NCBI GenBank assembly: GCA_902363445.1 | Contig: CABJAB010000004.1 | Span: 248,001-312,000, forward strand | DNA length: 64,000 nucleotides | Reading direction: 5' to 3' | Origin: Lachnospiraceae bacterium | GTDB lineage: Bacteria > Bacillota > Clostridia > Lachnospirales > Lachnospiraceae | Shown here: positions 1 through 64,000 of the stretch, piece by piece | Numbering within the stretch: the first letter of the stretch is position 1 | How the letters are laid out: the number at the start of each line of letters is the position of its first letter | Notes under the pieces: generated by a model | Told to the model about the DNA's origin: nothing | Databases searched by the model: none | The model's input: the letters and a program-made list of their open reading frames with translations, nothing else | Made by a program: the position numbers and the translations under genes

Positions 1-1
1 G

Positions 2-856
2 GCGGTTATCGGCATTGCCAATGTCATCCCCGGCGTCAGCGGCGGAACTATGGCCGTATCCATGGGAATCTACAACAAGCTGATTTCTTCCATTACCCAT
101 CTGTTCAAGCAGTTTAAAAAGAGTATCGCGACCTTGTTTCCGATTTTGCTTGGATGCGCCGTGGGAATCATCTGTTTCACGTACGCCATTAAATATCTTC
201 TAAGCAATCAGCCCCTTCCCACCTGTCTTACGTTTCTCGGCCTTATCCTCGGCGGCGTGCCTATGCTGGTCCGGGAAATGAAGAAAGGAATCCGGAAAAA
301 CCGCGGCGGCCGTGTAACTGCATTTAACATCGCAGCGTTTGTGATCTTGTTTGCCTTTGCGATCATCCTTCCTTTGCTGCAGGGCAGCGAAGACACCCTG
401 AAAACACTTACCGCTACTCCCGGTACTGTCGTTCTGTTGTTTTTCCTCGGCGTCATCGCTTCTGCCACCATGGTGATTCCTGGTGTCAGCGGCTCTATGG
501 TCCTCATGGTTCTCGGATACTATTACGGCGTGATCAATTCTATCACCAGCTTCGTGGATGCATTAAAGGCAGGTAACTGGTCAGCCGTCATGTCTCAGGC
601 CGCCATCCTTGTGCCTTTCGGTATAGGGGCAATCCTGGGCATTTTCCTGATCTCCAAGATGATCGAATATCTGTTCGCAAAGCATACCGTTTCCACTTAT
701 GCGGCGATTTTAGGCCTGATTCTTTCTTCACCCTTCGGAATTTTTTATAATACCAACGCACTTGCACACTTCTCCGTGGCCGGCCTTATCATCGGACTTA
801 TACTCATGTTCGCCGGCGGCTATGCTACCTATATCATGGGAGAGAAAAATGCCTGA
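2..856 (+). CDS. DUF368 family integral membrane protein, 5' end cut by window
   Basis: The frame is open from base 2 and the first residues carry the N-V-I-P-G-V-S-G-G-T motif typical of DUF368 proteins, so the true start lies before the window and the internal ATG at 50 is not the start. A second copy of the motif (V-I-P-G-V-S-G-S) is encoded near 476-495. This fits the internally duplicated, polytopic membrane family suggested to act in lipid carrier (undecaprenyl phosphate) recycling. Hydrophobic segments fill most of the length. The gene ends 18 bases before the DAHP synthase start and is probably co-transcribed with it. Family call is firm; substrate is inferred from family literature only. 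Confidence 0.88.
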   Translation, partial: AVIGIANVIPGVSGGTMAVSMGIYNKLISSITHLFKQFKKSIATLFPILLGCAVGIICFTYAIKYLLSNQPLPTCLTFLGLILGGVPMLVREMKKGIRKNRGGRVTAFNIAAFVILFAFAIILPLLQGSEDTLKTLTATPGTVVLLFFLGVIASATMVIPGVSGSMVLMVLGYYYGVINSITSFVDALKAGNWSAVMSQAAILVPFGIGAILGIFLISKMIEYLFAKHTVSTYAAILGLILSSPFGIFYNTNALAHFSVAGLIIGLILMFAGGYATYIMGEKNA

Positions 857-874
857 TAAAAAGGAGGCCGTATC

Positions 875-1903
875 ATGAGCTTTGAATTCATCAGTAAGCT
901 GCCGACTCCAGCCGAAATCCGCCATCAGTTCCCCTTGTCGGAACAACTCACCAAGGAAAAACACAGACGCGATCAGGAAATCCGTGACGTTCTCACCGGA
1001 AACAGTGATAAGTTTCTGGTCATCGTGGGGCCCTGTTCTGCCGATAATGAGGACTCTGTATGTGACTATGTATCCCGTTTGGTGAAGATTCAGGAGGATA
1101 CGAAAGACAGGCTGCTCATCGTTCCCCGCGTCTACACCAACAAACCCCGCACTACCGGCGAAGGCTACAAGGGCATTCTTCATCAGCCAAATCCGGAAAA
1201 AGCCCCCGATCTGTTTGAAGGGCTTTTGGCTATCCGTAAGCTGCATATGAGGGTTCTGCAGGAAAGCGGCCTTTCGGCTGCGGACGAGATGCTTTATCCG
1301 GAAAACTACCGGTATCTTTCAGATTTGTTGTCCTACGTGGCCGTAGGAGCCCGTTCCGTGGAAAACCAGCAGCACCGCCTCACCGTCAGCGGCATGGATG
1401 TGGGCGCCGGCATGAAGAATCCCACAAGCGGCGATTTTTCCGTTATGCTGAATTCCGTCATTGCCGCTCAGCATGGACATACCTTCATCTTCCGCGGCTG
1501 GGAAGTCCATACCGACGGAAATCCTTACGCCCATACCATCCTGCGAGGTGCGGTAAACAAGCACGGACAGAGTCAGCCTAACTACCATTATGAGGATCTG
1601 AGGCTGCTCTGCGACATGTACGCTAAACGAGATCTGCAGAATCCCGCCTGTATCGTGGATACCAACCATTCCAACTCCAACAAGCAGTACAAGGAACAGA
1701 TCCGGATCGTAAAAGAGGTTCTCCACAGCAGGCAGCATTCCCTGGATATCCGCAGCCTGGTAAAGGGAGTCATGATAGAAAGCTACATTGAACCTGGAAG
1801 CCAGAAGGTAGGAGGCCATATCTACGGCTGCTCCATCACGGATCCCTGCCTCGGATGGGAAGAATCCAGGCAGCTGATATACGATATCGCGGAATTGGCA
1901 TAA
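875..1903 (+). CDS. aroF: 3-deoxy-7-phosphoheptulonate (DAHP) synthase, class I AroF/G/H type
   Basis: Condenses phosphoenolpyruvate with erythrose 4-phosphate, the first step of the shikimate pathway to aromatic amino acids. At 342 aa it has the usual length of the class I alpha type. Visible family motifs are G-P-C-S (residues 52-55, metal-binding Cys), K-P-R-T-T (90-94, PEP binding), Q-Q-H-R-L-T-V-S-G and V-D-T-N-H-S-N-S-N-K. The start is fixed by an AGGAGG 8 bases upstream of ATG 875. It follows the DUF368 gene closely and is followed by a strong terminator, so it ends the operon. No ACT or other fused regulatory domain is present. Which isozyme (F, G or H) cannot be told from sequence. 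Confidence 0.93.
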   Translation: MSFEFISKLPTPAEIRHQFPLSEQLTKEKHRRDQEIRDVLTGNSDKFLVIVGPCSADNEDSVCDYVSRLVKIQEDTKDRLLIVPRVYTNKPRTTGEGYKGILHQPNPEKAPDLFEGLLAIRKLHMRVLQESGLSAADEMLYPENYRYLSDLLSYVAVGARSVENQQHRLTVSGMDVGAGMKNPTSGDFSVMLNSVIAAQHGHTFIFRGWEVHTDGNPYAHTILRGAVNKHGQSQPNYHYEDLRLLCDMYAKRDLQNPACIVDTNHSNSNKQYKEQIRIVKEVLHSRQHSLDIRSLVKGVMIESYIEPGSQKVGGHIYGCSITDPCLGWEESRQLIYDIAELA

Positions 1904-1931
1904 AAAAGCAGAATTCATTATAAAGGAACCG

Positions 1932-1973
1932 AAAAGGGCAAGCCCCCTCGATTTTTGGGGGCTTGCCCTTTTT
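1932..1973 (+). terminator. Intrinsic terminator after DAHP synthase
   Basis: A 16-bp stem (AAAAGGGCAAGCCCCC and its complement) closes a 9-base loop and ends in a T-run, 30 bases after the DAHP synthase stop. The A-run on the other side means it could also work toward the SpoIIM-like gene on the minus strand, which ends at 2028. Confidence 0.9.
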
Positions 1974-2027
1974 GCGTGCCGATGTGCAGCTGCAGATCAG
2001 ACCAACCGTCTGCTGCTACTGCTTCAC

Positions 2028-2606
2028 CTAAAAATAGACCTTCAGCAAAAGTGGATTGATATAACATTCACAGATGATACCCGGCAGCAGGCAGAGCAAG
2101 GTGATGATCAGAAGCAGGATATCCTTTGGCATCCGTATCCGCCTGTACTGTCCCCAATCCTTCTGCTTTCTCATAAAGGAGTATATCTGGAAGCCGCGGG
2201 CATACAGGAGTATGAGCGCCGGCACATAAAAAAGAGCCTGCGGCAGTATACTGCATAAAAAATAGAGAATCCCGGTCCGTCCAAATACCATAGTCCCGAG
2301 GGATATACGTACTCCCGTTGTAAAACCAAGCCATCCCATCGACGCCCAAAGGGATACGCTCCCAAAAGCCGTCATAGACAGCAGCCAGATCGCTCCGACT
2401 TCCATCAGGCGAAGCCGTAAAATATAAAAGAAATAACTTTCCCTTGCAAAATCCTGCTGCTTCAGGGCGTCTCCAACCTGTGTGAAATAAAGTTCCCAAC
2501 TGCCCTGTCCATTTTTTCCGGTCAGGTTAGCCGCCAGAGTCCCCAGCAGCAAAGACGCAGCAAAAACGATACAGGCCATTTTCCAAAGTTTTCCGTTCTT
2601 CTCCAT
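2028..2606 (-). CDS. spoIIM: Stage II sporulation protein M-like membrane protein
   Basis: A 192-aa protein with about five hydrophobic segments, an N-terminal anchor, and the SpoIIM/DUF95-like layout. In the family SpoIIM works with SpoIID and SpoIIP in septal peptidoglycan removal and engulfment. The start was moved to ATG 2606 because GGAGG lies 5-6 bases upstream; the longer frame to 2654 has no such site. It sits directly behind a NudF-type Nudix gene, the same order as nudF-spoIIM in Bacillus, which supports the call. The sequence is divergent and could be a generic SpoIIM-superfamily protein. Confidence 0.72.
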   Translation of the reverse strand: MEKNGKLWKMACIVFAASLLLGTLAANLTGKNGQGSWELYFTQVGDALKQQDFARESYFFYILRLRLMEVGAIWLLSMTAFGSVSLWASMGWLGFTTGVRISLGTMVFGRTGILYFLCSILPQALFYVPALILLYARGFQIYSFMRKQKDWGQYRRIRMPKDILLLIITLLCLLPGIICECYINPLLLKVYF

Positions 2607-2656
2607 GATTTCCTCCATCCTACAGCTACAAATACTATATGATGGGAACACCATGG

Positions 2657-3190
2657 TTATGCCCGCTTGACCTGATACGCCAGCAATGCGGCGATGGTTT
2701 TTCCGTCCGTTATCTTCCCCGCAAATATCATATCGAGAAGCTCCTGCAGGTCATATTCTTCCACATCCAGAAATTCATCCTCATCCAAACTCTGTTTAGA
2801 GGGAATCAGGTCGGAAGCCAGGTAAATCCCAATGATCTCATTACAAAAGGCTACTGTCGTATTGACATTTATCAGCCATTCCAGCTTTCCCGCACGAAAT
2901 CCGGTCTCCTCCTCCAATTCCCTGGCCGCGCAGACTTCTTTAGGTTCCCCCGCATAATCAAGGGCTCCCGCCGGTATCTCCAGCGTATAACGCTCCAGAG
3001 CGTTTCTGTATTGCCGTACCATAAGAATCTTCCCTTCCCCTGTCACAGGGACAACCGCAGCCGCTCCTTTATGCTCCACAAAGTCCCAGACTGCCGTATG
3101 GCCGTTGGGAAGCGCCATATAATCTTTATAAATATTAAGAATCTTTCCCTGATAAGCCAATTCCCGTTTGATCCGTACGATCTCTTCCAT
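2657..3190 (-). CDS. nudF: Nudix hydrolase, ADP-ribose pyrophosphatase type
   Basis: Cleaves ADP-ribose to AMP and ribose 5-phosphate in the family (177 aa, normal length). The Nudix box is visible around residues 70-95, ending R-E-L-E-E-E-T-G-F; the loop before it (P-A-G-A-L-D-Y-A-G-E) is one residue longer than the textbook spacing. The start ATG 3190 has AGGAG 7 bases upstream. It lies between rny, from which it is separated by a terminator, and the SpoIIM-like gene, with which it probably forms an operon. Exact substrate is inferred from neighbourhood and family. Confidence 0.85.
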   Translation of the reverse strand: MEEIVRIKRELAYQGKILNIYKDYMALPNGHTAVWDFVEHKGAAAVVPVTGEGKILMVRQYRNALERYTLEIPAGALDYAGEPKEVCAARELEEETGFRAGKLEWLINVNTTVAFCNEIIGIYLASDLIPSKQSLDEDEFLDVEEYDLQELLDMIFAGKITDGKTIAALLAYQVKRA

Positions 3191-3226
3191 TTTTCCACTC
3201 CTTTTATGAAAGCAATATAGTAATAA

Positions 3227-3276
3227 AGATACCCCATCCTGAATGAATCAAACAATTCACTCAGGATGGGGTATCT
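3227..3276 (-). terminator. Long hairpin between rny and nudF
   Basis: An uninterrupted 16-bp stem (AGATACCCCATCCTGA and its complement) continues for another 4-5 bp after one mismatch around a short loop. It lies just after the rny stop. The minus-strand T-tract is weak (TCTTTATTACTATATT), so it may be partly leaky or an mRNA 3' end stabiliser. Confidence 0.75.
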
Positions 3277-3301
3277 GTACTCTCCTGTTAAATCCAAACC
3301 A

Positions 3302-4849
3302 TTATTTCGCGTAATCTGTAACTCGTGACTCACGAATAACGTTGACCTTGATCTGACCAGGATATTCAAGCTCCGACTCAATCTGCTTCGAGATGTTCCT
3401 TGCCATCAGGACCATATCGTCGTCACTCACCTGCTCCGGCACAACCATGATACGGACTTCGCGTCCTGCCTGAACAGCAAAAGATTTGTCCACACCTTTA
3501 AAGGTATTCGTAATATCTTCCAATTGCTTCAATCTGTTGGTATATGTTTCGATTGTCTCACGGCGCGCGCCAGGACGTGCAGCGGAAATAGTATCCGCGG
3601 CCTGTACGATACAGGCGATCAGCGTCTCCGGTTCTACATCGCCATGATGAGATTCCACCGCATTGATCACTATAGCTGATTCCTTGTATTTCCTACATAA
3701 TTCAACACCCAGCTGAATATGTGAGCCTTCCATTTCATGGTCCACTGCCTTGCCGATATCATGCAACAAACCAGCCCTCTTAGCCATACGCACATCTACG
3801 CCAATCTCGGCAGCCAGGAGTCCTGACAAATGTGCAACCTCAATCGAATGTTTCAAAGCATTCTGTCCATAACTTGTCCTGAACTTCATCTTACCCAGAA
3901 GCCGAACCAGCTCGGGATGGATACCATGGATGCCAACTTCCAAAACAGCTGCTTCTCCTTCTTCCCGAATCATAGTATCTACTTCTTTTTGGGCTTTTTC
4001 AACCATTTCTTCAATTCTGGCCGGATGAATACGTCCATCTAAAATCAATTTTTCCAAAGCGATTCTGGCTACTTCACGTCTGATCGGATCAAACCCTGAT
4101 AAAATCACGGCTTCCGGCGTATCGTCAATAATCAGATCCACACCGGTAAGCGTCTCTAAGGTACGGATATTCCGCCCCTCCCGGCCGATGATACGGCCTT
4201 TCATCTCATCATTGGGAAGCTGAACAACAGAAATCGTAGACTCCGCCACATGATCCGCCGCACATTTCTGAATGGCGGTGACCACGTACTCTTTCGCTTT
4301 CTTGCCCGCTTCTTCCTTTGCTCTCGTCTCCAGTTCCTTAACCAGCTTTGCAGTATCATGCTTTACATCATTTTCAACAGTTTTTAAAAGATATTCTTTT
4401 GCTTGTTCGGAGGTAAATCCTGAAATCCGCTCCAGCTCCTGCACTTCTTTCTCAAAGAGTTCCTCGGCTTCCTTTTTCTTTTTCACCAACGCCTCTTCTT
4501 TGGCAGATAAACCGGCTTCTTTCTTCTCCAGTGCCTCGGACTTTTTCTCTAAATTCTCTTCTTTGCTCAATACTCTTCGTTCATATCGCTGTATCTCCGC
4601 TCTTCTCTCACGGACCTCTTTTTCCAAGTCATTCTTCGTTTTCATGGATTCTTCTTTGGCCTCTAAGAGAGCTTCGCGCTTCTTGGTTTCCGCAACTTTT
4701 AACGCTTCATCTATGATTTCTCTTGATTTTTCTTCCGCTTTGCCGATCTTGCTCTCGTATACCTTCTTGCGGTATGCAATTGCAATAAACCAAGTAATAG
4801 GAGCTACAACACACAGTGTAATAATTACAGCAATTATAGTTCCTCCCAC
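3302..4849 (-). CDS. rny: Ribonuclease Y (membrane-anchored endoribonuclease)
   Basis: Initiates mRNA decay in Firmicutes. The 515-aa chain has the full RNase Y layout: one N-terminal transmembrane helix (about residues 4-25), a highly charged coiled coil (about 30-190), a KH domain with the [10 protein letters not shown] motif, and an HD domain with H-D-I-G-K and the downstream H-H-G-D metal site. Start is GTG 4849 with GGAGGTG 5 bases upstream. A consensus promoter lies at 4933-4961. It is transcribed as its own unit between recA and a terminator. Confidence 0.97.
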
Positions 4850-4932
4850 AGGAGCACCTCCTTATTTAGTTTTCATTGTACATCACTTACCGTACGCAAT
4901 GGCAGACATACCATAAGTACTACAACAATACA

Positions 4933-4961
4933 ATTTTAAACTTTTTTCCGGTTACTGTCAA
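4933..4961 (-). promoter_or_regulatory. Sigma-A promoter for rny
   Basis: On the minus strand TTGACA (4956-4961) is followed after exactly 17 bases by TAAAAT (4933-4938), about 85 bases before the rny GTG. Confidence 0.8.
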
Positions 4962-5010
4962 GCATTATTACACGGTGTGCGAAAAACGTCAGAAATTGAA
5001 GAGCCTTTCA

Positions 5011-6081
5011 TCACGCTTCCGTCTTCTGTTCTTTTCCTGCCTTTTTAGAAGCGGTCTCTGCGCCCTTTGCGTCTGCCTCTTCCCCTGTTTCAAACCCGTA
5101 GTGGATTCGTACTTTTCTCTCGATTTCCTCCATCACCGACGGGTTATTCGCCAGGAAGATTTTCGCGTTCTCACGGCCCTGGCCGATCTTGTCCCCATTA
5201 TAAGCATACCACGCGCCGCTTTTTTCCACTATGTTCTCTTTAGCCGCCAGATCAAGGATATCGCCTTCTCTGGAAATCCCTTTTCCGAACATGATATCGA
5301 ATTCCGCCTCTTTAAAGGGAGGCGCCACTTTGTTCTTCACTACTTTCACGCGGACCCGGTTCCCGATCATCTCTCCGCCCTGCTTGAGCGTCTCGATCCT
5401 TCTCACATCCAAGCGGACGGAAGAATAGAACTTTAACGCGCGCCCTCCGGTGGTCGTCTCCGGATTCCCGAACATGACGCCCACCTTCTCACGGAGCTGA
5501 TTGATAAAGATGACTACACAATTGGATTTGCCGATGACCGCCGTCAATTTCCGGAGCGCCTGTGACATCAGCCTGGCCTGAAGCCCTACGTGGGCGTCCC
5601 CCATGTCTCCGTCTATCTCCGCCCTCGGCACGAGCGCCGCCACGGAGTCCACGATCACGATATCCACAGCCCCGGAGCGTACCATGGTCTCGGTGATCTC
5701 CAGCGCCTGCTCCCCGCTGTCCGGCTGAGAAATATACAGATTATCAATATCCACGCCAATTTTCTTTGCATAGGAAGGATCCAGCGCATGCTCCGCATCG
5801 ATAAACCCGGCGATTCCGTCCCGCCTCTGTACCTCAGCTACCATATGAAGGGCAACTGTGGTCTTGCCGCTGGATTCCGGCCCGTAGATTTCTACGACAC
5901 GGCCCCGGGGAATGCCTCCCAGGCCAAGCGCGATATCCAGGCTCAATGAACCGGTGGGGATCGTCTCAATGTTCATATTGGCAGTGGAATCCCCCAGCCT
6001 CATGATAGATCCTTTCCCGTATGCCTTCTCAATATGCATCAGCGCCGCATCCAGGGCTTTCTGTTTTTCTTCCTTTACCAT
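5011..6081 (-). CDS. recA: RecA recombinase
   Basis: ATP-dependent strand-exchange protein and co-protease for LexA. The 356-aa product begins M-V-K-E-E-K and has Walker A G-P-E-S-S-G-K-T (about 67-74), the I-V-D-S-V-A-A-L Walker B region, and the [17 protein letters not shown]2 region. The start was placed at ATG 6081, 26 codons inside the longest frame, because GGAGGG is 8 bases upstream and a promoter plus LexA box lie further up. The C-terminus is Lys/Glu-rich, as usual. Regulation by the SOS response is directly supported by the operator. Confidence 0.98.
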
Positions 6082-6101
6082 TGTATACCCTCCAATTATC
6101 A

Positions 6102-6113
6102 GAACGGATGTTC
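6102..6113. promoter_or_regulatory. LexA (SOS/DinR-type) operator of recA
   Basis: GAAC-N4-GTTC (GAACGGATGTTC on the plus strand) matches the Gram-positive LexA box. It sits about 18 bases downstream of the recA -10 hexamer, where a bound repressor would block transcription. Confidence 0.85.
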
Positions 6114-6130
6114 GTTCTTTTCTGTAAATA

Positions 6131-6159
6131 ATAGTAATATAGTTTCGCGTAAAAGTCAA
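6131..6159 (-). promoter_or_regulatory. Sigma-A promoter for recA
   Basis: Minus-strand TTGACT (6154-6159) and TACTAT (6131-6136) with a 17-base spacer, directly upstream of the LexA box. Confidence 0.8.
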
Positions 6160-6319
6160 CTGGTTTTTCTTTCTGAAACAGCTGCCGCCTAATTATCGGG
6201 AAAATCCAGGGGAACCCCTGAACAAAAGAATAGGATAAAAGAAGAATAGCATACTTCGGGGAAAACCGCAAGAGTTTTCCCCTGTCCAAAAAGCTGTCCC
6301 CGTCCGGCACGCCGAACGA

Positions 6320-6793
6320 TCAGTCGTCATATGTGAAGCCGTGTCTCAGGAAAATCCCTTTCAGGATCCGGCCGCCGCATTCTATGCTCCGCATCCGCGC
6401 TTCTTCCGTCCCATTAACAAGCTTCACGCATATATGACCTCCATTTTCGGAATGGGAATAGCTCCCGTCTATGATTCCCGCCCCGCTCAGCCGGATGCCG
6501 CTCCACGGGCCCGGCACGTCGGCAGGATAAAGGCTCAGGGCCCATCCGCTCCGGATATCCGCCCGTATACCCGTGGGGATCCGGATCGACTCTCCGGGCA
6601 TCAATGTAAATGCTGCGGGAGAAAAGAAATCATAGCCCGCGCTGTCCTCGTTTTCTCTCTCCGGCAGTCTGATAGAAGCATATATTTTATCGATATCCAT
6701 ATTCCGCATCATAACACTTCCCGCAAACAGTTCCTCCCAATCATTTCGGAATTGTTCCAGCCCTATTTTATCAAACCTTCCTATCCTCTTCAT
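6320..6793 (-). pseudogene. dUTPase homologue lacking motif 2 and motif 5, probably inactive
   Basis: The 157-aa frame resembles the dUTPases of about 170 aa seen in Lachnospiraceae. Motif 1 (S-A-G-Y-D-F-F-S-P) and a motif-3-like stretch (G-I-I-D-G-S-Y ... G-H-I-C-V-K-L-V-N) are present. The P-R-S-G-L-G phosphate-binding motif 2 is replaced by P-A-D-V-P-G-P-W, and the frame stops after G-I-F-L-R-H-G-F-T-Y-D-D, before the glycine-rich motif 5 (family G-F-G-S-T). Start ATG 6793 has AGGAG 8-9 bases upstream. The frame itself is open, so a repurposed non-catalytic protein is possible, but loss of two catalytic motifs points to decay. Confidence 0.62.
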
Positions 6794-6843
6794 TTTGACA
6801 TTCTCCTTTCTGACACTTTTCATTCTGCCGCTCATATATCCGC

Positions 6844-6909
6844 TTGGCCACCGGGGAGTCGAACCCCGCACATCCTGTCTGGAATGCCTGCCCAAAAGTT
6901 GGATGGCCA
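6844..6909 (-). tRNA. tRNA-like sequence with shortened D/anticodon region
   Basis: A 7-bp acceptor stem (TGGCCAT with GTGGCCA) and a perfect 5-bp T-arm (CGGGG-TTCGACT-CCCCG) are clear. Only 34 bases lie between acceptor and T-arm, about seven fewer than in a normal tRNA, and I cannot draw a standard D-arm plus 7-base anticodon loop. A short D-like hairpin (CCAA-CTT-TTGG) is possible. It may be a decayed tRNA or a tRNA mimic; no CCA is encoded, as in the other tRNAs of this window. Confidence 0.5.
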
Positions 6910-7111
6910 GCCTGTTTCTGATTCGCAAGACCTCATCCTCACCGCCTTAAATCCGCGGACTATTGAATTAAAACTTACTGGAATAAAAACCTTCCCTGGA
7001 TTATCATTCCTGGTTCTTCGCCTTTTTGCCGGGGATGGGGGTCCTGCCGGCAGGGTTTTCCGCGGACATACGTTTCCGCGAGGATGATTTTCCTCTCATA
7101 CCTGCAAGAAG

Positions 7112-7183
7112 CAGCGGATGAAGGTATCGAACCTTCTTCTGATGATTCAAAGTCATCTGTGTCCTCCTGTCCACCAATCCGCT
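7112..7183 (-). tRNA. tRNA-Gln (UUG anticodon), divergent
   Basis: 72 nt with a perfect 7-bp acceptor stem (AGCGGAT/ATCCGCT), anticodon stem GATGA/TCATC around loop CTTTGAA (anticodon TTG, Gln), and a T-arm GAAGG-TTCGATA-CCTTC. The D-stem is weak (three pairs plus a mismatch). Discriminator G and a weak A1-U72 pair fit tRNA-Gln identity. The sequence is unlike the standard clostridial tRNA-Gln, so it may be phage-type or partly decayed. It marks the left edge of the phage-derived region. Confidence 0.62.
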
Positions 7184-7193
7184 CATCTCATGA

Positions 7194-7472
7194 TCACACA
7201 GTGTTCTGCCTGCGGTAAAGGAACAGCCTTATCAGTCTGCCGCTGTAATGTACATCCACGCAGATGATCGTCTGCCTTCCGTTATCATCCGTCCGTATCT
7301 GGATAATATCCGTTTGAGTCTCTTTCAGATATCCGTCCAGCTCCTCCCATTTTTTACGGATTATTTTTGACCTCTCAGGAATTACGATCACATATTCCGG
7401 AGGCTTTGCAAAATGATAGACCCCACGGCCTGCCAGCATATCAAAAAGCGTAACTAAATCAATTGTTTTCAC
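7194..7472 (-). CDS. Small unknown protein under the element's operator
   Basis: About 92 aa, beginning M-K-T-I-D-L-V-T-L-F if the GTG at 7472 is used (AAGGGG lies 8 bases upstream); an earlier GTG at 7481 lies within that ribosome binding site. No family recognised. It is rich in charged residues, with no membrane segment. A copy of the ATTCCTGA operator motif (7501-7508) sits about 30 bases upstream, so it is probably controlled by the neighbouring repressor-like gene and belongs to the phage-derived element. Confidence 0.6.
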   Translation of the reverse strand: MKTIDLVTLFDMLAGRGVYHFAKPPEYVIVIPERSKIIRKKWEELDGYLKETQTDIIQIRTDDNGRQTIICVDVHYSGRLIRLFLYRRQNTV

Positions 7473-7500
7473 AATACCCACCCCTTCTGCGCCTTTATTC

Positions 7501-7508
7501 TCAGGAAT
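7501..7508 (-). promoter_or_regulatory. Operator-like motif, copy 1
   Basis: Minus-strand context GCGTCATTCCTGAGAAT, almost the same as copy 4 (ACGTCATTCCTGAGATT). It precedes the small gene ending at 7194. One of four copies found only around the repressor-like gene. Confidence 0.55.
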
Positions 7509-7530
7509 GACGCATAATTATCTTATGTTT

Positions 7531-7555
7531 ATACCCCTTTACAGATAAGGGGTAT
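7531..7555. repeat. Perfect 9-bp inverted repeat at the repressor gene's 3' end
   Basis: ATACCCCTT and AAGGGGTAT are separated by seven bases and overlap the stop of the MrpR-like gene. No T-run follows on the minus strand, so it is a weak terminator at best; a protein-binding site is also possible. Confidence 0.5.
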
Positions 7556-8495
7556 ATTCTTGATATCGATATTTGAAAATTGAAAAACTTATATTCATCT
7601 GCAGTCTGTCGAAAATCGTCTGATACCGGTTCACCGTATCCTCATCTATTCTGGACCGCTCCAGATCTTCTTTGATCCGATACCCGGCCTTTTTTGCCTC
7701 CCGTACTACCAGGTTAAATCTGCCTGACGTAAAAAGGCTGCTGTAGTTCAGTGCTTCATCTCCCGTCACTTCTTTTATCCGTTTAAAGGAATTCCGAAAA
7801 TTCCGGATCATTCCTTCTTCGCTGTCCTTCTTAGAACGGCTCTTCCAGACGGACTCCGGAAGAAATGAATATTTAAGGCGGACCAGTCTTTTATTCCCCA
7901 CATATTCTTCCAGCTTGTAACAGCTGAGAAGCGCCCTGGCCAGCCTGCCGCTGATATTTTTGCAGGTTCCGTCTGCCAATGAAACGCGGTAGCCGTCTCC
8001 TTCTTCTATAATATCATCCTTTTGAAGATAAACCAGATTTTCAAAACACTTCCCGGCTATCCCTTCATAGACAGACATCAGGATGGGAAGGTCATTCACA
8101 CCGGCGCCGGAATGCCTGACCAACTCCACATACTCCTCATATCTTTCATCGGAAATATAATACCTGGTCTTGTAGGATTCCATTTTGGACAAGAGGTAAT
8201 CATTGGGGCACAGGCTTTTTCCCAGATAATTCATCTGGCAGTATCCCTTTACCTGACACCATTCCAAATATCGGGACAGCCTGTATTTTTCTCCAAGCAG
8301 CGTCTTCTGATTGTCATAATTCGTTATGAGGAAATGGATCAGCTCCTCTCCATCCATGGCGCACAGATCCTTCCCCTTCGCTTCTTCATAAGGCTCTGTC
8401 TTATGAAAAAGATTTTTCAGTCGCATATATGTGGCATCCTGGAAATTGCTTCTGTAGAAGTCCAGAAATTCTTCCTTCTGCTTATCGTTAAACAT
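7539..8495 (-). CDS. MrpR-like repressor with degenerate tyrosine-recombinase fold
   Basis: 318 aa, close in size to MrpR (YopR), the master lysogeny repressor of phage SPbeta, which is built like a tyrosine recombinase but has no catalytic activity. The C-terminal half has the recombinase-like order, but the H-x-L-R-H box position reads S-L-F-T-S-G-R-F-N and the Arg-Lys-His-Arg-His-Tyr set is not intact, so recombination is unlikely. It is transcribed divergently from a YonO-like polymerase operon, and four ATTCCTGA-type motifs flank its control region, as expected for a repressor with dispersed operators. The identification rests on fold pattern, size and context rather than a search. Start ATG 8495 has only a weak ribosome site. 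Confidence 0.62.
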   Translation of the reverse strand: MFNDKQKEEFLDFYRSNFQDATYMRLKNLFHKTEPYEEAKGKDLCAMDGEELIHFLITNYDNQKTLLGEKYRLSRYLEWCQVKGYCQMNYLGKSLCPNDYLLSKMESYKTRYYISDERYEEYVELVRHSGAGVNDLPILMSVYEGIAGKCFENLVYLQKDDIIEEGDGYRVSLADGTCKNISGRLARALLSCYKLEEYVGNKRLVRLKYSFLPESVWKSRSKKDSEEGMIRNFRNSFKRIKEVTGDEALNYSSLFTSGRFNLVVREAKKAGYRIKEDLERSRIDEDTVNRYQTIFDRLQMNISFSIFKYRYQEYTPYL

Positions 8496-8567
8496 GCCGC
8501 ACCATCCTTCTCGATCTCAATCATGCCGAAAACGGACAACTGAACCACTTTCTGCCCGAATATCCAC

Positions 8568-8596
8568 ATCATAGCACGACGGCAGTTCTATGTCAA
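8568..8596 (-). promoter_or_regulatory. Promoter of the MrpR-like gene
   Basis: Minus-strand TTGACA (8591-8596), 17-base spacer, TATGAT (8568-8573), about 75 bases upstream of the start codon. Operator copy 2 ends just upstream of the -35, suggesting autoregulation. Confidence 0.8.
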
Positions 8597-8604
8597 GTAT
8601 TTTA

Positions 8605-8622
8605 TCAGGAATAACGTATAAT
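8605..8622 (-). promoter_or_regulatory. Operator-like motif, copy 2
   Basis: Minus-strand ATTATACGTTATTCCTGA, eight bases upstream of the -35 of the repressor-like gene. Shares the ACGTYATTCCTGA core with copies 1 and 4. Confidence 0.6.
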
Positions 8623-8910
8623 AAAGATCTCAAAAACACACCTACAGCCTATCCATTCATTTTTCAAAGTACTTTCCCTTAAGGAATACAGGCTTTTCCG
8701 TTCCTGTTATATAAATTATACCGTATTAGTCGTTCTTCCTGTACCCATATCGAACTTATGTTCGCTCCGTGTCTTCTGTCTAATATAAACGGCACCTTGC
8801 CCGACGGCAGTCACACTTCGAGTATCAAGGTATCACCGGAATACATTGATGTCAATAAATTGTCGAAAAGTGGTAGGAATAAGGGACATAATTATTATTT
8901 CAGATTTTAT
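8623..8910. other. Central part of the divergent control region, no gene seen
   Basis: The whole 8496-9078 gap holds no convincing gene; its open frames (for example from 8758) lack ribosome sites and coding character. It contains the two divergent promoters and operator copies 2-4. Within this central part a degenerate relative of the motif (CGTTCTTCCTGTA, near 8731) is visible. An AT-rich regulatory spacer is the best description. Confidence 0.6.
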
Positions 8911-8915
8911 ACACT

Positions 8916-8923
8916 ATTCCTGA
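8916..8923 (+). promoter_or_regulatory. Operator-like motif, copy 3
   Basis: ATACACTATTCCTGAAATCA, ending eight bases upstream of the -35 of the rightward promoter. Confidence 0.55.
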
Positions 8924-8931
8924 AATCAGTC

Positions 8932-8960
8932 TTGACGTATAGTTTAAATAATGATATGCT
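8932..8960 (+). promoter_or_regulatory. Rightward promoter of the phage-derived operon
   Basis: TTGACG (8932-8937), 17-base spacer, TATGCT (8955-8960). It is flanked by operator copy 3 upstream and copy 4 in the transcribed leader, so it should be repressed by the divergent repressor and served by host sigma-A polymerase, producing the YonO-like enzyme first. Confidence 0.72.
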
Positions 8961-9000
8961 CTTATTTATCATACCTTTTATTTTTTTCACTTTATACGTC

Positions 9001-9008
9001 ATTCCTGA
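9001..9008 (+). promoter_or_regulatory. Operator-like motif, copy 4
   Basis: Context ATACGTCATTCCTGAGATTA, about 40 bases downstream of the rightward -10. Nearly the same as copy 1 on the other side of the repressor gene. Confidence 0.6.
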
Positions 9009-9078
9009 GATTATATCTCGCTATTGACCAGAGGTTAAAAGGTACATTGATGACAAACAGAAAGGAGGCATGTTTTAC

Positions 9079-9432
9079 GTGACGGTTTCAGATGATAACG
9101 AACGGCGGTGGGTACATATGCTCTCTACAGCGGGAAAGCCCTCTCCCAGCTTAACTGACGCCCAGTGGCAGCCGGCGTTTCAATTTTTAAGATCTCATAT
9201 CTTCTCATCAGAAATTTTGCCCTGCCAGAACACTGAATACCAAAGCTACTGGGTTTTTATAGAAGATACCCTTTCTTGGATACGCCGCGGTCATACTGCA
9301 TATGTATTTTTCACTTATCAGATATATGACCTGCTGCTTTTTGAACGAGACCGATTGTCCACTCGTTTGATCCGCGATGGTGGAATCCATCCGTATTTTA
9401 TGGTTTGGCTCCAAAAGGAAAGGAGGAAATAA
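9079..9432 (+). CDS. Small unknown protein upstream of the polymerase (YonP position)
   Basis: About 117 aa. AGGAGG at 9063-9068 is only one base from ATG 9070 but 10 bases from GTG 9079, so GTG is the likely start (V-T-V-S-D-D-N-E-R). Aromatic-rich, no membrane segment, no family recognised. It is the first gene of the rightward operon and ends three bases before the polymerase start. SPbeta also has a small gene (yonP) just before yonO; whether they are homologous cannot be judged here. Confidence 0.65.
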   Translation: MTVSDDNERRWVHMLSTAGKPSPSLTDAQWQPAFQFLRSHIFSSEILPCQNTEYQSYWVFIEDTLSWIRRGHTAYVFFTYQIYDLLLFERDRLSTRLIRDGGIHPYFMVWLQKERRK

Positions 9433-9435
9433 GAC

Positions 9436-12162
9436 TTGCTCGACACACAGATCAGCCTTTATTCCGTCGACACCGGAGATTTCTACAGCAATACAGAAGC
9501 ATACCTGCACCGTATGAACTGCCGTTACCGTCAGGAAAGGAATTTTGCCGCCTTAAAGCTTTCCCAATATGAGGAGCTTCTCTCAGGATACGGATACGAT
9601 TCTGAGGATCTAAAGAATCTCCGGGCCGGAAATATCAGCAAAATGAAGCTCCTGCCAGGTACTTCCCATCTGTTATATGAATATCTGAATTGGAACTGCC
9701 GGATTGTCCACAAGAGAAAAAAAGCAAAAGAATCCAAAGAAAAGCTGCTTCTGCTCTTGTCAAATAAGGTACTACAGAACGAGCGCACCCATGGGCGGGA
9801 CCACATCCGGAGTATACGGGAAGGCAGCCTGAATGACAGCAGCGTCATATCATTGTTCGATTCCTCCCTGACCCGCATGATGGGGATCAAAATGGGGGAA
9901 TTGACCGACGACATGATGGTAGTCCAGGTATATTACTTTTCCATTTTTAAAGATATCTCGTATTTCGGCTTCCTCCATCACGGTGAAAAATATCGTTACT
10001 ACACTTCTTCCGCAGGACAGATCCGCAAGAAAAAGGCCGTCTTTATAAAAGAATCCGCCTGGAACCGCTATGAAAAGACGATCATGTGCGGCCTGACCAT
10101 CGACAAGATAAATTCAAAGGGCGGAAACAATGTCAACAAGCATCTGGCTTATATGGCCCTCTCCAATTCTGCTACAGACTGCTGGGATGATTTCGACATT
10201 GAAAAGACCGTCGTCATTGACGATTTTGAGACGCCGGTATCCGGTATTTTAGATTTCATTGATGATGAAACTTATTCCATCACCAGGAGAAACGATACGG
10301 TCAGCATTACCCACACAGACGGAGCCGGGATGATGCTTCCTTCCATACTGGACCGCAATGTCATGTTCCGGGCTCCATGGATAAAAGGGCTGCTCTGTGT
10401 ATTTGATTTCCGGTCTTTTATAGAAGAAAAGGGATACTCTCCTATTGTCCGGGATATCTATGGGCAGGAACACGATCTGATATCCGAGGATATCCAGATC
10501 ATCTTTACCCGAAGCCAGTTCAAAATGCACCGATACTACAGCTCCTGGGAAGAATACATAGGTTTCTATAAGCAGTATGGCTGTACCGCCGGGCTCTGCA
10601 ACCCGGAAGAAAAACATATTAAGGATGCAAAGATCAACTATCAGATGCTCCAGACTCTCACGGATATCTCACCGGATGAGGTCTGTCTTCTGGCGTCAAA
10701 ATCCGTGGATAAGCTAAATCATATGTGCTCCTCCGTCGAGAGCCTCATGAAGATATTCGGTGTCACTCCTTATAACAGCCACATGACCAGTCTGCAGAAC
10801 GCCGTAAAATTGTATCCTGCCCTGCTGGACGATCCATACCTGAAATCCATAGTCCGGGGCATGAAAGACCGGATGGTCCGGGAATATAAATCCGGCCGCC
10901 TGGAGATCGACGGCAAATACACCTTCATCCTCCCGGACCTTTATGCCGCGTGTGAGCACTGGTTCGGCCATGTGGACCGGCCCGCAGGCCTTTTGGATGA
11001 CGGGGAAGTATATTGCCGGCTGTATCCCAGGGCTGAAAAATTGGATTGTCTGAGAAGTCCACATCTATACAGAGAGCATGCCGTCCGATACAATGCCGCT
11101 GCCAGAGCGCCCTCTTCCAAAAAGCTGCTTTTAAAAAAATGGTTTGTCACCAATGGCCTGTATACCAGCTCCTGGGATCTGATCAGCAGGCTCCTCCAGT
11201 TCGACGTGGATGGAGACAAAGCGCTCGTAGCTGCCGACGAGTATCTCGTCCCCGTCGCCGAGCGGAATATGAAAGGGGTCGTCCCTCTTTACTACAATAT
11301 GAAAAAAGCCGCTCCATGTCTTCTAAGTCAGGAAAGCATCTATCAGGGGCTGAATGCGGCATTTACCGGAGGAAATATCGGCATATACAGCAATAACATA
11401 ACAAAGGTCTGGAATCATGAGGTCTTTCTCTCTGGAACCGAGCAAGAAAAACAGGACGCCGTGGACACGGTCAAGCTTCTCTGTATGGAAAATAATTTCG
11501 TCATCGATTACGCGAAAACTTTGTACAAGCCTAAACGTCCAAATGAAAAGAACCAACTGATAAAAGCCTATACACAGGCGAAGCTGCCCGCGTTCTTTCT
11601 CTATGCCAAGGACAAAACAGAGGATCAGGCAGCCGCCTGCAACGGAAGCCTTGTAAACCGGCTCCGAGATCTCATCCCAAATCCCAGACTGAATTTCCGA
11701 AAAGCCGGGATCCCCAAACTGGATTACCGCAGGCTCATGACAGACCCGGAAATAGAAATCGATCCGAAAGTAACGGCACTATATACGAAATTAAACCAGC
11801 AGTACCATTTCAAGATCAATATGCAGGATGAGTACATCCATAACCTGGAATACCTGGCCCGGGATATGCGAAATCAGCTGAGCGGCTTCGGCCACACGGA
11901 TCAAGAGCTGTCCGATATGCTGGTAAAATATCTGTACGGTAAAGAATCCAAGTCCAAAGAAGCCCTCTGGTTTTGTTACGGCTCTTATATCCTGGAAAAT
12001 CTAAAGCGGAACCAGAATCCGGGAAACACAAAGCTCATCCAATGTATGGACTGCGGCGAATGGTTTGAAGCCGGTATCCGTTCCAAGAGCTGCCGCTGTG
12101 AATCCTGCCGAAAAGAATACCGGAAAGCCTGGGACCGGGAACGAAAAAAGAAACGGTCATGA
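9436..12162 (+). CDS. yonO: YonO-like single-chain DNA-dependent RNA polymerase
   Basis: 908 aa, almost the length of SPbeta YonO (about 905 aa), a one-polypeptide relative of the two-barrel RNA polymerases and of eukaryotic QDE-1. The hallmark DxDGD catalytic motif is present as D-V-D-G-D at residues 590-594, inside L-L-Q-F-D-V-D-G-D-K-A-L-V, followed by the basic segment expected of the second barrel. The start is TTG 9436 with AGGAGG nine bases upstream. The C-terminus carries C870-x2-C873 and C886-x-C888-x2-C891, a zinc-ribbon-like cluster followed by a basic tail. In SPbeta YonO transcribes late genes; here the tail genes lie downstream on the same strand. No multi-subunit polymerase domains beyond this are seen. 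Confidence 0.82.
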   Translation: MLDTQISLYSVDTGDFYSNTEAYLHRMNCRYRQERNFAALKLSQYEELLSGYGYDSEDLKNLRAGNISKMKLLPGTSHLLYEYLNWNCRIVHKRKKAKESKEKLLLLLSNKVLQNERTHGRDHIRSIREGSLNDSSVISLFDSSLTRMMGIKMGELTDDMMVVQVYYFSIFKDISYFGFLHHGEKYRYYTSSAGQIRKKKAVFIKESAWNRYEKTIMCGLTIDKINSKGGNNVNKHLAYMALSNSATDCWDDFDIEKTVVIDDFETPVSGILDFIDDETYSITRRNDTVSITHTDGAGMMLPSILDRNVMFRAPWIKGLLCVFDFRSFIEEKGYSPIVRDIYGQEHDLISEDIQIIFTRSQFKMHRYYSSWEEYIGFYKQYGCTAGLCNPEEKHIKDAKINYQMLQTLTDISPDEVCLLASKSVDKLNHMCSSVESLMKIFGVTPYNSHMTSLQNAVKLYPALLDDPYLKSIVRGMKDRMVREYKSGRLEIDGKYTFILPDLYAACEHWFGHVDRPAGLLDDGEVYCRLYPRAEKLDCLRSPHLYREHAVRYNAAARAPSSKKLLLKKWFVTNGLYTSSWDLISRLLQFDVDGDKALVAADEYLVPVAERNMKGVVPLYYNMKKAAPCLLSQESIYQGLNAAFTGGNIGIYSNNITKVWNHEVFLSGTEQEKQDAVDTVKLLCMENNFVIDYAKTLYKPKRPNEKNQLIKAYTQAKLPAFFLYAKDKTEDQAAACNGSLVNRLRDLIPNPRLNFRKAGIPKLDYRRLMTDPEIEIDPKVTALYTKLNQQYHFKINMQDEYIHNLEYLARDMRNQLSGFGHTDQELSDMLVKYLYGKESKSKEALWFCYGSYILENLKRNQNPGNTKLIQCMDCGEWFEAGIRSKSCRCESCRKEYRKAWDRERKKKRS

Positions 12163-12266
12163 TTCCACTCTTCTTCCTCAGATAAAATCGGCCGACGTCT
12201 TCGTCCTCTTATAAATAAACGAAAAGAAAAACATCCGTAACTCTCGGATTTTATTATGGCCTCTAC

Positions 12267-12294
12267 TATGGAAGCACATCCCTGCGCTTCCATA
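12267..12294 (+). promoter_or_regulatory. Inverted repeat in the polymerase-HU gap
   Basis: TATGGAAGC and GCTTCCATA form a perfect 9-bp stem, bracketed further by GGCC on both sides, with no T-run. The 167-base gap between the polymerase and the HU-like gene is one place where a promoter recognised by the YonO-like enzyme could lie. Function unknown. Confidence 0.4.
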
Positions 12295-12329
12295 AGCGGC
12301 CTGAATCAATATTTTATGACAGGCGGTGA

Positions 12330-12674
12330 ATGAAATTGACCATAACACAAGAAATACTGATCCGCCGTATAGCGGAAACGGAACACAGAGATATCGCAAC
12401 TGTCCGGAGCATCTTTGACTCTATGGAACAGTTGGTGGTGGAATATTTATCTTCCGCACACCCGCAGCAGGATATGACTCTTAAGCTATTTAAGGGCCTG
12501 AGCCTGGAATGTACCTATATTCCTTCGAAGGAAATTAACAAGGGTATGTTTCAGAGCCTCAAAAGCTCTCCGAAAATCAAAGCAAAGGCGTCCGTCAGCC
12601 GGTATTTTAACCAGAAGCTGAATAAACTCGCCAAATTTGATGATCTCCCTGTTTCCGGTAAAAACGGCAAATAA
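12330..12674 (+). CDS. HU/DNABII-like DNA-binding protein (YonN position)
   Basis: 114 aa. The N-terminal helices (I-R-R-I-A-E-T-E-H-R-D-I-A-T-V-R-S-I-F-D-S-M) and the following L-K-L-F-K-G-L-S-L-E-C-T-Y-I-P segment match the helix-turn-strand layout of phage HU-like proteins that bend or coat DNA. GGCGGTG is one base from ATG 12330 and seven from an in-frame TTG (12336), so TTG may be the real start. It directly follows the YonO-like gene, the same order as yonO-yonN in SPbeta, where yonN encodes an HU relative. Confidence 0.66.
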   Translation: MKLTITQEILIRRIAETEHRDIATVRSIFDSMEQLVVEYLSSAHPQQDMTLKLFKGLSLECTYIPSKEINKGMFQSLKSSPKIKAKASVSRYFNQKLNKLAKFDDLPVSGKNGK

Positions 12675-12700
12675 GCAAAGAAAGTGAGTGATATAACATA

Positions 12701-12874
12701 CTGAGAATCACAAAAAAAGAAGCTATGAAACTCCGTGAGCTGGGTTTTTCCAATGACGTCCGCCATACTTATACCAAGCATAAGGCTTACTACTGCGTGG
12801 AACGGAACATCGTCCTGAAAGCCCTTCGCAATTATCGGGAGAACACCGGGATCTCTATCCCTTCTTTATCGTAA
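12701..12874 (+). CDS. Short unknown phage protein, unusual start
   Basis: The frame encodes about 57 aa (R-I-T-K-K-E-A-M-K-L-R-E-L-G-F ...), ending TAA 12872-12874, 11 bases before the holin start. It has a phage-like small protein pattern with helix and two Tyr/His strands. A normal start is missing: the first ATG (12725) has no good ribosome site, while AAAGTGAG (12681-12688) is spaced for an ATA (12698) or the CTG at 12701. Function unknown. Confidence 0.55.
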   Translation: MRITKKEAMKLRELGFSNDVRHTYTKHKAYYCVERNIVLKALRNYRENTGISIPSLS

Positions 12875-12885
12875 GGAGAACTAAA

Positions 12886-13161
12886 ATGGATTTGACATTT
12901 ATCACTGATATGTATATCCCGCTCGTGCTGCTTGCATGTCTGGTTATCGGATACATTCTGAAAAAATGGATACAAGACGTGGACAACAAATGGATCCCGA
13001 CTATCCTCTGCATCATCGGAGCTGTCTTGGCATGTACGGTCAGCCGGACGATCAGTCTTTCTGTCATCGTTGCTGGCGCAGTGAGCGGTCTGGCTTCCAC
13101 CGGCCTTCATCAAATGTTTAAGCAGCTGATTGAAAACGGTCCTGCAAATGGAGGTGTCTGA
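12886..13161 (+). CDS. Phage holin, Hol44-like
   Basis: 91 aa with two or three hydrophobic segments (about 10-22, 35-50, 52-70) and a polar C-terminus, the pattern of Hol44 (holin superfamily V) proteins. Holins form membrane holes that release endolysin and particles. AAGGAGA lies six bases before ATG 12886. Its position, far upstream of the endolysin (40123) at the head of the tail genes, is unusual, since lysis genes are normally adjacent. Confidence 0.72.
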   Translation: MDLTFITDMYIPLVLLACLVIGYILKKWIQDVDNKWIPTILCIIGAVLACTVSRTISLSVIVAGAVSGLASTGLHQMFKQLIENGPANGGV

Positions 13162-13162
13162 T

Positions 13163-13657
13163 ATGACTTTGAATGAAATCAGCCTCTATAAAGATAAAAT
13201 CCTGTCCGGGATCTTCCAGTCAGAGGAGATTGCCGGTTACCTGTTGGGTGACAGCTACCATGCCGAAACAGCAAAAGAGGATCTAAATTACATCCATGTA
13301 TTTCCCTACCTTCACATCCCGGACCCCGCCGCAGAAGCGAAGCCATACTTATGTGTGGAGGTAGATATCCCTCGGACGCTAAATCTCGTATATAAGGATA
13401 TGAAGGTCATGGTCTGGGCTTACTGCCCACAAAACATCATGGACCGCGCCGGAAAAGACCGGGCCGCCACACTTCCGGATTTGATCGCCGATGCGGCGGA
13501 CACCCTTTTAAACGGTTCCGGAGAGTTTAGGATCGGTAAACTCAAGCTGGAATCCGTTTCCTATTTTACCCCATCAGAAGGGTTTTACGGGAAACAGCTG
13601 ATCTATAAATGTCTTGAATTCGATACATGGAAAACAGATCAGGCGGTGATCGCTTGA
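13163..13657 (+). CDS. Unknown tail-module protein, possibly a tail terminator
   Basis: About 164 aa from ATG 13163, preceded by GGAGG; the earlier ATG at 13130 lies inside the holin gene. Mixed alpha/beta with a central strand-rich segment (Y-L-C-V-E-V-D-I-P). No recognisable domain. Its place just before the tail tube gene is where siphophages encode tail completion or terminator proteins, so such a role is a guess from order. It overlaps the next gene by four bases. Confidence 0.6.
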   Translation: MTLNEISLYKDKILSGIFQSEEIAGYLLGDSYHAETAKEDLNYIHVFPYLHIPDPAAEAKPYLCVEVDIPRTLNLVYKDMKVMVWAYCPQNIMDRAGKDRAATLPDLIADAADTLLNGSGEFRIGKLKLESVSYFTPSEGFYGKQLIYKCLEFDTWKTDQAVIA

Positions 13658-14445
13658 ACAAGACAGATCTGGAGCACCGGCTTCTAAGAGGAAGTGAACT
13701 CTTTTTTGAAAATCATCCGATATATAAGATTTCCCTGGGGGAAATGGTGGATTTCGGATATTCAAAAGCCCAGAGCATTCTGGGTATCTTATGTATGAAT
13801 GATGAAAAAACCGAAAAATTTCTTCCGGAAAACGTTCCGCCGTCCACTTATCTGATGGTGGCATACAACTTGTTCCGAGAACAAAAGCAAATGGAGACTG
13901 GTATTGTTTCAGAGGATACCCGGGAATCTTCCCTTTGTATTTCTGTCCCGGCTTTTCTGGAACTTCTTTTTCATAAACATGTTGTTTTTCATTTAGATTC
14001 CGGCTTCACCATTGGCAATAAACCAGATGATTCTTTCATCCTGGCAAATCACAATTACGGTAGTTTTCGTGAAATCATCCGGGAGCGGTTCTGTTTGACC
14101 GACTCCGAAACACTGGACGAGGAAAATCCCGCCGACGCTAGGACAAAATCCCTGCTGGAAAGGCGAAAAAAATTAAGAGAGAAAGTCAATCGATTGAAAT
14201 CCAATCTGGGAGATGACGAGAATGAAGGCCTTACGATGGCGGATCTTATCAGTATCTTCGCGGAAGCGGAGCATCTTCCTCTCCAGGATGTCTATGATAA
14301 ATATGACATCTATCAATTCAATGATCAGTTTAACCGGTTGAGGATAATGGATGATTATCACGTAAATATACAAGCTTTGCTGGCCGGCGCAAAGAGCGAA
14401 GAGCTTCACATGCAGCACTGGCTCACAAAAATCAAGAGACCATAA
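13654..14445 (+). CDS. Unknown 263-aa protein of the tail module
   Basis: Start is TTG 13654, which overlaps the previous stop (TTGA) and has GGCGGTG five bases upstream; an ATG at 13627 would be inside the previous gene. Helix-rich with a charged stretch around R-R-K-K-L-R-E-K-V. No family recognised. Position before the tail tube suggests a structural or assembly role. A 52-base gap holding a short hairpin (AAGGCCGG ... CCGGCCT) separates it from the tail tube. Confidence 0.6.
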   Translation: MNKTDLEHRLLRGSELFFENHPIYKISLGEMVDFGYSKAQSILGILCMNDEKTEKFLPENVPPSTYLMVAYNLFREQKQMETGIVSEDTRESSLCISVPAFLELLFHKHVVFHLDSGFTIGNKPDDSFILANHNYGSFREIIRERFCLTDSETLDEENPADARTKSLLERRKKLREKVNRLKSNLGDDENEGLTMADLISIFAEAEHLPLQDVYDKYDIYQFNDQFNRLRIMDDYHVNIQALLAGAKSEELHMQHWLTKIKRP

Positions 14446-14497
14446 ACGAAAAGGCCGGTAAAATCCGGCCTCCATCTATTTCAAGGAGGATATTCAA

Positions 14498-15307
14498 ATG
14501 GCAAATGGTAAATTTGGCGCAAAGGAAGTTTTAGACGCAGTACTCTACGATATGGCGACAGGGAAACCGGTTATTCGGTTTGATACTTTAAAGACCTCTG
14601 AGATCGCTGTGACGACAGAAAAGGTGTACGCCCGCGGCGGCAGAGGCAATTCCAAGCTGCTCACATGGGAAATCAACAAAGAAGCGACCATGAAGATCGA
14701 GGATGCGCTCCTGTCTCCGAAATCTCTGGAACTGGTTTCCGGCATTGCCAGAAAGACAGGCACAAAATCCATTCAGATGTGCCAGAAAAACGAATGGGGC
14801 ATAGTGGACGGAGTTGAAAAGGAAAAGGGCGGCAACTATCCGCTGACCTGTTCTTCCTCTGGTGTCATCAATCTGGCTTTCAAACCCAATGAGGCGGTAT
14901 CCAATATCCTGGTATATCTTGCCGATGACGACTGCGGCACTCCCGTAGACATGGCAGCCGCAACATTAAATGAAAAGGTTCTTACTCTGGGGGCAAATGG
15001 CATCACGACTGCCGGCGGGAAACGGGTAATCGTATACTACAGCTATATGAGCCCCGACACGGCGGAGACCTACGTGATCGACAGTGAACACTTCTCAGGC
15101 ACCTATAAACTGGTCGGCGACACTGTCGTCCGCAACGCATCCACCGGAAAAGACGAATCCTTCCAGATCGTCATTCCCTCCCTTAAGTGGAGCTCAGGAC
15201 TCACTTTAAGCTTCGCCGCAGAGGGCGATCCCTCCGTTCAGACCTTTGAATGTGAAATCCAGAGAGAAGCAGATTCTCCCATCATGATTGAAATGATCAA
15301 GTATTAA
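14498..15307 (+). CDS. Major tail tube protein
   Basis: 269 aa, beta-rich, gly/thr/ser-rich, with a very strong ribosome site (AGGAGG, eight bases before ATG). The order chaperone/tape measure/Dit/Tal downstream and the lack of a sheath gene fit the tube of a non-contractile tail. The segment after residue 150 looks like an immunoglobulin-type insertion or extension. It is followed by a strong terminator and then, abruptly, by foreign insertions before the tail genes resume at 23952. Confidence 0.7.
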   Translation: MANGKFGAKEVLDAVLYDMATGKPVIRFDTLKTSEIAVTTEKVYARGGRGNSKLLTWEINKEATMKIEDALLSPKSLELVSGIARKTGTKSIQMCQKNEWGIVDGVEKEKGGNYPLTCSSSGVINLAFKPNEAVSNILVYLADDDCGTPVDMAAATLNEKVLTLGANGITTAGGKRVIVYYSYMSPDTAETYVIDSEHFSGTYKLVGDTVVRNASTGKDESFQIVIPSLKWSSGLTLSFAAEGDPSVQTFECEIQREADSPIMIEMIKY

Positions 15308-15392
15308 TTATGGATCCGTCACTTGCGGATCACAACCAGTATTGACACAGAGATACACTCCGTGAAACAGATGAATTGTATTGAGTAAAGAT

Positions 15393-15434
15393 ATGGTGTA
15401 CAATTCGTATTAACAATTGTACACCATTTTTTTT
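15393..15434 (+). terminator. Intrinsic terminator after the tail tube gene
   Basis: A 13-bp stem (ATGGTGTACAATT and its complement) with a 9-base loop and eight Ts. It would stop most transcription after the abundant tube protein unless read through. Confidence 0.88.
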
Positions 15435-15474
15435 ACGGCAGATCCATTAAAATATGTTATTCATATAGAAGGGA

Positions 15475-15714
15475 ATGAAAAAAATCAATCAAGAATTTGA
15501 CTTACAGGCTTTTGTCAAAGAAACATATAAGGACAGAATCATCATAAGAATCATCAATCCAAAACAAGCCTATTATTATATGTCTCAAAATGTGTTTCCT
15601 TTATGGGTAGAACCAGGCTTTGATGAAAGAATCGTCTTTGTCTTCTTAAAAAAGGATACGGTGCTTCTCTTCAAAAAATGGAAAGCGTACGATACCGGAT
15701 GGAAGATCCGATGA
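15475..15714 (+). CDS. Small unknown protein, DUF5659-like pattern
   Basis: 79 aa with AGAAGGGA just upstream of the ATG. The pattern (residues N-P-K-Q-A-Y-Y-Y-M ... R-I-V-F-V-F-L ... L-F-K-K-W) loosely recalls the small DUF5659 proteins common on mobile elements; this is weak. It lies between the tail tube terminator and the integrative element, with no clear link to tail assembly. Confidence 0.5.
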   Translation: MKKINQEFDLQAFVKETYKDRIIIRIINPKQAYYYMSQNVFPLWVEPGFDERIVFVFLKKDTVLLFKKWKAYDTGWKIR

Positions 15715-15802
15715 CGCTCCTCTTCTTTCCTCTCACTTCTTTCTGAAATGAATGATAAACTGGACAACACCGGAATATCTTATAGTAATGGAGGTAAGAA
15801 AA

Positions 15803-16048
15803 ATGCCAAGAGGAAAAAAGAATTATACGCTGGAAGAAAAAATCGAAGCCGCACAAAAGCTCATCCTTTCAAAGGAAAAAGAACTGAACGACACAAAAAG
15901 ACAGTTGGAAATACTTTTAGAAGAAAAAGAAAAAGAAGATCTTATAAAATTGAATAGAGAACTGAAAAAGTCGGGAAGAACCATTGATGAGCTTCTCAAG
16001 GCTCTGAAAACAGAGTTTTCTTCTTCTTCGGATTGTACATCCGAATAG
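15803..16048 (+). CDS. Small coiled-coil protein of mobile elements
   Basis: 81 aa starting M-P-R-G-K-K-N-Y-T-L-E-E-K-I at ATG 15803, with GGAGG seven bases upstream; the longer frame from 15752 has no ribosome site. Nearly all Lys/Glu/Leu, predicted as one long coiled coil. Similar small proteins often sit beside integrative elements. Function unknown. Confidence 0.6.
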   Translation: MPRGKKNYTLEEKIEAAQKLILSKEKELNDTKRQLEILLEEKEKEDLIKLNRELKKSGRTIDELLKALKTEFSSSSDCTSE

Positions 16049-16212
16049 AAATCACGCCTAAAAAAATACCCTATTAATATATAACGGTTCTCACACCCCC
16101 TTTATTACAGCCGTCTCTTCAAAAAGTCGTACCCAATTCATACAGCTTTCTATGCTAATATTAGTTAAAATAAATTATATATGTCTTTTTAACTATCTTT
16201 TTATATCTTCTC

Positions 16213-16260
16213 AAATGTCCGCAAAGCCTTATTTTATCGGCTCTACGGGCATTTTGCTTT
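16213..16260 (-). terminator. Imperfect inverted repeat at the element's left end
   Basis: AAATGTCCGCAAAGCC and GGCTCTACGGGCATTT form a 16-bp stem with three mismatches around a 10-base AT loop, downstream of int. On the plus strand it ends TTGCTTTT. Likely a terminator insulating the element from host transcription. The rest of 16049-16339 has no gene. Confidence 0.6.
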
Positions 16261-16339
16261 TGTGGTAAACCTCACATATCTAGGTCTATCTTCTTATATT
16301 TTCGCTATCAAGCGTGGTTAAAATCGTGGTAAATACTTT

Positions 16340-17533
16340 TTATGCAATTAGACGCTGAACCTCTGATTTTGCAGTATCTATGGACGCATGAGCATACCAG
16401 TTCATTGTGATACTGATATTTGAATGCCCCATGATATACTGTAAATCTTTCGGGTTCATGTTCTTGCTTGCCAGCCTTGTGCAGAACGTATGACGTAGCG
16501 TATGCGGTGTGATATGTGGCAAGGGGTTATCCTTATGGTGCTTGTTGTATTTCTTTACCATACGGACAAATAAGGCGTTGTAATCAATCGCAACTTTGGG
16601 CTTGCCCTTATGATTGACAAATAGAAAGTTGCTCCGTCCGTCTATCACAAATGGTTCTGCCTTTGGGCGTTTCTTCATAACCCGTTGAAATGCTTGTATC
16701 GTTTCCTTGCTTAATGGCACTTGCCTTGTTCCGCTCTTTGTCTTAGGCGTTTCAATATAGTAGCCCTGTTCCTTGCTCTTTAATAACTGGTGGTCGATAA
16801 TCACAACTTCATTCTTGAAATCAATATCGGCTACTGTCAGTCCGCACAGTTCCGAGATACGAAGTCCTGTCTTTAACAGTATCAGCACATCATCATAATA
16901 CTTGTGATACACATTGTCCGTCTTGATGAATGAGAGTAGGGATTGTTCCTGTTCCTCTGTCAATGCGACTTTCTCTTTGGTATCATTTTCTAGGACTTCA
17001 CTCAACTTGAAATCAAAAGGGTTTTTCCTTACACAATCGTCTTGTATGGCGATATAGAATGACGCTTTTAACGAGCGTTTATGGTTGTTAATGGTGTTAT
17101 AGGAAAAGCCTTTGTCTTTCATGCGTAACGCCCATTCCTTAGCGTCAGAGGGTTTTATCGTATCAATGCTCCTAGCACCTAACTTGTCCTCTTTCAATAA
17201 CCGCATGAGCTGTTCCCGTTGTTTCTGTGTGCTTTTCTTCACGTTTGCCCTCTGTGCGTTCTGTTTGGCGTAGAGTTGGCAAAGCGTCATTTTCTTGCCT
17301 GTGCTGTCGATACCGTCCTCAATATCCCGTCTTATCTGCTGTTCCAGTTCACGAAGTGAGGGTTTTTCCCGTTTTCCCTTTGGTGTCGGGTCTGTGGGTG
17401 TCAATCTCCAAGCATACACATATTTTGTGTTTCCAAATGCGTCTACATATTTATATAAGTATTTTCCGTCTGTTCGTTGGCTCTCTCCAGTATGCAGGAT
17501 ACGTCCTTTGCTATCCCGTCTTTTTTCTTTCAT
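16340..17533 (-). CDS. int: Tyrosine integrase, Tn916 family
   Basis: 397 aa (Tn916 Int is 405). N-terminal AT-rich-DNA arm-binding domain, SAM-like core-binding domain (about 80-165), and a catalytic domain with R in R-I-S-E-L-C-G-L, H-T-L-R-H-T-F, G-H-S-N and the Tyr in N-W-Y-A-H, so the catalytic set is complete. ATG 17533 has AAAGGAG 8-9 bases upstream. It catalyses integration and excision with the neighbouring Xis. Confidence 0.95.
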   Translation of the reverse strand: MKEKRRDSKGRILHTGESQRTDGKYLYKYVDAFGNTKYVYAWRLTPTDPTPKGKREKPSLRELEQQIRRDIEDGIDSTGKKMTLCQLYAKQNAQRANVKKSTQKQREQLMRLLKEDKLGARSIDTIKPSDAKEWALRMKDKGFSYNTINNHKRSLKASFYIAIQDDCVRKNPFDFKLSEVLENDTKEKVALTEEQEQSLLSFIKTDNVYHKYYDDVLILLKTGLRISELCGLTVADIDFKNEVVIIDHQLLKSKEQGYYIETPKTKSGTRQVPLSKETIQAFQRVMKKRPKAEPFVIDGRSNFLFVNHKGKPKVAIDYNALFVRMVKKYNKHHKDNPLPHITPHTLRHTFCTRLASKNMNPKDLQYIMGHSNISITMNWYAHASIDTAKSEVQRLIA

Positions 17534-17611
17534 GGTGTCTGCTCCTTTCCTTGTTGGAAAGAGCCTTGATATGACTTGTGTTCATCATAACACATACAAG
17601 GCTCATTTGCA

Positions 17612-17815
17612 TTAGATTGCGTCCAATTTATCAATAACCTTTTCAAACTGTCGGCGTTTAATCTGTATGCGGTTGCCATTCATAATGAGCCAGCCAGCGT
17701 CCTTATTTTCCTCTGCCAATCGTCTTAACTTGTTTTCTCCGATACGGAAATACTTAGACGCTTCTTCAATGGTAAGGGTGTATTTTTCCCATACGGGAAT
17801 ATCGTTGTTATTCAT
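17612..17815 (-). CDS. xis: Excisionase, Tn916 Xis type
   Basis: 67 aa, the same length as Tn916 Xis and, from memory of that protein, very similar along the whole chain ([21 protein letters not shown]). Winged-helix DNA-binding protein directing excision. Its start codon shares one base with the stop of the rep gene, and int follows, so rep-xis-int form one leftward operon. Confidence 0.95.
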
Positions 17816-18825
17816 CAGATACCCCCTTTCCCATGTTTCGTGTCATACTGGATATAGGGGATAAGGTCGGTGCGGTTTATCCTCTGTAAGTGGGCGGTCA
17901 GTTTACTGGAAAGGGAAGTGCTGTATCTTGCCTTATCAAGCATAGTTCCCACTTTTTCCAGTCCACCTAATGCGTCATGTTCTTCCAAGAAATAAAAACT
18001 TTTGACAGCGGAAATCACGCCACCCTCTGTAAGCCATTGCTGTGTTTCCTCAAGAGAATTATGTAGTTTCGGTACTTGCAGTTTTAAGACTTCCACAGCC
18101 CCTAAAAAGCGTTCCCAAAACCGACATGTTTTCCATCTGCTCTTATTACTTTCATTTCTGTTTGGCACGACAAAGCGTAGGTTGTTTGCCAATAGTCCGA
18201 AAGCCAGTTCCCCAAGTTCCAGCGGTCTGTCCTTGAATGTCATGGCAAAGGCATGAGCCTTATCATCACGCAGTTGCATTTCTGTCCGTTTCCAACTGCC
18301 GACTTCATCAAGTGTCTTATTATGTTTTGAACAGACTTCCTTATCCTTGTCATAAAAGCGGTAGGACAATCCCGATTTTCCAGCACCAATATAAACGGTC
18401 TTTGCGGTGTCGAAATCATCAAACTTACTTTCGTCAAAGTGATAGCCCTCACTATTCGAGATAAATTCCTCTTTTTCGCATTTCTTCTTTATCTGCTCTA
18501 TGGTAAAGAATGGCTTTTCGTTCTTATCATCAATGGCAATATCAAGCCTTGTGAAATGGAAGTTATCCAGTCCGTATCTTCGCTCGCAACGTTTGAACAT
18601 ATCCCCAAAGGTATAGTTTCTGCTGTTGAGAATACGGAAAATATCATCACAACCTCTGCCCGTCATAACAAGATAACAGCCTAGCCCCTGTGGGTTGTCC
18701 TCTGTCTTTCTTGCGTCCCCCGATACATAAATATCTCCAATCTGCCAGCGTGCTTGATAAGTCTTGAATTTTATCGTTGCTGGATAGACATTGAAAATGT
18801 CAGTCGGTAAACCTAAAATGTGCAT
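17815..18825 (-). CDS. Rep_trans replication initiator, frame disturbed at the start
   Basis: 336 aa from ATG 18825; a Rep_trans/Tn916-Orf20-type initiator that nicks an origin for rolling-circle replication of the excised circle. Conserved parts include [13 protein letters not shown] and [16 protein letters not shown]. The same frame stays coding for 28 more codons upstream (S-I-A-T-H-E-N-L-S-V-K-I-D-Y ...) up to 18909. The ATG with a ribosome site (18911-18913, GGAG upstream) is one base out of frame with it. Removing one A (18910) would give M-S-I-A-T-H. Either the protein starts late, uses a non-standard start, or is inactivated. Confidence 0.85.
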
Positions 18826-19005
18826 GATGACATCTTCTGCGTTTGCAGTTTCAAATACAATGCTGATGTAATCAATCTTAACAGATAAATTTTCGTGTGT
18901 TGCGATACTTCATTACTCCTTTCGTATGCCCCGATTTTTTGCAGGGTATAAATTGCATTTTTTCCTTTATTTATCACAGTTTCTAGGTACTATGACATGT
19001 ATACG

Positions 19006-19135
19006 CAGGGCGGTGTTACATATACGCCCTGTACGGAACGCCTACGGCGTTCCTTTTCTTCCTGCACCAGCCCCGTTCTTAACGCTCACGAGCCTTTGGG
19101 AGGCTCGTGGCTAAACGGGGCAGGCACAGGAAGAA
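19006..19135. other. Origin-like cluster of hairpins upstream of rep
   Basis: Three structures lie in tandem in the 548-base gene-free gap between rep and the regulator: CAGGGCG/CGCCCTG (19006-19031), GGAACGCC-TAC-GGCGTTCC (19035-19053), and a nested long stem with arms TTCTTCCTG/CAGGAAGAA (19056-19064, 19127-19135), CCCCGTT/AACGGGG and CACGAGCC/GGCTCGTG. This is what a rolling-circle double-strand origin or oriT next to a Rep_trans gene looks like. Which nick site is used cannot be seen. Confidence 0.65.
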
Positions 19136-19373
19136 ACACCGTTTTCGGTCGGATAGTCCATGCCTATTCATGCTATCAAAGCGAAAATAACTCTTTTCTA
19201 TGCCTACTCAAGCGTGTGATTGACCTCATTGTGCTTAATCACTATATCCTCCATGATAATAACGCCGTTAGAATTACTTGTCAAGAACTTTTTCTTGACT
19301 TTTTCGGCTATAATAAGTATGATAGGCTTATAAAGGAACGAAAAAGCCGGGAAAGGAAAAGATATAAGAAGTT

Positions 19374-20009
19374 ATGGAGCATGACACAAAGAAAATAAAT
19401 TTTTTAGGGGAGAACATACAGACCATAAGAAAACACAGGAAAATGAAACAGCAGGAGCTTGCGGACGCCATCGGTATCAATATGCAGAGCCTTTCTAAGA
19501 TTGAACGAGGGGTAAACTATCCCACCTTTGACACGCTGGAAAAGATAATGGACGTACTGGAAGTAACACCGAATGAATTGTTGTCGGGAGAATGGAAGTT
19601 TGTCCAACAGGCGGAAAAAGAGGTATGCAAGTTTTTACGGACGGAAGAACGCCTAAATGCAGAACTGAAACACGGACACTATGATAACTTCTTTGACAGT
19701 GAAGAAGAATGGCTAGAGTATGAGTTGGAGCAGTTGCGGAAATACATCACAGACTATATCAAGGGAGAGGACATACAAGCGTCCGACCTTTACCCTATCA
19801 AAACATTTATCCAGCACTTGAAATTTCAGAAAGTATTAGACCGTTATGATGATTTATACAGCATGGATATGTTCGGGGAAAGCACAGACGGACACAAGTA
19901 CGGTACACCTTATCAGGTTGTAAAGAGGATAAATCCCAACTCAAAAGAAGATATGGAGCTGTTGCGGGAAGTCTTAAAGGACAGCCATTTTGACAACGGG
20001 GACGAGTAG
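19374..20009 (+). CDS. Cro/CI-type HTH regulator with long C-terminal domain
   Basis: 211 aa. Residues 12-65 are an XRE helix-turn-helix (G-E-N-I-Q-T-I-R-K-H-R ... Q-Q-E-L-A-D-A-I-G-I ... S-K-I-E-R-G); the rest is acidic and helical with no known domain. Divergent from rep and upstream of the bacteriocin cassette, it probably controls one or both. A terminator follows directly. Confidence 0.85.
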   Translation: MEHDTKKINFLGENIQTIRKHRKMKQQELADAIGINMQSLSKIERGVNYPTFDTLEKIMDVLEVTPNELLSGEWKFVQQAEKEVCKFLRTEERLNAELKHGHYDNFFDSEEEWLEYELEQLRKYITDYIKGEDIQASDLYPIKTFIQHLKFQKVLDRYDDLYSMDMFGESTDGHKYGTPYQVVKRINPNSKEDMELLREVLKDSHFDNGDE

Positions 20010-20041
20010 CCTTTTTCCTCTTGCAAAAAGATACAGCAAAC

Positions 20042-20113
20042 AAAAAGCCCAGATCAAGAGTGCAAGCACCACTTCTAAAGAAGTGGCAGGCTCTTGACAG
20101 GGCTTTTTCTTTT
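20042..20113 (+). terminator. Terminator after the HTH regulator
   Basis: Long stem with arms AAAAAGCCC/GGGCTTTTT, GATCAAGAG/CTCTTGAC and an inner CCACTTCT/AGAAGTGG hairpin, ending TTTTTCTTTT. Symmetrical enough to work in both directions. Confidence 0.85.
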
Positions 20114-20323
20114 CTGTTTATGGCAGACAAGAGAAAAAAGGATAGCTATATTGTATAGTTTCTCTAATAATTTTAGAGCAATGAATTTATCACAGGTACT
20201 TCGTCTTTTCATTGTAAAAGTACAATCGTGGAAAGCACTAATATTGGCACTTTGATTTTGTGCATTATGCACAAAATATGATAGCAACAAAGAGGTCATA
20301 TATAAAATAGAAACAAAAATAAC

Positions 20324-20352
20324 TTGACATTTAATGAAATATATGTTATGTT
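20324..20352 (+). promoter_or_regulatory. Promoter of the lactococcin-972-type cassette
   Basis: TTGACA (20324-20329), 17-base spacer, TATGTT (20347-20352), about 70 bases before the bacteriocin start. The flanking AT-rich 20114-20320 holds no gene. Confidence 0.8.
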
Positions 20353-20420
20353 GAGGTTAGTAAAAACAGTACGTGACATAAAACTATCAAAAAGTAAAAA
20401 AGAGAAAGGAGGTTTATCGA

Positions 20421-20735
20421 ATGAGAGCAAAGAAGTTGAGAACGAAAGTAGTTGGTCTTGTAGCAGCAGTTATGGTTGTCGGCGCTCCACTTACAGCGTG
20501 GGCTATTGATGTAGCGGGTGGAGATTTGTACTACAATGGAGGGCAAACAGACACCATTGTATATTCCGAAATTGGGCGTAAAGCAGGTATTAGTCGCAAC
20601 TACATGGTAAAGGCAACTGTAAAGGTCGGCGGAGATACATATACCAGTGGATTCAAGTCAAACTACGCTTACAAAGATGCAAAGAGAGTTTGGTGGGCGA
20701 ACGAAACATCTTATTATGATTATTATCCATATTAA
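20421..20735 (+). CDS. Lactococcin 972 family bacteriocin precursor
   Basis: 104 aa with a clear signal peptide: basic start M-R-A-K-K-L-R-T-K, hydrophobic core, A-W-A cleavage site near residue 28. The predicted mature part of about 76 aa is Tyr/Gly-rich, has no cysteines, and shows the family-like G-G-D-L-Y-Y-N-G-G and strand pattern. Lactococcin 972 blocks septum formation by binding lipid II. AGGAGG lies nine bases before the ATG. The two genes downstream are the DUF1430 and ABC pair that accompany this family, which is strong contextual support. Confidence 0.85.
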   Translation: MRAKKLRTKVVGLVAAVMVVGAPLTAWAIDVAGGDLYYNGGQTDTIVYSEIGRKAGISRNYMVKATVKVGGDTYTSGFKSNYAYKDAKRVWWANETSYYDYYPY

Positions 20736-20754
20736 GTAAAATAGTTCAAACACC

Positions 20755-20786
20755 TAGGGCGGGGTTATTTGTCCCGCCCTATTTTA
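20755..20786 (+). terminator. Attenuator between bacteriocin and immunity/transport genes
   Basis: TAGGGCGGG and CCCGCCCTA form a 9-bp stem followed by TTTTATA, 20 bases after the bacteriocin stop. It would make the peptide message more abundant than the downstream membrane genes. Confidence 0.8.
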
Positions 20787-20816
20787 TACATTTCTTCAAA
20801 GAAAGGGGCGTATGTT

Positions 20817-22772
20817 ATGAAAAAATTTTTAAAGATTTTTATTTTCCTTGAAGTCATACTCTTTGCATATATTTTTAATACTTCTATTTACAACATTTAT
20901 GAAAAGAATAACATTGCTACTGAGAATTTAAAAGGGTATGTTTTAGAAGAAACATCGCCAGAAATTCTCGACAAATTTTATACAATATTTACAGAAGAAT
21001 ATTCTCAAAATAAATTAGAACTCATTAACAATACGCTCACTTCCACAGATAAATCTGTTTATGATTTATATTGCTATCCATTAAATGAGTTTACACAAAA
21101 ACAGCCTATATCTTCCTCTATTTTGTTTCAATATCATGAATTGCAAAAGGAAGATTTTTTAGATAGTGTTGGTGTATTCTATACAGATTTACCAGCTAAC
21201 ACAATTAAAGAGATAGCTTCTCAACTGTCCGTCGCAATAAATAACTTTGAAAATGACGCTATTCCGTATAGTATGGTATTAGAATTGAATCTTCTGAATT
21301 TTGTAATCTTATTTATTGTACTTCAAATCATATACTGTATTTATACGTCTTATAGTTTGAAAAAAATAGGTATTAAAAAAAGCATGGGCTTTTCTACTAT
21401 ACATATTTTAAAGGAGCAAATTACCAGTGTAATAAAATATTTTGCTGTAATATGTTTAGTATTACTGTTCTTGCTAAATTTATATTACGCATTAACAAAC
21501 AGATATGATTTTTCTTATTTAGCAACAAGTGTACTGTTCTTTATTGGTGTTTTAGCTATAAATATACTTTGTGTTTTAATTACAAGTATTTTAATTAAGT
21601 TTGTTTCTTTAGAGGCAATGATAAAAAATAAGACTTTAAATAGCGGCACAAATATTGTAGTTCAGGCTATAAAAATAATTTTTTCGGTAATAATCGCTAT
21701 CACTATTATTTCATTGCTGAATCAGGGGAACTCATTTAGACAAAGCCAACAAGCTGTTTTAGATTATAAGTATCTGGACGGATATTATACCGCTAATGGT
21801 TTTAATTCATCGGAGTATGATTATGCGTTAGCAAACACAGACATATTAGAAAAATATTCTGAACAAACATTAGAGATGTATAATCATAACCATTCACTAC
21901 TATGTGATTTTAGGACAGACGGTGGTTTGCAGACATCACGCCCCTATTATGAACAACAGCTTGTTATTGCAAATAGAAATTATCTGAATGAATTTTCAAA
22001 TATCCAGCTCAGTGGAAAACCATTGGGAGAAGATATATTTAGTGAACCAACAGTATTAGTTCCACATAAATATAAGAATGATGAAAATTCTATTAGCGAA
22101 TATATTAAGCAAGAATATTTCCGATTGATGAATTACAATCAATTTTATGGAATACCGGGAGAAGAAAAAACTATTGATAAATTTAATGTTGTTTATATAG
22201 ACGATGATTCTACGATAAAAGTCAATACAGAAAATGGTTTTTCGGATATGGCTAATCCTGTTATCATTGTTGATACGGGCAATTTTGCAGGACTTTACTA
22301 TTTGGATTCTTTAAATACAAGGTGTTTATTTTTTCAAATGGAGTCAAGAGAAGATTTTTCTTCTTTGTTATCAGAATATGATTTAGAGCAATTAGTTACA
22401 GCTGGAACATTACTTACACCTTATTTAATGCAACTTGAAAATGTGACATTCGTTCTTAAAACACTCACTATGTTTACGATTGTCTTTATAGTGTCTTTAC
22501 TGTTTATTTTGTATATTTCAAATTATGTGGACATTTTTGTAAATCGAAAGAGATATGCGGCAAAAGAGATTTTAGGATTCTCTCATTTTAGGACACTGAA
22601 AAATCGGTATATTTTTTGGGGAATCGAAATAATTATATCAGGCGTATTAACTGCTATAAATTATTATTTTGCTTGCCTTTTTGCGATTATACTTATTGAC
22701 TACATATTCTGCGAATTGCTTTATAGAATTTATATCTCAAACGCTTTATATGAGATTGAAAAGGGGGCATAA
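20817..22772 (+). CDS. DUF1430 bacteriocin-associated integral membrane protein
   Basis: 651 aa from ATG 20817 (AAAGGGG upstream; the 20769 start has no site). An N-terminal helix, an extracellular domain of about 130 aa, then four to five helices, a second large extracellular domain, and three C-terminal helices: a MacB/FtsX-like permease layout. In lactococcin-972 loci this protein pairs with the ABC ATPase for immunity or export. Strongly AT-rich. It ends two bases before the ATPase. Confidence 0.85.
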   Translation: MKKFLKIFIFLEVILFAYIFNTSIYNIYEKNNIATENLKGYVLEETSPEILDKFYTIFTEEYSQNKLELINNTLTSTDKSVYDLYCYPLNEFTQKQPISSSILFQYHELQKEDFLDSVGVFYTDLPANTIKEIASQLSVAINNFENDAIPYSMVLELNLLNFVILFIVLQIIYCIYTSYSLKKIGIKKSMGFSTIHILKEQITSVIKYFAVICLVLLFLLNLYYALTNRYDFSYLATSVLFFIGVLAINILCVLITSILIKFVSLEAMIKNKTLNSGTNIVVQAIKIIFSVIIAITIISLLNQGNSFRQSQQAVLDYKYLDGYYTANGFNSSEYDYALANTDILEKYSEQTLEMYNHNHSLLCDFRTDGGLQTSRPYYEQQLVIANRNYLNEFSNIQLSGKPLGEDIFSEPTVLVPHKYKNDENSISEYIKQEYFRLMNYNQFYGIPGEEKTIDKFNVVYIDDDSTIKVNTENGFSDMANPVIIVDTGNFAGLYYLDSLNTRCLFFQMESREDFSSLLSEYDLEQLVTAGTLLTPYLMQLENVTFVLKTLTMFTIVFIVSLLFILYISNYVDIFVNRKRYAAKEILGFSHFRTLKNRYIFWGIEIIISGVLTAINYYFACLFAIILIDYIFCELLYRIYISNALYEIEKGA

Positions 22773-22774
22773 GT

Positions 22775-23425
22775 ATGTCATTGATTACATTAAAGAACGT
22801 CAAAAAAGAATATGGGAAAAATCAGGTTCTATTTGAAAATTTATCTTTAGAAATAGAAAAAGGCGAATTTGTGGGGCTTGTAGGGAAAAGCGGGGCAGGT
22901 AAAACGACACTTTTAAATATAATAGGATTGATTACTGATATATCCGAGGGAACAATCACTATTGATAGTCATAAAAATTTGTCCATGAACGGTAAAAATG
23001 CTATGATTTTGAGAAGATATACAATAGGCTATCTATTTCAAAATTATGGACTAATAGAAGATGAAAGCGTGTTGTGGAATTTAAAATTAGCTCTTGAATA
23101 TAAAAAAGTAAAAAAAGAAGAAAAACTGAAACTAATCAATAAGTATTTAAAGCAATTTGAGCTAAGTGACATGCTTAACAAAAAAGTATATCAGTTAAGC
23201 GGTGGAGAGCAACAGCGAATTGCAATTATTAAATTGATTTTGCAAGGAAGTCAGATTATATTAGCTGATGAACCAACTTCTGGACTTGATAAAGAGAACG
23301 AATTGATAGTGATGAAACTTTTGAAAGAATTAAATGAAAAGGGCATTACTATAATCATGGTCACTCACAACATGAATTTGTGCGATTGTTTTTCCAGAGT
23401 TATAAATGTAGAAAACTTTAGATAG
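22775..23425 (+). CDS. ABC transporter ATPase of the lactococcin-972-type locus
   Basis: 216 aa with Walker A G-K-S-G-A-G-K-T, signature L-S-G-G-E-Q-Q-R, Walker B I-I-L-A-D-E-P-T-S-G-L-D and the H-loop V-T-H-N. It is the nucleotide-binding partner of the upstream DUF1430 permease and resembles MacB/LolD-type ATPases. Probably protects the producer from its own bacteriocin. A terminator follows within ten bases. Confidence 0.92.
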   Translation: MSLITLKNVKKEYGKNQVLFENLSLEIEKGEFVGLVGKSGAGKTTLLNIIGLITDISEGTITIDSHKNLSMNGKNAMILRRYTIGYLFQNYGLIEDESVLWNLKLALEYKKVKKEEKLKLINKYLKQFELSDMLNKKVYQLSGGEQQRIAIIKLILQGSQIILADEPTSGLDKENELIVMKLLKELNEKGITIIMVTHNMNLCDCFSRVINVENFR

Positions 23426-23430
23426 TTTGT

Positions 23431-23474
23431 TAAAGGGAGATACGCGGTTTTATTATACGTGCAATCTCCCTTTA
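23431..23474 (+). terminator. Terminator ending the bacteriocin cassette
   Basis: TAAAGGGAGAT and ATCTCCCTTTA form an 11-bp stem after the ABC ATPase. The following 180 bases up to 23655 hold the right end of the element and no gene. Confidence 0.82.
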
Positions 23475-23655
23475 TATTTCGTCATATCAAGACTCATATT
23501 CAATTATGGTAAATTCGTGGTAAAACACTTATTTTTTCAAGTGATGAACAGCCCTTAAATGCTGTATTTATGCGGATAATCGGATTTTCTATATCAAGTT
23601 ATAATAAAACTTTATTACTTTCAACTACTATCAGATAAAAGCGGTGTATGAATCT

Positions 23656-23850
23656 ATGAAAAACAAATTACAGCAATTGAGGTGGGACAGTAACTTAAGT
23701 CAACAGCAACTCGCGATCAAATCCGGTGTGAAACGTAGTATCATCAGTAATATCGAAAACGGACATACTACGAATCCTTCCATTGTCACTGCACTGAAGC
23801 TGGCAAAAGCTTTAAATGTGACAATTGAAGACATTTTCACGCTTGACTAA
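23656..23850 (+). CDS. Small Cro/CI-type HTH protein
   Basis: 64 aa, essentially only a helix-turn-helix (Q-Q-Q-L-A-I-K-S-G-V-K-R-S-I-I-S-N-I-E-N-G) ending I-E-D-I-F-T-L-D. ATG 23656 has GCGGTG about ten bases upstream; a GTG four codons earlier is possible. It sits between the right end of the element and the resumed tail genes, with its own terminator behind, so it may belong to either or be a separate passenger. Confidence 0.8.
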   Translation: MKNKLQQLRWDSNLSQQQLAIKSGVKRSIISNIENGHTTNPSIVTALKLAKALNVTIEDIFTLD

Positions 23851-23900
23851 ACAGGATAGGACCGCCCGAAAAGGAACCAAAAAACTAAATATCTTCACCC

Positions 23901-23930
23901 AGACCGCCGGAACAGGCGGTCTTTTTATTT
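23901..23930 (+). terminator. Terminator before the tail chaperone gene
   Basis: AGACCGCC-GGAACA-GGCGGTCT followed by TTTTATTTT. It shields the tail genes from transcription coming out of the inserted DNA, but also would block tail operon transcription from upstream unless it is read through. Confidence 0.88.
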
Positions 23931-23951
23931 TAACAAACAGGAGGTTTCTCT

Positions 23952-24614
23952 ATGAACATCAACTTTGATATCATTCAGATTAAAAATGATATCCCTTTTT
24001 CCATCCTCGAGATATATGCCCGTGTGATCACGGAAAGCTCTTTTGTTACCTTGGAGGACAAATCGGAGCTTTATATGCCCGGCAGAGCCGAAGCAGCTGT
24101 TGTCTCTCTTTTTTACAGCCATTTAGTCGAAGGGTTTGATCCTGGCAAAGATTTTAATTATGACACTTGTATTGAAGATACCTCTCTTTATGAATTTTTC
24201 AAAGCCCATCGGACAGAAGGACCGCTGCCGATAATCGAACATTTTGCCGCACTGATGACCGACTTTGAGAAGCAGCGCCGTATCCGCTCCTCTTCCCATG
24301 AAAGGGATATGCTTAACAGCTTTCTGGAAAAAGAATCCCTGAGGATCGACGCAGAGATTGAAGCCAACCGGGAAATGAAACGTCTTGCGAAAGCACAGGC
24401 CCTTCAGACAGAAAACGCCAATCGGGTAAATCAGTATTTTTCTTCAGAAGAGCAAGCAGAATTGCTGAAAAAAATGGATGAATATCATTTCGCCCCCGAC
24501 AAGATCGGCGATTATCTTCTCGGCCGGCTCAATAACAACGGATATCCAGGCACTACTCCTACGGCTTCCGAACGGCAGTCAGAAGGTGCCGCAGAAGATA
24601 CCGTGTCTCAATGA
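23952..24614 (+). CDS. Probable tail assembly chaperone
   Basis: 220 aa, acidic and helical, with a charged middle (E-K-E-S-L-R-I-D-A-E-I-E-A-N-R-E-M-K) and a low-complexity tail. It lies between the tail tube and the tape measure gene, the standard place for chaperones (gpG/gpGT type). I see no slippery heptamer at its end that would make a longer frameshift product. AGGAGG is eight bases upstream of the ATG. Confidence 0.6.
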   Translation: MNINFDIIQIKNDIPFSILEIYARVITESSFVTLEDKSELYMPGRAEAAVVSLFYSHLVEGFDPGKDFNYDTCIEDTSLYEFFKAHRTEGPLPIIEHFAALMTDFEKQRRIRSSSHERDMLNSFLEKESLRIDAEIEANREMKRLAKAQALQTENANRVNQYFSSEEQAELLKKMDEYHFAPDKIGDYLLGRLNNNGYPGTTPTASERQSEGAAEDTVSQ

Positions 24615-24661
24615 GATCCTCCATCCCTGATACCCCTCATGAAAGGAGTGATGATTCATAA

Positions 24662-27600
24662 ATGAGTACTTATCAATCGGACGTAACTGTGGATACCGCT
24701 GCTCTTAAGCAATTATCCCAGCTGGAAAAACAGCTGACGAAGCTGACAAAACAGAACTATAACATAGCAGTCAGGCTGAATACCAAAAATAACGTCGCAA
24801 AAGAGGTGAAAATCATCACCAAATCACTGGCTGAATTATCATCCGCCCAGAAATCACTTTCCCGGAATTCATTTAACGTTTCCGGCCTTGACGATACTGC
24901 CGGCAAGATAAGCAGTGTGAATACTCTGCTGGAGAAATGCAATGAGCGCCTAACGGAACTTCGGAAATCAAACATGAAAGATTGGAGCTCCGGATTTGAC
25001 GGGCTGACCTCCACTCTCACCGTCGTCTCTGAAAAGGCCGCTATTCTAAATACCATTTTGGCTGATACGGCCCGGCTCACCGCATCCTCCGGTTCCGGAA
25101 CATGGCTGTCACAAAGCGCAGATGCTTACAAAGGATATATAACGGAATACCAAAAAATCCTCCAGCAAATAAATACGGTGGGTGCAGCTATCCAGGCACA
25201 GAGTATACAGCTTCAAGCTGCTGCGGAGCCTTCCTCCACTAATGCTAAAACTGCTGACTCTTCTCAATCTACATACAAAGTTGCGGGTGAGAGGTTTTCA
25301 AAAATGCTCCTCTCTGTTACTTTATCAGTAAATTGCCCGCTGCAGTCCGGCGGCAACGCGGAACGAGTTCACGTAAAAAAGGTAGCGTGAACAAGGGACT
25401 GCACAGAAAACCACCAAAACTGGCATGTGTAAGAAGCATGCTCCGTCTGATATCGCGGACAAGGTAACTCGTTAATCCTCAGATACTAAATTATGGAAGA
25501 CTAGGATATGTATTTTATTTCATGATGGACAACCTGAAAGGGATTGTGTACAGTAAAAAGTCTGAGAGTATGAGAAATTTGCAGCGAAGCCTCTACGTCC
25601 TATAGAGGAACGTTCATCGACTATAATGGGAATTTGGAATCGTCACCTTACGACGGATCTTTCAAAATGGCATAGTCATGAGCTAAGGCGAGCACATCGC
25701 CCTGATATCGGTATGTCTATACCACATACTTATGTGCGTTCACATTTTATAATCCTGTTCCATATTAAAAGCTCAGAATTTACAAACTTATAAACCCAGT
25801 GGAACGGGAATAGGCGAAGGAGCAGAAAAATCTGCCGATGGAGTCGAAGATTTAAACTCTGGAGCAGCAAAACTATTTAAAACCATCGCTACCAGCAGCA
25901 TCGGAGGATTTACAAAACAGCTGGGCAAACTGGCGGCTGAGTCAGCCACAACCGCTAAAAGCCTCACTCTTGCTTCTGTAAAAACTGCAGCTCTTTCCTC
26001 AATCGCAGAGGCAGCCGTCTTTTCTATTTCATCAGTTGCGATTACCGCAGCCGGGGCTGTTATCTGGAACCTTATAACGGCTGAAGAAAGAGCGATAAAA
26101 GCCGGAAAAGAAGCCAGTGAAAAGCTTAGAACGTTGGACGTTGAATATAAAAGCCGTACTGCCGCTGCAGATCAGCTGTCGGAACGATACCAGGAACTCT
26201 CCGGCGGTGTGACCAGCAGCGGAAAAAACCGAAATCTGTCAGACGAAGAATACCAAGAATACCTGGATATTAGTAATCAGTTGATCGATCTTTTTCCCGA
26301 ACTGTATTCCTATACTGATAAAAACGGAAACGCCATTACGACTCTTGGAAATAATGCCAGTGAAGCCGCAGCCAAAATAGACAAACTTGCTGAAAGCTAT
26401 CGTAAAGTGTTCCATGAAGAAGAAGAAAAGGATTTTTCTAAAATCCTAAAGGGTAATAAAATCTCAATAAATGCCGCACAAAAAGATTTAAGCAAATATA
26501 CTCCAAGTGATATCTCGTTAAATGAAAACTCGGGTTTTTTCATTGACCGAAGGTCTGCTATTCCTAACGGTACTGGTCCTGTAACCGATGACGATATCAA
26601 AATCAGGGGATCTAATGTGGACTATCTTCTGGAAATAGAAAAAATTTTGAAAGAAAATGGAATTCAGGAACTATCCAGCCTTCCCGGCCAAAAAACGGGT
26701 TACACCCTCAATATGGAGGATTATTACCTCGATGTAGTCGGACTCTCAGACGATCAATATAAAAAAATCAAAGAACAAATTGAAGAAAGGACAAGCGGTA
26801 TTTTTGCTACTTATTCTTCTCAGGTCCAAAGTATCAATGAAAATATTGCTTCCTTTCAAAACAATATAAAAGCGGGCTTTCTTAGCCAGTATTTTACTAG
26901 TGACTCCTTTGCGGGATTGCCAGAGGACACTCAGAACATTGTTCAGGATATTCTGGATAATCTCAAATTCAGCGAAACAAACATGGATATGTCATCTATA
27001 GATAGTATGTCTCAGTATGTCAACGACAACATTCTATCATTATTTTCTGAAGATAGCCCATTGGATTCGAATTTACAGAATCGGTTGATTTCCTTGTTTA
27101 CAATGGATCGGAGTGATATTTCTGCTGATGATATCATTAGTCTGTACCAAGGTGTCAAAAATGACATCACAAGCGCATTGGGCGAGCAGGATACTGCCAC
27201 GCAAATTCCAATTCTATTCGATTTCTTAGTTGCAGACGAGGAAGATGCCCAGAATCAATTGAATGAAAGGGTTAATGATTTAGCCAAAGAATCTGTCGAT
27301 AAGAGAGATTTGAATACTTTTCTATCATCGGAAGGTATTGATACCGCTGATGAAATAAATAGCTTTTTAGAAATCACAAAGGAAGCCAAAAATGCAGCGG
27401 AAGCCATGGACCTATGGAACCAGGCAAAAGAAAAGGCAGCCTCCAATTCGCTGCTGACGGAAACCCCCTCAGAAATCAATGCTGTCAAAAATGCATGGGA
27501 GGCCCTGAATTCTGCTGATTCCGGCGCCTCTAGCCTTGTTGACGCCATGACGGCCCTGAATCAGGCTGGCGTAGAATTAGACTTTTCATCCATTAAATCC

Positions 27601-30600
27601 GTCGATGATCTAAAACAGCAGCTCGATGGATATACCGATACCCTTTGGGAAAATGTTGAAGCGTTATTAGCCAATGCAAATGCTACCCCCGAATTGCAAG
27701 CTGCTTTCAAAAACATGATTTATAGTATACCAAAAGATTCTGGCTCTCTGGAGGATTTCACCAATCATTTGGGAGAGGTCAATTCTGCTTTCCAGACGGT
27801 TCAGTCCGCTTTTCAAGACTATTCTCAAAACGGATATATCAGTACAGATAATTTAGTTTCTTTACTGAATCTAAGCGATGAATACTTAGCAGCTCTAATA
27901 GGAGAAAATGGACAGATCAGGCTTAATGCCGACAGCTACATCGCACTTGCCTCAGCTCAACTGGATCAGGCAGAGGCTCAGGCCTATCAAGATGCAATCG
28001 CCAGTCTGAACAACTTTTCAGACTATGCAAACGGTACAGCAGAGCTAACTGAAGAAAATATGAGGTTATCCGCGTCAAATTATGATGCTGCCGCTTCCTT
28101 TACAGCCTATGCAAACGCACGGGTTAATGCGTTAGGAACAGTCGGTATTAATCGGACAGGCGTCGAAAATACCGATAAAGCACTTCAGGCTAAGCTGGCC
28201 CTGATCGGCAATGCAAGGGCAAATCTGGGCAAATCTTTTTCAACAAAGAATACAAAATCCCCTTCCAGCAGTTCATCTAAAGCCAATACGACAACAAAGC
28301 AAATAGACTGGATTGAATATCGAATCAAAGAACTGGACGACGCGATAAAATTAACGCAAACGCATCTGAATAATCTAAATGGCTCCGGCGCTAAAAATAT
28401 CCTCATTGATACTTTGAGTAATATGTACACCGCCAAACAAGGCGATCTCCAAAAAAGCATAAAAGTATACACCGATCTCGCCAACAAAGAATTGGCTAAA
28501 ATCCCTGCAAGTTTACAGAACTCTGTTAAAAATGGGGCTATTGGCACTACAGATTTCATCGGTGATAACAATGATGAAGTTACGAAGGCTATTGAAAACT
28601 ACCGCAAATATAATGATAAAGTCGCAGAACTTACCAATACTGTTGCAGAACTGGAAGAATCTTTGCGTAAGCTGGAGGTCGATAAGTTCAAGAATGTTGC
28701 CAATGACTTTGAAAAGCTGATCGGCCTCACCGACACTTATCGGGATAAAACGCAGGATATCATCGACCTTCAGGAAAAGTACGGAAATAAGGTCGGAGTC
28801 GGTTTCTATGATACAATGATTGCTCAAACAGAGCAGAAGAAAGACCAGCTGCAAAAAGAATATAAGGAACTGACCAAGAGATTGCAAGATTCCATTGCCA
28901 GTGGAAAAATCAAAATTGGTTCTGAAGAATGGCAGGAAATGAGGGATGTCATTGACAAGGTGGATTCTGAGATACTAAAGTGCAGCTCTGATATAGAGGA
29001 TTTTGCCAATGCGAAATTAGAAATCAAGGTAAAGGAATTTGAGGAAATCCAGAATGCCATCGACGGAATCCAAGGTTCACTGGATACTTATATTTCTCTC
29101 CTAGACAGTGACACACTGACCACCGGGACCACCGATTTAAAGTTCACCGATGAAGCACTCTCTCAGATGGGGCTGTTACAAGATTCTTACGAGGCAGCGG
29201 CAGAAAAAGTGCTGTTATATAAACAGCGTATGGGAGAATTGGAACAGTCTTTTCTCGCCGGCGAATTGTCAGAATCCGAATATCGGGAGCAGTTAAACGC
29301 ACTGGTCGACGCCCAGAACGAATCGGCTGTCGCAATGCACGATTCGAGAGAAGCCATATATGATCTGATAAAAAACGGCATAGACGAAGTATGCGATGCC
29401 ATTGACGATGAAACTAAGGCTTATCAGGACCTGATCGATAAAAAGAAAGAGGCTCTGCAGCAGGACAAGGAAGAAGCGGACTTTCAAAAAGACGTCGCCG
29501 ATAAGCAAAAAGCCATATTCGATATTCAAAGGCAAATCGCCGCTCTTGGCGATGCCGATGATAATGAGTCCGTCGGACGCAGAAAAAAGCTGACCAGTGA
29601 ATTAACCGATGCACAGGAAGAATTGGATGAACTATATCAAGATCATAACTATGATATGCAGATTGATGCGCTTGATAAAGAGTCCGAAGCATATGAAGCG
29701 GCTCAGGAACAGCGGAAAGAAACCCTCCAGAATTCTTTGATTGACCGGGAAGCGATCATTGATCAATATCTGCAGGAAGTGGCCGCCAATCACGAAACGG
29801 TATATCAAACCCTTGAATCCCTTGGAACACAGTATGGTATCAATATTGAATCCGCTATTTCCGACCCTTGGAAGACCGGAGAGAATGCTCTCGGCCAATA
29901 TGCCATCTCTCTCGGCGGACAAACAAGCTTGTTCACAGAACAGCTGCGCGGCGTGGAATCTGAAATCTACAATGTACAGATCGAGGCAAATAACGCAGCC
30001 GGGGCCATGATAGATGCCATGGGTGTGAGCTCCGACGGACTTGTGAGCGAAATCACGGATGTGAGCAATGGACTTCTGACGGATACGGGATATGCACAGG
30101 GGCTCGGTAATATGTTGAGCAGTGTCCTGAACGCCAATTATAATACCTCCGGAATAACCGGCTCCATTTATTCCATCCGAAATGCAGCAGATGCCGCCGC
30201 AAGTTCTTTAGGAGCCATGTGGGATGCTTATTCTGGTGACAGAGGGCATTTTCGAGCCGTGTATCAAGGCCCCGGAGGATATGATTCCAAATTATTTACT
30301 TCGAGAAGTGAGGCACTAAGATGGATAGATCAGCAAAATGCAGGAATTCCAAATGGAAGCAGTAAATGGATATTCAGAGAATATGCAAAAGGCGGCCTCG
30401 TCACAAAGGAAAAAGATAATCCTTTAAACGCTATCGCGAAATCTGTGGGGGAAGATACCATGATCGCAGCCAAGGAGGGAGAAATCGTTCTCGACCCTGG
30501 GAGCGCTAAAAAGTTTTCTGAATTGGTCAGGCTCTTAAGGTATTCGCCTCAGTCCTCACTGCTCAGTGCCGTAAACAACAGGACCTGGAGCAATCCTCCG

Positions 30601-30762
30601 TCATTCAATAACAGCGCCTCTTCTTTGGGAGCCGTCACCATTACAAATGAACTAAATGTCAACGGCAGCATAGACAACGACAATCTAAAATCTGTGCAGA
30701 GACAAATCGATGCCTCCATCCAGAAATATACAAAACAACTGCTGAGCAAAATAAGATATTAA
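24662..30762 (+). CDS. Tape measure protein, gene split by a group I intron
   Basis: Exon 1 is 24662-25268 and exon 2 about 25772-30762. Joining them restores one frame of about 1865 aa, reading ...D-S-S-Q-S-Q-N-L-Q-T-Y-K-P-S-G-T-G across the junction. Exon 2 is open well upstream of its first ATG (26134), proving the split. The protein is long, helical and coiled-coil-rich, with hydrophobic segments near the junction and the G-G-L-V type motif near the C-terminus, as usual for tape measures, which set tail length. At about 0.15 nm per residue the tail would be near 280 nm. The ribosome site AGGAG is 13 bases from ATG, rather far. Confidence 0.85.
25269..25771 (+). ncRNA. ORF-less group I self-splicing intron
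   Basis: About 503 nt without coding frame. Group I core elements occur in order: P (AATTGC, 25331-25336), Q (GCAGCGAAGC, 25581-25590), R (GTTCATCGACTATAA, from 25612) and S (GGCATAGTC, 25669-25677). R and S pair exactly as P7: GACTAT (25619-25624) with ATAGTC (25672-25677). Small hairpins suited to P2, P6a, P8 and P9 are visible. The 5' exon end TCTCAAT can pair with GGTGAGA (25286-25292), with T25268 against G as the splice-site wobble, and the intron would end in G25771. Exact splice points are inferred from these rules and from frame restoration. Confidence 0.8.
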
Positions 30763-30767
30763 AGATT

Positions 30768-30799
30768 GGCTGCCGGTCAGGATTCCGTGACCGGCAGCC
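30768..30799 (+). terminator. Perfect 12-bp hairpin between tape measure and Dit genes
   Basis: GGCTGCCGGTCA and TGACCGGCAGCC enclose eight bases; no T-run follows (ATTTATAATG). It may be a processing or stability element rather than a terminator. Confidence 0.5.
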
Positions 30800-30824
30800 A
30801 TTTATAATGAAAGAAGGTGAGTAT

Positions 30825-31625
30825 TTGGTATTAGCAAGTCAATTTGAATATAACAATCAAATGTCAGACGACTGGAATTTAATTCTGTGCAAATTCGACG
30901 ATGATGGGATTGATGAAACGAGCAATGGATTAGACCTCTCTCCCATCACAGACGAATTAGTCAATAAAGATATTGATTACGGGGCAAAAAACGATTCCAA
31001 GCTTAGCTTCGACATCACACTTGTTCATAAAACCGACAGCACAAAAATGTTCACCCGCGGTGAGATCAGAGAATTGTCTAGATGGTTATTGACTCCGGAC
31101 ATTCATTGGCTCAAGCTTTACGATGAAGAATATGATGACTATTGGGCACTGGGAAGATTCCTCTCCATATCAAAGACAACAATGGAGGGGAAAATACCGG
31201 CTGTTACCGTCACATTTGAATCGGTATACAGTTACTATTATTCCGATGTGATCAGGCGCAGTTTCACGGTTGACGGAAGCTCCTCTGTGGAAATCATCGC
31301 AAATGGGGATGAACTCGAAGGATACATGTATCCCGATATGACCATAAAAAATCTGTCCGGGGATACTGTGACGATTCAAAATTCTCTGGATTCCATGCCC
31401 TTCTCTCTGTCTGGCCTGGAAAAAGGTGAAACCATAACGATCGATGGACAGAACCTCATCTTATATTCCGATAAAGCCACGTCAAGCCTCGGGTTTAAAA
31501 TTTTCGGAGATATGTTTAACCGCCACTGGTTAAAATTCTTCAGAGGAACCAACACCTTGAAAATGACCGGAAGCTTTCAAGTGACCTTTGAATACCGGGA
31601 AGCACGAAGGATAGGTGAATTCTGA
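30825..31625 (+). CDS. Distal tail protein (Dit)
   Basis: 266 aa. Start is TTG 30825, which has AAGGTGAG just upstream; the ATG 30807 has none. The N-terminal part has the Dit ring-domain pattern of siphophage tail tips (charged strands, then R-W-L-L-T-P-D-I-H-W-L-K), with a carbohydrate-module-like C-terminal half. Dit forms the hub between tail tube and Tal. Gene order tape measure-Dit-Tal is canonical. Its TGA overlaps the next ATG. Confidence 0.82.
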   Translation: MVLASQFEYNNQMSDDWNLILCKFDDDGIDETSNGLDLSPITDELVNKDIDYGAKNDSKLSFDITLVHKTDSTKMFTRGEIRELSRWLLTPDIHWLKLYDEEYDDYWALGRFLSISKTTMEGKIPAVTVTFESVYSYYYSDVIRRSFTVDGSSSVEIIANGDELEGYMYPDMTIKNLSGDTVTIQNSLDSMPFSLSGLEKGETITIDGQNLILYSDKATSSLGFKIFGDMFNRHWLKFFRGTNTLKMTGSFQVTFEYREARRIGEF

Positions 31626-32788
31626 TGAACGATTTTGAATTTAAATTATCAGACCAAAAGGAAATACCCCATATTTATCTATGTGAAGTAGATAAAACCA
31701 TTTCCGGATGTCTCGTAAAAAAAGATTTATCCCTGAATGTCAAATGGAACACGTTCAGTGAAATTTCCTTCACGGTTCCCCGTACATACATCAATCTGAG
31801 CCGAGGAGAAACCTTTCTCAACCCCTACTATGAAAAAATTGAATCCTTAAGAAATATTTTCGTGGAAGGAATCGGATATTTCCAGATTCAGGATATCTCA
31901 GTCCGGTCTGATGGAATCAAAGAATCAAAAGAAATATCTGCTCACAGCTATGAGGTTTCTCTGGGACAAAAATATCTGAACAACTTTAAAGTAAACACCG
32001 GTGAGATCGACAGCATAGAATATGAAGAAAATCCGGAAGATATCATACCGGTGCGAATCTTTTGGCCCGGAAAACCAGAGCGAAGTCTGCTCAATATCAT
32101 CTTAGAAAAGGTTCCCGATTGGAGTATCGGCCATGTGGATAATGAATTCACCACTGTCACCACCGAATCACAGCCCGGAATGAACCGTATGTTTGATGTG
32201 AGCCGGGAATCCATTTATGATTTTCTCATGAATGATGTGGCCCCGACCGTCCATGGAGTGTTTATATTTGATACCATGGAAAATGCCATCAGTCTTTATA
32301 CGGAAGACCGCGCCGGCAAGGATACCGATATCTATATCAGTAAAGATAATCTCATGAAAGAGGTTTCTGTTAAGTACGACTGCAATGATATCAAAACGTC
32401 ACTTCGGGTCTCCGGCGCCGATGATGAAGTCAGCATCCGTATGCACAATTTCGGAAATGATTCCATAACCGACTTATCATACTATGCCACTGAAAATTAT
32501 ATGGGCAGAGATTTATCTGCTGCGTATAACTCTTATTTGACTACTCTTCCGGCAAAGCAGGCACAATATACGATTCTTGCAGATGAATACAATGTTTTAA
32601 ATAATGAGCTGACTGTCCTGCAGACAGAGCTGACAGGGCTTCAGGGAGAAGAATCCAGTTATAAGAACATTCAGCAGACTCAAATAGAAGCCGGATGGGC
32701 AGAAAAAGCTCCCGAGTCGACGGAATATGGACGATACAAAGAAAACCTGGATAAATTGAATACTGTTATCAGTCAGATAAATGATTAA
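31625..32788 (+). pseudogene. Tail-associated (Tal) baseplate protein, N-terminal part
   Basis: 387 aa resembling the N-terminal hub domain of siphophage Tal/minor structural proteins (prophage tail endopeptidase family), followed by the start of a coiled coil. It ends at TAA 32786-32788. The next 20 bases continue to code in the same frame (K-K-A-I-E-A-K) into the second part, so the TAA is an in-frame interruption of one gene of 1117 codons plus stop. A single C-to-T change of CAA would explain it. Separate use of the N-terminal hub is possible, because trimmed Tal proteins exist. Confidence 0.75.
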
Positions 32789-32809
32789 AAAAAGGCCATA
32801 GAAGCAAAG

Positions 32810-34978
32810 ATGTCAGCTCTGGAAAAAAAATCCTCGGCCATGTCCGCCATAGCCCGAAGCATCGACATCAAAAACAACTTTACACGGGAGCAGATGCTTA
32901 AGCTGAATCTTTTCATCCGGGAAGATGAATATTCGGACAGTTGTTTTGCATTCACGGACAATGACACCAACGAGGAAAAAAATGAAACGGAAAAAGAACT
33001 GTATGAAGCCGCAAAGAAGGAACTGGCCAGAATTTCACAGCCGCAGCTCTCCTTCTCTCTCTCCATGGCAAATATATATGCCATAGATGAATTCCGGCCT
33101 CTGGCAAACATGTTCCGGACCGGAAACTTTATCACCGTAGGAATCCGGGATGATTATTTCGTACATGCCAGGCTGCTGGAAATTTCGGTAAACTATGATG
33201 AACCTGACGATTTCTCTGTCACATTTGGAAATATTTATAAGTCGAAGAATCCTGTCGACATCCACTCTGAACTATTAAAACAGACCTCTTCTGTCTCACA
33301 CCAGGTCGCCAATTCCAGCTCCTTTTGGCAAAAATCCTCTAAAGTCGCCAATGACACGATGCAGATAATAAAAAACGGGCTGGGAACAGCTGTAGAACAG
33401 ATTAGGATGAGTGACAATCAGGATGTGACTTATGACAGATACGGCATCCATCTCCGGAAAAAGGCCGACGGCAGCACATCCTTATCTGATTTGACTGCCG
33501 ACGGATATTATAAAAAACAGGCATGGATCACAAATGAAAAATTCATGTACACATCCGACGGATGGGTTACCGCAAAATCCGCATTCGGGACCCTTGTTCA
33601 TAACGGGCAGACCGTTTATGGTCTGATCGCGGACATTGTTCTGGCTGGAATCGTCCAGGGAAGTGAAATAACCGGCGGCAGCATAACCGGCACCACCATT
33701 AACAATGGAAACGGGACTTTTAAAGTCACGGAAGCCGGAAAGCTGACCGCATCCGGCGTCGATGTCCAGGGAAATATAAAGGCCACTTCAGGTTATATCG
33801 GGAATGGAACCAGCGGATTCACCATAAACAGTACTTCCATTTACAATGGCTTGTCTTCCCTGTCAGGAACGTCAAGCGGAATTTACATCGGCACTGACGG
33901 CATATCCCTCGGCGGTGGTAAATTCAAGGTCACAAAACTTGGAAAATTGTCTGCCGCAGATGCTGTCATTGAGGGAAATATAAATGCCGTCACTGGATAT
34001 ATCGGAAGCAAAACCAGTGGTTTCACCATAAACAGTGCTTCTATTTACAATGGACTGTCTTCCCTGTCGGGAACGTCAAACGGCATTTACATCGGCACCG
34101 ACGGCATATCCCTCGGCGGCGGTAAATTCAAGGTCACAAAATTGGGAAAGCTGTCCGCGACCGGCGCCGACATTCAAGGAACCGTCAATGCTACCTCCGG
34201 AACTTTTAACGGTACCGTCAATGCTACCTCCGGAACCTTCAATACCGTGACAATCAATGGGAGCACATGGACCGGCGGTAATGTAAATTCTGCATCCGTC
34301 AATTCGCCAACCATGTCCGGGGGAAGCTACTCCAATGGTAATATGTATGGCTGTACAATCCCAACAAATGACGTTTTGCATATTGGGGATGTAGGCTATC
34401 TAACTTACTTAAACACCGGAAGCGTAGTTGTCAGAGCCGGGGGAATAGGTGATATAAGTCTCAGAGGCTCTGGAGGCACTGGCACCGCGGTAACAATTAC
34501 AGGAGGTAGTTTAAGTGTAATTGGAAATCTTATAGTAACAGGATCCCTCCTTGCCGAAGGTGATTTTAAGCAAAGAGTCATAAAGACAAAAAGTTATGGA
34601 AAGCGCGGGCTAAACGCCTACGAAACACCACTTCCAACTTTCTCCGACTATGGCAAAGGAAAAATTGCCGCTGATGGCTTCTGTTTTATTGAAATTGATC
34701 CAGTGTTTTCTGAAACTGTCGTGCTGTCACACAAGCCTGTAGTATTTCTCACAAAATACGGGCAGGGCGATGTGTGGGTTGACGACGATAAAAGTACGAA
34801 TACCGTCATTGTTGTATCAGGAACGCCCGGGCTGTCATTTGCTTGGGAAACACGTTATTTACAGACAAAAGCTTCAAATGAACGCCTGATTACTCCGAAT
34901 GAACCGGCCGGTTCATTTGACTATGAAAATGAAGCATATGAATATCTTCTCGATTACGAAAGGAAATTACGATCATGA
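32810..34978 (+). pseudogene. Tal baseplate protein, C-terminal part with repeat domain
   Basis: 722 aa from ATG 32810, in the same frame as the part before the TAA. It begins inside a coiled coil, continues with strand-rich tail-tip domains, then a Gly/Ser/Thr-rich section with two 68-residue repeats and short G-T-V-N-A-T-S-G-T-F-N repeats, and a C-terminal knob. Such long Tal extensions often carry receptor-binding or peptidoglycan-acting functions. No good ribosome site precedes ATG 32810 (only AGAAG), so it would need readthrough or re-initiation. It overlaps the next gene by four bases (ATGA). Confidence 0.72.
33769..34176 (+). repeat. Two 204-bp tandem repeats within the Tal gene
   Basis: GGGAAATATAAA recurs at 33769 and 33973, and the following DNA is mostly the same, encoding G-F-T-I-N-S-x-S-I-Y-N-G-L-S-S-L-S-G-T-S in both units. 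Differences are largely third-base changes, so both copies are under protein-level selection. Confidence 0.85.
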
Positions 34979-35196
34979 GTACAGTTAATAAGATCACCAG
35001 TTTCACAAGTCATGTAACGGGAGAAGGTCAGCGCCTCTCCTATACCTATTCCGTCGTTGATAGTTCCAGCGGAACCATAATATCCGATAATAATCGCGAA
35101 AACCTTGTAGTGATTGACGGAATCGAGGAAAATGATACTGTCCTGGCCCATATAAAGGCAATTCAGTCTTATATAAAAGGAAAAATGACAGTATAA
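34975..35196 (+). CDS. Small tail-tip protein
   Basis: 73 aa, ATGA overlap with the Tal gene, beta-rich with a helical end (V-L-A-H-I-K-A-I-Q-S-Y-I-K-G-K). Small proteins of this kind commonly sit between Tal and baseplate genes in Firmicute phages. No defined function. The 119 bases after it hold no gene. Confidence 0.65.
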   Translation: MSTVNKITSFTSHVTGEGQRLSYTYSVVDSSSGTIISDNNRENLVVIDGIEENDTVLAHIKAIQSYIKGKMTV

Positions 35197-35315
35197 CAAA
35201 TGATAATTCTTTTATATGAGATGAAATGAATTCTTTGGCAACCACGATAAGTAGAGTATCAAGAATAAGAACGCATGTAAATTTACTATGCGCTTCTGAA
35301 AGGAAGGTGTAATCT

Positions 35316-36644
35316 GTGAACATATCAAAATCTGTACAGCTTGATCTAAAAAAGAATACGGATAAAATCATAGATATTTTTAAACAATGGGATAAAAATT
35401 CCAGGACAATTGAATTTGAGATTATTCAGGATGGGGAAAAAGTATCCATCAATCCTGAAAACTGCAGAGTGGTCATCGCCATGAAAAAGCCGGACGGCAG
35501 TCAGATTTTAAATGATTGTACCATATCCAATAACAGAATTCATGTGGCATTTACAGAGCAAATGCTCGCGTCAGATGGAATCGGCTATGGGGAGCTTCGT
35601 ATATATGATACAGTTTCTGAAACTCTGTGTATTACCTCAACATTTAAACTGCGTATCAATAAAAGTGTAATCGACGATTGTTTGATTCAAAGTACCTATG
35701 AGTATAACGCACTCACAAATATCATTTTACGTAACGAGAAATCCGTTCAAAAAGCGGAGGAGGCGACTGCCGCCGCTTTTTCTTCCGCTGAGAATGCCAA
35801 CCGGGTTAACGCCGCCATAACATCAACGGAACAAATAAGAGTTGAGGCTGAAAATCAGAGAAATCATGCGGAGGACAATCGTAAAGACGCGGAATCCGGC
35901 AGAATAACGGAAGAAAATAAGCGTGTAACCGCAGAAGCAAACAGGACGGAAGTATTTAATAATAAAATCACAGAGGTCAACGGTAAAATCATACAAACTG
36001 AAACTGCAGCGGAACGAGCAAAGACAGCCGCCCAGGGAGCTCAGAACATCACATCACAAGTCCAGCAAAAATTAGAAAATGGAGACTTTATCGGGGCAAC
36101 TGGTCCGCAAGGTCCAAAAGGAGATATGGGTGCCACGGGAGCAACCGGGGCACAAGGCGCGAAGGGCGATAAAGGGGATAACGGGTCTCAGGGACCAAAA
36201 GGGGACAAGGGCGATACCGGCGCCACAGGAGCAGCGGGTGCTGCGGGCGCTGCCGGAGCACCCGGACAAAAAGGGGATGCCGGACCGCAGGGTCCAAAAG
36301 GAGACAAAGGCGATACCGGCGCCACAGGAGCAGCGGGTGCTGTTGGGCCGCAAGGATCCAAGGGAGACACCGGGGCGCGGGGTCCAAAAGGCCATACCGG
36401 GGCAACCGGCGCTGCTGGTGCGACCGGCGCTGCTGGTGCACAGGGCATTCAAGGGGAAAAGGGCGACAAAGGGGAAAAGGGCGACAAAGGGGACAGCGGC
36501 ATAACAGTCCCTATAGGTGGATTTTTCACTCTATATGTTGATGGAAGCGGAGCTCTTTATGCATGTTCATCTGATGACAGCACAGTCCCAGATTTTGAGT
36601 TTGATAACAGTACAGGCAATCTATATTTTATAACGGAGGTATGA
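35316..36644 (+). CDS. BppU-type baseplate upper protein with collagen-like stalk
   Basis: 442 aa from GTG 35316 (AGGAAGGTG upstream). Residues 1-125 match the BppU N-terminal beta domain that attaches fibres to the baseplate; 140-245 are a coiled coil of A-E-A-N-R/A-E-D-N-R type; about 255-395 are G-x-y collagen repeats rich in G-P-K-G-D and G-A-T-G; the last 45 aa form a small globular end. Likely anchors and extends receptor-binding fibres. The next gene's ATG follows with GGAGG seven bases upstream. Confidence 0.85.
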
Positions 36645-36645
36645 T

Positions 36646-38121
36646 ATGGCGACGACAAAAACGTTAATTGGGAATATCAAGGGTCCTAAAGGCGATAAAG
36701 GGGATATGGGAGCAACTGGGGTACAAGGTCCTGTTGGACCTCAGGGAAAGACCGGAGCAACTGGCGCCGCCGGCCCGCAAGGTACACAGGGTCCAAAAGG
36801 AGATACTGGAACTCAGGGCCCTAAAGGCGATAAAGGAGATACTGGCGCTGCCGGCGCGACCGGCGCTGCTGGTCAGAGAGGAAGCCGTTGGTCCCAAGGA
36901 TCAGCTATTACTGGGACAAATACGACGGCCGCTGTTTTTACTGGTACTGGAATCGCGGATGCACTGATCAATGACAATTACTTGAACACCAGCACCGGCA
37001 ATACGTATCGCTGCACAGTAGCCGGAGCAGCTTCTGTAGCCAAATGGGTATATACAGGCTGTATCAGAGGCGTCACGGGTCCGACAGGTCCACAGGGTGC
37101 CACCGGCGCAACTGGTGCAACCGGGCCGCAGGGAGCCGTTGGTCCAAAAGGCGATACTGGTAAGCAGGGCGCTAAAGGTGATACCGGAGCAACTGGCGCA
37201 ACTGGTCCACAGGGGCAGCGCGGGAGCCGTTGGTCCCAGGGAACAGCCATTACTGGGACGAATACTACAGCAGCTGTGTTTTCTGGCTCAGGTATCACAG
37301 ATGCGCTTGTAAACGACAACTACCTGAATATATCCACCGGAAACACTTATAGATGCACAGTGGCAGGGAACGCATCAACAGCTAAATGGGCCTACAGCGG
37401 ATGTATTAAAGGGGTCGCAGGTGCAACCGGTCCGCAGGGCCCTCAAGGAGAACCTGGGCCTTCCGGAGAAATCACTGCCGGGTCTGTACTTAATTTCACA
37501 CCCTCCAAAACTTTTGAATTGCCGAAAAGCGGCGAATCTGTTGGGATAATCATTGGTAAAACTGTTGGAGATTTAAGCGACCTTGATACTCGTCTCAAAA
37601 ACACCGCGGAATCCATGGGAAATGGTGTATACACGTCAGACGATACAGTAGAAGGCTCCACCTTTGAGACTCGGTTAGATGCGGATACATTGGGAGGGCA
37701 ACTACCTGGGTATTATACAAAGCAGGCAGATATTGGGAATGTTTCAAACCTTACGACTAATGCAAAAACATTGGTTGGAGCAGCCAATGAACTGAATAAA
37801 AAGGTAGAATTTACGGTACGCAATTCTTATACGGAACAGGATACTTTTTTCTTTCAGAATTCCTACATTCTGGGAAATGAAGTTGTCATACAATTTGAGG
37901 TTTTATCAACAGTAGGGCTTCCGAGCAACACAAACCTGTTCCGAATATCAGATAGCGCTGCATATCCTAAAAAAGTCCAGAAAATACCGGCGTTTTGCAG
38001 GGTGGGAGCGGATGGCGCGGGAGCGGTTGTGTGTGCGGAAATTACAACGGACGGATACATAAAACAAAACCAAAGCACTAATCCGACAATGATCACAGTA
38101 TTTGGTAGTTATCTTATATAA
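36646..38121 (+). CDS. Collagen-like tail fibre protein with duplicated module
   Basis: 491 aa. Three collagen-like G-x-y blocks alternate with two copies of a module of about 67 aa that begins [10 protein letters not shown] and contains [11 protein letters not shown]-terminal part of about 200 aa has the [18 protein letters not shown] linker common in fibres and a beta-rich tip. Probably a fibre or fibre adaptor recognising the target cell surface. The repeats make the gene prone to recombination. Confidence 0.8.
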
Positions 38122-38136
38122 AGGAGAATTAAAGAT

Positions 38137-38952
38137 ATGTCAATTATAACTGGAGTAATTAAAACCCTGACATCTAAATTTGGAGTGACACTGCCGGTTA
38201 CCGTGACAAAGGCCGTGTACGATGAAACAACAGGCGAAAAACTGGATGCCACTATATCCGAGATAAAAAATGAGATTGGAGAGGTCTCCACTCTCACAAC
38301 TACTGCCAAAACGATGGCGGGAGCTGTCAATGAACTGGACGCTGATATGTCCAAACACCTAATGCAGTCCTTTATAAGTCCAGAACACTTAGGGCTTGAA
38401 AGAAACGGTTGTACCTTAATCGACTTGTTTAATGCCCTTCCGTATTTTGGAATTTTATCTTATTGGATTGGAACAAATTCTGCACAAATTCAATCAGAGA
38501 TAGCGGCACAGATAGGACGAAATGCCACGGACGTATTTGGAATACTGACTGTGACAAAAACAGAGAATTTAGCTGGAAATTATACTTTTTATGAATACGG
38601 CGAAACACCGAACTTGACCTATACTGCGTCCTATGACTTGGTGAATGGGACAACCACCTGGAAAAACTTTCGAAGAAACGCAACAGCCGAATATGCGGAC
38701 AGTCTTCAGGATATGACTTTAGTAGATAAGGGAATTGTGACGGATACCCTAATGGATTCCATAGAAAAGGGATTTTACTATTATGGAGAAAATACGATTG
38801 GGGCACCAAGCAGTGATGCCGGTGTCATATTATCGCTCCCAGCTGGTGAAGCATATACGATGCGAATAGCCTTAACAGCAGGACATCAAATGTATATCAA
38901 CGTACATGTATCAGGAATAACATACGGAGATTGGAGACCAATAACCGCATAG
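38137..38952 (+). CDS. Tail fibre or receptor-binding protein
   Basis: 271 aa, AAGGAG upstream of the ATG. The first 75 aa hold the same fibre linker type (T-T-T-A-K-T-M-A-G-A-V-N-E-L) as the previous gene; the rest is beta-rich and ends with Y-G-D-W-R-P-I, typical of fibre tips. No chaperone domain is visible. Confidence 0.7.
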   Translation: MSIITGVIKTLTSKFGVTLPVTVTKAVYDETTGEKLDATISEIKNEIGEVSTLTTTAKTMAGAVNELDADMSKHLMQSFISPEHLGLERNGCTLIDLFNALPYFGILSYWIGTNSAQIQSEIAAQIGRNATDVFGILTVTKTENLAGNYTFYEYGETPNLTYTASYDLVNGTTTWKNFRRNATAEYADSLQDMTLVDKGIVTDTLMDSIEKGFYYYGENTIGAPSSDAGVILSLPAGEAYTMRIALTAGHQMYINVHVSGITYGDWRPITA

Positions 38953-39019
38953 AGTCTTCTTTTTAATTGTCCATTTTCTCATCATTTTTCTTATATTAAG
39001 TAATTTAGGAGGTAATCTT

Positions 39020-40087
39020 ATGTTAAATACAAATTCAACAGTATCTCAATCATCCATTTTAACAGTAGGAAAGAACGCGTCACTCTACGATTTTACTACA
39101 GTAAATGCCGCTGTCACCCATGCCAGGCAGTATTGCAGCAAAGCTAATCGTGTCGTCGTTAAAATCGCATCCGGCACCTATAACGAACAGGTGGATTTAT
39201 GCAACAATCCAGGCATTGATTTAATTGGGGAGGGCATGGATACGACAATACTCTCATATCCCAGTACTTATCCCAACGCGCCGATCTATACCACCGGACA
39301 GGGATATTTCAGCGGACTCACCTTTTTGGCCACTTCAGGAAGCAATTCCTATGGCCTCCACTATGAAAATGGAAGTACCAAGATTTCAGGGACAACCGTT
39401 TTCCGGAACTGTAAATTTTCCTCTCCCCACAATGCGATTGGATGCGGCTTAGGCGCCAATTCTACTCTGTCCCTTTATAATTGTGTCCTTCAGGGAACTG
39501 GCGGAGGCGCTCCTTTATATCTGCATAATGCAGCATATGCCAACTCCCCGAATCAGGTTTTCGAAATGTTTGATTGTGTGTTATACGGCAAGAATTCCTC
39601 TTCCAATGAGTCGGTCCTGATTGACGACGCCGCTAAATTTTACGGAGTTTCCAACAGTACTGCTCAGCTTCGATTTTCCAACAATCGGATGATCAGCAGC
39701 ACAAAAGTCATTTTCCGGGAATCGGAAACTACCCGCTATCCATATATTCCTGTTTCTAATAAGAACATAACCTTGAATCCTTCCAATACCGGAAATACCA
39801 CCCGGGCATTAAATTATAACGAAGGCTGGAAAAACGGACAGGCTTATGTAATCAAATCTGAGCAGACCGTATACAACGCCAACTATTACTTATATTCTGT
39901 CCCCATGGAAAATGCAGACAAATATAACATTACATTGACGGCAGTGAACATTCCCGGTTTAGCCAGTATTCTTTCAGACTGCAGCATCCATTCCACCAGC
40001 GCTAATGGATTTGTTATCAAAGATACAAATCCCAATGGGACTAACTTTGGCATGGAGATAGCATATACAGCATCACTCAAAGGGTAA
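39020..40087 (+). CDS. Beta-helix tailspike-like protein (pectate-lyase/pectinesterase fold)
   Basis: 355 aa with AGGAGG nine bases before ATG. The start resembles pectinesterase-type beta-helix proteins (D-F-T-T-V-N-A-A-V, then V-V-V-K-I-A-S-G-T-Y-N-E-Q-V, L-I-G-E-G-M-D-T-T-I-L). The repeated short strands with N and G turns continue to about residue 250. In phage tails such proteins bind or cut cell-surface polysaccharide. No certain catalytic Asp pair can be assigned by eye, so enzymatic activity is open. Confidence 0.78.
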   Translation: MLNTNSTVSQSSILTVGKNASLYDFTTVNAAVTHARQYCSKANRVVVKIASGTYNEQVDLCNNPGIDLIGEGMDTTILSYPSTYPNAPIYTTGQGYFSGLTFLATSGSNSYGLHYENGSTKISGTTVFRNCKFSSPHNAIGCGLGANSTLSLYNCVLQGTGGGAPLYLHNAAYANSPNQVFEMFDCVLYGKNSSSNESVLIDDAAKFYGVSNSTAQLRFSNNRMISSTKVIFRESETTRYPYIPVSNKNITLNPSNTGNTTRALNYNEGWKNGQAYVIKSEQTVYNANYYLYSVPMENADKYNITLTAVNIPGLASILSDCSIHSTSANGFVIKDTNPNGTNFGMEIAYTASLKG

Positions 40088-40122
40088 TAATCCCGCCAAT
40101 TTTTATAATTTAGGAGGAATCT

Positions 40123-41166
40123 ATGGCAAATACACTCCAAACTTACTGTACCAAAAATGACTGCTATAAAGAAGGAACGCCCCTCTCGGGCGTTTCTTTT
40201 TTGATCGTCCACTCTCCCGCCGTCTATCCCGTCATCATCCGGGCGCAGTCCGGAGCGGGAGGCGGCTGGTTCAAGCGCTGGAACAAGCCGGGAGTGGAAA
40301 AGCTGGTCCACGGCTTCATCGACGACACCGGAATTTATGAGTTCGCTCCGCCCGCTATGTCCTGCTGGCACATAGGAAACGGATGGGGAAACGCCCATTG
40401 CATCGGCTACGAATTATGTGAGCTGGAAACAGCAGCGGAATTCCGGAAGGTCTGGGCAAATGCCGTCTCTCACTATGCCGGACTATGCAAGCGCTTTAAC
40501 CTGGATACCGGCCAGATTCTCGGCCACTATGAGGCTTATAAAAAAGGAATTGCTTCGAACCACAGCGATCCGGAACCATATTTTCGCCGCTTTGGCAAAA
40601 GCATGTCCGATTTTCGGACTGAGGTAAAGGAAATGATGTCCGAAGGGGCATCCTCCTCCCCTGATTCCTCTCCGGATATGCCGCTTCCCACGATTACAGA
40701 AGTCTATGAACCTTGGGCTTATGCGAAAATATGTAACCTGACAAAATCAGACCCGTATCTAAATGTCCGTACTGGTCCCGGCACATCCTATCAAATTATA
40801 CGCCGGCTGGGCAATGGAAATGAAGTGGATGTAGCCGCACTTTATACCAACGGCTGGGCAAAAATAAATATTGTAGGACAAGAGGGATTCGTGTATTCTG
40901 GATATCTTCGGATATCCGTCAGGCAAGCAGACCATTCCGCCGTTCAGTCTGGCACCGTGTGGGTTGGAAAAGTCACCGGAACCGGCGGCGCAGGCTTAAA
41001 CGTCCGTACCGGTCCCGGTACATCCTTTGAAAAACTGAGTGCCTGGCCCAAGCTGGGTGATGGAAACCTGGTTGATATTTTAGGAGAATCCGGCGGCTGG
41101 TATCAGACAAAAATCGCCGGCAAATATACGGGCTGGGTATCAAAAGATTATATTCGGAGGGCGTAA
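40123..41166 (+). CDS. Endolysin: N-acetylmuramoyl-L-alanine amidase with two SH3b domains
   Basis: 347 aa. Residues 1-170 are an Amidase_2/PGRP-type domain (F-L-I-V-H-S, E-F-A-P-P, W-H-I-G-N-G-W-G-N, G-H-Y-E-A, H-S-D-P-E; His/His/Asp zinc set plausible). Two SH3b wall-binding domains follow, each with L-N-V-R-T-G-P-G-T-S (about 212-270 and 285-346). It cuts the amide bond between MurNAc and the stem peptide for particle release. AGGAGGA is five bases before the ATG. A terminator-like hairpin lies 50 bases into the gene. Confidence 0.92.
   Translation: MANTLQTYCTKNDCYKEGTPLSGVSFLIVHSPAVYPVIIRAQSGAGGGWFKRWNKPGVEKLVHGFIDDTGIYEFAPPAMSCWHIGNGWGNAHCIGYELCELETAAEFRKVWANAVSHYAGLCKRFNLDTGQILGHYEAYKKGIASNHSDPEPYFRRFGKSMSDFRTEVKEMMSEGASSSPDSSPDMPLPTITEVYEPWAYAKICNLTKSDPYLNVRTGPGTSYQIIRRLGNGNEVDVAALYTNGWAKINIVGQEGFVYSGYLRISVRQADHSAVQSGTVWVGKVTGTGGAGLNVRTGPGTSFEKLSAWPKLGDGNLVDILGESGGWYQTKIAGKYTGWVSKDYIRRA
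40174..40202 (+). terminator. Terminator-like hairpin inside the endolysin gene
   Basis: GGAACGCCC and GGGCGTTTC form a 9-bp stem (one G-T pair) with a 5-base loop, followed immediately by six Ts, at codons 18-27 of the endolysin. By structure it is a regular intrinsic terminator. Confidence 0.6.
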
Positions 41167-41199
41167 GCCCTCCTTTATGAAAGGAATGGTGCTCTTTGA

Positions 41200-41727
41200 A
41201 TGTCGTATATCACGGCTTTAATCGATAACGGAATCACACATACTGTCATTCTGCTCTTCGCTCTCCTGTTTGCCGTCCAGGAAATTCTGAAACTGGCGGA
41301 CTGGACAGCCGGGCGGTTCGGAATAGAAACTAAGTGGTCCCTAAAAGAAAAATCGCAGGCTCAGATGCTGATCGAACATGATAAGATGCTGACAAGTATA
41401 TCTGCGGGCCTTCAAAAGACCAACGAAGAAATCAACTGCCTTACATCCAGAATGAAGGAATTAAGAGAACTGATCGAAAAAAACGATCATGAAAACCGGC
41501 TGTTCCATCTGGATATCCAAAGGAAAAACGATGCCAATAAACGGGCGGAGCTGAAAGACCGGATTGGTCAGTCATACCGGTATTATCACACTCTCAAGGA
41601 ATGGAACCGGATGGAAAAAGAAGCGTTTTACGACCTGGTGAAAGATTATGAGCTTCACGGAGGAGAAAACAGCTTCGTACACGAAAAATGTGTTCCGGAA
41701 TCCTACACCTGGGAACTGACCGACTAA
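41200..41727 (+). CDS. Membrane-anchored coiled-coil protein, last gene of the tail operon
   Basis: 175 aa: one N-terminal membrane segment (about 12-28), then charged helices and a coiled coil (about 60-115), and an acidic aromatic C-terminus. It directly follows the endolysin, so it may be a lysis accessory (holin-like or spanin-like anchor), but no family is recognised. GAAAGGA lies upstream of ATG. The operon ends here, before ssrA on the other strand. Confidence 0.65.
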   Translation: MSYITALIDNGITHTVILLFALLFAVQEILKLADWTAGRFGIETKWSLKEKSQAQMLIEHDKMLTSISAGLQKTNEEINCLTSRMKELRELIEKNDHENRLFHLDIQRKNDANKRAELKDRIGQSYRYYHTLKEWNRMEKEAFYDLVKDYELHGGENSFVHEKCVPESYTWELTD

Positions 41728-41735
41728 ACTATAAA

Positions 41736-41765
41736 AAATAAAAGAGCGCCGTAAACACGGCGCTC
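41736..41765 (-). terminator. Terminator of ssrA, possibly bidirectional
   Basis: GAGCGCCG-N6-CGGCGCTC; on the minus strand it is followed by TTTTATTTTTT, making it a strong terminator for the tmRNA. The plus side has only a short CTCTT tract, so it also ends the tail operon less well. Confidence 0.85.
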
Positions 41766-41771
41766 CTCTTA

Positions 41772-42118
41772 TGGACCTGAGGGGAATCGAACCCCTGTCC
41801 GAAAGCCCTTCCATCCAGGTTTCTTCCATCATAGTCCTTGTTTTAACATTCCCTTACACAAACGCCCAAAGACAGGCTTATGTGCTTAGTAGCTTCATCG
41901 TTTCTTCCATCTCTGCAAAGCTTAGGAGACGAAGTTCCCCACTTTCACGATGCCGAGGTCCTAAGCTGTGAGCGGCCTAGGGTCGACAGCTGCAATTAAG
42001 CAGCGTACGCTAACTGATCGTCTGCGTTTATATTTAGGTTTTCCATGTTGATGACGCAGTCACGGTCTGCGGATGGCTTCCCAAACTTCTAAACCCCCGT
42101 CGAAACCAGTACAAGCCC
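41772..42118 (-). ncRNA. ssrA: tmRNA (transfer-messenger RNA)
   Basis: About 347 nt. The tRNA-like ends pair as GGGCTTG (5') with CAGGTCC (3'), two G-U pairs included, and the T-arm ACAGGGGTTCGATTCCCCT is standard. The 5' part has the conserved TGGTTTCGAC segment. The internal reading frame ends ...A-D-D-Q-L-A-Y-A-A followed by TAA, a normal ssrA degron. CCA is not encoded. It rescues stalled ribosomes together with SmpB, whose gene is close upstream on the same strand. Confidence 0.95.
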
Positions 42119-42172
42119 TGGTTACATACGACTCTCAGTGTAGTGCTATTATATGCCCAAAAACATCGGTTG

Positions 42173-42454
42173 TCAAGCCTCGTGATGCACATGATCGTGA
42201 TCATGGTCATGATGTGCTTCCGCTGGAAGCTCCAGAATTTCGCCCAGCACTTGAATCATGATTTCATTGGTACAGGATTTTATATATCCCATCATGTTGA
42301 GCAGAATCTCATCATTCATCTGGTCCTGGCTCAGATCCTCCCGCTTTTTCAGCTGGTCCAGCATCATGACAAGCTGCGGCGCCAGCTCTTCATATGTCTC
42401 GAGCGTAACGCCTGTCACCAGACGGCGCAGCTCTTCTCTCGTATCCGGCTTCAT
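42173..42454 (-). CDS. Small protein with histidine-rich tail
   Basis: 93 aa, helical, ending in an H-H-D-H-D-H-D-H-V-H-H-E-A tail that should bind divalent metal. AGGAGCTG lies seven bases before ATG 42454. It lies between smpB and ssrA on the same strand and is likely co-transcribed with smpB. No family recognised. Its repeated M-M-x-L/L-G-E-I-L helices suggest an oligomeric or regulatory protein. Confidence 0.7.
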   Translation of the reverse strand: MKPDTREELRRLVTGVTLETYEELAPQLVMMLDQLKKREDLSQDQMNDEILLNMMGYIKSCTNEIMIQVLGEILELPAEAHHDHDHDHVHHEA

Positions 42455-42467
42455 TCACAGCTCCTCC

Positions 42468-42935
42468 TTATCCCAGATTTCGGATTTTAAATTCTTTTTC
42501 CGCTTCTCTTTTCTGGTCCTTCTTGGCTATATCCTGCCGTTTGTCATACAGCTTCTTTCCTCTGGCCAATCCAATCTCCACCTTGACCAGGCTTCCCTTG
42601 AAATATACCTTAAGGGGTACGACCGTAAAGCCCTTCTGCTGAATCTTTCCCACCAGCTTATTGATCTCGTAGCCGTGAAGCAGCAACTTCCTCACCCTCA
42701 AAGGATCTTTATTAAAAATATTACCCTTTTCATACGGGCTGACATGCATTCCAAAGATGTAGACTTCTCCCCGTTCAATTTTCACAAAGGATTCTTTGAT
42801 GCTGCATTTTCCCATCCGAATGGACTTCACTTCTGTGCCTGACAGGGAAATCCCCGCTTCATACGTATCATCAATAAAATAATCGTGATATGCCTTTTTA
42901 TTATTCGCGACCAGCTTATAGCTATCCTTTGACAC
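42468..42935 (-). CDS. smpB: SsrA-binding protein SmpB
   Basis: 155 aa, normal length, with [11 protein letters not shown] near the N-terminus, [20 protein letters not shown] and the basic C-terminal tail ([13 protein letters not shown]) that reads the decoding site. Its ATG shares one base with the stop of rnr, so rnr-smpB are an operon, the common bacterial arrangement. Confidence 0.97.
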
Positions 42936-45283
42936 TATTCTTCCTCCCAGGAGCGCTCCGGCACAAAGTCAATGGTACCTCCCACTTTATCCACTGCGGA
43001 CACCCGCACGCGGATCCTCTGGCCCAGTTTATAGACCTGTTCCGTGGTAGTCCCTACCAGCCGGTACTGCGCTTCATCAAATTGATAATAATCCCCGTCA
43101 AGAGCCGACAGGGAGATCATCCCCTCCACGGTATTGGGAAGCTCCACATACATTCCCCAACCTGTAACGCCTGATATCACGCCGTCAAACACTTCTCCGA
43201 TATGGCCCGCCATATACTGGCATTTCTTGAGTTTCTCCGCTTCTCTTTCCGCGTCATCTGCTTTTCTTTCCATGGAAGAGCATCCGGCGCATACCTCCGG
43301 CAGAATCTCGGCATAATGCCCTTTACGCTTCTCCGACATCTTTCCTGCCAGACATTCGCCCATTATCCTGTGTATCTGCAGATCGGGATACCGCCTGATC
43401 GGCGAGGTGAAATGGCAGTAATATTTCGCCGCCAGGCCAAAATGCCCGATACATTCCGGCTGATACTTAGCCCGCTTCATGGAACGCAGGGTCAGTCTGC
43501 TTATAAGAGCTTCCTCCGGTGAATCCTGGATACCCGCCAAAAGCTTCTGGAGCTCTTTGGGGTGTACCTCCTCCTGTCCCATCCTCAGATGAAATCCAAA
43601 ATTGCTGATGAGGAGCGCCAGCTCCCGAATCTTATCCGGATCCGGATTTTCATGGGTCCTGTAAACAAACGGCTGCCCCTGCCAATAATAATCCTCCGCT
43701 ACCGTCTCATTCGCCAGCAGCATAAAATCCTCTATGAGCATCGTAGCCACATTTCTGTCATAAGGCTTTATTTCCACCGGTCTACCTTCTTCATCCAGAA
43801 GTATCTTACTTTCCGGGAAATCGAAGTCAATGGACCCGCGCTTTTTTCTCTTCGCCCGAAGGATAGAGGATAAATCTGCCATCATCCGGAACATCGGCAC
43901 AAGCTCTTCATATTCCCGGCGCAGTTTTTCATCATGGTCTTCCAGGATCCCTTTCACAGCGGTATAGGTCATCCTCCTGTCCACGCAGATCACAGACTTC
44001 ACGATCTCGTGTCCGAGCACACGGCCTTTTCCATCAATTTCCATTATACAGCTGAATGCCAGCCGGTCAACCCCCGCGTTCAATGAACAGATGCCATTGC
44101 TAAGCTCCTTCGGCAGCATGGGAATGACGCGGTCCGTCAGGTAAACACTGGTTCCGCGCTTAAGCGCTTCTCTGTCCAGCGCACTCCCTTCCTTTACATA
44201 ATGGGACACATCGGCGATATGGACTCCCAGCTTATAAATTCCATCTTCCATGGAAATGGAGATCGCATCGTCCAGATCCTTCGCATCTTCTCCATCTATG
44301 GTCACTGTCTGAAGGCTCCGGAAATCCTTCCTGCCTTCCAATTCTCCCGGAAGGACCGAAGAGGGAATCCGTTTCACCTCAGCCAGAACCTCGTCGGGAA
44401 ACACATTTTCAAATCCGTAGGCCTTGGCAATGGAAAGAATATCCACTCCGGGCTCTCCCACCCGGCCCAAAATCTCCGTAACACGGCCTTCCGGATTTTT
44501 CCGGCCGTTTCCATAATCTGTGATCTTCACTGCGACGCGTTCGCCGGTGGACGCTTCCATGGAGTGTTCTTCAGGAATGAACACATCGCTGCAAAGCTTT
44601 TGGTTCACCGGTACGGCAAATCCGAAATTCTTGCATTTTTCATAAGTGGCGATGATTTCTTCATGGGCCCTTACAAGCACCTTGACCACGCGGCCCTCCG
44701 GATTCTTTCTTCTTCCGCTTTTCTTTCCGCTGCAAAGCGCTACCTGGACCGTATCTCCGTCCATGGCATTTCCCACTTCATCTTCCGGGATGAAAATATC
44801 CGGTTCCGGCTCCTCTCCTTCTGCTTTTTCCACAACGACAAAGCCAAATCCTTTTCGGTTCCCCAAAAAAGTTCCGGTAATCAGAAAATGCTCTGCCAAT
44901 GCGTATTTTCCTCTTTTTGAGAGGCCTATCTTTCCCTCTGAAAGAAGGGCATCCAAAACCTCCTGAAGCTCCGGGCGCTCTTCTTTGGATATTCCCAGCA
45001 GAATCGCCAGCTCCTTGATCTTAAGAGGAACATAATTTTTATGGCCAAAGAGCTTTAAAAGCCTCTCTTTTCTCTCCTCCATCCTCTCAGCCGCCGGTCT
45101 GCCTTCGGAAAGCTCATCTGAAGCTTTCACATATTCCTTCCGGAGCTCCTCCTGCCGTCCGCGCCCTTTTCCTTTTCGCGCCCCGCCAGTTTCCCATTTT
45201 TTCTCTTTTTTCCTTTTATACGTTCCGCCTATTCCGGGCTGCTTTTCTCTTCCGCCGCTCTTTTTTTCATTTCCGTTATCCAT
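42935..45283 (-). CDS. rnr: Ribonuclease R (3'-5' exoribonuclease)
   Basis: 782 aa from ATG 45283 (AGGAG six bases upstream; an ATG at 45298 overlaps the ribosome site). Layout: a basic, low-complexity N-terminal extension of about 65 aa, a winged-helix domain, two cold-shock domains, the RNB catalytic domain ([12 protein letters not shown] acidic motif) and an S1 domain near the C-terminus. It degrades structured RNA and, with tmRNA-SmpB, non-stop messages. A terminator lies between it and secG. Confidence 0.96.
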
Positions 45284-45368
45284 TTCTCTCCTATTCATCC
45301 GGCTACTGTTTTTTGTCCTGCACGCCGGAATGCTGCGACCATGACGGAGAATTTCCCTGCATCATAAC

Positions 45369-45427
45369 AAAAAGGGATTCATCCCGCCAAAGGCGTGTCG
45401 TGAATGCCTTGGCAAGCAATGAATCCC
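45369..45427 (-). terminator. Terminator between secG and rnr
   Basis: GGGATTCAT/ATGAATCCC outer stem with an inner GCCAAGGC/GCCTTTGGC hairpin, followed on the minus strand by TTTTTG. Confidence 0.8.
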
Positions 45428-45452
45428 ATCTTCTCCGCTATACAGGTCCCGC

Positions 45453-45689
45453 TTAAAGTATGTTCAGCGCAAGGGCAAGCAACAGGAATAAAATCGCCGC
45501 ATACTTCGTAACCTTTTCCAGCTTTCCCTCAATCGAACGTCCTTTATTCTTTCCCCAGAAAGTCTCGGCAGCGCCGCTTATGGAGCCGGTCAGTCCTGCT
45601 GATTTTCCTTCCTGCAGCAATACTATCACAACCAATGCCAAACACACTATCAAGAAAACCACGGTTAAAATCACTTTCAAAACAGTCAT
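45453..45689 (-). CDS. secG: Preprotein translocase subunit SecG
   Basis: 78 aa from ATG 45689, with AGGAGGTGTGAAG directly upstream. Two transmembrane helices (about 3-25 and 56-75) flank the conserved L-L-Q-E-G-K-S-A-G-L-x-G-S loop of SecG, the non-essential SecYEG subunit. It lies between eno and rnr, a common Firmicute neighbourhood. Confidence 0.93.
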   Translation of the reverse strand: MTVLKVILTVVFLIVCLALVVIVLLQEGKSAGLTGSISGAAETFWGKNKGRSIEGKLEKVTKYAAILFLLLALALNIL

Positions 45690-45754
45690 CTTCACACCTC
45701 CTATGGTCAAACATAGTTATCTTACCATAAAAGGACAGGATTGGCAACTATTTT

Positions 45755-47059
45755 TTAAAACGAAGCAAAAGGATGCTCATATACTGCCTGGCCTCCCAAA
45801 GACTCTTCTATCCGCAGAAGCTGATTATATTTGGCGTTCCGGTCCGAACGGCAGGGCGCTCCCGTCTTGATCTGGCCCGCATTGACCGCCACGGCTATAT
45901 CTGCGATGATCGCGTCCTCTGTTTCCCCGGAACGGTGGGAAATAACGGCATGATAACCGGCCTTCTGTGCCATTTCAATGGCTGCGAACGCTTCCGTCAA
46001 AGTTCCGATCTGATTTACCTTGACCAGAATGGAATTGGCGATCTTCTGTTCAATCCCACGCTTCAGCCGTTCCGTATTCGTCACAAACAGATCGTCTCCC
46101 ACCAGCTGGATCTTATCTCCCAAACGGCTAGTGAGAAGCTTCCAGCCGCACCAGTCCTCTTCATTCAGACCATCCTCAATGGATACGATAGGATAACGGT
46201 TCACCAGATTTTCGTAATAATCCACCATTTCTTCCCGCAGTCTCAGGATCTCTTTTCCTCCCATCCTGCTTTCGCCGGGGAAATAGTACGCGTCTCTGTC
46301 CGGATCATAAAGTTCGCTGGACGCCGCGTCAATGGCAATCCCCATATCCACGCCCGGTCTCAGCCGGCATTTTTCAATCGCCTCTACCAAAAGAGACAGC
46401 ACCGCTTCCGTATCGGGAAGGTCCGGCGCAAATCCGCCCTCATCTCCAACGGCTGTGGACAGGCCCTTTCCTTTCAGAATCCCTTTAAGGGTGTGATATA
46501 CCTCCACACAGGACTGCAGGCCGGAAGAAAAATCGGATGCGCCCACCGGCATGATCATGAATTCCTGCAGGTCCACCGTATTATCCGCATGTTTTCCGCC
46601 GTTCAGTACATTCATCATCGGAACCGGAAGATTCTTCGTGTAAATCCCTCCCAAATAAGAGTAAAGAGGCATGCCGAGCGCGGCGGCAGAAGCCCTCGCG
46701 GCGGCCATGGACACACCGAGGATCGCGTTTGCTCCCAAATTCCCCTTATTCTCTGTGCCGTCGGCATCTGTCAGAAGCTTGTCGATCCGCCCCTGGCACA
46801 TGGCGTTTTCGGAAAGAATGGCATGAGCCAGCACTGTGTCAATGTGATTTACCGCTTTTTTAACTCCCAGGCCAGAGTAACGTTCCCCGCCGTCCCGGAG
46901 CTCGACTGCTTCAAATTTCCCCGTTGATGCTCCTGAAGGAACGCTGGCCCGCCCCTTTATCCCGCCTTCTAAAGTGATTTCTGCTTCTACGGTAGGGTTC
47001 CCCCGGGAATCCAGGATTTCTCTTCCCCTAACGCTCACGATCTTTAAAAATTTATCCAT
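45755..47059 (-). CDS. eno: Enolase
   Basis: Converts 2-phosphoglycerate to phosphoenolpyruvate in glycolysis. 434 aa from ATG 47059 (GGAG seven bases upstream; the longer frame to 47113 has no site). Clear motifs: [13 protein letters not shown] (catalytic loop), [23 protein letters not shown] and [10 protein letters not shown]-terminus ends ...E-H-P-F-A-S-F. Expected to be highly expressed. Confidence 0.97.
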
Positions 47060-47165
47060 CTCATTCTCCTTTTTTCCATAATCTTTATGATTTAGTATAA
47101 GAAATCCGTACATTCCTATTCGTAAATCTCAGTAAAATTTATAAAATTTCAGAATTTTTCAAGCA

Positions 47166-47227
47166 TACTTTGCCGCACGAAGTGCGCCTGCCCGGAGGGC
47201 ATGTATTCAGGGGTGCCCTTGTGTATA
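47166..47227 (+). repeat. Dispersed repeat X, copy 1
   Basis: About 60 bases roughly 80 percent alike with 60462-60523 (GCCGCACG ... GAGGG ... TGCCCTTG). It contains small GC-rich hairpins such as GCCCGGAGGGC. Adjacent to repeat Y (47239-47284). Confidence 0.75.
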
Positions 47228-47238
47228 CCTTTGAATAC

Positions 47239-47284
47239 CTTTCAAACAAGTTTTTTATCTAATTTGCAAGGCAAGAAGAAATCC
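47239..47284 (+). repeat. Dispersed repeat Y, copy 1
   Basis: CCTTTCAAACAAG ... CAAGAAGAAATCC matches 60378-60424 at about 80 percent. At the second site it lies on the other side of repeat X, so the two units are separate modules. Confidence 0.7.
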
Positions 47285-47887
47285 GCTTCCATCCAGGCGA
47301 CTCGCTGGCAGCCGTAACCGGAATCTTTGCGGCCTCCAGTCGGTCCTTTCCAACTGACATGGATAAATCGATATTTTTCCACATCAGATTCCAATAAAAA
47401 CCTGCATGAAATTCGGTTTTTACCTCCCTGCAGCCGGGAAGATTCTGCTAACGCTTTTGCGGCGCTCGCCTTACGATGGAATCGAATCTTTCTTCCGCAC
47501 CGAAATAAGCGTTCATTTGCCTCGAAAGCCATTGGGGCAGTCCACCGCGGCCGGCTGCCATAAGGCGCGCGGGCCGTGTGGATATCCAATCCTTTTATGG
47601 AATCAAAGGAATGAAAGTCATCCAGAATGGTACGGCAGGGAGGCAGAAACGGAGACGAAAAATCATCCAGATTTTCCGTCGACATGTAAGCGGTACTGCC
47701 GGAGCGGGGATAAAACGGCTCCTGAATCGCCAGCGAACCGAAATCGTGACGGTCCGGAACTTCTGCCGGTGCTAAACTGGAGATTAATCGGAGCTTACTA
47801 AAAATGATTCCAAAAAATGTTTTGTATCATAAAAAAAGGAACTGCAGCAGACATCTCCGCCGCAGTTTCCTTATCTTTAAGTTACTG
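47285..47887. other. Gene-poor stretch between eno and pheT
   Basis: Three overlapping open frames on both strands are present (minus 47242-47685, plus 47327-47563, plus 47406-47801) but none has a ribosome site or protein-like composition. The DNA is GC-richer than normal intergenic sequence here, with many short inverted repeats. It might be a decayed gene, a longer dispersed repeat that includes X and Y, or a structured RNA. The last 40 bases have an imperfect hairpin rich in CTGC that may be the pheT-side terminator. Confidence 0.5.
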
Positions 47888-50314
47888 TTATTTCATACCT
47901 CGAAGCTCGATTCCCATTCCTTTTAATTCTTTCAGGATTTTTTCCATGATCTCATTTACATCTTTATCCTCCAGCGTCCTGTCCTTCGCCCGGAAGGTAA
48001 TGGAATAGGCCACGGATTTATAACCTTCTGCAATCTGGCTGCCTTCGTACAGATCAAACATATGATAAGATTCCAGAAGCCGGCCGCCTTTCCTTTCAAT
48101 GACCTCTTCCACCTGTCCAACCAGAATGTCCTTGTCCATCACCATACTGATGTCTCTGGTCACTGCCGGGAATTTCGCAATTCCCTCGTATTTTCGGTCA
48201 AAGGAGGCGCATTCTGTCACCACCGGCATATCCAGGACAGCCACATAAGCCCGGTCTCCGATATCATAATTGTCCAGGACCTCAGGATGGATCTCTCCCA
48301 GATATCCCATTACCTTCTGGTGATAGGAGATCACCGCCTGGCGCCCGGGATGGAGGAACGGTTTTCCAGCCTCCGGACTGTAGGTTATCTTATCTCTCAT
48401 TCCCAGCCTGTCAAATATTTCCTCTATGACTCCCTTGAGTGTAAAGAAATCCCCGTCCCCGTAGAATCCAAGGGTCATCTGCATCCTCTCATCCGGCAGC
48501 TCCGTAAGGGGCAGCGCCTTCGGCAGATAGATATTTCCCAGCTCATAGAGCCTCACGTCTTTGTTTCTCCTGTTATAGTTAAAGGCCAGTGAAGTGAGCA
48601 TCCCGTTTAAGGATATGGTCCTCATGATACTGAAATCCTCTCCGAGGGGATTCGAAATATCCACCGTCCTCCGAAGAGGGGAATCTGCAGGAAGGAGAAG
48701 CTTGTCAAATACCTTCGGGCTCTCAAAGGAATAGGTCATGCCCTGGCTGAACCCACAGAATTCCGCTACTTCTCTGACCGCCTCTTCCACACGGAGCTTA
48801 AAGGACAGCTTCCCTGTGGTCGCTTCTCCGGCCGGAAGAGAAGTCGGGATGTTGTCATATCCAAAAAATCTGGCCGCCTCTTCTGCAATGTCCGCCTCAC
48901 ACACCAGATCCTGACGGAAGGTCGGAGCGACGACCTCTCCGGCCGCTTCATCCACCAAAAGTTCCAGCGGTCCGAAATAAGAGATCATATCCTCCCTGGA
49001 AATATCCGTCCCCAGAAGCTGGTTGATCTTATCGGGATTAAAGGGTATGCGCCTGGGCTCCGGCTTTCCTGCACAGACATCGATCATACCGCCGACTACC
49101 TCGCCGCAGCCAAGCTCTTCGATCAGCTGGCAGGCACGGTTGATAGCCGCCTCTGCGTTATTGGGATCCAGTCCCTTTTCATACTTTCCGGACGCATCAG
49201 TCCGAAGCCCCAGGCGCTTTGCGGACAGCCGGATATTCGTGCCGTTAAAACAGGCGGACTCGAAAAGCACCGTTTTCACTTCGTCAGTAATCTTGGAATT
49301 TTCACCGCCCATGATTCCGGCTATGCCAATTTCCTTTTCCGCGTCATTGATCATGAGAATATTTTTATCCAGCTTTCTCATCTGCCCGTCCAGGGTCTGG
49401 AACTCATCTCCATCCTTTGCGCGCTTTACGATAATCTTACGTCCGGCAACAGTATCCAGATCAAACGCGTGCATCGGCTGTCCATATTCCTCCATGACGT
49501 AATTGGTGATATCCACCAGATTGTTAATAGGACGGATGCCGCTGGCGGCAAGGCGTCTCTGCATCCACTCCGGAGAAGGACCAATCTTAATATTTTTCAC
49601 CACCCGGCCGCAGTACCTTGGACACAGGTCACTGTCCTCCACTTCCACAGACGCATAGTCATGAACATCTTCTCCGTTTCCTTTGGCTTCCGGGACCGGA
49701 GCTTCAAACTTCTTCCGGAAGGTAGCGGCCGCTTCTCTCGCGATTCCCAGGACGCTGTAGCAGTCCACCCGGTTCGAAGTGATCTCATATTCAAATACTA
49801 TATCATGGAGCCCTAAAAGCTCTATGGCATCGGCGCCGACAGGCGCGTCGTCTTTCAAAATATATATCCCCGATTCCGGCGCATCCGGATACATGTCTCT
49901 GGAAGAACCGAGCTCTTCGATGGAGCACATCATGCCATCGGATTCCACTCCTCTCAGCTTTCCCTTTTTGATCCGGATTCCATTCTCCGGCAGCGGGCCT
50001 CCGTCGTGGCCGCCTGCCACCTTGCCGCCGTCCAAAACAACCGACACTTTATCCCCTGTCTTCACATTGGGCGCGCCTGTCACGATCTGTATGGTCTTTG
50101 TCCCGATGTCTACCTGACAGATGATCAGCTTGTCGGCATCCGGATGCTTTTCTATGGATAATATCTGGCCCACCACGATTTTCTCCAGATTCTTGTCCAG
50201 GTGCTCGTAGCCTTCCACCTTCGTACCGGAAAGAGTCATGGCGTCCGTATATTCCTGAGCCGTTACATCAAGGTCGGGAACATAGGCTTTGATCCAGGAT
50301 AATGCTGTATTCAT
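47888..50314 (-). CDS. pheT: Phenylalanyl-tRNA synthetase beta subunit
   Basis: 808 aa, normal length for the long-form beta subunit. Domains in order: N-terminal B1 with tRNA-binding EMAP-like fold (about 40-150), B3/B4 editing domain, B5 (about 400-475), catalytic-like core and the C-terminal ferredoxin-like anticodon-binding domain (about 715-806). ATG 50314 has AAAGGAC upstream, and the gene follows pheS by 23 bases. Controlled by the T-box in front of pheS. Confidence 0.97.
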   Translation of the reverse strand: MNTALSWIKAYVPDLDVTAQEYTDAMTLSGTKVEGYEHLDKNLEKIVVGQILSIEKHPDADKLIICQVDIGTKTIQIVTGAPNVKTGDKVSVVLDGGKVAGGHDGGPLPENGIRIKKGKLRGVESDGMMCSIEELGSSRDMYPDAPESGIYILKDDAPVGADAIELLGLHDIVFEYEITSNRVDCYSVLGIAREAAATFRKKFEAPVPEAKGNGEDVHDYASVEVEDSDLCPRYCGRVVKNIKIGPSPEWMQRRLAASGIRPINNLVDITNYVMEEYGQPMHAFDLDTVAGRKIIVKRAKDGDEFQTLDGQMRKLDKNILMINDAEKEIGIAGIMGGENSKITDEVKTVLFESACFNGTNIRLSAKRLGLRTDASGKYEKGLDPNNAEAAINRACQLIEELGCGEVVGGMIDVCAGKPEPRRIPFNPDKINQLLGTDISREDMISYFGPLELLVDEAAGEVVAPTFRQDLVCEADIAEEAARFFGYDNIPTSLPAGEATTGKLSFKLRVEEAVREVAEFCGFSQGMTYSFESPKVFDKLLLPADSPLRRTVDISNPLGEDFSIMRTISLNGMLTSLAFNYNRRNKDVRLYELGNIYLPKALPLTELPDERMQMTLGFYGDGDFFTLKGVIEEIFDRLGMRDKITYSPEAGKPFLHPGRQAVISYHQKVMGYLGEIHPEVLDNYDIGDRAYVAVLDMPVVTECASFDRKYEGIAKFPAVTRDISMVMDKDILVGQVEEVIERKGGRLLESYHMFDLYEGSQIAEGYKSVAYSITFRAKDRTLEDKDVNEIMEKILKELKGMGIELRGMK

Positions 50315-50337
50315 AATAGTTGTCCTTTCTTATTATA

Positions 50338-51357
50338 TTAGAATTGCTTCAGGAAACGGATATCATTTTCATATAAAAGACGCATGTCATCTATCTCGTA
50401 TTTCAGAAGCGCGATACGTTCCAAGCCAACGCCAAACGCGAAGCCAGAATACTCCTCCGGATCGATGCCGCTCATACGCAGTACATTGGGATGCACCATA
50501 CCGCAGCCCAGAATCTCTATCCATCCGCTCCCTTTACAGAAGCGGCAGCCTTCTCCATGGCATTTGAAGCAGGTCACGTCCACTTCAGCGCTGGGCTCTG
50601 TGAACGGGAAATGATGCGGACGGAATTTTACCTTGGTATCCTCTCCGAACAATTCCCGGGCAAACTCAGCCAAGGTTCCCTTCAAATCGGCAAATGTGAT
50701 CCCCTTGTCGATCACAAGCCCCTCTATCTGATGGAAGGACGGAGAATGAGTGGCATCCACTTCATCGGAACGGAATACCCTTCCCGGTGCGATCACGCGG
50801 ATCGGCAGCTTCCCTTTCTCCATGGTACGAACCTGTACAGGAGAAGTCTGGCTCCTCAGGACGATCTTATCATTGATATAAAAGGTGTCCTGCTCGTCTC
50901 TGGCCGGATGTCCCTTCGGGATATTGAGCGCTTCAAAATTATAGTAATCGTATTCCACTTCAGGGCCTTCTACAACTTCATAACCCATGCCGACAAAAAT
51001 GCGCTCTACCTCTTCCAACGCGATCATATTCGGATGTTTGTGGCCGACATTATTCTTTTTAGCCGGAAGGGTCACGTCAATGACCTCTTTCCTTAATTTT
51101 TCCTCTCTGGCCTTCTTTGCCAGAGCAGCCCTAGTCTCCTCCAGCTTCGCTTCGATGGCGGCGCGAGTCTCATTCACCATCTGCCCCACCCTCGGGCGCT
51201 CTTCGGCGCTCACATCTTTCATTCCTTTCAGCACACTGGTCAGCTCACCCTTTTTCCCCAGATAAGCTACCCGGATCTCGTTAAGAGTCTCCAATGCGTC
51301 AGACCCGGCAATCTTTTCCAAGGCTGTCTGTCTGATCTTTTCCAGCTTTTCTTTCAT
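50338..51357 (-). CDS. pheS: Phenylalanyl-tRNA synthetase alpha subunit
   Basis: 339 aa from ATG 51357 (GGAG eight bases upstream). The longer frame to 51477 is T-box leader, not protein. An N-terminal coiled-coil arm (1-90) is followed by the class II core with G-H-x-H-P, motif 2 [11 protein letters not shown] and motif 3 [10 protein letters not shown]. With PheT it forms the (alpha-beta)2 enzyme. Confidence 0.98.
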
Positions 51358-51398
51358 AATTATCTCCTTTGCTTTGCCTGCGATTATCTGTAAATGAA

Positions 51399-51678
51399 AA
51401 AAATCCCTCTTGCCACTACGGCAAAGGGACGAATTCTCGCGGTACCACCCTGATTCCTGCATCATGCAGGCTCTCATTTTCCGCCTAACGCGCGGTCACG
51501 TCATCTCCTACTATACAGGAAAAAACCTGTAATTGGGAAACGCGGCTCCGGTGGGAAACTCAACACTTGTCTGAACCTAAGGGGGCTTTCAGCCGGTGGC
51601 CTCCTCTCTCTGAAAGAAAACAAGCGTCTACTGACACCTTCTACGCCTTTTCAAAGTATCATATTAATTGATAACCTA
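51399..51678 (-). promoter_or_regulatory. Phe T-box riboswitch upstream of pheST
   Basis: The T-box core AGGGTGGTACCGCG is at 51438-51451 (minus strand). Stem I is bounded by GGTG/CCACC and CTTG/CAAG, and the internal loop before CCACC contains TTC, a Phe specifier codon. The leader ends in a terminator (GTCCCTTTGCC ... GGCAAGAGGGAT, then TTTTTTT) that competes with the antiterminator holding the T-box core. Uncharged tRNA-Phe should turn transcription on. Confidence 0.93.
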
Positions 51679-51684
51679 TGACAT

Positions 51685-51712
51685 ATTTTAACATAAAACC
51701 TTCTCTTGTCAA
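51685..51712 (-). promoter_or_regulatory. Promoter of the pheST operon
   Basis: Minus-strand TTGACA (51707-51712), 16-base spacer, TAAAAT (51685-51690), just before the T-box leader. Confidence 0.75.
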
Positions 51713-51825
51713 GGTTTATTTTGCCGCGCCCCCGATTCCTCTCTTGAATTCTCATTCGTATCATGCTATGATTTCAAAGACATTAAATGCGTTCAGGAAT
51801 TGTTTTCCTCAATAGGAGTTTATAG

Positions 51826-52710
51826 ATGAAACACATCAAGTTATTTTTGGGAAAGCTCATCGACTATATGCTGGACGACAGAGTTTCCGTATATGCGGCG
51901 CAGGTTTCTTTTTTCGTGATCATATCCGCGATACCGCTTGTTATGCTCTTGATCCCTCTCATACAGTTTTTGATCCCTCTTTCTCAGGACACCGTCACAA
52001 AGGCAATCCTGGCCGTGCTGCCCAGCTCTGAAGAGACGCAGCGCTTTGTCACCAGCCTGTTAAACGACGTTTATACAAATTCTGCCAGCACGATCATCTC
52101 CGTCTCCGCCATCACGACTCTCTGGGCCGCCTCCAAAGGCATTTATTCCCTCCAGCAGGGCCTCAACAGTATTGCATACACAAAGGAGACAAGAAACATC
52201 GTCGTTCAGAGACTGTTATCCATTGTCTACACCCTGGGATTTATTTTCGTACTGATCTTCACACTGGGCGTACTGCTCTTCGGCAACAAGCTTCAGCTTC
52301 TCCTGGAATCCTGGATTCCGTCGCTGGCTTATTTTTCCAGCGTGATCATCTTATTCCGGACCGGTCTTTCCATTACGCTTTTCATGCTGTTCTTCGTGCT
52401 GATCTATACAATACTGCCAAATAAAAAGCTCTCTTTCTGGAAGCAGATTCCGGGAGCCGCGTTCACCACCTTCGGATGGCTGATATTTTCCTACGTTTAT
52501 TCGTTATATATCGACCATGTGGCGAATTTCTCCTATATTTACGGGAGCCTGACGGCCATCATCCTGCTGATGCTGTGGCTCTATATCTGCATGAATATCG
52601 TGCTTTTGGGAGCGGAGCTCAACAAAATGCTGGAAGACCGTTCGATCAGACGTCAGTCCGATCCGTCCTCGCAGCCGCCCCATTCCGCCACGCCGAAGCC
52701 GGACCGCTGA
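51826..52710 (+). CDS. YihY/BrkB family membrane protein
   Basis: 294 aa with six predicted membrane segments and the family features V-S-V-Y-A-A-Q-V-S-F-F near the start and G-S-L-T-A-I-I-L-L-M-L-W-L-Y near the end. The family was once called RNase BN but its role (possibly transport or envelope related) is unsettled. AGGAG is eight bases upstream of ATG. The C-terminal 30 aa are polar and Pro-rich. It stands alone between pheST and a convergent gene. Confidence 0.88.
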   Translation: MKHIKLFLGKLIDYMLDDRVSVYAAQVSFFVIISAIPLVMLLIPLIQFLIPLSQDTVTKAILAVLPSSEETQRFVTSLLNDVYTNSASTIISVSAITTLWAASKGIYSLQQGLNSIAYTKETRNIVVQRLLSIVYTLGFIFVLIFTLGVLLFGNKLQLLLESWIPSLAYFSSVIILFRTGLSITLFMLFFVLIYTILPNKKLSFWKQIPGAAFTTFGWLIFSYVYSLYIDHVANFSYIYGSLTAIILLMLWLYICMNIVLLGAELNKMLEDRSIRRQSDPSSQPPHSATPKPDR

Positions 52711-52803
52711 AACGGCTTTATTTCCTGTTCCTTGAGCCCGGCATATTTCCCCAGATCACTTTCTTCCAACATCCCATACACCATGAATACCCGGAGGATA
52801 CTT

Positions 52804-53475
52804 TTAATCTTCTGACTTCTCGGCTACCTCGCCTTGTCTTTTGTAAACAGAACCGGCGGGTACATATCCCCTGATCATGGAAAGCGGATATATGCTGGTA
52901 TTCCGCCCGATGACAGATCCTGGATTGATGACGGTGCCGCATCCTACTTCCACAAAGTCTCCCAGCATTCCGCCTACTTTTTTCCTTCCTGTTTCTATCC
53001 GCACTTCTCCTGCTTTGATGACCACCAGTTTTTTATCGGATTTCACGTTGGAAGTGATCGAACCTGCCCCCATATGAGAACGATAGCCTAAAATCGAATC
53101 CCCCACATAATTGTAATGGGGAACCTGCACATTATCAAAAAGAATCACATTTTTAAGTTCCGTGGAATTTCCCACCACCACATTTTCTCCCACCAGGATG
53201 CTCCCTCTCAGGAACGCGCAATGGCGGATCTGCGAATTTCTGCCGATGATGGCAGGCCCCGTCAAAGACGCCGTAGGAGCGATCACCGCTGACTTCGCCG
53301 CCCAGATCATCTCCCCAATCTCCTCATATTCCTCCTCGGGAAGGCTCTTCCCCAGTTCTATGATGAAATCGCTCAGGCCTCCCAGCGCTTCCCAGGGATA
53401 CGTAAAGCCTGATAAATACGGTGCCGCCAGAGTGTGGCTCAAATCAAACAATTCCGTGATTTCCAATTCTTTCAT
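52804..53475 (-). CDS. Left-handed beta-helix (hexapeptide) protein, GlmU C-terminal type
   Basis: 223 aa from ATG 53475 (GGAG ten bases upstream; an ATG at 53493 lies in the ribosome site). Hexapeptide repeats run from about residue 63 to 205 (I-A-P-T-A-S, I-G-R-N-S-Q-I, V-G-E-N-V-V-V-G-N-S, I-L-G-Y-R-S-H-M-G-A-G) like the acyltransferase half of GlmU; the N-terminal uridyltransferase domain is absent. The N-terminal 60 aa are helical. Probable acyl- or nucleotidyl-sugar-related function; substrate unknown. Confidence 0.75.
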   Translation of the reverse strand: MKELEITELFDLSHTLAAPYLSGFTYPWEALGGLSDFIIELGKSLPEEEYEEIGEMIWAAKSAVIAPTASLTGPAIIGRNSQIRHCAFLRGSILVGENVVVGNSTELKNVILFDNVQVPHYNYVGDSILGYRSHMGAGSITSNVKSDKKLVVIKAGEVRIETGRKKVGGMLGDFVEVGCGTVINPGSVIGRNTSIYPLSMIRGYVPAGSVYKRQGEVAEKSED

Positions 53476-53666
53476 GTCATTAATGCTCCTCATATTTTGT
53501 TGTTTTTATTATAACAGCGGATGCTTTTCATTACCAGTATTTTTTTATCAGAGTAAAAATCTATCCATCTCTTTTTGTTTGGCGCAAGTAAAAAACAGAC
53601 GGCTCCTCATCCGCGCCGCCTGTTTTATCTGCACTTGTCCTGGTTTTTATATAAAGAAGCCGGGTA

Positions 53667-53795
53667 TCATTCATCCTTTTCTTTTCCGATCCGGTTCATG
53701 ATCCAGACCAGCGCCACGATTATCAGGATTGCAACAAAGATACCGCCCATTCCTTTTCCCATGATTTCAAGGGAGATCAAAAAATTTTCCCACAT
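53667..53795 (-). CDS. Tiny OadG-like gamma subunit of a sodium-pump decarboxylase
   Basis: 42 aa: M-W-E-N-F-L-I-S-L-E, then M-G-K-G-M-G-G-I-F and one hydrophobic helix ending in W-I-M-N, then a basic tail. The G-x-G-M-x-x-I-F pattern is that of OadG-related small subunits. GGAGA lies seven bases before ATG 53795. It follows the OadB-type gene by 37 bases on the same strand, which supports a subunit role. It is too short for the usual C-terminal domain of OadG. Confidence 0.78.
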   Translation of the reverse strand: MWENFLISLEIMGKGMGGIFVAILIIVALVWIMNRIGKEKDE

Positions 53796-53832
53796 ATCCA
53801 TATCTCCTTTCCACTTCCGTGAAACTGTGTCT

Positions 53833-54969
53833 TTACAGGAACTGTGTCACAAGGCTTACCACCAGGCCTCCGGCGATGACCGAAGCAATCTGGCCGGAAA
53901 CGTTGGCGCCTGCCGCCTGCATGATCAGAACATTGCCCGGCTTTTCCTCCATGGCCAGCTTCTGTACGACTCGGGAGGACATGGGGAATGCTGAGATTCC
54001 CGCCGCCCCGATCATCGGATTGATCTTTTTCTTTAAGAACAGATTGATGAATTTTGCAAACAAGACTCCGCCGATCGTATCAAACACAAATGCCAGCAGG
54101 CCGATTCCCATGATCATCAGCGTGTTTACATTCACAAACGCGTTTGCCCTCATACTAAAGGAAATGGTGATGCCGAGCAGCAGCGTGATCAGGTTGGCCA
54201 AAGTTGTCTGGGCCGTCTCGGAAAGATTTCCAAGTACGCCGCATTCACGGAGCAGGTTTCCAAACATCAGAAACCCGACAAGAGCAACTGCGGAAGGCGC
54301 CAGCAGGCCAACGATGAAAGTAACGGCAATGGGGAAGACGATCCTCATGCTTTTTGAAACGGAATTCGGCTGATAATCCATCGTGATCTGACGTTCCTTT
54401 TTGGTCGTGACCAGCTTAATGGCAAAAGGCTGGACGATGGGCACCAGCGCCATATAAGAATAAGCGGCCACCGCAATGGGACCGATATAATTGGAATGCA
54501 GGATCTGCGACACCAGGATCGAGGTCGGTCCGTCCGCCGCGCCGATAATGCCGATGGATGCCGCGTCCTGAAGAGGGAATCCCATCAGACAGGCCGCCGA
54601 CAGAGCGAAAAAGATGCCGAACTGGGCAGCGGCTCCAAAGAAAAACATCACCGGCTTCTGAAGAAGAGGCCCAAAATCAATCATGGCTCCAATGCCGATG
54701 AACAGCAGGATCGGCAAAGCCTCTGAGGCTTCAATCCCTACCTCAAACAGCCACTGGATAATTCCGTTGGTTTCTCCCACTCCGGACAATACCTGATTGA
54801 TGACTCCGCTCATCGGGAGATTCACCAGGATTGCTCCAAATCCCATAGGAAGAAGCAGGGCCGGCTCATACTTTTTCTTGACCGCCAGCCAGATGAGGGC
54901 TATGCCGACCAAGTACATGACAGCCTGCTGCCAGGTAATTGATGTGATTCCTTCCAATAAAAAGTTCAT
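53833..54969 (-). CDS. Sodium-translocating decarboxylase beta subunit (OadB/GcdB family)
   Basis: 378 aa from ATG 54969 (GGAGA seven bases upstream). About nine to eleven membrane segments and the catalytic G-A-A-D-G-P-T-S motif with its key Asp near residue 160. In the family the beta subunit decarboxylates carboxybiotin and pumps sodium out. Only a tiny gamma-like gene is beside it; no carboxyltransferase alpha subunit or biotin carrier is in the window, so those must be encoded elsewhere. The frame stays open for 49 codons upstream, but those carry no ribosome site. Confidence 0.92.
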   Translation of the reverse strand: MNFLLEGITSITWQQAVMYLVGIALIWLAVKKKYEPALLLPMGFGAILVNLPMSGVINQVLSGVGETNGIIQWLFEVGIEASEALPILLFIGIGAMIDFGPLLQKPVMFFFGAAAQFGIFFALSAACLMGFPLQDAASIGIIGAADGPTSILVSQILHSNYIGPIAVAAYSYMALVPIVQPFAIKLVTTKKERQITMDYQPNSVSKSMRIVFPIAVTFIVGLLAPSAVALVGFLMFGNLLRECGVLGNLSETAQTTLANLITLLLGITISFSMRANAFVNVNTLMIMGIGLLAFVFDTIGGVLFAKFINLFLKKKINPMIGAAGISAFPMSSRVVQKLAMEEKPGNVLIMQAAGANVSGQIASVIAGGLVVSLVTQFL

Positions 54970-55272
54970 ATTCATTCTCCTTATCACATTATATAACAGT
55001 TGCCTGTAAGTGCGGTTTTTATTCCTGATCGCTGCCAAATACCGACACACGAATATCATGAAACAAAAAGAGACTCCTATCGCAACTAACACAAGCTGCA
55101 ATAAAAGTCTCGCCATTTCAATTCTCAGCGGATTTTACAATCGTACTGACGCCAAAGAATCCATAACCATGCCGGCTACTCCCCTTTATTGATACCTCTT
55201 TCATTATACATATTTTTTACAGTTTGTACAGAGCTATTTCCAGGATTTTTCAAAATTATGCCATACTCTCCT

Positions 55273-56340
55273 CTACCTCCACAGATGAATCGTCCCTTCG
55301 TCGTTCATCTTTTTCAGCACCGTCGCCGTGATCGGAAACAGGAAAATCCCCCATACCCCCATCACCTTTGCTCCGGCAAAGATACAGATCAGCGTGACAA
55401 TCGGGTGAAGCCCCACCTGCTGCCCGATGATCTTCGGCTCCAGAATCTGGCGTACCATCGTAATAAATAAATACAAGATCAGAATTCCCACTCCAAAGCC
55501 CACATTTCCCAGAACGCAGGAAACCAGTCCCCAGGGAATTAAGACCGTCCCTGTGCCGAGCACCGGAAGGATATCCACGATTGCTATCAAAAACGCGTAC
55601 AGAAGCGGCATTTCCACTCTAAGAATCAAGAAGCCCACATACAGCTCCACAAAGGTCACACACATCAAAAACAGATAGACCTTCAGAATCTTGCCCACCA
55701 TTACCTTAGCGTTCTTCGCCACATCCACGATCATGTCCCGTTTTTTGTCCGGCATTTGGCGCAGCACAAAATTTTTGACGTTTTCCAGATCCGCCGTAAA
55801 GAAAAAGGAGGAGATCACAGCAAACAAAAGCTGGATCAAAAGGCCGGGAAACGCGACCACGTAGGAAGCCCCCAGACTGATGATGCTGCCGGAAGCTTTC
55901 AGGACGACCTCCTGCATCGTATTTTCCAGAGAATCCGCTACAGCCATCACACGTTCCTGGTTTCCGGGGAAGCTCCCCGCGATCTTATCCATCAGCATAC
56001 TGAGCTGAGGTTCAATATGAGTTTCATAATACGCCGGAAGCTTCTTGGCCATCTCCTGGATAAAAGCAAATATCCGTGCGCCAAAAAAGTAGATCAAAAC
56101 CCCAAGCAGTACATAAAACAGGACTACCGCAACTGGAGCGAAGTATTTCCGGTCAAGTCTGATTTTATTCGACAGAAACCGAATCACGGGATTCAGGACG
56201 ACAGCCACCAAAAGGCCGATCACAAACGGAAGAAAGATGGGAAACAGCTTTTTCAAGATAAAATAGAGAACGCCGACCACAATGATAAAATACAGAAAAT
56301 TTATGATAAACGCTTTTCTTTTTTCCAGCTTCCCATTCAT
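55273..56340 (-). CDS. AI-2E/YtvI family membrane protein
   Basis: 355 aa from ATG 56340 (GGGGG seven bases upstream). Seven to eight membrane segments in the AI-2E transporter superfamily layout: paired N-terminal helices, a long amphipathic middle segment (about 95-190), and C-terminal helices including P-V-L-G-T-G-T-V-L-I-P-W. Within the family it looks closest to the YtvI sporulation proteins, which fits a spore-former; transport of autoinducer is not implied. Confidence 0.82.
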   Translation of the reverse strand: MNGKLEKRKAFIINFLYFIIVVGVLYFILKKLFPIFLPFVIGLLVAVVLNPVIRFLSNKIRLDRKYFAPVAVVLFYVLLGVLIYFFGARIFAFIQEMAKKLPAYYETHIEPQLSMLMDKIAGSFPGNQERVMAVADSLENTMQEVVLKASGSIISLGASYVVAFPGLLIQLLFAVISSFFFTADLENVKNFVLRQMPDKKRDMIVDVAKNAKVMVGKILKVYLFLMCVTFVELYVGFLILRVEMPLLYAFLIAIVDILPVLGTGTVLIPWGLVSCVLGNVGFGVGILILYLFITMVRQILEPKIIGQQVGLHPIVTLICIFAGAKVMGVWGIFLFPITATVLKKMNDEGTIHLWR

Positions 56341-56488
56341 GGCTATCCCCCTCAAAACGCCGACTGTTGTATACACTTTGCGGCAGGCCTAAGCCTGCCG
56401 CTTGTCTTTACTCTATCATATTATTTCATGGGGCTCAAGCATATGAAGACAACTTTTACAAAGTTTTAACGGAAGCCTATGTTTATTC

Positions 56489-57406
56489 TTATTTCAGGAA
56501 ACCATTCACTATCTGTTCCTCCGCTTCCTGCTCCGTAAGCCCCAGTGTCATCAGCTTCGTGATCTGTTCCCCGGCGATCTTGCCGATGGCGGCCTCATGA
56601 ATCAGGGCCGCGTCCGGATGATTCGCCGTTATTTCCGGCACCGCGCTGATCTTGGCATCGTCCATGATAATGGAATCACATTCAGAATGACCGCTGCACT
56701 TGTTGTTCCCGTGAATCTTGGAAACGAAAAGCTGGCGGGAATCCTCTCTGGCCACGGAGCGGGATACCACATTGGCGCTGGAACCTTTCCCGTCCAAATC
56801 TACAATAAACTCGCTCTTAGCGTCCTGCGCCCCATGGGTCATCAGCTTTTCCGTGACCACGAATCTGGCTCCGTCCGCCAGTACTGCCTCCGTCGTCCGG
56901 ATGGTAGAATCCACACCTTTGATCTGAACACTGTCCATTTCCATATAGGCGTCCTGCCCCAGCTCCACAACCGTCTTTGGATTCATGATGCGCTTACCGT
57001 TTCCGTCGCCTTCTCCATAATGCTTTTCCACATACCGCACCCTGGCTCCCTTCTCCAGGAAAAACCGGTGGATGCCGTCATGCTTTGATGTATCGCACCC
57101 GCTGTTATGGATGCCGCAGCCTGCGACGATCACCACATCCGCGCCCTCTCCCACATAAAAGTCGTTGTAGACCACTTCCTGAAGGCCCGTCTGGCTTAAG
57201 ATCACGGGAATATGCACGCTCTCGTGCTTCGTCCCCGGCTTTATCCTGATATCAATTCCGGTTCCGTCCGGCTTGGATATGATATCGATGTTTGCTGTGG
57301 TGTTTCTGCTCTCGGTCTGCCCGTTAGCCCTGATATTATACGCGCCTGTGGGGATCTCATGAAGCCCCGCGATCTGCTCCAGCAATGTCTGTTCAATTGC
57401 GTCCAT
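56489..57406 (-). CDS. SufB/SufD-family Fe-S scaffold, short stand-alone (SMS) type
   Basis: 305 aa from ATG 57406; this A is also the last base of the sufC stop (TGATG), a translational coupling. Much shorter than SufB (about 470 aa), it is essentially the beta-helix core with N- and C-terminal helices. Conserved features are the N-N-K-C-S-G-H-S-E-C-D stretch and a late H-E-A-A-I-G motif matching SufB/D dimer-interface residues. With SufC it would form the minimal two-gene scaffold. No sufS, sufU or longer sufB is beside it. Confidence 0.85.
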   Translation of the reverse strand: MDAIEQTLLEQIAGLHEIPTGAYNIRANGQTESRNTTANIDIISKPDGTGIDIRIKPGTKHESVHIPVILSQTGLQEVVYNDFYVGEGADVVIVAGCGIHNSGCDTSKHDGIHRFFLEKGARVRYVEKHYGEGDGNGKRIMNPKTVVELGQDAYMEMDSVQIKGVDSTIRTTEAVLADGARFVVTEKLMTHGAQDAKSEFIVDLDGKGSSANVVSRSVAREDSRQLFVSKIHGNNKCSGHSECDSIIMDDAKISAVPEITANHPDAALIHEAAIGKIAGEQITKLMTLGLTEQEAEEQIVNGFLK

Positions 57407-58140
57407 CAATACCCCTCCTTATAAAATCTGCAGTTCATATCATTTTCGTCGTTCAGAAGGCCGGGAAGGATATCTTCTTTCTTTCCCTCCGCCGTCACGC
57501 GGCCGTCGGCGATCACGATGATCCTGTCCGCTATATTCAAGATTCTCTCTTGATGGGAAATGATCAGGATGGAAGCTCCCGCGATCCGCTCATGCATTTT
57601 TTCAAAGACCTTGATCAGGTTGTTAAAGCTCCAAAGATCAATTCCGGCCTCCGGCTCGTCAAATACCGACATTTTCGTCCCTCTGGCGATGATCGTGGCA
57701 ATCTCGATCCTTTTTAACTCGCCGCCGGACAGGCTGGCATTGACTTCTCTGTTGATATAATCCCTGGCGCAAAGCCCTACTTCCGAAAGATAATCACATG
57801 CTCCGGCGGTGCTGATCTTTTCGCCCGCTGCCAGGCGGATCAAATCTAACACCGTCACGCCCTTGAAGCGCACCGGCTGCTGAAACGCATAACTGATGCC
57901 CATATTGGCCCGTTCTGTGATGCTCTTATGGGTGACATCCACACCGTCAAACAAAATACGCCCTTCCGCGGGCTTCTCTATTCCTGCGATCACACGGGCA
58001 AGAGTGGATTTCCCACCGCCGTTCGGTCCCGTGATCGCGATGAACTGATCATCCTCGATCTTCAAATTCACATTTCTCAAAATCTCCTTCTGGCTGTTTT
58101 CTTCCTCCACCTGAAAGGAGATATTCTGTAATTCCAGCAT
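57406..58140 (-). CDS. sufC: SufC-type ABC ATPase of Fe-S cluster assembly
   Basis: 244 aa starting M-L-E-L-Q-N-I-S-F at ATG 58140 (AGAGGG nine bases upstream). Walker A G-P-N-G-G-G-K-S-T, Q-loop Q-Q-P-V-R-F-K-G-V, signature L-S-G-G-E-L-K-R, Walker B V-F-D-E-P-E-A-G-I-D and H-loop H. The E-A-G-I-D form is typical of SufC. It energises the SufB-like scaffold encoded next. Confidence 0.93.
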   Translation of the reverse strand: MLELQNISFQVEEENSQKEILRNVNLKIEDDQFIAITGPNGGGKSTLARVIAGIEKPAEGRILFDGVDVTHKSITERANMGISYAFQQPVRFKGVTVLDLIRLAAGEKISTAGACDYLSEVGLCARDYINREVNASLSGGELKRIEIATIIARGTKMSVFDEPEAGIDLWSFNNLIKVFEKMHERIAGASILIISHQERILNIADRIIVIADGRVTAEGKKEDILPGLLNDENDMNCRFYKEGY

Positions 58141-58272
58141 AGGCTTTGCCCTCTCTTTCTTTCTCACGGGTATTTTCATTTTCCCCGGATTTTTCCTGGG
58201 TATTCCAAAATCACCTGTATGCCTCAAGACATCGGTTCTATATTTCTTCCTGCCGCTGCCGATCCTGTTCTA

Positions 58273-58968
58273 TTACGGTATAAGCCCCGCGAACATAGGC
58301 GCCAGGACCACGGTTATCACGCCGGCCGTCACGACCGCCAGGCTGGACATAGCTCCTTCCACCTCACCAAATTCCAACGCCTTGCTGGTGCCGATGGCAT
58401 GTGCCGAATTGCCGCAGGCCAGTCCGACTGCGATAGGATTGGTGATCCGAAACAGCCTGCACACCGTCTTTGCTGCAATCCCCCCAAAAAGGCCGGTGAT
58501 GATGACGGCCGCCACTGTCAGAGTAGGATTCCCTCCCAGCTCCTCCGATACCCCCATAGCAATGGCCGTGGTAATGGATTTCGGCTGAAGGGAATGGTAG
58601 ATCATAGCATCCAGTCCAAAAATCGCGCAGAGCGCCCAAATGGTAAATGCCGCCGCAATACAGCCGCTCACCAGACTGATGAGGATGGCCGCCAGGTTTT
58701 TCTTCAGGACCTGTATCTGTTTATACATGGGAATCGCCAGGCAGACCGTCGACGGCGTCAAAAAGTACGTAATATACTTGGCGCCTTGATCGAAGGTATC
58801 GTAATCAATATGAAACGCCGTCAGCACGATCACAATCAGAATCGTACACAGAAGCAGTGGATTGCATATCGTGTAGGAAAATCTCTTTTGAATCTTAAGA
58901 CCGATCCAGTACGCTGCAAGCGCAAGGAAAAAGCCGAAATAAACACTTTCCCTGAACAGGTCATTCAT
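58273..58968 (-). CDS. lrgB: LrgB/CidB family membrane protein
   Basis: 231 aa from ATG 58968, which overlaps the lrgA stop and has GGAGG nine bases upstream. Six to eight membrane segments with F-L-T-P-S-T-V-C-L-A-I-P-M-Y and the G-L-A-C-G-N-S-A-H-A-I-G-T-S-K-A-L-E motif. LrgAB proteins modulate murein hydrolase activity or export pyruvate/glycolate-like acids, depending on species. Confidence 0.92.
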   Translation of the reverse strand: MNDLFRESVYFGFFLALAAYWIGLKIQKRFSYTICNPLLLCTILIVIVLTAFHIDYDTFDQGAKYITYFLTPSTVCLAIPMYKQIQVLKKNLAAILISLVSGCIAAAFTIWALCAIFGLDAMIYHSLQPKSITTAIAMGVSEELGGNPTLTVAAVIITGLFGGIAAKTVCRLFRITNPIAVGLACGNSAHAIGTSKALEFGEVEGAMSSLAVVTAGVITVVLAPMFAGLIP

Positions 58969-59347
58969 GGGCTTTTTCCTCCTTGTCCGCTTTTTTGTCA
59001 AGGATGGCCTGAGCTACGATTCCTGTCACAGCCATAACTACTACCGTGCTGATACCAATGACCGCAAGAATCGAGACCAGCTTGTCCGCCACGCTTCCCA
59101 TGACCGTCATCAGACTGACACAGGGACCGATAAACAGGACCGGCATAATCTTCACCAAAAAGCTTCCGGTTTCTTCCACCTGCTCCAATTTGACGGCCTT
59201 TGTCATCAGGAGCAGAAACAGGAGGACCAGGCCATACACGCTGGCCGGGACCGGCAGGGGCAGGACGCGGTTCAGAAATTCACCGGCAAAGGAGACTACC
59301 ATGATAACAGACAGCTGCTTTACATATTTCATATAATTCAAAATCAT
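58961..59347 (-). CDS. lrgA: LrgA/CidA family holin-like protein
   Basis: About 128 aa with four membrane segments and the family pattern L-P-L-P-V-P-A-S-V-Y-G-L-V-L-L-F and P-V-L-F-I-G-P-C-V-S-L-M. Start codon is uncertain: ATG 59347 is very close to GGAGTG, while an ATG five codons later has wider spacing. Eight-base overlap with lrgB indicates translational coupling. Partner of LrgB in the membrane. Confidence 0.9.
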   Translation of the reverse strand: MILNYMKYVKQLSVIMVVSFAGEFLNRVLPLPVPASVYGLVLLFLLLMTKAVKLEQVEETGSFLVKIMPVLFIGPCVSLMTVMGSVADKLVSILAVIGISTVVVMAVTGIVAQAILDKKADKEEKAHE

Positions 59348-59515
59348 CACTCCTAGTCGTATATCTTTAATATCAAGTCTCTGCTATAGTTGCCCAGATA
59401 TACCTCATCCCCGTACACCGCTATAAATTATACGGCTTTTTTGCCGCAGTTGCAAGTGCTTTTGTCTCAAAGAGACTCTTCTTGAAAAACAAAGTGAAAT
59501 TAATTATCCTTGATA

Positions 59516-59549
59516 CAAAAACAGGCCTTTCTTTTCAGAAAGACCTGTC
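59516..59549 (-). terminator. Terminator of tRNA-Leu (AAG)
   Basis: ACAGG-T-CTTTC ... GAAAG-G-CCTGT followed by TTTTTG on the minus strand, three bases from the tRNA 3' end. Confidence 0.85.
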
Positions 59550-59551
59550 GA

Positions 59552-59636
59552 TGCAGTTGGCGGGACTTGAACCCGCACGAGCGCAATGCTCACTAGATCC
59601 TTAGTCTAGCGCGTATGCCAATTCCGCCACAACTGC
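59552..59636 (-). tRNA. tRNA-Leu, anticodon AAG
   Basis: 85 nt class II tRNA with acceptor GCAGTTG/CAACTGC and discriminator A. Anticodon stem CTAGA/TCTAG around CTAAGGA gives anticodon AAG at positions 34-36. A long variable arm (GAGCATTGCGCTC) and T-arm GCGGG-TTCAAGT-CCCGC region are present. A34 would need deamination to inosine. No CCA encoded. Confidence 0.93.
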
Positions 59637-59665
59637 GTGCCGTCAGTTTAACTGACGCGAATATT

Positions 59666-59694
59666 ATGATAGCATTGCAGCACCAAAAAGTCAA
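59666..59694 (-). promoter_or_regulatory. Promoter of tRNA-Leu (AAG)
   Basis: Minus-strand TTGACT (59689-59694), 17-base spacer, TATCAT (59666-59671). A palindrome CGTCAGTT-T-AACTGACG (59641-59657) lies in the 5' leader. Confidence 0.7.
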
Positions 59695-59752
59695 TGGTTT
59701 TTAGGTGAAAAAATCGCTCAAATTTTTTTACAAATTTTTTCATTCAATTGTG

Positions 59753-59781
59753 TTGACATCTGAGAAAATTTGGGTTATACT
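59753..59781 (+). promoter_or_regulatory. Promoter of tRNA-Leu (CAG)
   Basis: TTGACA (59753-59758), 17-base spacer, TATACT (59776-59781): close to the perfect sigma-A consensus. Confidence 0.85.
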
Positions 59782-59844
59782 ACACTAGCGTTCGGAAATA
59801 AAAGCCAGGCTTTGAGGCGATTGTGACCAGACAAAATAAAATAT

Positions 59845-59929
59845 GCAGTTGTGGCGGAATTGGCATACGCGCATGATTCAGGTTCATGTGAGCATTACGC
59901 TCGTGAGGGTTCAAGTCCCTCCAACTGCA
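59845..59929 (+). tRNA. tRNA-Leu, anticodon CAG
   Basis: 85 nt class II tRNA, largely the same as the divergent tRNA-Leu except in the anticodon and variable/T stems. Anticodon stem CATGA/TCATG around loop TTCAGGT gives CAG. Variable arm GAGCATTACGCTC. No CCA encoded. Confidence 0.95.
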
Positions 59930-59937
59930 CGAATTTT

Positions 59938-59968
59938 ACAGTCATTTCATGAGAAATGGCTGTTTTTT
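59938..59968 (+). terminator. Terminator of tRNA-Leu (CAG)
   Basis: ACAG-T-CATTTC-ATGA-GAAATG-G-CTGT followed by TTTTTTC, eight bases after the tRNA. Confidence 0.88.
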
Positions 59969-60095
59969 CTTTTTCTTCTCTCTGCTTTCGAGAACGTTGT
60001 GCGTTTTTAAAAAGCGCATAAACGTTGTATAAAAGCGCACTTATAGGCATAGAGTAATGCAATATCGTATACTTGTGCTGAGTAGAGGTGATTAC

Positions 60096-60359
60096 ATGGG
60101 AGAAAAACATCCGACTGATTATTATGTACAATTTGAAAACGTTGATTATTATCTGGACCTTGGCAACCATATATCCTATTACCGGAAAAAAGCCAAGCTC
60201 ACCCAGGAGCAGCTGGCTAACATGGTGGGAATATCCCGTTCTTATCTGAGCCATATTGAAGCCCCTAACGCTTTCCAGAAATGCTCTCTCGACACCGTCT
60301 TTAAAATCTGCCATGCTTTGAAGATCGAACCGGTCCAGTTGTTTCTGCCGCTTCCGTGA
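60096..60359 (+). CDS. Small Cro/CI-type HTH regulator
   Basis: 87 aa from ATG 60096 (AGAGGTG five bases upstream). An XRE helix-turn-helix covers residues 22-75 (I-S-Y-Y-R-K-K-A-K-L-T-Q-E-Q-L-A-N-M-V-G-I-S-R). The leading D-Y-Y-V-Q-F-E-N-V tail is short. Single gene with no obvious partner; target unknown. Confidence 0.85.
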   Translation: MGEKHPTDYYVQFENVDYYLDLGNHISYYRKKAKLTQEQLANMVGISRSYLSHIEAPNAFQKCSLDTVFKICHALKIEPVQLFLPLP

Positions 60360-60377
60360 CCATGTCTAAAAACATTC

Positions 60378-60424
60378 CTTTCAAATAAATTTTTCTGTCT
60401 GATCTACAAGACAAGAGGAAATCA
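60378..60424 (+). repeat. Dispersed repeat Y, copy 2
   Basis: CCTTTCAAATAAAT ... CAAGAGGAAATC, about 80 percent like 47239-47284. Confidence 0.7.
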
Positions 60425-60461
60425 AACAAAAAAAATTTATTTAAATAGTTATTTAAAAGTA

Positions 60462-60523
60462 CACCTTGCCGCACGGAGGGCGCCCGCCCAGAGGGTATGA
60501 ATTAAGGGATGCCCTTGGGTACA
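60462..60523 (+). repeat. Dispersed repeat X, copy 2
   Basis: CACCTTGCCGCACGGAGGGC ... GATGCCCTTGGGTAC, about 80 percent like 47166-47227, same orientation. Confidence 0.75.
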
Positions 60524-60530
60524 AAACAAC

Positions 60531-60572
60531 AAAGGACTACTGCAGCCATCCGGCCTTTCAGTAGTCCTTTTT
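60531..60572 (+). terminator. Hairpin with T-run between the HTH and the 83-aa gene
   Basis: AAAGGACTACTG and CAGTAGTCCTTTTT form a 12-bp stem. It can serve the plus-strand regulator and, through its A-run, the minus-strand gene ending at 60592. Confidence 0.8.
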
Positions 60573-60591
60573 ATGTATCCATGTATCCGCA

Positions 60592-60840
60592 TCAGCACGA
60601 TTTAAGACGCACCATAACCTGGCAGCTGCTGTAATCGGGAAGAGTTATAGTGGCCGACTTATCCGTACAGTCCCTGGAAAGCCTGCCGTTCACCTGGCTG
60701 GCCAGCCTCCTGAAAGCCTTCCTTCCCTCTTCTGCTTCCACGACCACGGTGGTAATATATGCTGCTATATCGTTTCTCTCTTCTCTCGGAAGCTTTCCTT
60801 TCTTCGCCTGGATGGCTTCCACTTCAAACCCGTATTTCAT
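60592..60840 (-). CDS. Small conserved-looking unknown protein
   Basis: 82 aa from ATG 60840 (AAGGGCG about ten bases upstream). Predicted alpha/beta: helix with E-V-E-A-I-Q-A-K-K-G-K, strand I-A-A-Y-I-T-T-V-V-V-E-A-E, then charged helix and C-terminal strands with two Cys. No family recognised. It stands alone downstream of the Nudix gene; a gap of about 130 bases separates them. Confidence 0.6.
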   Translation of the reverse strand: MKYGFEVEAIQAKKGKLPREERNDIAAYITTVVVEAEEGRKAFRRLASQVNGRLSRDCTDKSATITLPDYSSCQVMVRLKSC

Positions 60841-60973
60841 CAATTCATTCGCCCTTTCAGAAAACCGGACACCCTTTTTCCGGCTACGGGTTCTATTCTA
60901 AATGCAATTCCGTCAAATTGCAACCCTAAACTTACCTTTTTCCGACGTCTTCCAAGTTCCTCAGGGCCGCCGT

Positions 60974-61543
60974 TCATTTCTTCTCCGCCAGAACAGTGTA
61001 CAACTTTTCATATTCTTCCCAGTGGATACAAGACGGGATGCTTCCGTCCTTAAGCCTGTGATACAGCTCTTCGGCATCCATCCAGCGCACCTCTGCCACC
61101 TCTTCCTTCTGAAGGCGGAGCCCGGAAAGCCCGGCGTCCTTCTCCGCCAAAAACACATAATGGAACTCCCGGTCGATATGGCTGATTCCCTGATATTCCC
61201 AGCTGCTTTCCGACTTGAGACAAAACAGAAACCGCAGTTCTCCAGACTCCAGGGATATCCCCAGTTCTTCCTTCGTCTCCCGGACCGCCGTCTCCAGATA
61301 ACCGTCTCCGGCGGAAACGTGTCCCGCCGCCGCAACATCCCAAAGTCCCGGATAGCTGTCCTTTTCCTCGCTGCGTCTCTGAAGGAGCACCTGTACCCGT
61401 ACACTACTGTCCTCGTCCGGCAGCCGGCGCATAATCCATACGCGGGAAGCTCCATGCCAATCCCCGTCCCTGTGTACCAGCTGTCTCGCTTTCTTCTCTC
61501 CTGTAGGCTTCCCGTTCTCCGTCAGTATATCAAAATATTCCAT
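60974..61543 (-). CDS. Nudix hydrolase, YfcD/isopentenyl-isomerase-like group
   Basis: 189 aa. Nudix box region G-H-V-S-A-G-D-G-Y-L-E-T-A-V-R-E-T-K-E-E-L-G-I around residues 74-96, with an Asp where the first Glu of the classic box is expected. The N-terminal Y-F-D-I-L-T-E-N-G-K-P-T-G and R-D-G-D-W-H pattern resembles the YfcD/Idi-like branch. ATG 61543 has GGAAGGAAAG upstream; the gene follows the beta-propeller gene by 14 bases, likely same operon. Substrate unknown. Confidence 0.85.
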   Translation of the reverse strand: MEYFDILTENGKPTGEKKARQLVHRDGDWHGASRVWIMRRLPDEDSSVRVQVLLQRRSEEKDSYPGLWDVAAAGHVSAGDGYLETAVRETKEELGISLESGELRFLFCLKSESSWEYQGISHIDREFHYVFLAEKDAGLSGLRLQKEEVAEVRWMDAEELYHRLKDGSIPSCIHWEEYEKLYTVLAEKK

Positions 61544-61557
61544 TTGTCTTTCCTTCC

Positions 61558-63573
61558 TTATCGTTCATCCTCCAGAAGAACCTCTCCCAGCTTTTCACCG
61601 CTCTCCAAAGAATACGCCGACACAGAAGGGCCTGCGTTGGCAAGATACAGGGTATTCGCGATATAAATCCCCCGCGTATCATAATACCGATATCCCGACT
61701 CCTCTCCGCCCAGCTCAATGGAAAATTTCTCTGTGAAACCACTCCCCGCTTCGTAAGAATATACGACGTATCGGGAAATCTCTGTCCATCCCCCGTCTTT
61801 CTTCTCCACACTTTCGGTCACACAAAAGCCCAGCAGATTTTTGGAAACGTCGATGAGGGCCGCCTTATGATTATTCAGTACGGCCGTTCCGTCCGCATCC
61901 TCCAGGACCGTCTTATCCAATTCTTTCACATCGTAAGGATCGCCGATGTCAAACATGGACAGCTTGATCCCTTCAAATGCTCCTGTCCTGGGATTTACTT
62001 CTCTGCCGATACCCAAAAGCTTGTCGTCTTCATAGAAATGCAGGTAGCTGGAAAAACCGGTGATCTTAAGCTCTCCCATGATCTTCGGATTCTCGGGATC
62101 CGACAGATCCACACTGAACAAAGGATCCATCTGGCGGAAGGTTACAAAGTATCCGTTATCTCCCAGGAACCGGGCCGAATAGATCTGTTCGCCGGGAGCA
62201 AGATTATGGATGCTTCCTACGATATCCAAATCTTCATCCATCACATACAGAGAGTTTGTCTCGCCGCCGTTCTGATAATCGTCCACTGTGGCGACCAGCC
62301 TCAGATAACCCTGATACTGGTCCAAGGAGAACTGATCGTTCAGCCGCCCCAGGAACCGTTTGTTCGCAGAGACTTCCATCTGGCCGTCTTTATAAGAAAG
62401 CTTGAATATCTCCGTCTGGCTTTTGCTACTACTGCTGCTCCACAGCTGCTCAGCCACATATATGGCGTCACCGCTCACATACATGGTATCCCCGCTGAAG
62501 TAAACCGCCTCCGTGTCACAGAATCGGTCCGGGGCCGTTATATCCAGAGAGGCCGCCACCAGAGAACATCTCGCCGCCACATTCTCCGGATAGTGGATAT
62601 GGTCATATGCCACTGGCTCGTCGTCAACATAGGGAATGTAAGACCTGTCATTTTCTTCCGATTCGGCTGCCGCATATTTTTCAGTGAATACATAAACATA
62701 GCTGCCGTTTTTTCTGCTGGAATGATAAGAGCCGTCCTGGGACAGCATTCCTGTTAATTTCGGATCTCCTCTGTCTGTTATATCATAAACTGCCGTCACT
62801 GTATAGTTTTCTCCAGCTTCATTATAACAGTCCATGAGTACCGCCATCGTATCACCGTCCACATAAATCTCCAGAACAGAATCATAATCTCTGTAGACCC
62901 CGTCTGTGACAGGGCCCGTTCTGGACACTTCCTTCATCTCCCCGCCGTTCGCCTCGATGATATGCACGGTACCCACAGCGTCTTCTCCCGCATACACCAC
63001 ATAAAGGTATTTTCCGTCTGTCTTAACAATATCACTTTCATCCACTCCCTCCACCTGGATGTTCGTTTCCGAATGCTCTGCTTCCGAGGGCGCTGCTTCG
63101 TCCTCTGTCTTTGCACCGCTTTCGGAAGCTGCCGCCGTCTCCGGCATCGCTCCGTCGGCCGCTTCCCCGGCATACGCTTCCGTCTGATTTTCCTGCTGTT
63201 TCTTCAGATATTCGTATATTTCCCCATAGGAAGACGCTGTCTTATAGCCGCCCGTCAGACTCACTCCCTCCGCCGGTTCCTCGCCTGTCTGGAAACCGAT
63301 GCGCCCTTTCGACCGGGTGTCCGGAACCGCGGCGTTGTCCCTGCCGATCTGCCGGAACAGCCAAAAGCTCCCTCCTAAGATCAAGAAGAGAAGCACTGCC
63401 GCAGCCGCCTTATATCCGGTGACTATACGTTTCGGTTTCCGACCCTCCCACTTAAGCTTTTCTGTCACCTTGTCCGGGGATAAGCTCTCCGGAGGTTCAA
63501 CCATGTCCGCCGTTTTTTTTGCCTCTTCTATCCATTTCTGATCCATGGGGTCCTTCTCCCATCTATCACTCAT
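61558..63573 (-). CDS. Membrane-anchored beta-propeller domain protein
   Basis: 671 aa from ATG 63573 (GGAG nine bases upstream). A cytoplasmic N-terminus of about 50 aa, one membrane helix (about 55-75), an Ala/Glu-rich linker, then the secreted beta-propeller family domain starting at N-I-Q-V-E-G-V-D-E-S-D-I-V-K-T-D-G. It directly follows a sigma-factor gene, so the short cytoplasmic segment could act as an anti-sigma region with the propeller as sensor; this is inference from order, and no zinc-binding anti-sigma motif is present. Confidence 0.87.
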   Translation of the reverse strand: MSDRWEKDPMDQKWIEEAKKTADMVEPPESLSPDKVTEKLKWEGRKPKRIVTGYKAAAAVLLFLILGGSFWLFRQIGRDNAAVPDTRSKGRIGFQTGEEPAEGVSLTGGYKTASSYGEIYEYLKKQQENQTEAYAGEAADGAMPETAAASESGAKTEDEAAPSEAEHSETNIQVEGVDESDIVKTDGKYLYVVYAGEDAVGTVHIIEANGGEMKEVSRTGPVTDGVYRDYDSVLEIYVDGDTMAVLMDCYNEAGENYTVTAVYDITDRGDPKLTGMLSQDGSYHSSRKNGSYVYVFTEKYAAAESEENDRSYIPYVDDEPVAYDHIHYPENVAARCSLVAASLDITAPDRFCDTEAVYFSGDTMYVSGDAIYVAEQLWSSSSSKSQTEIFKLSYKDGQMEVSANKRFLGRLNDQFSLDQYQGYLRLVATVDDYQNGGETNSLYVMDEDLDIVGSIHNLAPGEQIYSARFLGDNGYFVTFRQMDPLFSVDLSDPENPKIMGELKITGFSSYLHFYEDDKLLGIGREVNPRTGAFEGIKLSMFDIGDPYDVKELDKTVLEDADGTAVLNNHKAALIDVSKNLLGFCVTESVEKKDGGWTEISRYVVYSYEAGSGFTEKFSIELGGEESGYRYYDTRGIYIANTLYLANAGPSVSAYSLESGEKLGEVLLEDER

Positions 63574-63601
63574 ACGATTCATCTCCTTCACATAACGGAT
63601 T

Positions 63602-64000
63602 TTATATTCCGTAGGAACCGGACAGATGCGTCCTCATCCGGGCCAAAGCCCGGCTCTGCCTGGATCTCACAGTACCCGGCTTTTTCCTCAGCATCTCCGC
63701 GATTTCCTGGCTGCTATAGCCTCCGAAAAAAGACAGTCCCACGATCAGCCGGTCTTCCTCGGAAAGCTGCTGAAACGCATCCCGCAGATCAAGTATATCT
63801 TCCTGGCCCGCGCCGGATGATCCGGCATCATGTCCGTCTCGCATCCCCTCTGTTTCTGCCGCCGGCTCAAATTCTCTGAACACCGGCCGCTCCGCATAGT
63901 GCTTTAACATTCTTTTGGATTTATTGGTCAGAATACGGAATATCCAGCCCCGAAAGGCTTCGTCATGTCGAAGCCCCCGGATTCCCTCAAAGGCCGCCGC
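63602..64000 (-). CDS. ECF-type RNA polymerase sigma factor, cut by window edge
   Basis: The C-terminal part of a sigma-70 family factor; the frame is open to base 64000 and encodes region 2 residues A-F-R-G-W-I-F-R-I-L-T-N-K at the edge. Region 4 is clear: L-S-E-E-D-R-L-I-V-G-L-S-F-F-G-G-Y-S-S-Q-E-I-A-E-M-L-R-K-K-P-G-T-V-R, split across about residues 50-90 of the visible part. It heads the operon with the beta-propeller and Nudix genes. Confidence 0.88.
   Translation of the reverse strand, partial: AAAFEGIRGLRHDEAFRGWIFRILTNKSKRMLKHYAERPVFREFEPAAETEGMRDGHDAGSSGAGQEDILDLRDAFQQLSEEDRLIVGLSFFGGYSSQEIAEMLRKKPGTVRSRQSRALARMRTHLSGSYGI

Follow-up and report, generated by a model that had tools for sequence, protein, structure and literature searches.

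Monocins, the F-type tailocins of Listeria, and F-type pyocins are transcribed by the host RNA polymerase, and we know of no earlier tailocin with an RNA polymerase of its own. Among the matches listed in searches of the literature on YonO, tailocins, tail-like particles, tape-measure introns, and MrpR/SPBRE (preprints and most subscription papers lay outside their scope), there was no published tail-only system with its own RNA polymerase. YonO itself, in those portions of the 2017 report that treat it, transcribes the SPbeta late operon and belongs to a line that split from the multi-subunit RNA polymerases before LUCA (PMC5467207). In the same portions, YonO-like proteins are named in many firmicutes chromosomes, and both their role and the YonO promoter are left open (PMC5467207).

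The window, that is, the whole 64,000-nucleotide stretch of DNA analyzed here, carries at 7.2–41.7 kb a cluster whose genes specify a repressor resembling MrpR, a single-chain RNA polymerase (RNAP) resembling YonO, all parts of a non-contractile tail, and a holin and an amidase for lysis. This cluster is a tail module of siphophage type in the chromosome; it carries its own YonO-like RNAP, and head genes were not detected in it. It likely serves as an F-type tailocin under SOS induction, with transcription of its tail and lysis genes predicted to fall to that RNAP. Compared with monocins and F-type pyocins, it adds the dedicated RNAP, and many of its relatives add a pair with sigma-like and GmrSD-like members. 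It resembles the SPbeta late operon in its RNAP (45% identity to YonO over 85%, with the DxDGD motif present), in the order RNAP, HU position, late genes, in the MrpR-type repressor, and in a tube family that includes solved phage tail tube proteins. Unlike SPbeta, whose terminase gene yonF lies about 5.3 kb behind yonN, the window cluster gave no terminase match, and its tube gene lies within about 3 kb behind the RNAP; the terminase and head genes by which an SPbeta-like prophage would be recognized behind the RNAP were not found in the window. Unlike in diffocins, the contractile R-type tailocins of Clostridioides difficile, no sheath family was matched in Pfam and PHROG scans of the window cluster. 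The RNAPs of the window and its relatives belong to the chromosomal YonO-like proteins described in the portions mentioned (PMC5467207), which here gain a concrete context: head-less tail clusters with SOS-type boxes. The Lachnospiraceae YonO relatives are thereby tied to such clusters, and since the tail context comes with candidates for both a promoter and an SOS switch, the YonO promoter and the role of the chromosomal relatives become testable. If the reading is true, tailocins of a common gut family have an RNA polymerase of their own, the first known for any tailocin, and SOS-inducible tailocins would explain the role of the chromosomal YonO-like proteins.

Gene content and interruptions of the cluster

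The cluster lies in core chromosome, between spoIIM, rny, recA, and tRNA-Gln on the left and tmRNA, RNase R, enolase, and pheT on the right. From the holin onward, it contains the following features:

12886–13161 (+), holin, Phage_holin_5_2 (PF16079, 1.1e-17)
13130–13657 (+), predicted tail terminator (AlphaFold2 model, pLDDT 81.8, with fold matches)
13627–14445 (+), conserved tail-cluster protein (phrog_4051)
14498–15307 (+), tail tube protein (phrog_2729)
15475–15714 (+), small ORF behind the tube, also found there in relatives L048 and L052
15752–23950 (no strand), inserted mobile element, outside the tail cluster proper; ends approximate (Pfam)
23952–24614 (+), tail chaperone, by position only
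24662–25390 (+), N-terminal part of the tape measure, by position only (TMPn of relatives at the same place)
25310–25800 (+), insertion resembling an intron within the tape-measure gene, boundaries placed by eye (group-I-like P7 strands)
26134–30762 (+), main part of the tape measure (phrog_4211, 6.4e-13; same frame open from about 25.8 kb)
30807–31625 (+), distal tail protein (Dit), a DUF6558 protein, by position and tail domains (PF20195/PF20753)
31625–32788 (+), first piece of Tal, ending at an in-frame TAA (phrog_6211; PF06605 just below cut-off)
32810–34978 (+), second piece of Tal, same frame (phrog_6616, phrog_6211)
35316–36644 (+), BppU-like baseplate protein with collagen repeats (PF10651, PF01391)
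36646–38121 (+), collagen-repeat tail fibre (Pfam)
38137–38952 (+), probable fibre/tip protein (phrog_10153, 2.8e-4)
39020–40087 (+), pectin-lyase-like fibre/depolymerase candidate (PF01095, 9.4e-7; no PHROG match)
40123–41166 (+), endolysin, an amidase with SH3 domains (PF01510, PF08239)
41200–41727 (+), family c10 protein, conserved among tail-only clusters (161 bits), found in 23 of 49 genome loci

The tail set is complete (terminator, tube, tape measure, Dit, Tal, and fibres), with Tal divided by a stop codon in the window, and the cluster has its own lysis genes, holin and amidase. The terminator, which adds to the genes of the original prediction, is proposed from its model, the fold of which matches T5 p142, lambda gpU, the collars of pyocin R2 and diffocin, and the monocin cap. 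The adjacent product (13627–14445) had no fold match in the PDB, and its viral matches at E <0.001 were all uncharacterized or unnamed proteins. The tube family profile matches the solved tail tube protein 8k98 (4e-18). Its PHROG is filed under "head and packaging" and named "virion structural protein", yet the family matches solved tail tube proteins.

That the cluster is head-less, as originally predicted, was borne out: terminase, portal, and capsid families had no match in 22 cluster ORFs (Pfam) or 20 (PHROGs), the scans covering ORFs of at least 90 aa and, for two fibre ORFs, 25 of 52 and 25 of 48 PHROG families. Similarly, no integrase or replication gene belongs to the tail cluster itself, again as predicted; the Phage_integrase-family gene and the Rep gene of the window sit in the Tn916-type insert. 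When 6900–7600 and 41500–42200 were each searched separately for direct repeats or att-like ends, just short internal repeats were seen. The predicted repressor, RNAP, holin, tube, tape measure, Tal, fibres, amidase, and a gene in Dit position were all recovered where expected, but two labels proved weaker than claimed: the chaperone, because 23952–24614 is without a family match and placed by position alone, and the HU-like gene, because 12330–12674 matched neither Pfam nor PHROGs and relates only weakly, by profile, to SPbeta yonN.

The insert of ∼8 kb, at roughly 15.75–23.9 kb between tube and tape measure, contains a Tn916-type integrase (16340–17533), a rolling-circle Rep (17815–18825), an HTH gene, and an ABC transporter; a direct-repeat search for its exact ends yielded nothing convincing. 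The tape-measure insertion contains group-I-like P7 strands (GACUA at 25619 and UAGUC at 25672–25677). The Rfam/group I covariance model gave no intron-family match in the window stretch or in L161, L148, and L056, and nothing at gathering score in L049, L052, L057, L058, L065, and L078. An intron-like insertion recurs in relatives at nearly the same position, one set of 24 loci having been picked for looking split, and the tape-measure interruption can therefore no longer count as decay peculiar to the window copy. Tal is split by the in-frame TAA at 32786–32788. Because of the Tal stop, which may impair it and stays a real doubt, the working state of the window copy is doubtful.

RNA polymerase, repressor, and candidate control sites

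The left part of the cluster carries the genes and sites that may govern its expression:

7194–7481 (−), small ORF behind the repressor, from the ORF list, without Pfam match
7375–7386 (+), predicted repressor operator TCAGGAATTACG (exact-match scan)
7500–7518 (+), predicted repressor operator (19-mer scan)
7539–8495 (−), MrpR-like repressor of SPbeta type, tyrosine-recombinase fold (PF22822, 1.9e-15; phrog_5830)
8568–8596 (−), predicted sigma-70-type promoter of the repressor, TTGACA-17-TATGAT (consensus scan, 11/12)
8604–8622 (+), predicted operator at the repressor promoter (19-mer and exact-match scans)
8751–8764 (no strand), LexA (SOS)-type box CGAACTTATGTTCG, sole match in 64 kb (0.03 expected)
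8932–8960 (+), predicted host promoter of the RNAP operon, TTGACG-17-TATGCT, with TG ahead of the second hexamer (consensus scan, 9/12)
8991–9009 (−), predicted operator just behind the RNAP-operon promoter (19-mer and exact-match scans)
9070–9432 (+), small ORF ahead of the RNAP, with tblastn homologues ahead of the RNAP elsewhere
9436–12162 (+), YonO-like single-chain RNA polymerase (phrog_8308, 7.6e-247; catalytic-type DVDGD at residue 590)
12163–12329 (+), spacer behind the RNAP, site of a candidate RNAP promoter in relatives; the window has no copy that scores
12330–12674 (+), gene in HU (yonN) position, family c2

The N-terminal core-binding domain of MrpR is present in the repressor (PF22822, 57.7 bits against a cut-off of 27). 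A phage search with it matched a single Bacillus phage, present in two records (32% over 59%), and a search of solved structures gave no meaningful match. An operator-like element is repeated around the repressor and the start of the RNAP operon: all four exact matches to TCAGGAATTACG in 64 kb lie between 7375 and 9008, and the 19-mer with up to three mismatches has three matches in the window against 0.01 expected, both patterns having been composed after the copies had been noticed. Around the repressor, promoter-like sites occur no more often than by chance (12 against 10.1 in shuffles). The claim that an SPbeta-type repressor governs the cluster stood for the window, which has the MrpR-like gene, and not for the relatives: tblastn found no such repressor in loci L001–L095, and many relatives have in its place two divergent genes whose weak matches are sigma-like and GmrSD-like.

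The small ORF ahead of the RNAP has homologues in the same position in five loci among L001–L095 (30–35%). A solved-structure search with the RNAP profile gave no meaningful match. Family c2, in the HU position, is present in 37 of 49 genome loci, and the profile of its relatives matches SPbeta yonN at E 6e-4. The element TGTGYGTATAAGGGAA, a candidate RNAP promoter, is conserved just behind the RNAP in most relatives. It scores at least 15 bits in 33 of 45 (858 bits in total against 509–528 in shuffles), and 34 of its 41 matches in L001–L095 sit 24–195 nt behind the RNAP, ahead of the following genes. The best window match (10.6 bits) is at a different place, and the motif profile had no good score in SPbeta and Perkons. 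By eye and unscored, a CATAAGGGAGA-like string is seen behind yonO, and TTAAGGGAGT in Perkons.

Relatives in other genomes

Forty-nine RNAP loci from public genomes were classed as tail-only (34), phage-type (nine), or undecided (six), none being both; the classing uses our own family labels and covered about 10 kb beside the RNAP, so that distant head genes are possible there. Among these labels, c4 matches Terminase_6 just under cut-off, and "portal" or "head" for c6, c5, and c7 was set by order and size. Under the same local test, 20 of 20 further loci were tail-only. LexA-type boxes, often paired, precede the RNAP in 38 of 52 tail-only loci and in one of 47 phage-type loci (loci with <300 bases upstream left out, which kept 32 of 34 tail-only and 38 of 43 viral phage-type loci; shuffles mononucleotide only); a full box is absent in 14 of the 52. 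This bias of the boxes toward tail-only RNAP loci is new here. The recA of the window carries GAACATCCGTTC directly ahead of its start. The tail-only clusters may be controlled by the SOS response via these boxes. As the boxes mark the tail-only kind, the reading as a candidate F-type tailocin is stronger than originally put; it is also supported by two refutations set beforehand that failed, as no head genes were found nearby and tail-only relatives turned out to be abundant and under purifying selection.

In a sample of 397 genomes, 33 had the RNAP, 39 the tube, and 26 both, against about three expected if independent; "tube" here covers all tube types, because the family used (A3) joins quite different ones (14–62% to the window). 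At 21 of 34 RNAP places, a tube gene follows on the same strand, 1.3–4.3 kb downstream (34 of 40 RNAP rows, second fragments left out). Dozens of genomes show the same head-less order, even where RNAP identity falls to about 25%. Forty-eight further ORFs of relatives' clusters, a subset of 165 unassigned ones (200–1100 aa, extended relatives; one 211-aa end fragment excluded), matched mainly tail and lysis Pfam families, and no head family was among the best 25 of 26 Pfam families (for PHROGs, the best 25 of 105 were covered). A few host-type matches (MCPsignal, Radical_SAM) and one integrase family match indicate that the ORF runs extended into neighboring genes. A weak head-type profile match in L149 (14.4 bits) falls on an ORF better matched by c13.

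For the RNAP, c1, c10, lysozyme, amidase, and TMPn, dN/dS was 0.06–0.23 in five species at one shared chromosomal site and a second pair, that is, these genes are under purifying selection. It reached 0.30 for the HU-position gene and 0.63 for c19 in a single pair, where silent change was close to nil (dS 0.016). One ORF with dN/dS >1 ("c47") was judged to be antisense over the tube gene, where tblastn places the tube, and was dropped. In the tree, the RNAP changed context eight to nine times; RNAP and tail module are therefore not one strictly co-inherited unit. Because dozens of related genomes share this arrangement, in most cases preceded by control sites of DNA-damage type, they likely hold a family of bacteria-killing tail particles (tailocins) that DNA damage would induce and that the RNAP is predicted to transcribe.

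Alternative readings and a possible course of induction

The RNAP, the HU-position gene, and the MrpR-like repressor are all of SPbeta type, Tal has a stop, a mobile element sits inside, and the repressor has no second copy in L001–L095, as would suit a decaying SPbeta-like prophage that lost its heads by chance and is now inactive. Such an origin is nevertheless unlikely given the recurrence of the head-less order across so wide a range of RNAPs, the purifying selection in tested pairs, and the LexA-type boxes of the tail-only kind. Cargo-like genes in relatives' clusters, namely, c28, an aminotransferase-V (cysteine-desulfurase-like) family in seven genome loci, and the zinc-ribbon proteins c13 inside the tape-measure region, would fit a device delivering a protein payload, or a donor of tails for the heads of a helper phage or satellite, rather than a self-sufficient killer. 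We consider this quite improbable: c28 is missing from most clusters, and a terminator cap and lysis genes of their own are present, as in tailocins.

In the portions of the 2017 report that concern them, the chromosomal YonO-like proteins are guessed to serve specific stress genes (PMC5467207), so that the RNAP might serve other host genes and have the tail genes as mere neighbors. The short, same-strand distance from RNAP to tube and the position of most post-RNAP elements ahead of the next genes make this very hard to credit.

Under the preferred reading as an SOS-inducible tailocin, repressor and LexA would hold down the host-type promoter ahead of the RNAP in the uninduced cell, a sigma-like and GmrSD-like pair perhaps taking the place of the repressor in many relatives. 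DNA damage would free the promoter, and host RNA polymerase would make the YonO-like RNAP. This RNAP might then start just behind its own gene and read through terminator, tube, tape measure, Dit, Tal, fibres, and lysis genes. The terminator-capped tail would assemble without a head, holin and amidase would lyse the producer, and the released tails may bind and kill relatives whose surface suits the fibres. More tentatively, it is possible that the Lachnospiraceae hold an old LexA-governed F-type tailocin family, whose dedicated YonO-line single-chain RNAP, traded several times with phages, acts from one cognate promoter (TGTGYGTATAAGGGAA) just behind its gene, whose tape-measure message must be spliced before the tail is built, and which most chromosomal YonO-like RNAPs of that bacterial family serve.

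A defence-system library gave no match for the RNAP or the repressor; weak matches on 24662–25390 and on one c13 protein were disregarded, and the c1 relative of L062 matched NsnA at 5e-15.

Gene content of the cluster and its relatives

The original prediction described the cluster as a headless siphophage-type tail cluster with its own RNA polymerase (RNAP), a candidate F-type tailocin. The absence of head genes was borne out: no terminase, portal or capsid family was matched in the window cluster by Pfam (22 ORFs) or PHROGs (20 ORFs). The cluster was also correctly taken to lack a phage integrase and replication genes of its own, the integrase and Rep found in the window being part of a Tn916-type element. 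Tail ORFs are open on both sides of this element, as are the RNAP, tube, terminator, Dit and lysis ORFs of the window copy.

Features of the window
7539-8495, minus strand: MrpR-like repressor
8758-9027: small ORF with a membrane-like C-terminus, located after the LexA-type box and before the RNAP gene
9436-12162, plus strand: YonO-like single-chain RNAP
about 15.75-23.9 kb: Tn916-type element with integrase and Rep
25310-25800: intron-like insertion in the tape-measure gene
32786-32788: TAA interrupting Tal
51422-51652, minus strand: T-box leader upstream of the 50338-51477 gene adjoining pheT

RNAP loci were collected by one scan of a species-genome collection with the RNAP alignment as query (49 loci) and by a scan of viral contigs (46 loci), and were classed by ORF calling, clustering and profile search. 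Loci with at least one of the ORF families c3-c7 behind the RNAP were considered the phage kind, which comprised 43 of the 46 viral loci and 9 of the 49 genome loci; the labels metallophosphoesterase (c3), portal (c6) and head (c5, c7) were given from look and order, and c4 matched Terminase_6 slightly below the cut-off. SPbeta has a terminase gene of its own downstream of yonO and yonN. Loci with at least one of tube, c10, c11, c19 and the N-terminal tape-measure part (TMPn) behind the RNAP, but none of c3-c7, were considered tail-only. Tail-only relatives of the window cluster, which itself comes in addition, were indeed found: 34 of the 49 genome loci, and all 20 further loci (L146-L165) picked from the 33 matching genomes of a family-wide search. 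The latter were classed by the same test, a few without a recognised tube through other families, and their RNAP identity went down to roughly 25%. Cultured carriers include Lachnospiraceae bacterium 28-4 (locus L059), and the isolate NSJ-141 encodes an RNAP of 92% identity. The two kinds did not overlap at all within the stretch examined per locus; six genome and three viral loci remained unclassed.

In the relatives' extended stretches, the tape measure was followed by further collinear ORFs and then by ORFs mostly on the opposite strand, which were taken for host genes. Of 165 unassigned ORFs in these stretches and in L146-L165, 48 were scanned. Pfam returned chiefly tail and lysis families, with an integrase and a few families of host type besides; of the 26 Pfam families, none of the 25 listed is a head family. 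Of the 105 PHROG families, the 25 listed included endolysins, tail proteins and an integrase. L051, L058, L065, L072, L079, L090 and L094 carry c28, an aminotransferase-V (cysteine-desulfurase-like) gene, within their tail clusters. The RNAP genes of the phage-type loci L088, L093, L020, L024, L031 and L046 exceed their expected span by 0.5-1.5 kb; some of these over-long genes contain an extra ORF (c99), and the interruptions are intron- or intein-like.

A tailocin is, as a kind, defined by particle and killing evidence. The cluster, known here from its genes, resembles an F-type tailocin in content and predicted control. Its descent places it near SPbeta-type phages; it was not classed as a prophage because no head gene was found. 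No description of such a tail cluster with its own RNAP was found in the literature searched. For chromosomal YonO-like proteins, one report offers only the guess that they serve specific genes under stress (PMC5467207).

Candidate control elements around the repressor and polymerase genes

The element TCAGGAATNACG occurs in four exact copies in the 64-kb window, all within 7375-9008, near the repressor gene and where the RNAP operon begins. With two mismatches allowed, 31 copies were counted versus 18.5 in shuffles (about 1.7-fold), and a longer operator-like form matched three times versus 0.01 expected, the patterns having been formulated after copies had been seen. Copies of the operator-like patterns are located at the putative promoter of the repressor (8596 to 8568) and immediately downstream of that of the RNAP operon (8932-8960); around these two starts, promoter-like sites were not enriched (12 versus 10.1 in shuffles). 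The arrangement would fit binding by the repressor, by analogy with MrpR of SPbeta, which binds SPBRE (PMC10516654).

Between the two predicted promoters lies a LexA-type box, CGAACTTATGTTCG, the sole match in the window (0.03 expected). Its shape, that of the B. subtilis and clostridial LexA boxes, is supported as that of the host SOS box because the window's own recA bears GAACATCCGTTC immediately before its start. GAACN4GTTC was then counted within 1.5 kb ahead of the RNAP, with expectations from mononucleotide shuffles. At least one box was present in 26 of 32 tail-only loci of the first set and in 12 of the 20 further loci (0.5 and 0.4 loci expected), versus 1/9 and 0/38 phage-type and 2/6 and 0/3 unclassed loci. 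Of the 23 spacings below 60 bp between adjacent boxes (first set, one arm relaxed), 18 measured 32-33 bp. We read this pattern as the tail-only kind having gained or kept what would be direct SOS control. That the small ORF at 8758-9027 encodes an antirepressor is possible but unsupported.

Spacers behind the RNAP gene have TGTGYGTATAAGGGAA in common: 33 of 45 scored at least 15 bits, and the total over the 45 was 858 bits versus 509-528 in shuffles. Two palindromic boxes, recognised by eye, often precede it. At a 16-bit threshold, L001-L095 together with the window (1.78 Mb) yielded 41 matches, 34 of them 24-195 nt behind the RNAP, versus four in shuffled sequence. As it is also present in phage-type loci (L050, L054, L063 and others), the element accompanies the RNAP and not the tail. 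According to PMC5467207, YonO initiates its late operon downstream of yonO and ahead of yonK, from a promoter whose sequence was not known. TGTGYGTATAAGGGAA is proposed as a candidate RNAP promoter. The window's own post-RNAP spacer has no scoring copy (the best, 10.6 bits, lies elsewhere); near 12260, a string that resembles the element but is longer by one base was seen by eye.

Interruptions of the tape measure and Tal

The tape-measure frame of the window breaks near 25.3 kb and reopens near 25.8 kb. Among 24 relatives' loci, selected for looking split, 21 have a TMPn ORF that ends near a similar spot, at 382-581 aa. The remainder of the gene comes after intervening stretches, many of which contain antisense zinc-ribbon ORFs. 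Two relatives have a single unbroken ORF across that spot (L151, 2968 aa; L154, 2212 aa); the alignment was inspected for L151. Since relatives share the split, it is not decay peculiar to the window copy. P7-like strands (GACUA/UAGUC) in the insertion suggest a group I intron; an Rfam search of the insertions did not find one, and the insertion is therefore named intron-like only. The TAA in Tal, beyond which the reading frame continues unchanged, may be due to a sequencing error or a recent knock-out, or the protein may really be made in two pieces.

At about the same tape-measure spot, the window, L056, L161, L159, L078 and others carry intron-like insertions, which fall into several dissimilar subclasses. 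The antisense zinc-ribbon proteins (c13), similar in their C-terminal ribbon and variable in their N-terminal parts, occur in this region singly or in tandem (L052, L165, L149, L065 and others), with 11 ORFs in the L165 stretch. L148 has two TwoAYGGAY RNAs (8-173 and 16105-16272), one of them between TMPn and the C-terminal part, TMPc.

Descent and distribution

In five species, each represented by one genome (L055, L056, L060, L066 and L077), the cluster lies beside the same flanking families, among them a sigma factor (c35). In this set and the pair L062/L078, dN/dS was 0.06-0.23 for RNAP, c1, c10, lysozyme, amidase and TMPn; for the tube it was 0.03 in the pair. Values reached 0.30 for HU and 0.63 for c19, in pairs nearly without silent change. 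On an RNAP tree of 90 rows (49 labelled tail, 37 phage), the labels changed nine times, eight of these forced by well supported branches, versus 27.6 with shuffled labels; the count is rough because this quick tree has long branches. As the context is clustered and yet changed repeatedly, exchange of RNAPs between phages and tail clusters is likely.

The bacterial family to which G001 belongs (Faecalicatena contorta, the source of L087) was sampled with 397 genomes; RNAP was matched in 33 and the tube in 39, with both in 26 versus about 3 by chance. The tube lay 1.3-4.3 kb downstream of the RNAP on the same strand at 21 of 34 RNAP places and 17-21 kb away at three; at ten it was not found on the RNAP's contig. 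At 14 of the 34, a member of family c1, which matches GmrSD_N weakly, lay in divergent orientation 1.2-3.0 kb upstream. In many tail-only loci (e.g., L078:7204-9167) c1 forms a divergent pair, sometimes fused, of about 185 aa (weak sigma-70-region-2 match) and about 460 aa (GmrSD_N/NsnA-type matches), possibly the usual regulator of tail-only clusters. RNAPs of 21-36% identity also lie within tail clusters (G031, G356, G332, G195 and other genomes), a deep diversity of the polymerase line inside one bacterial family.
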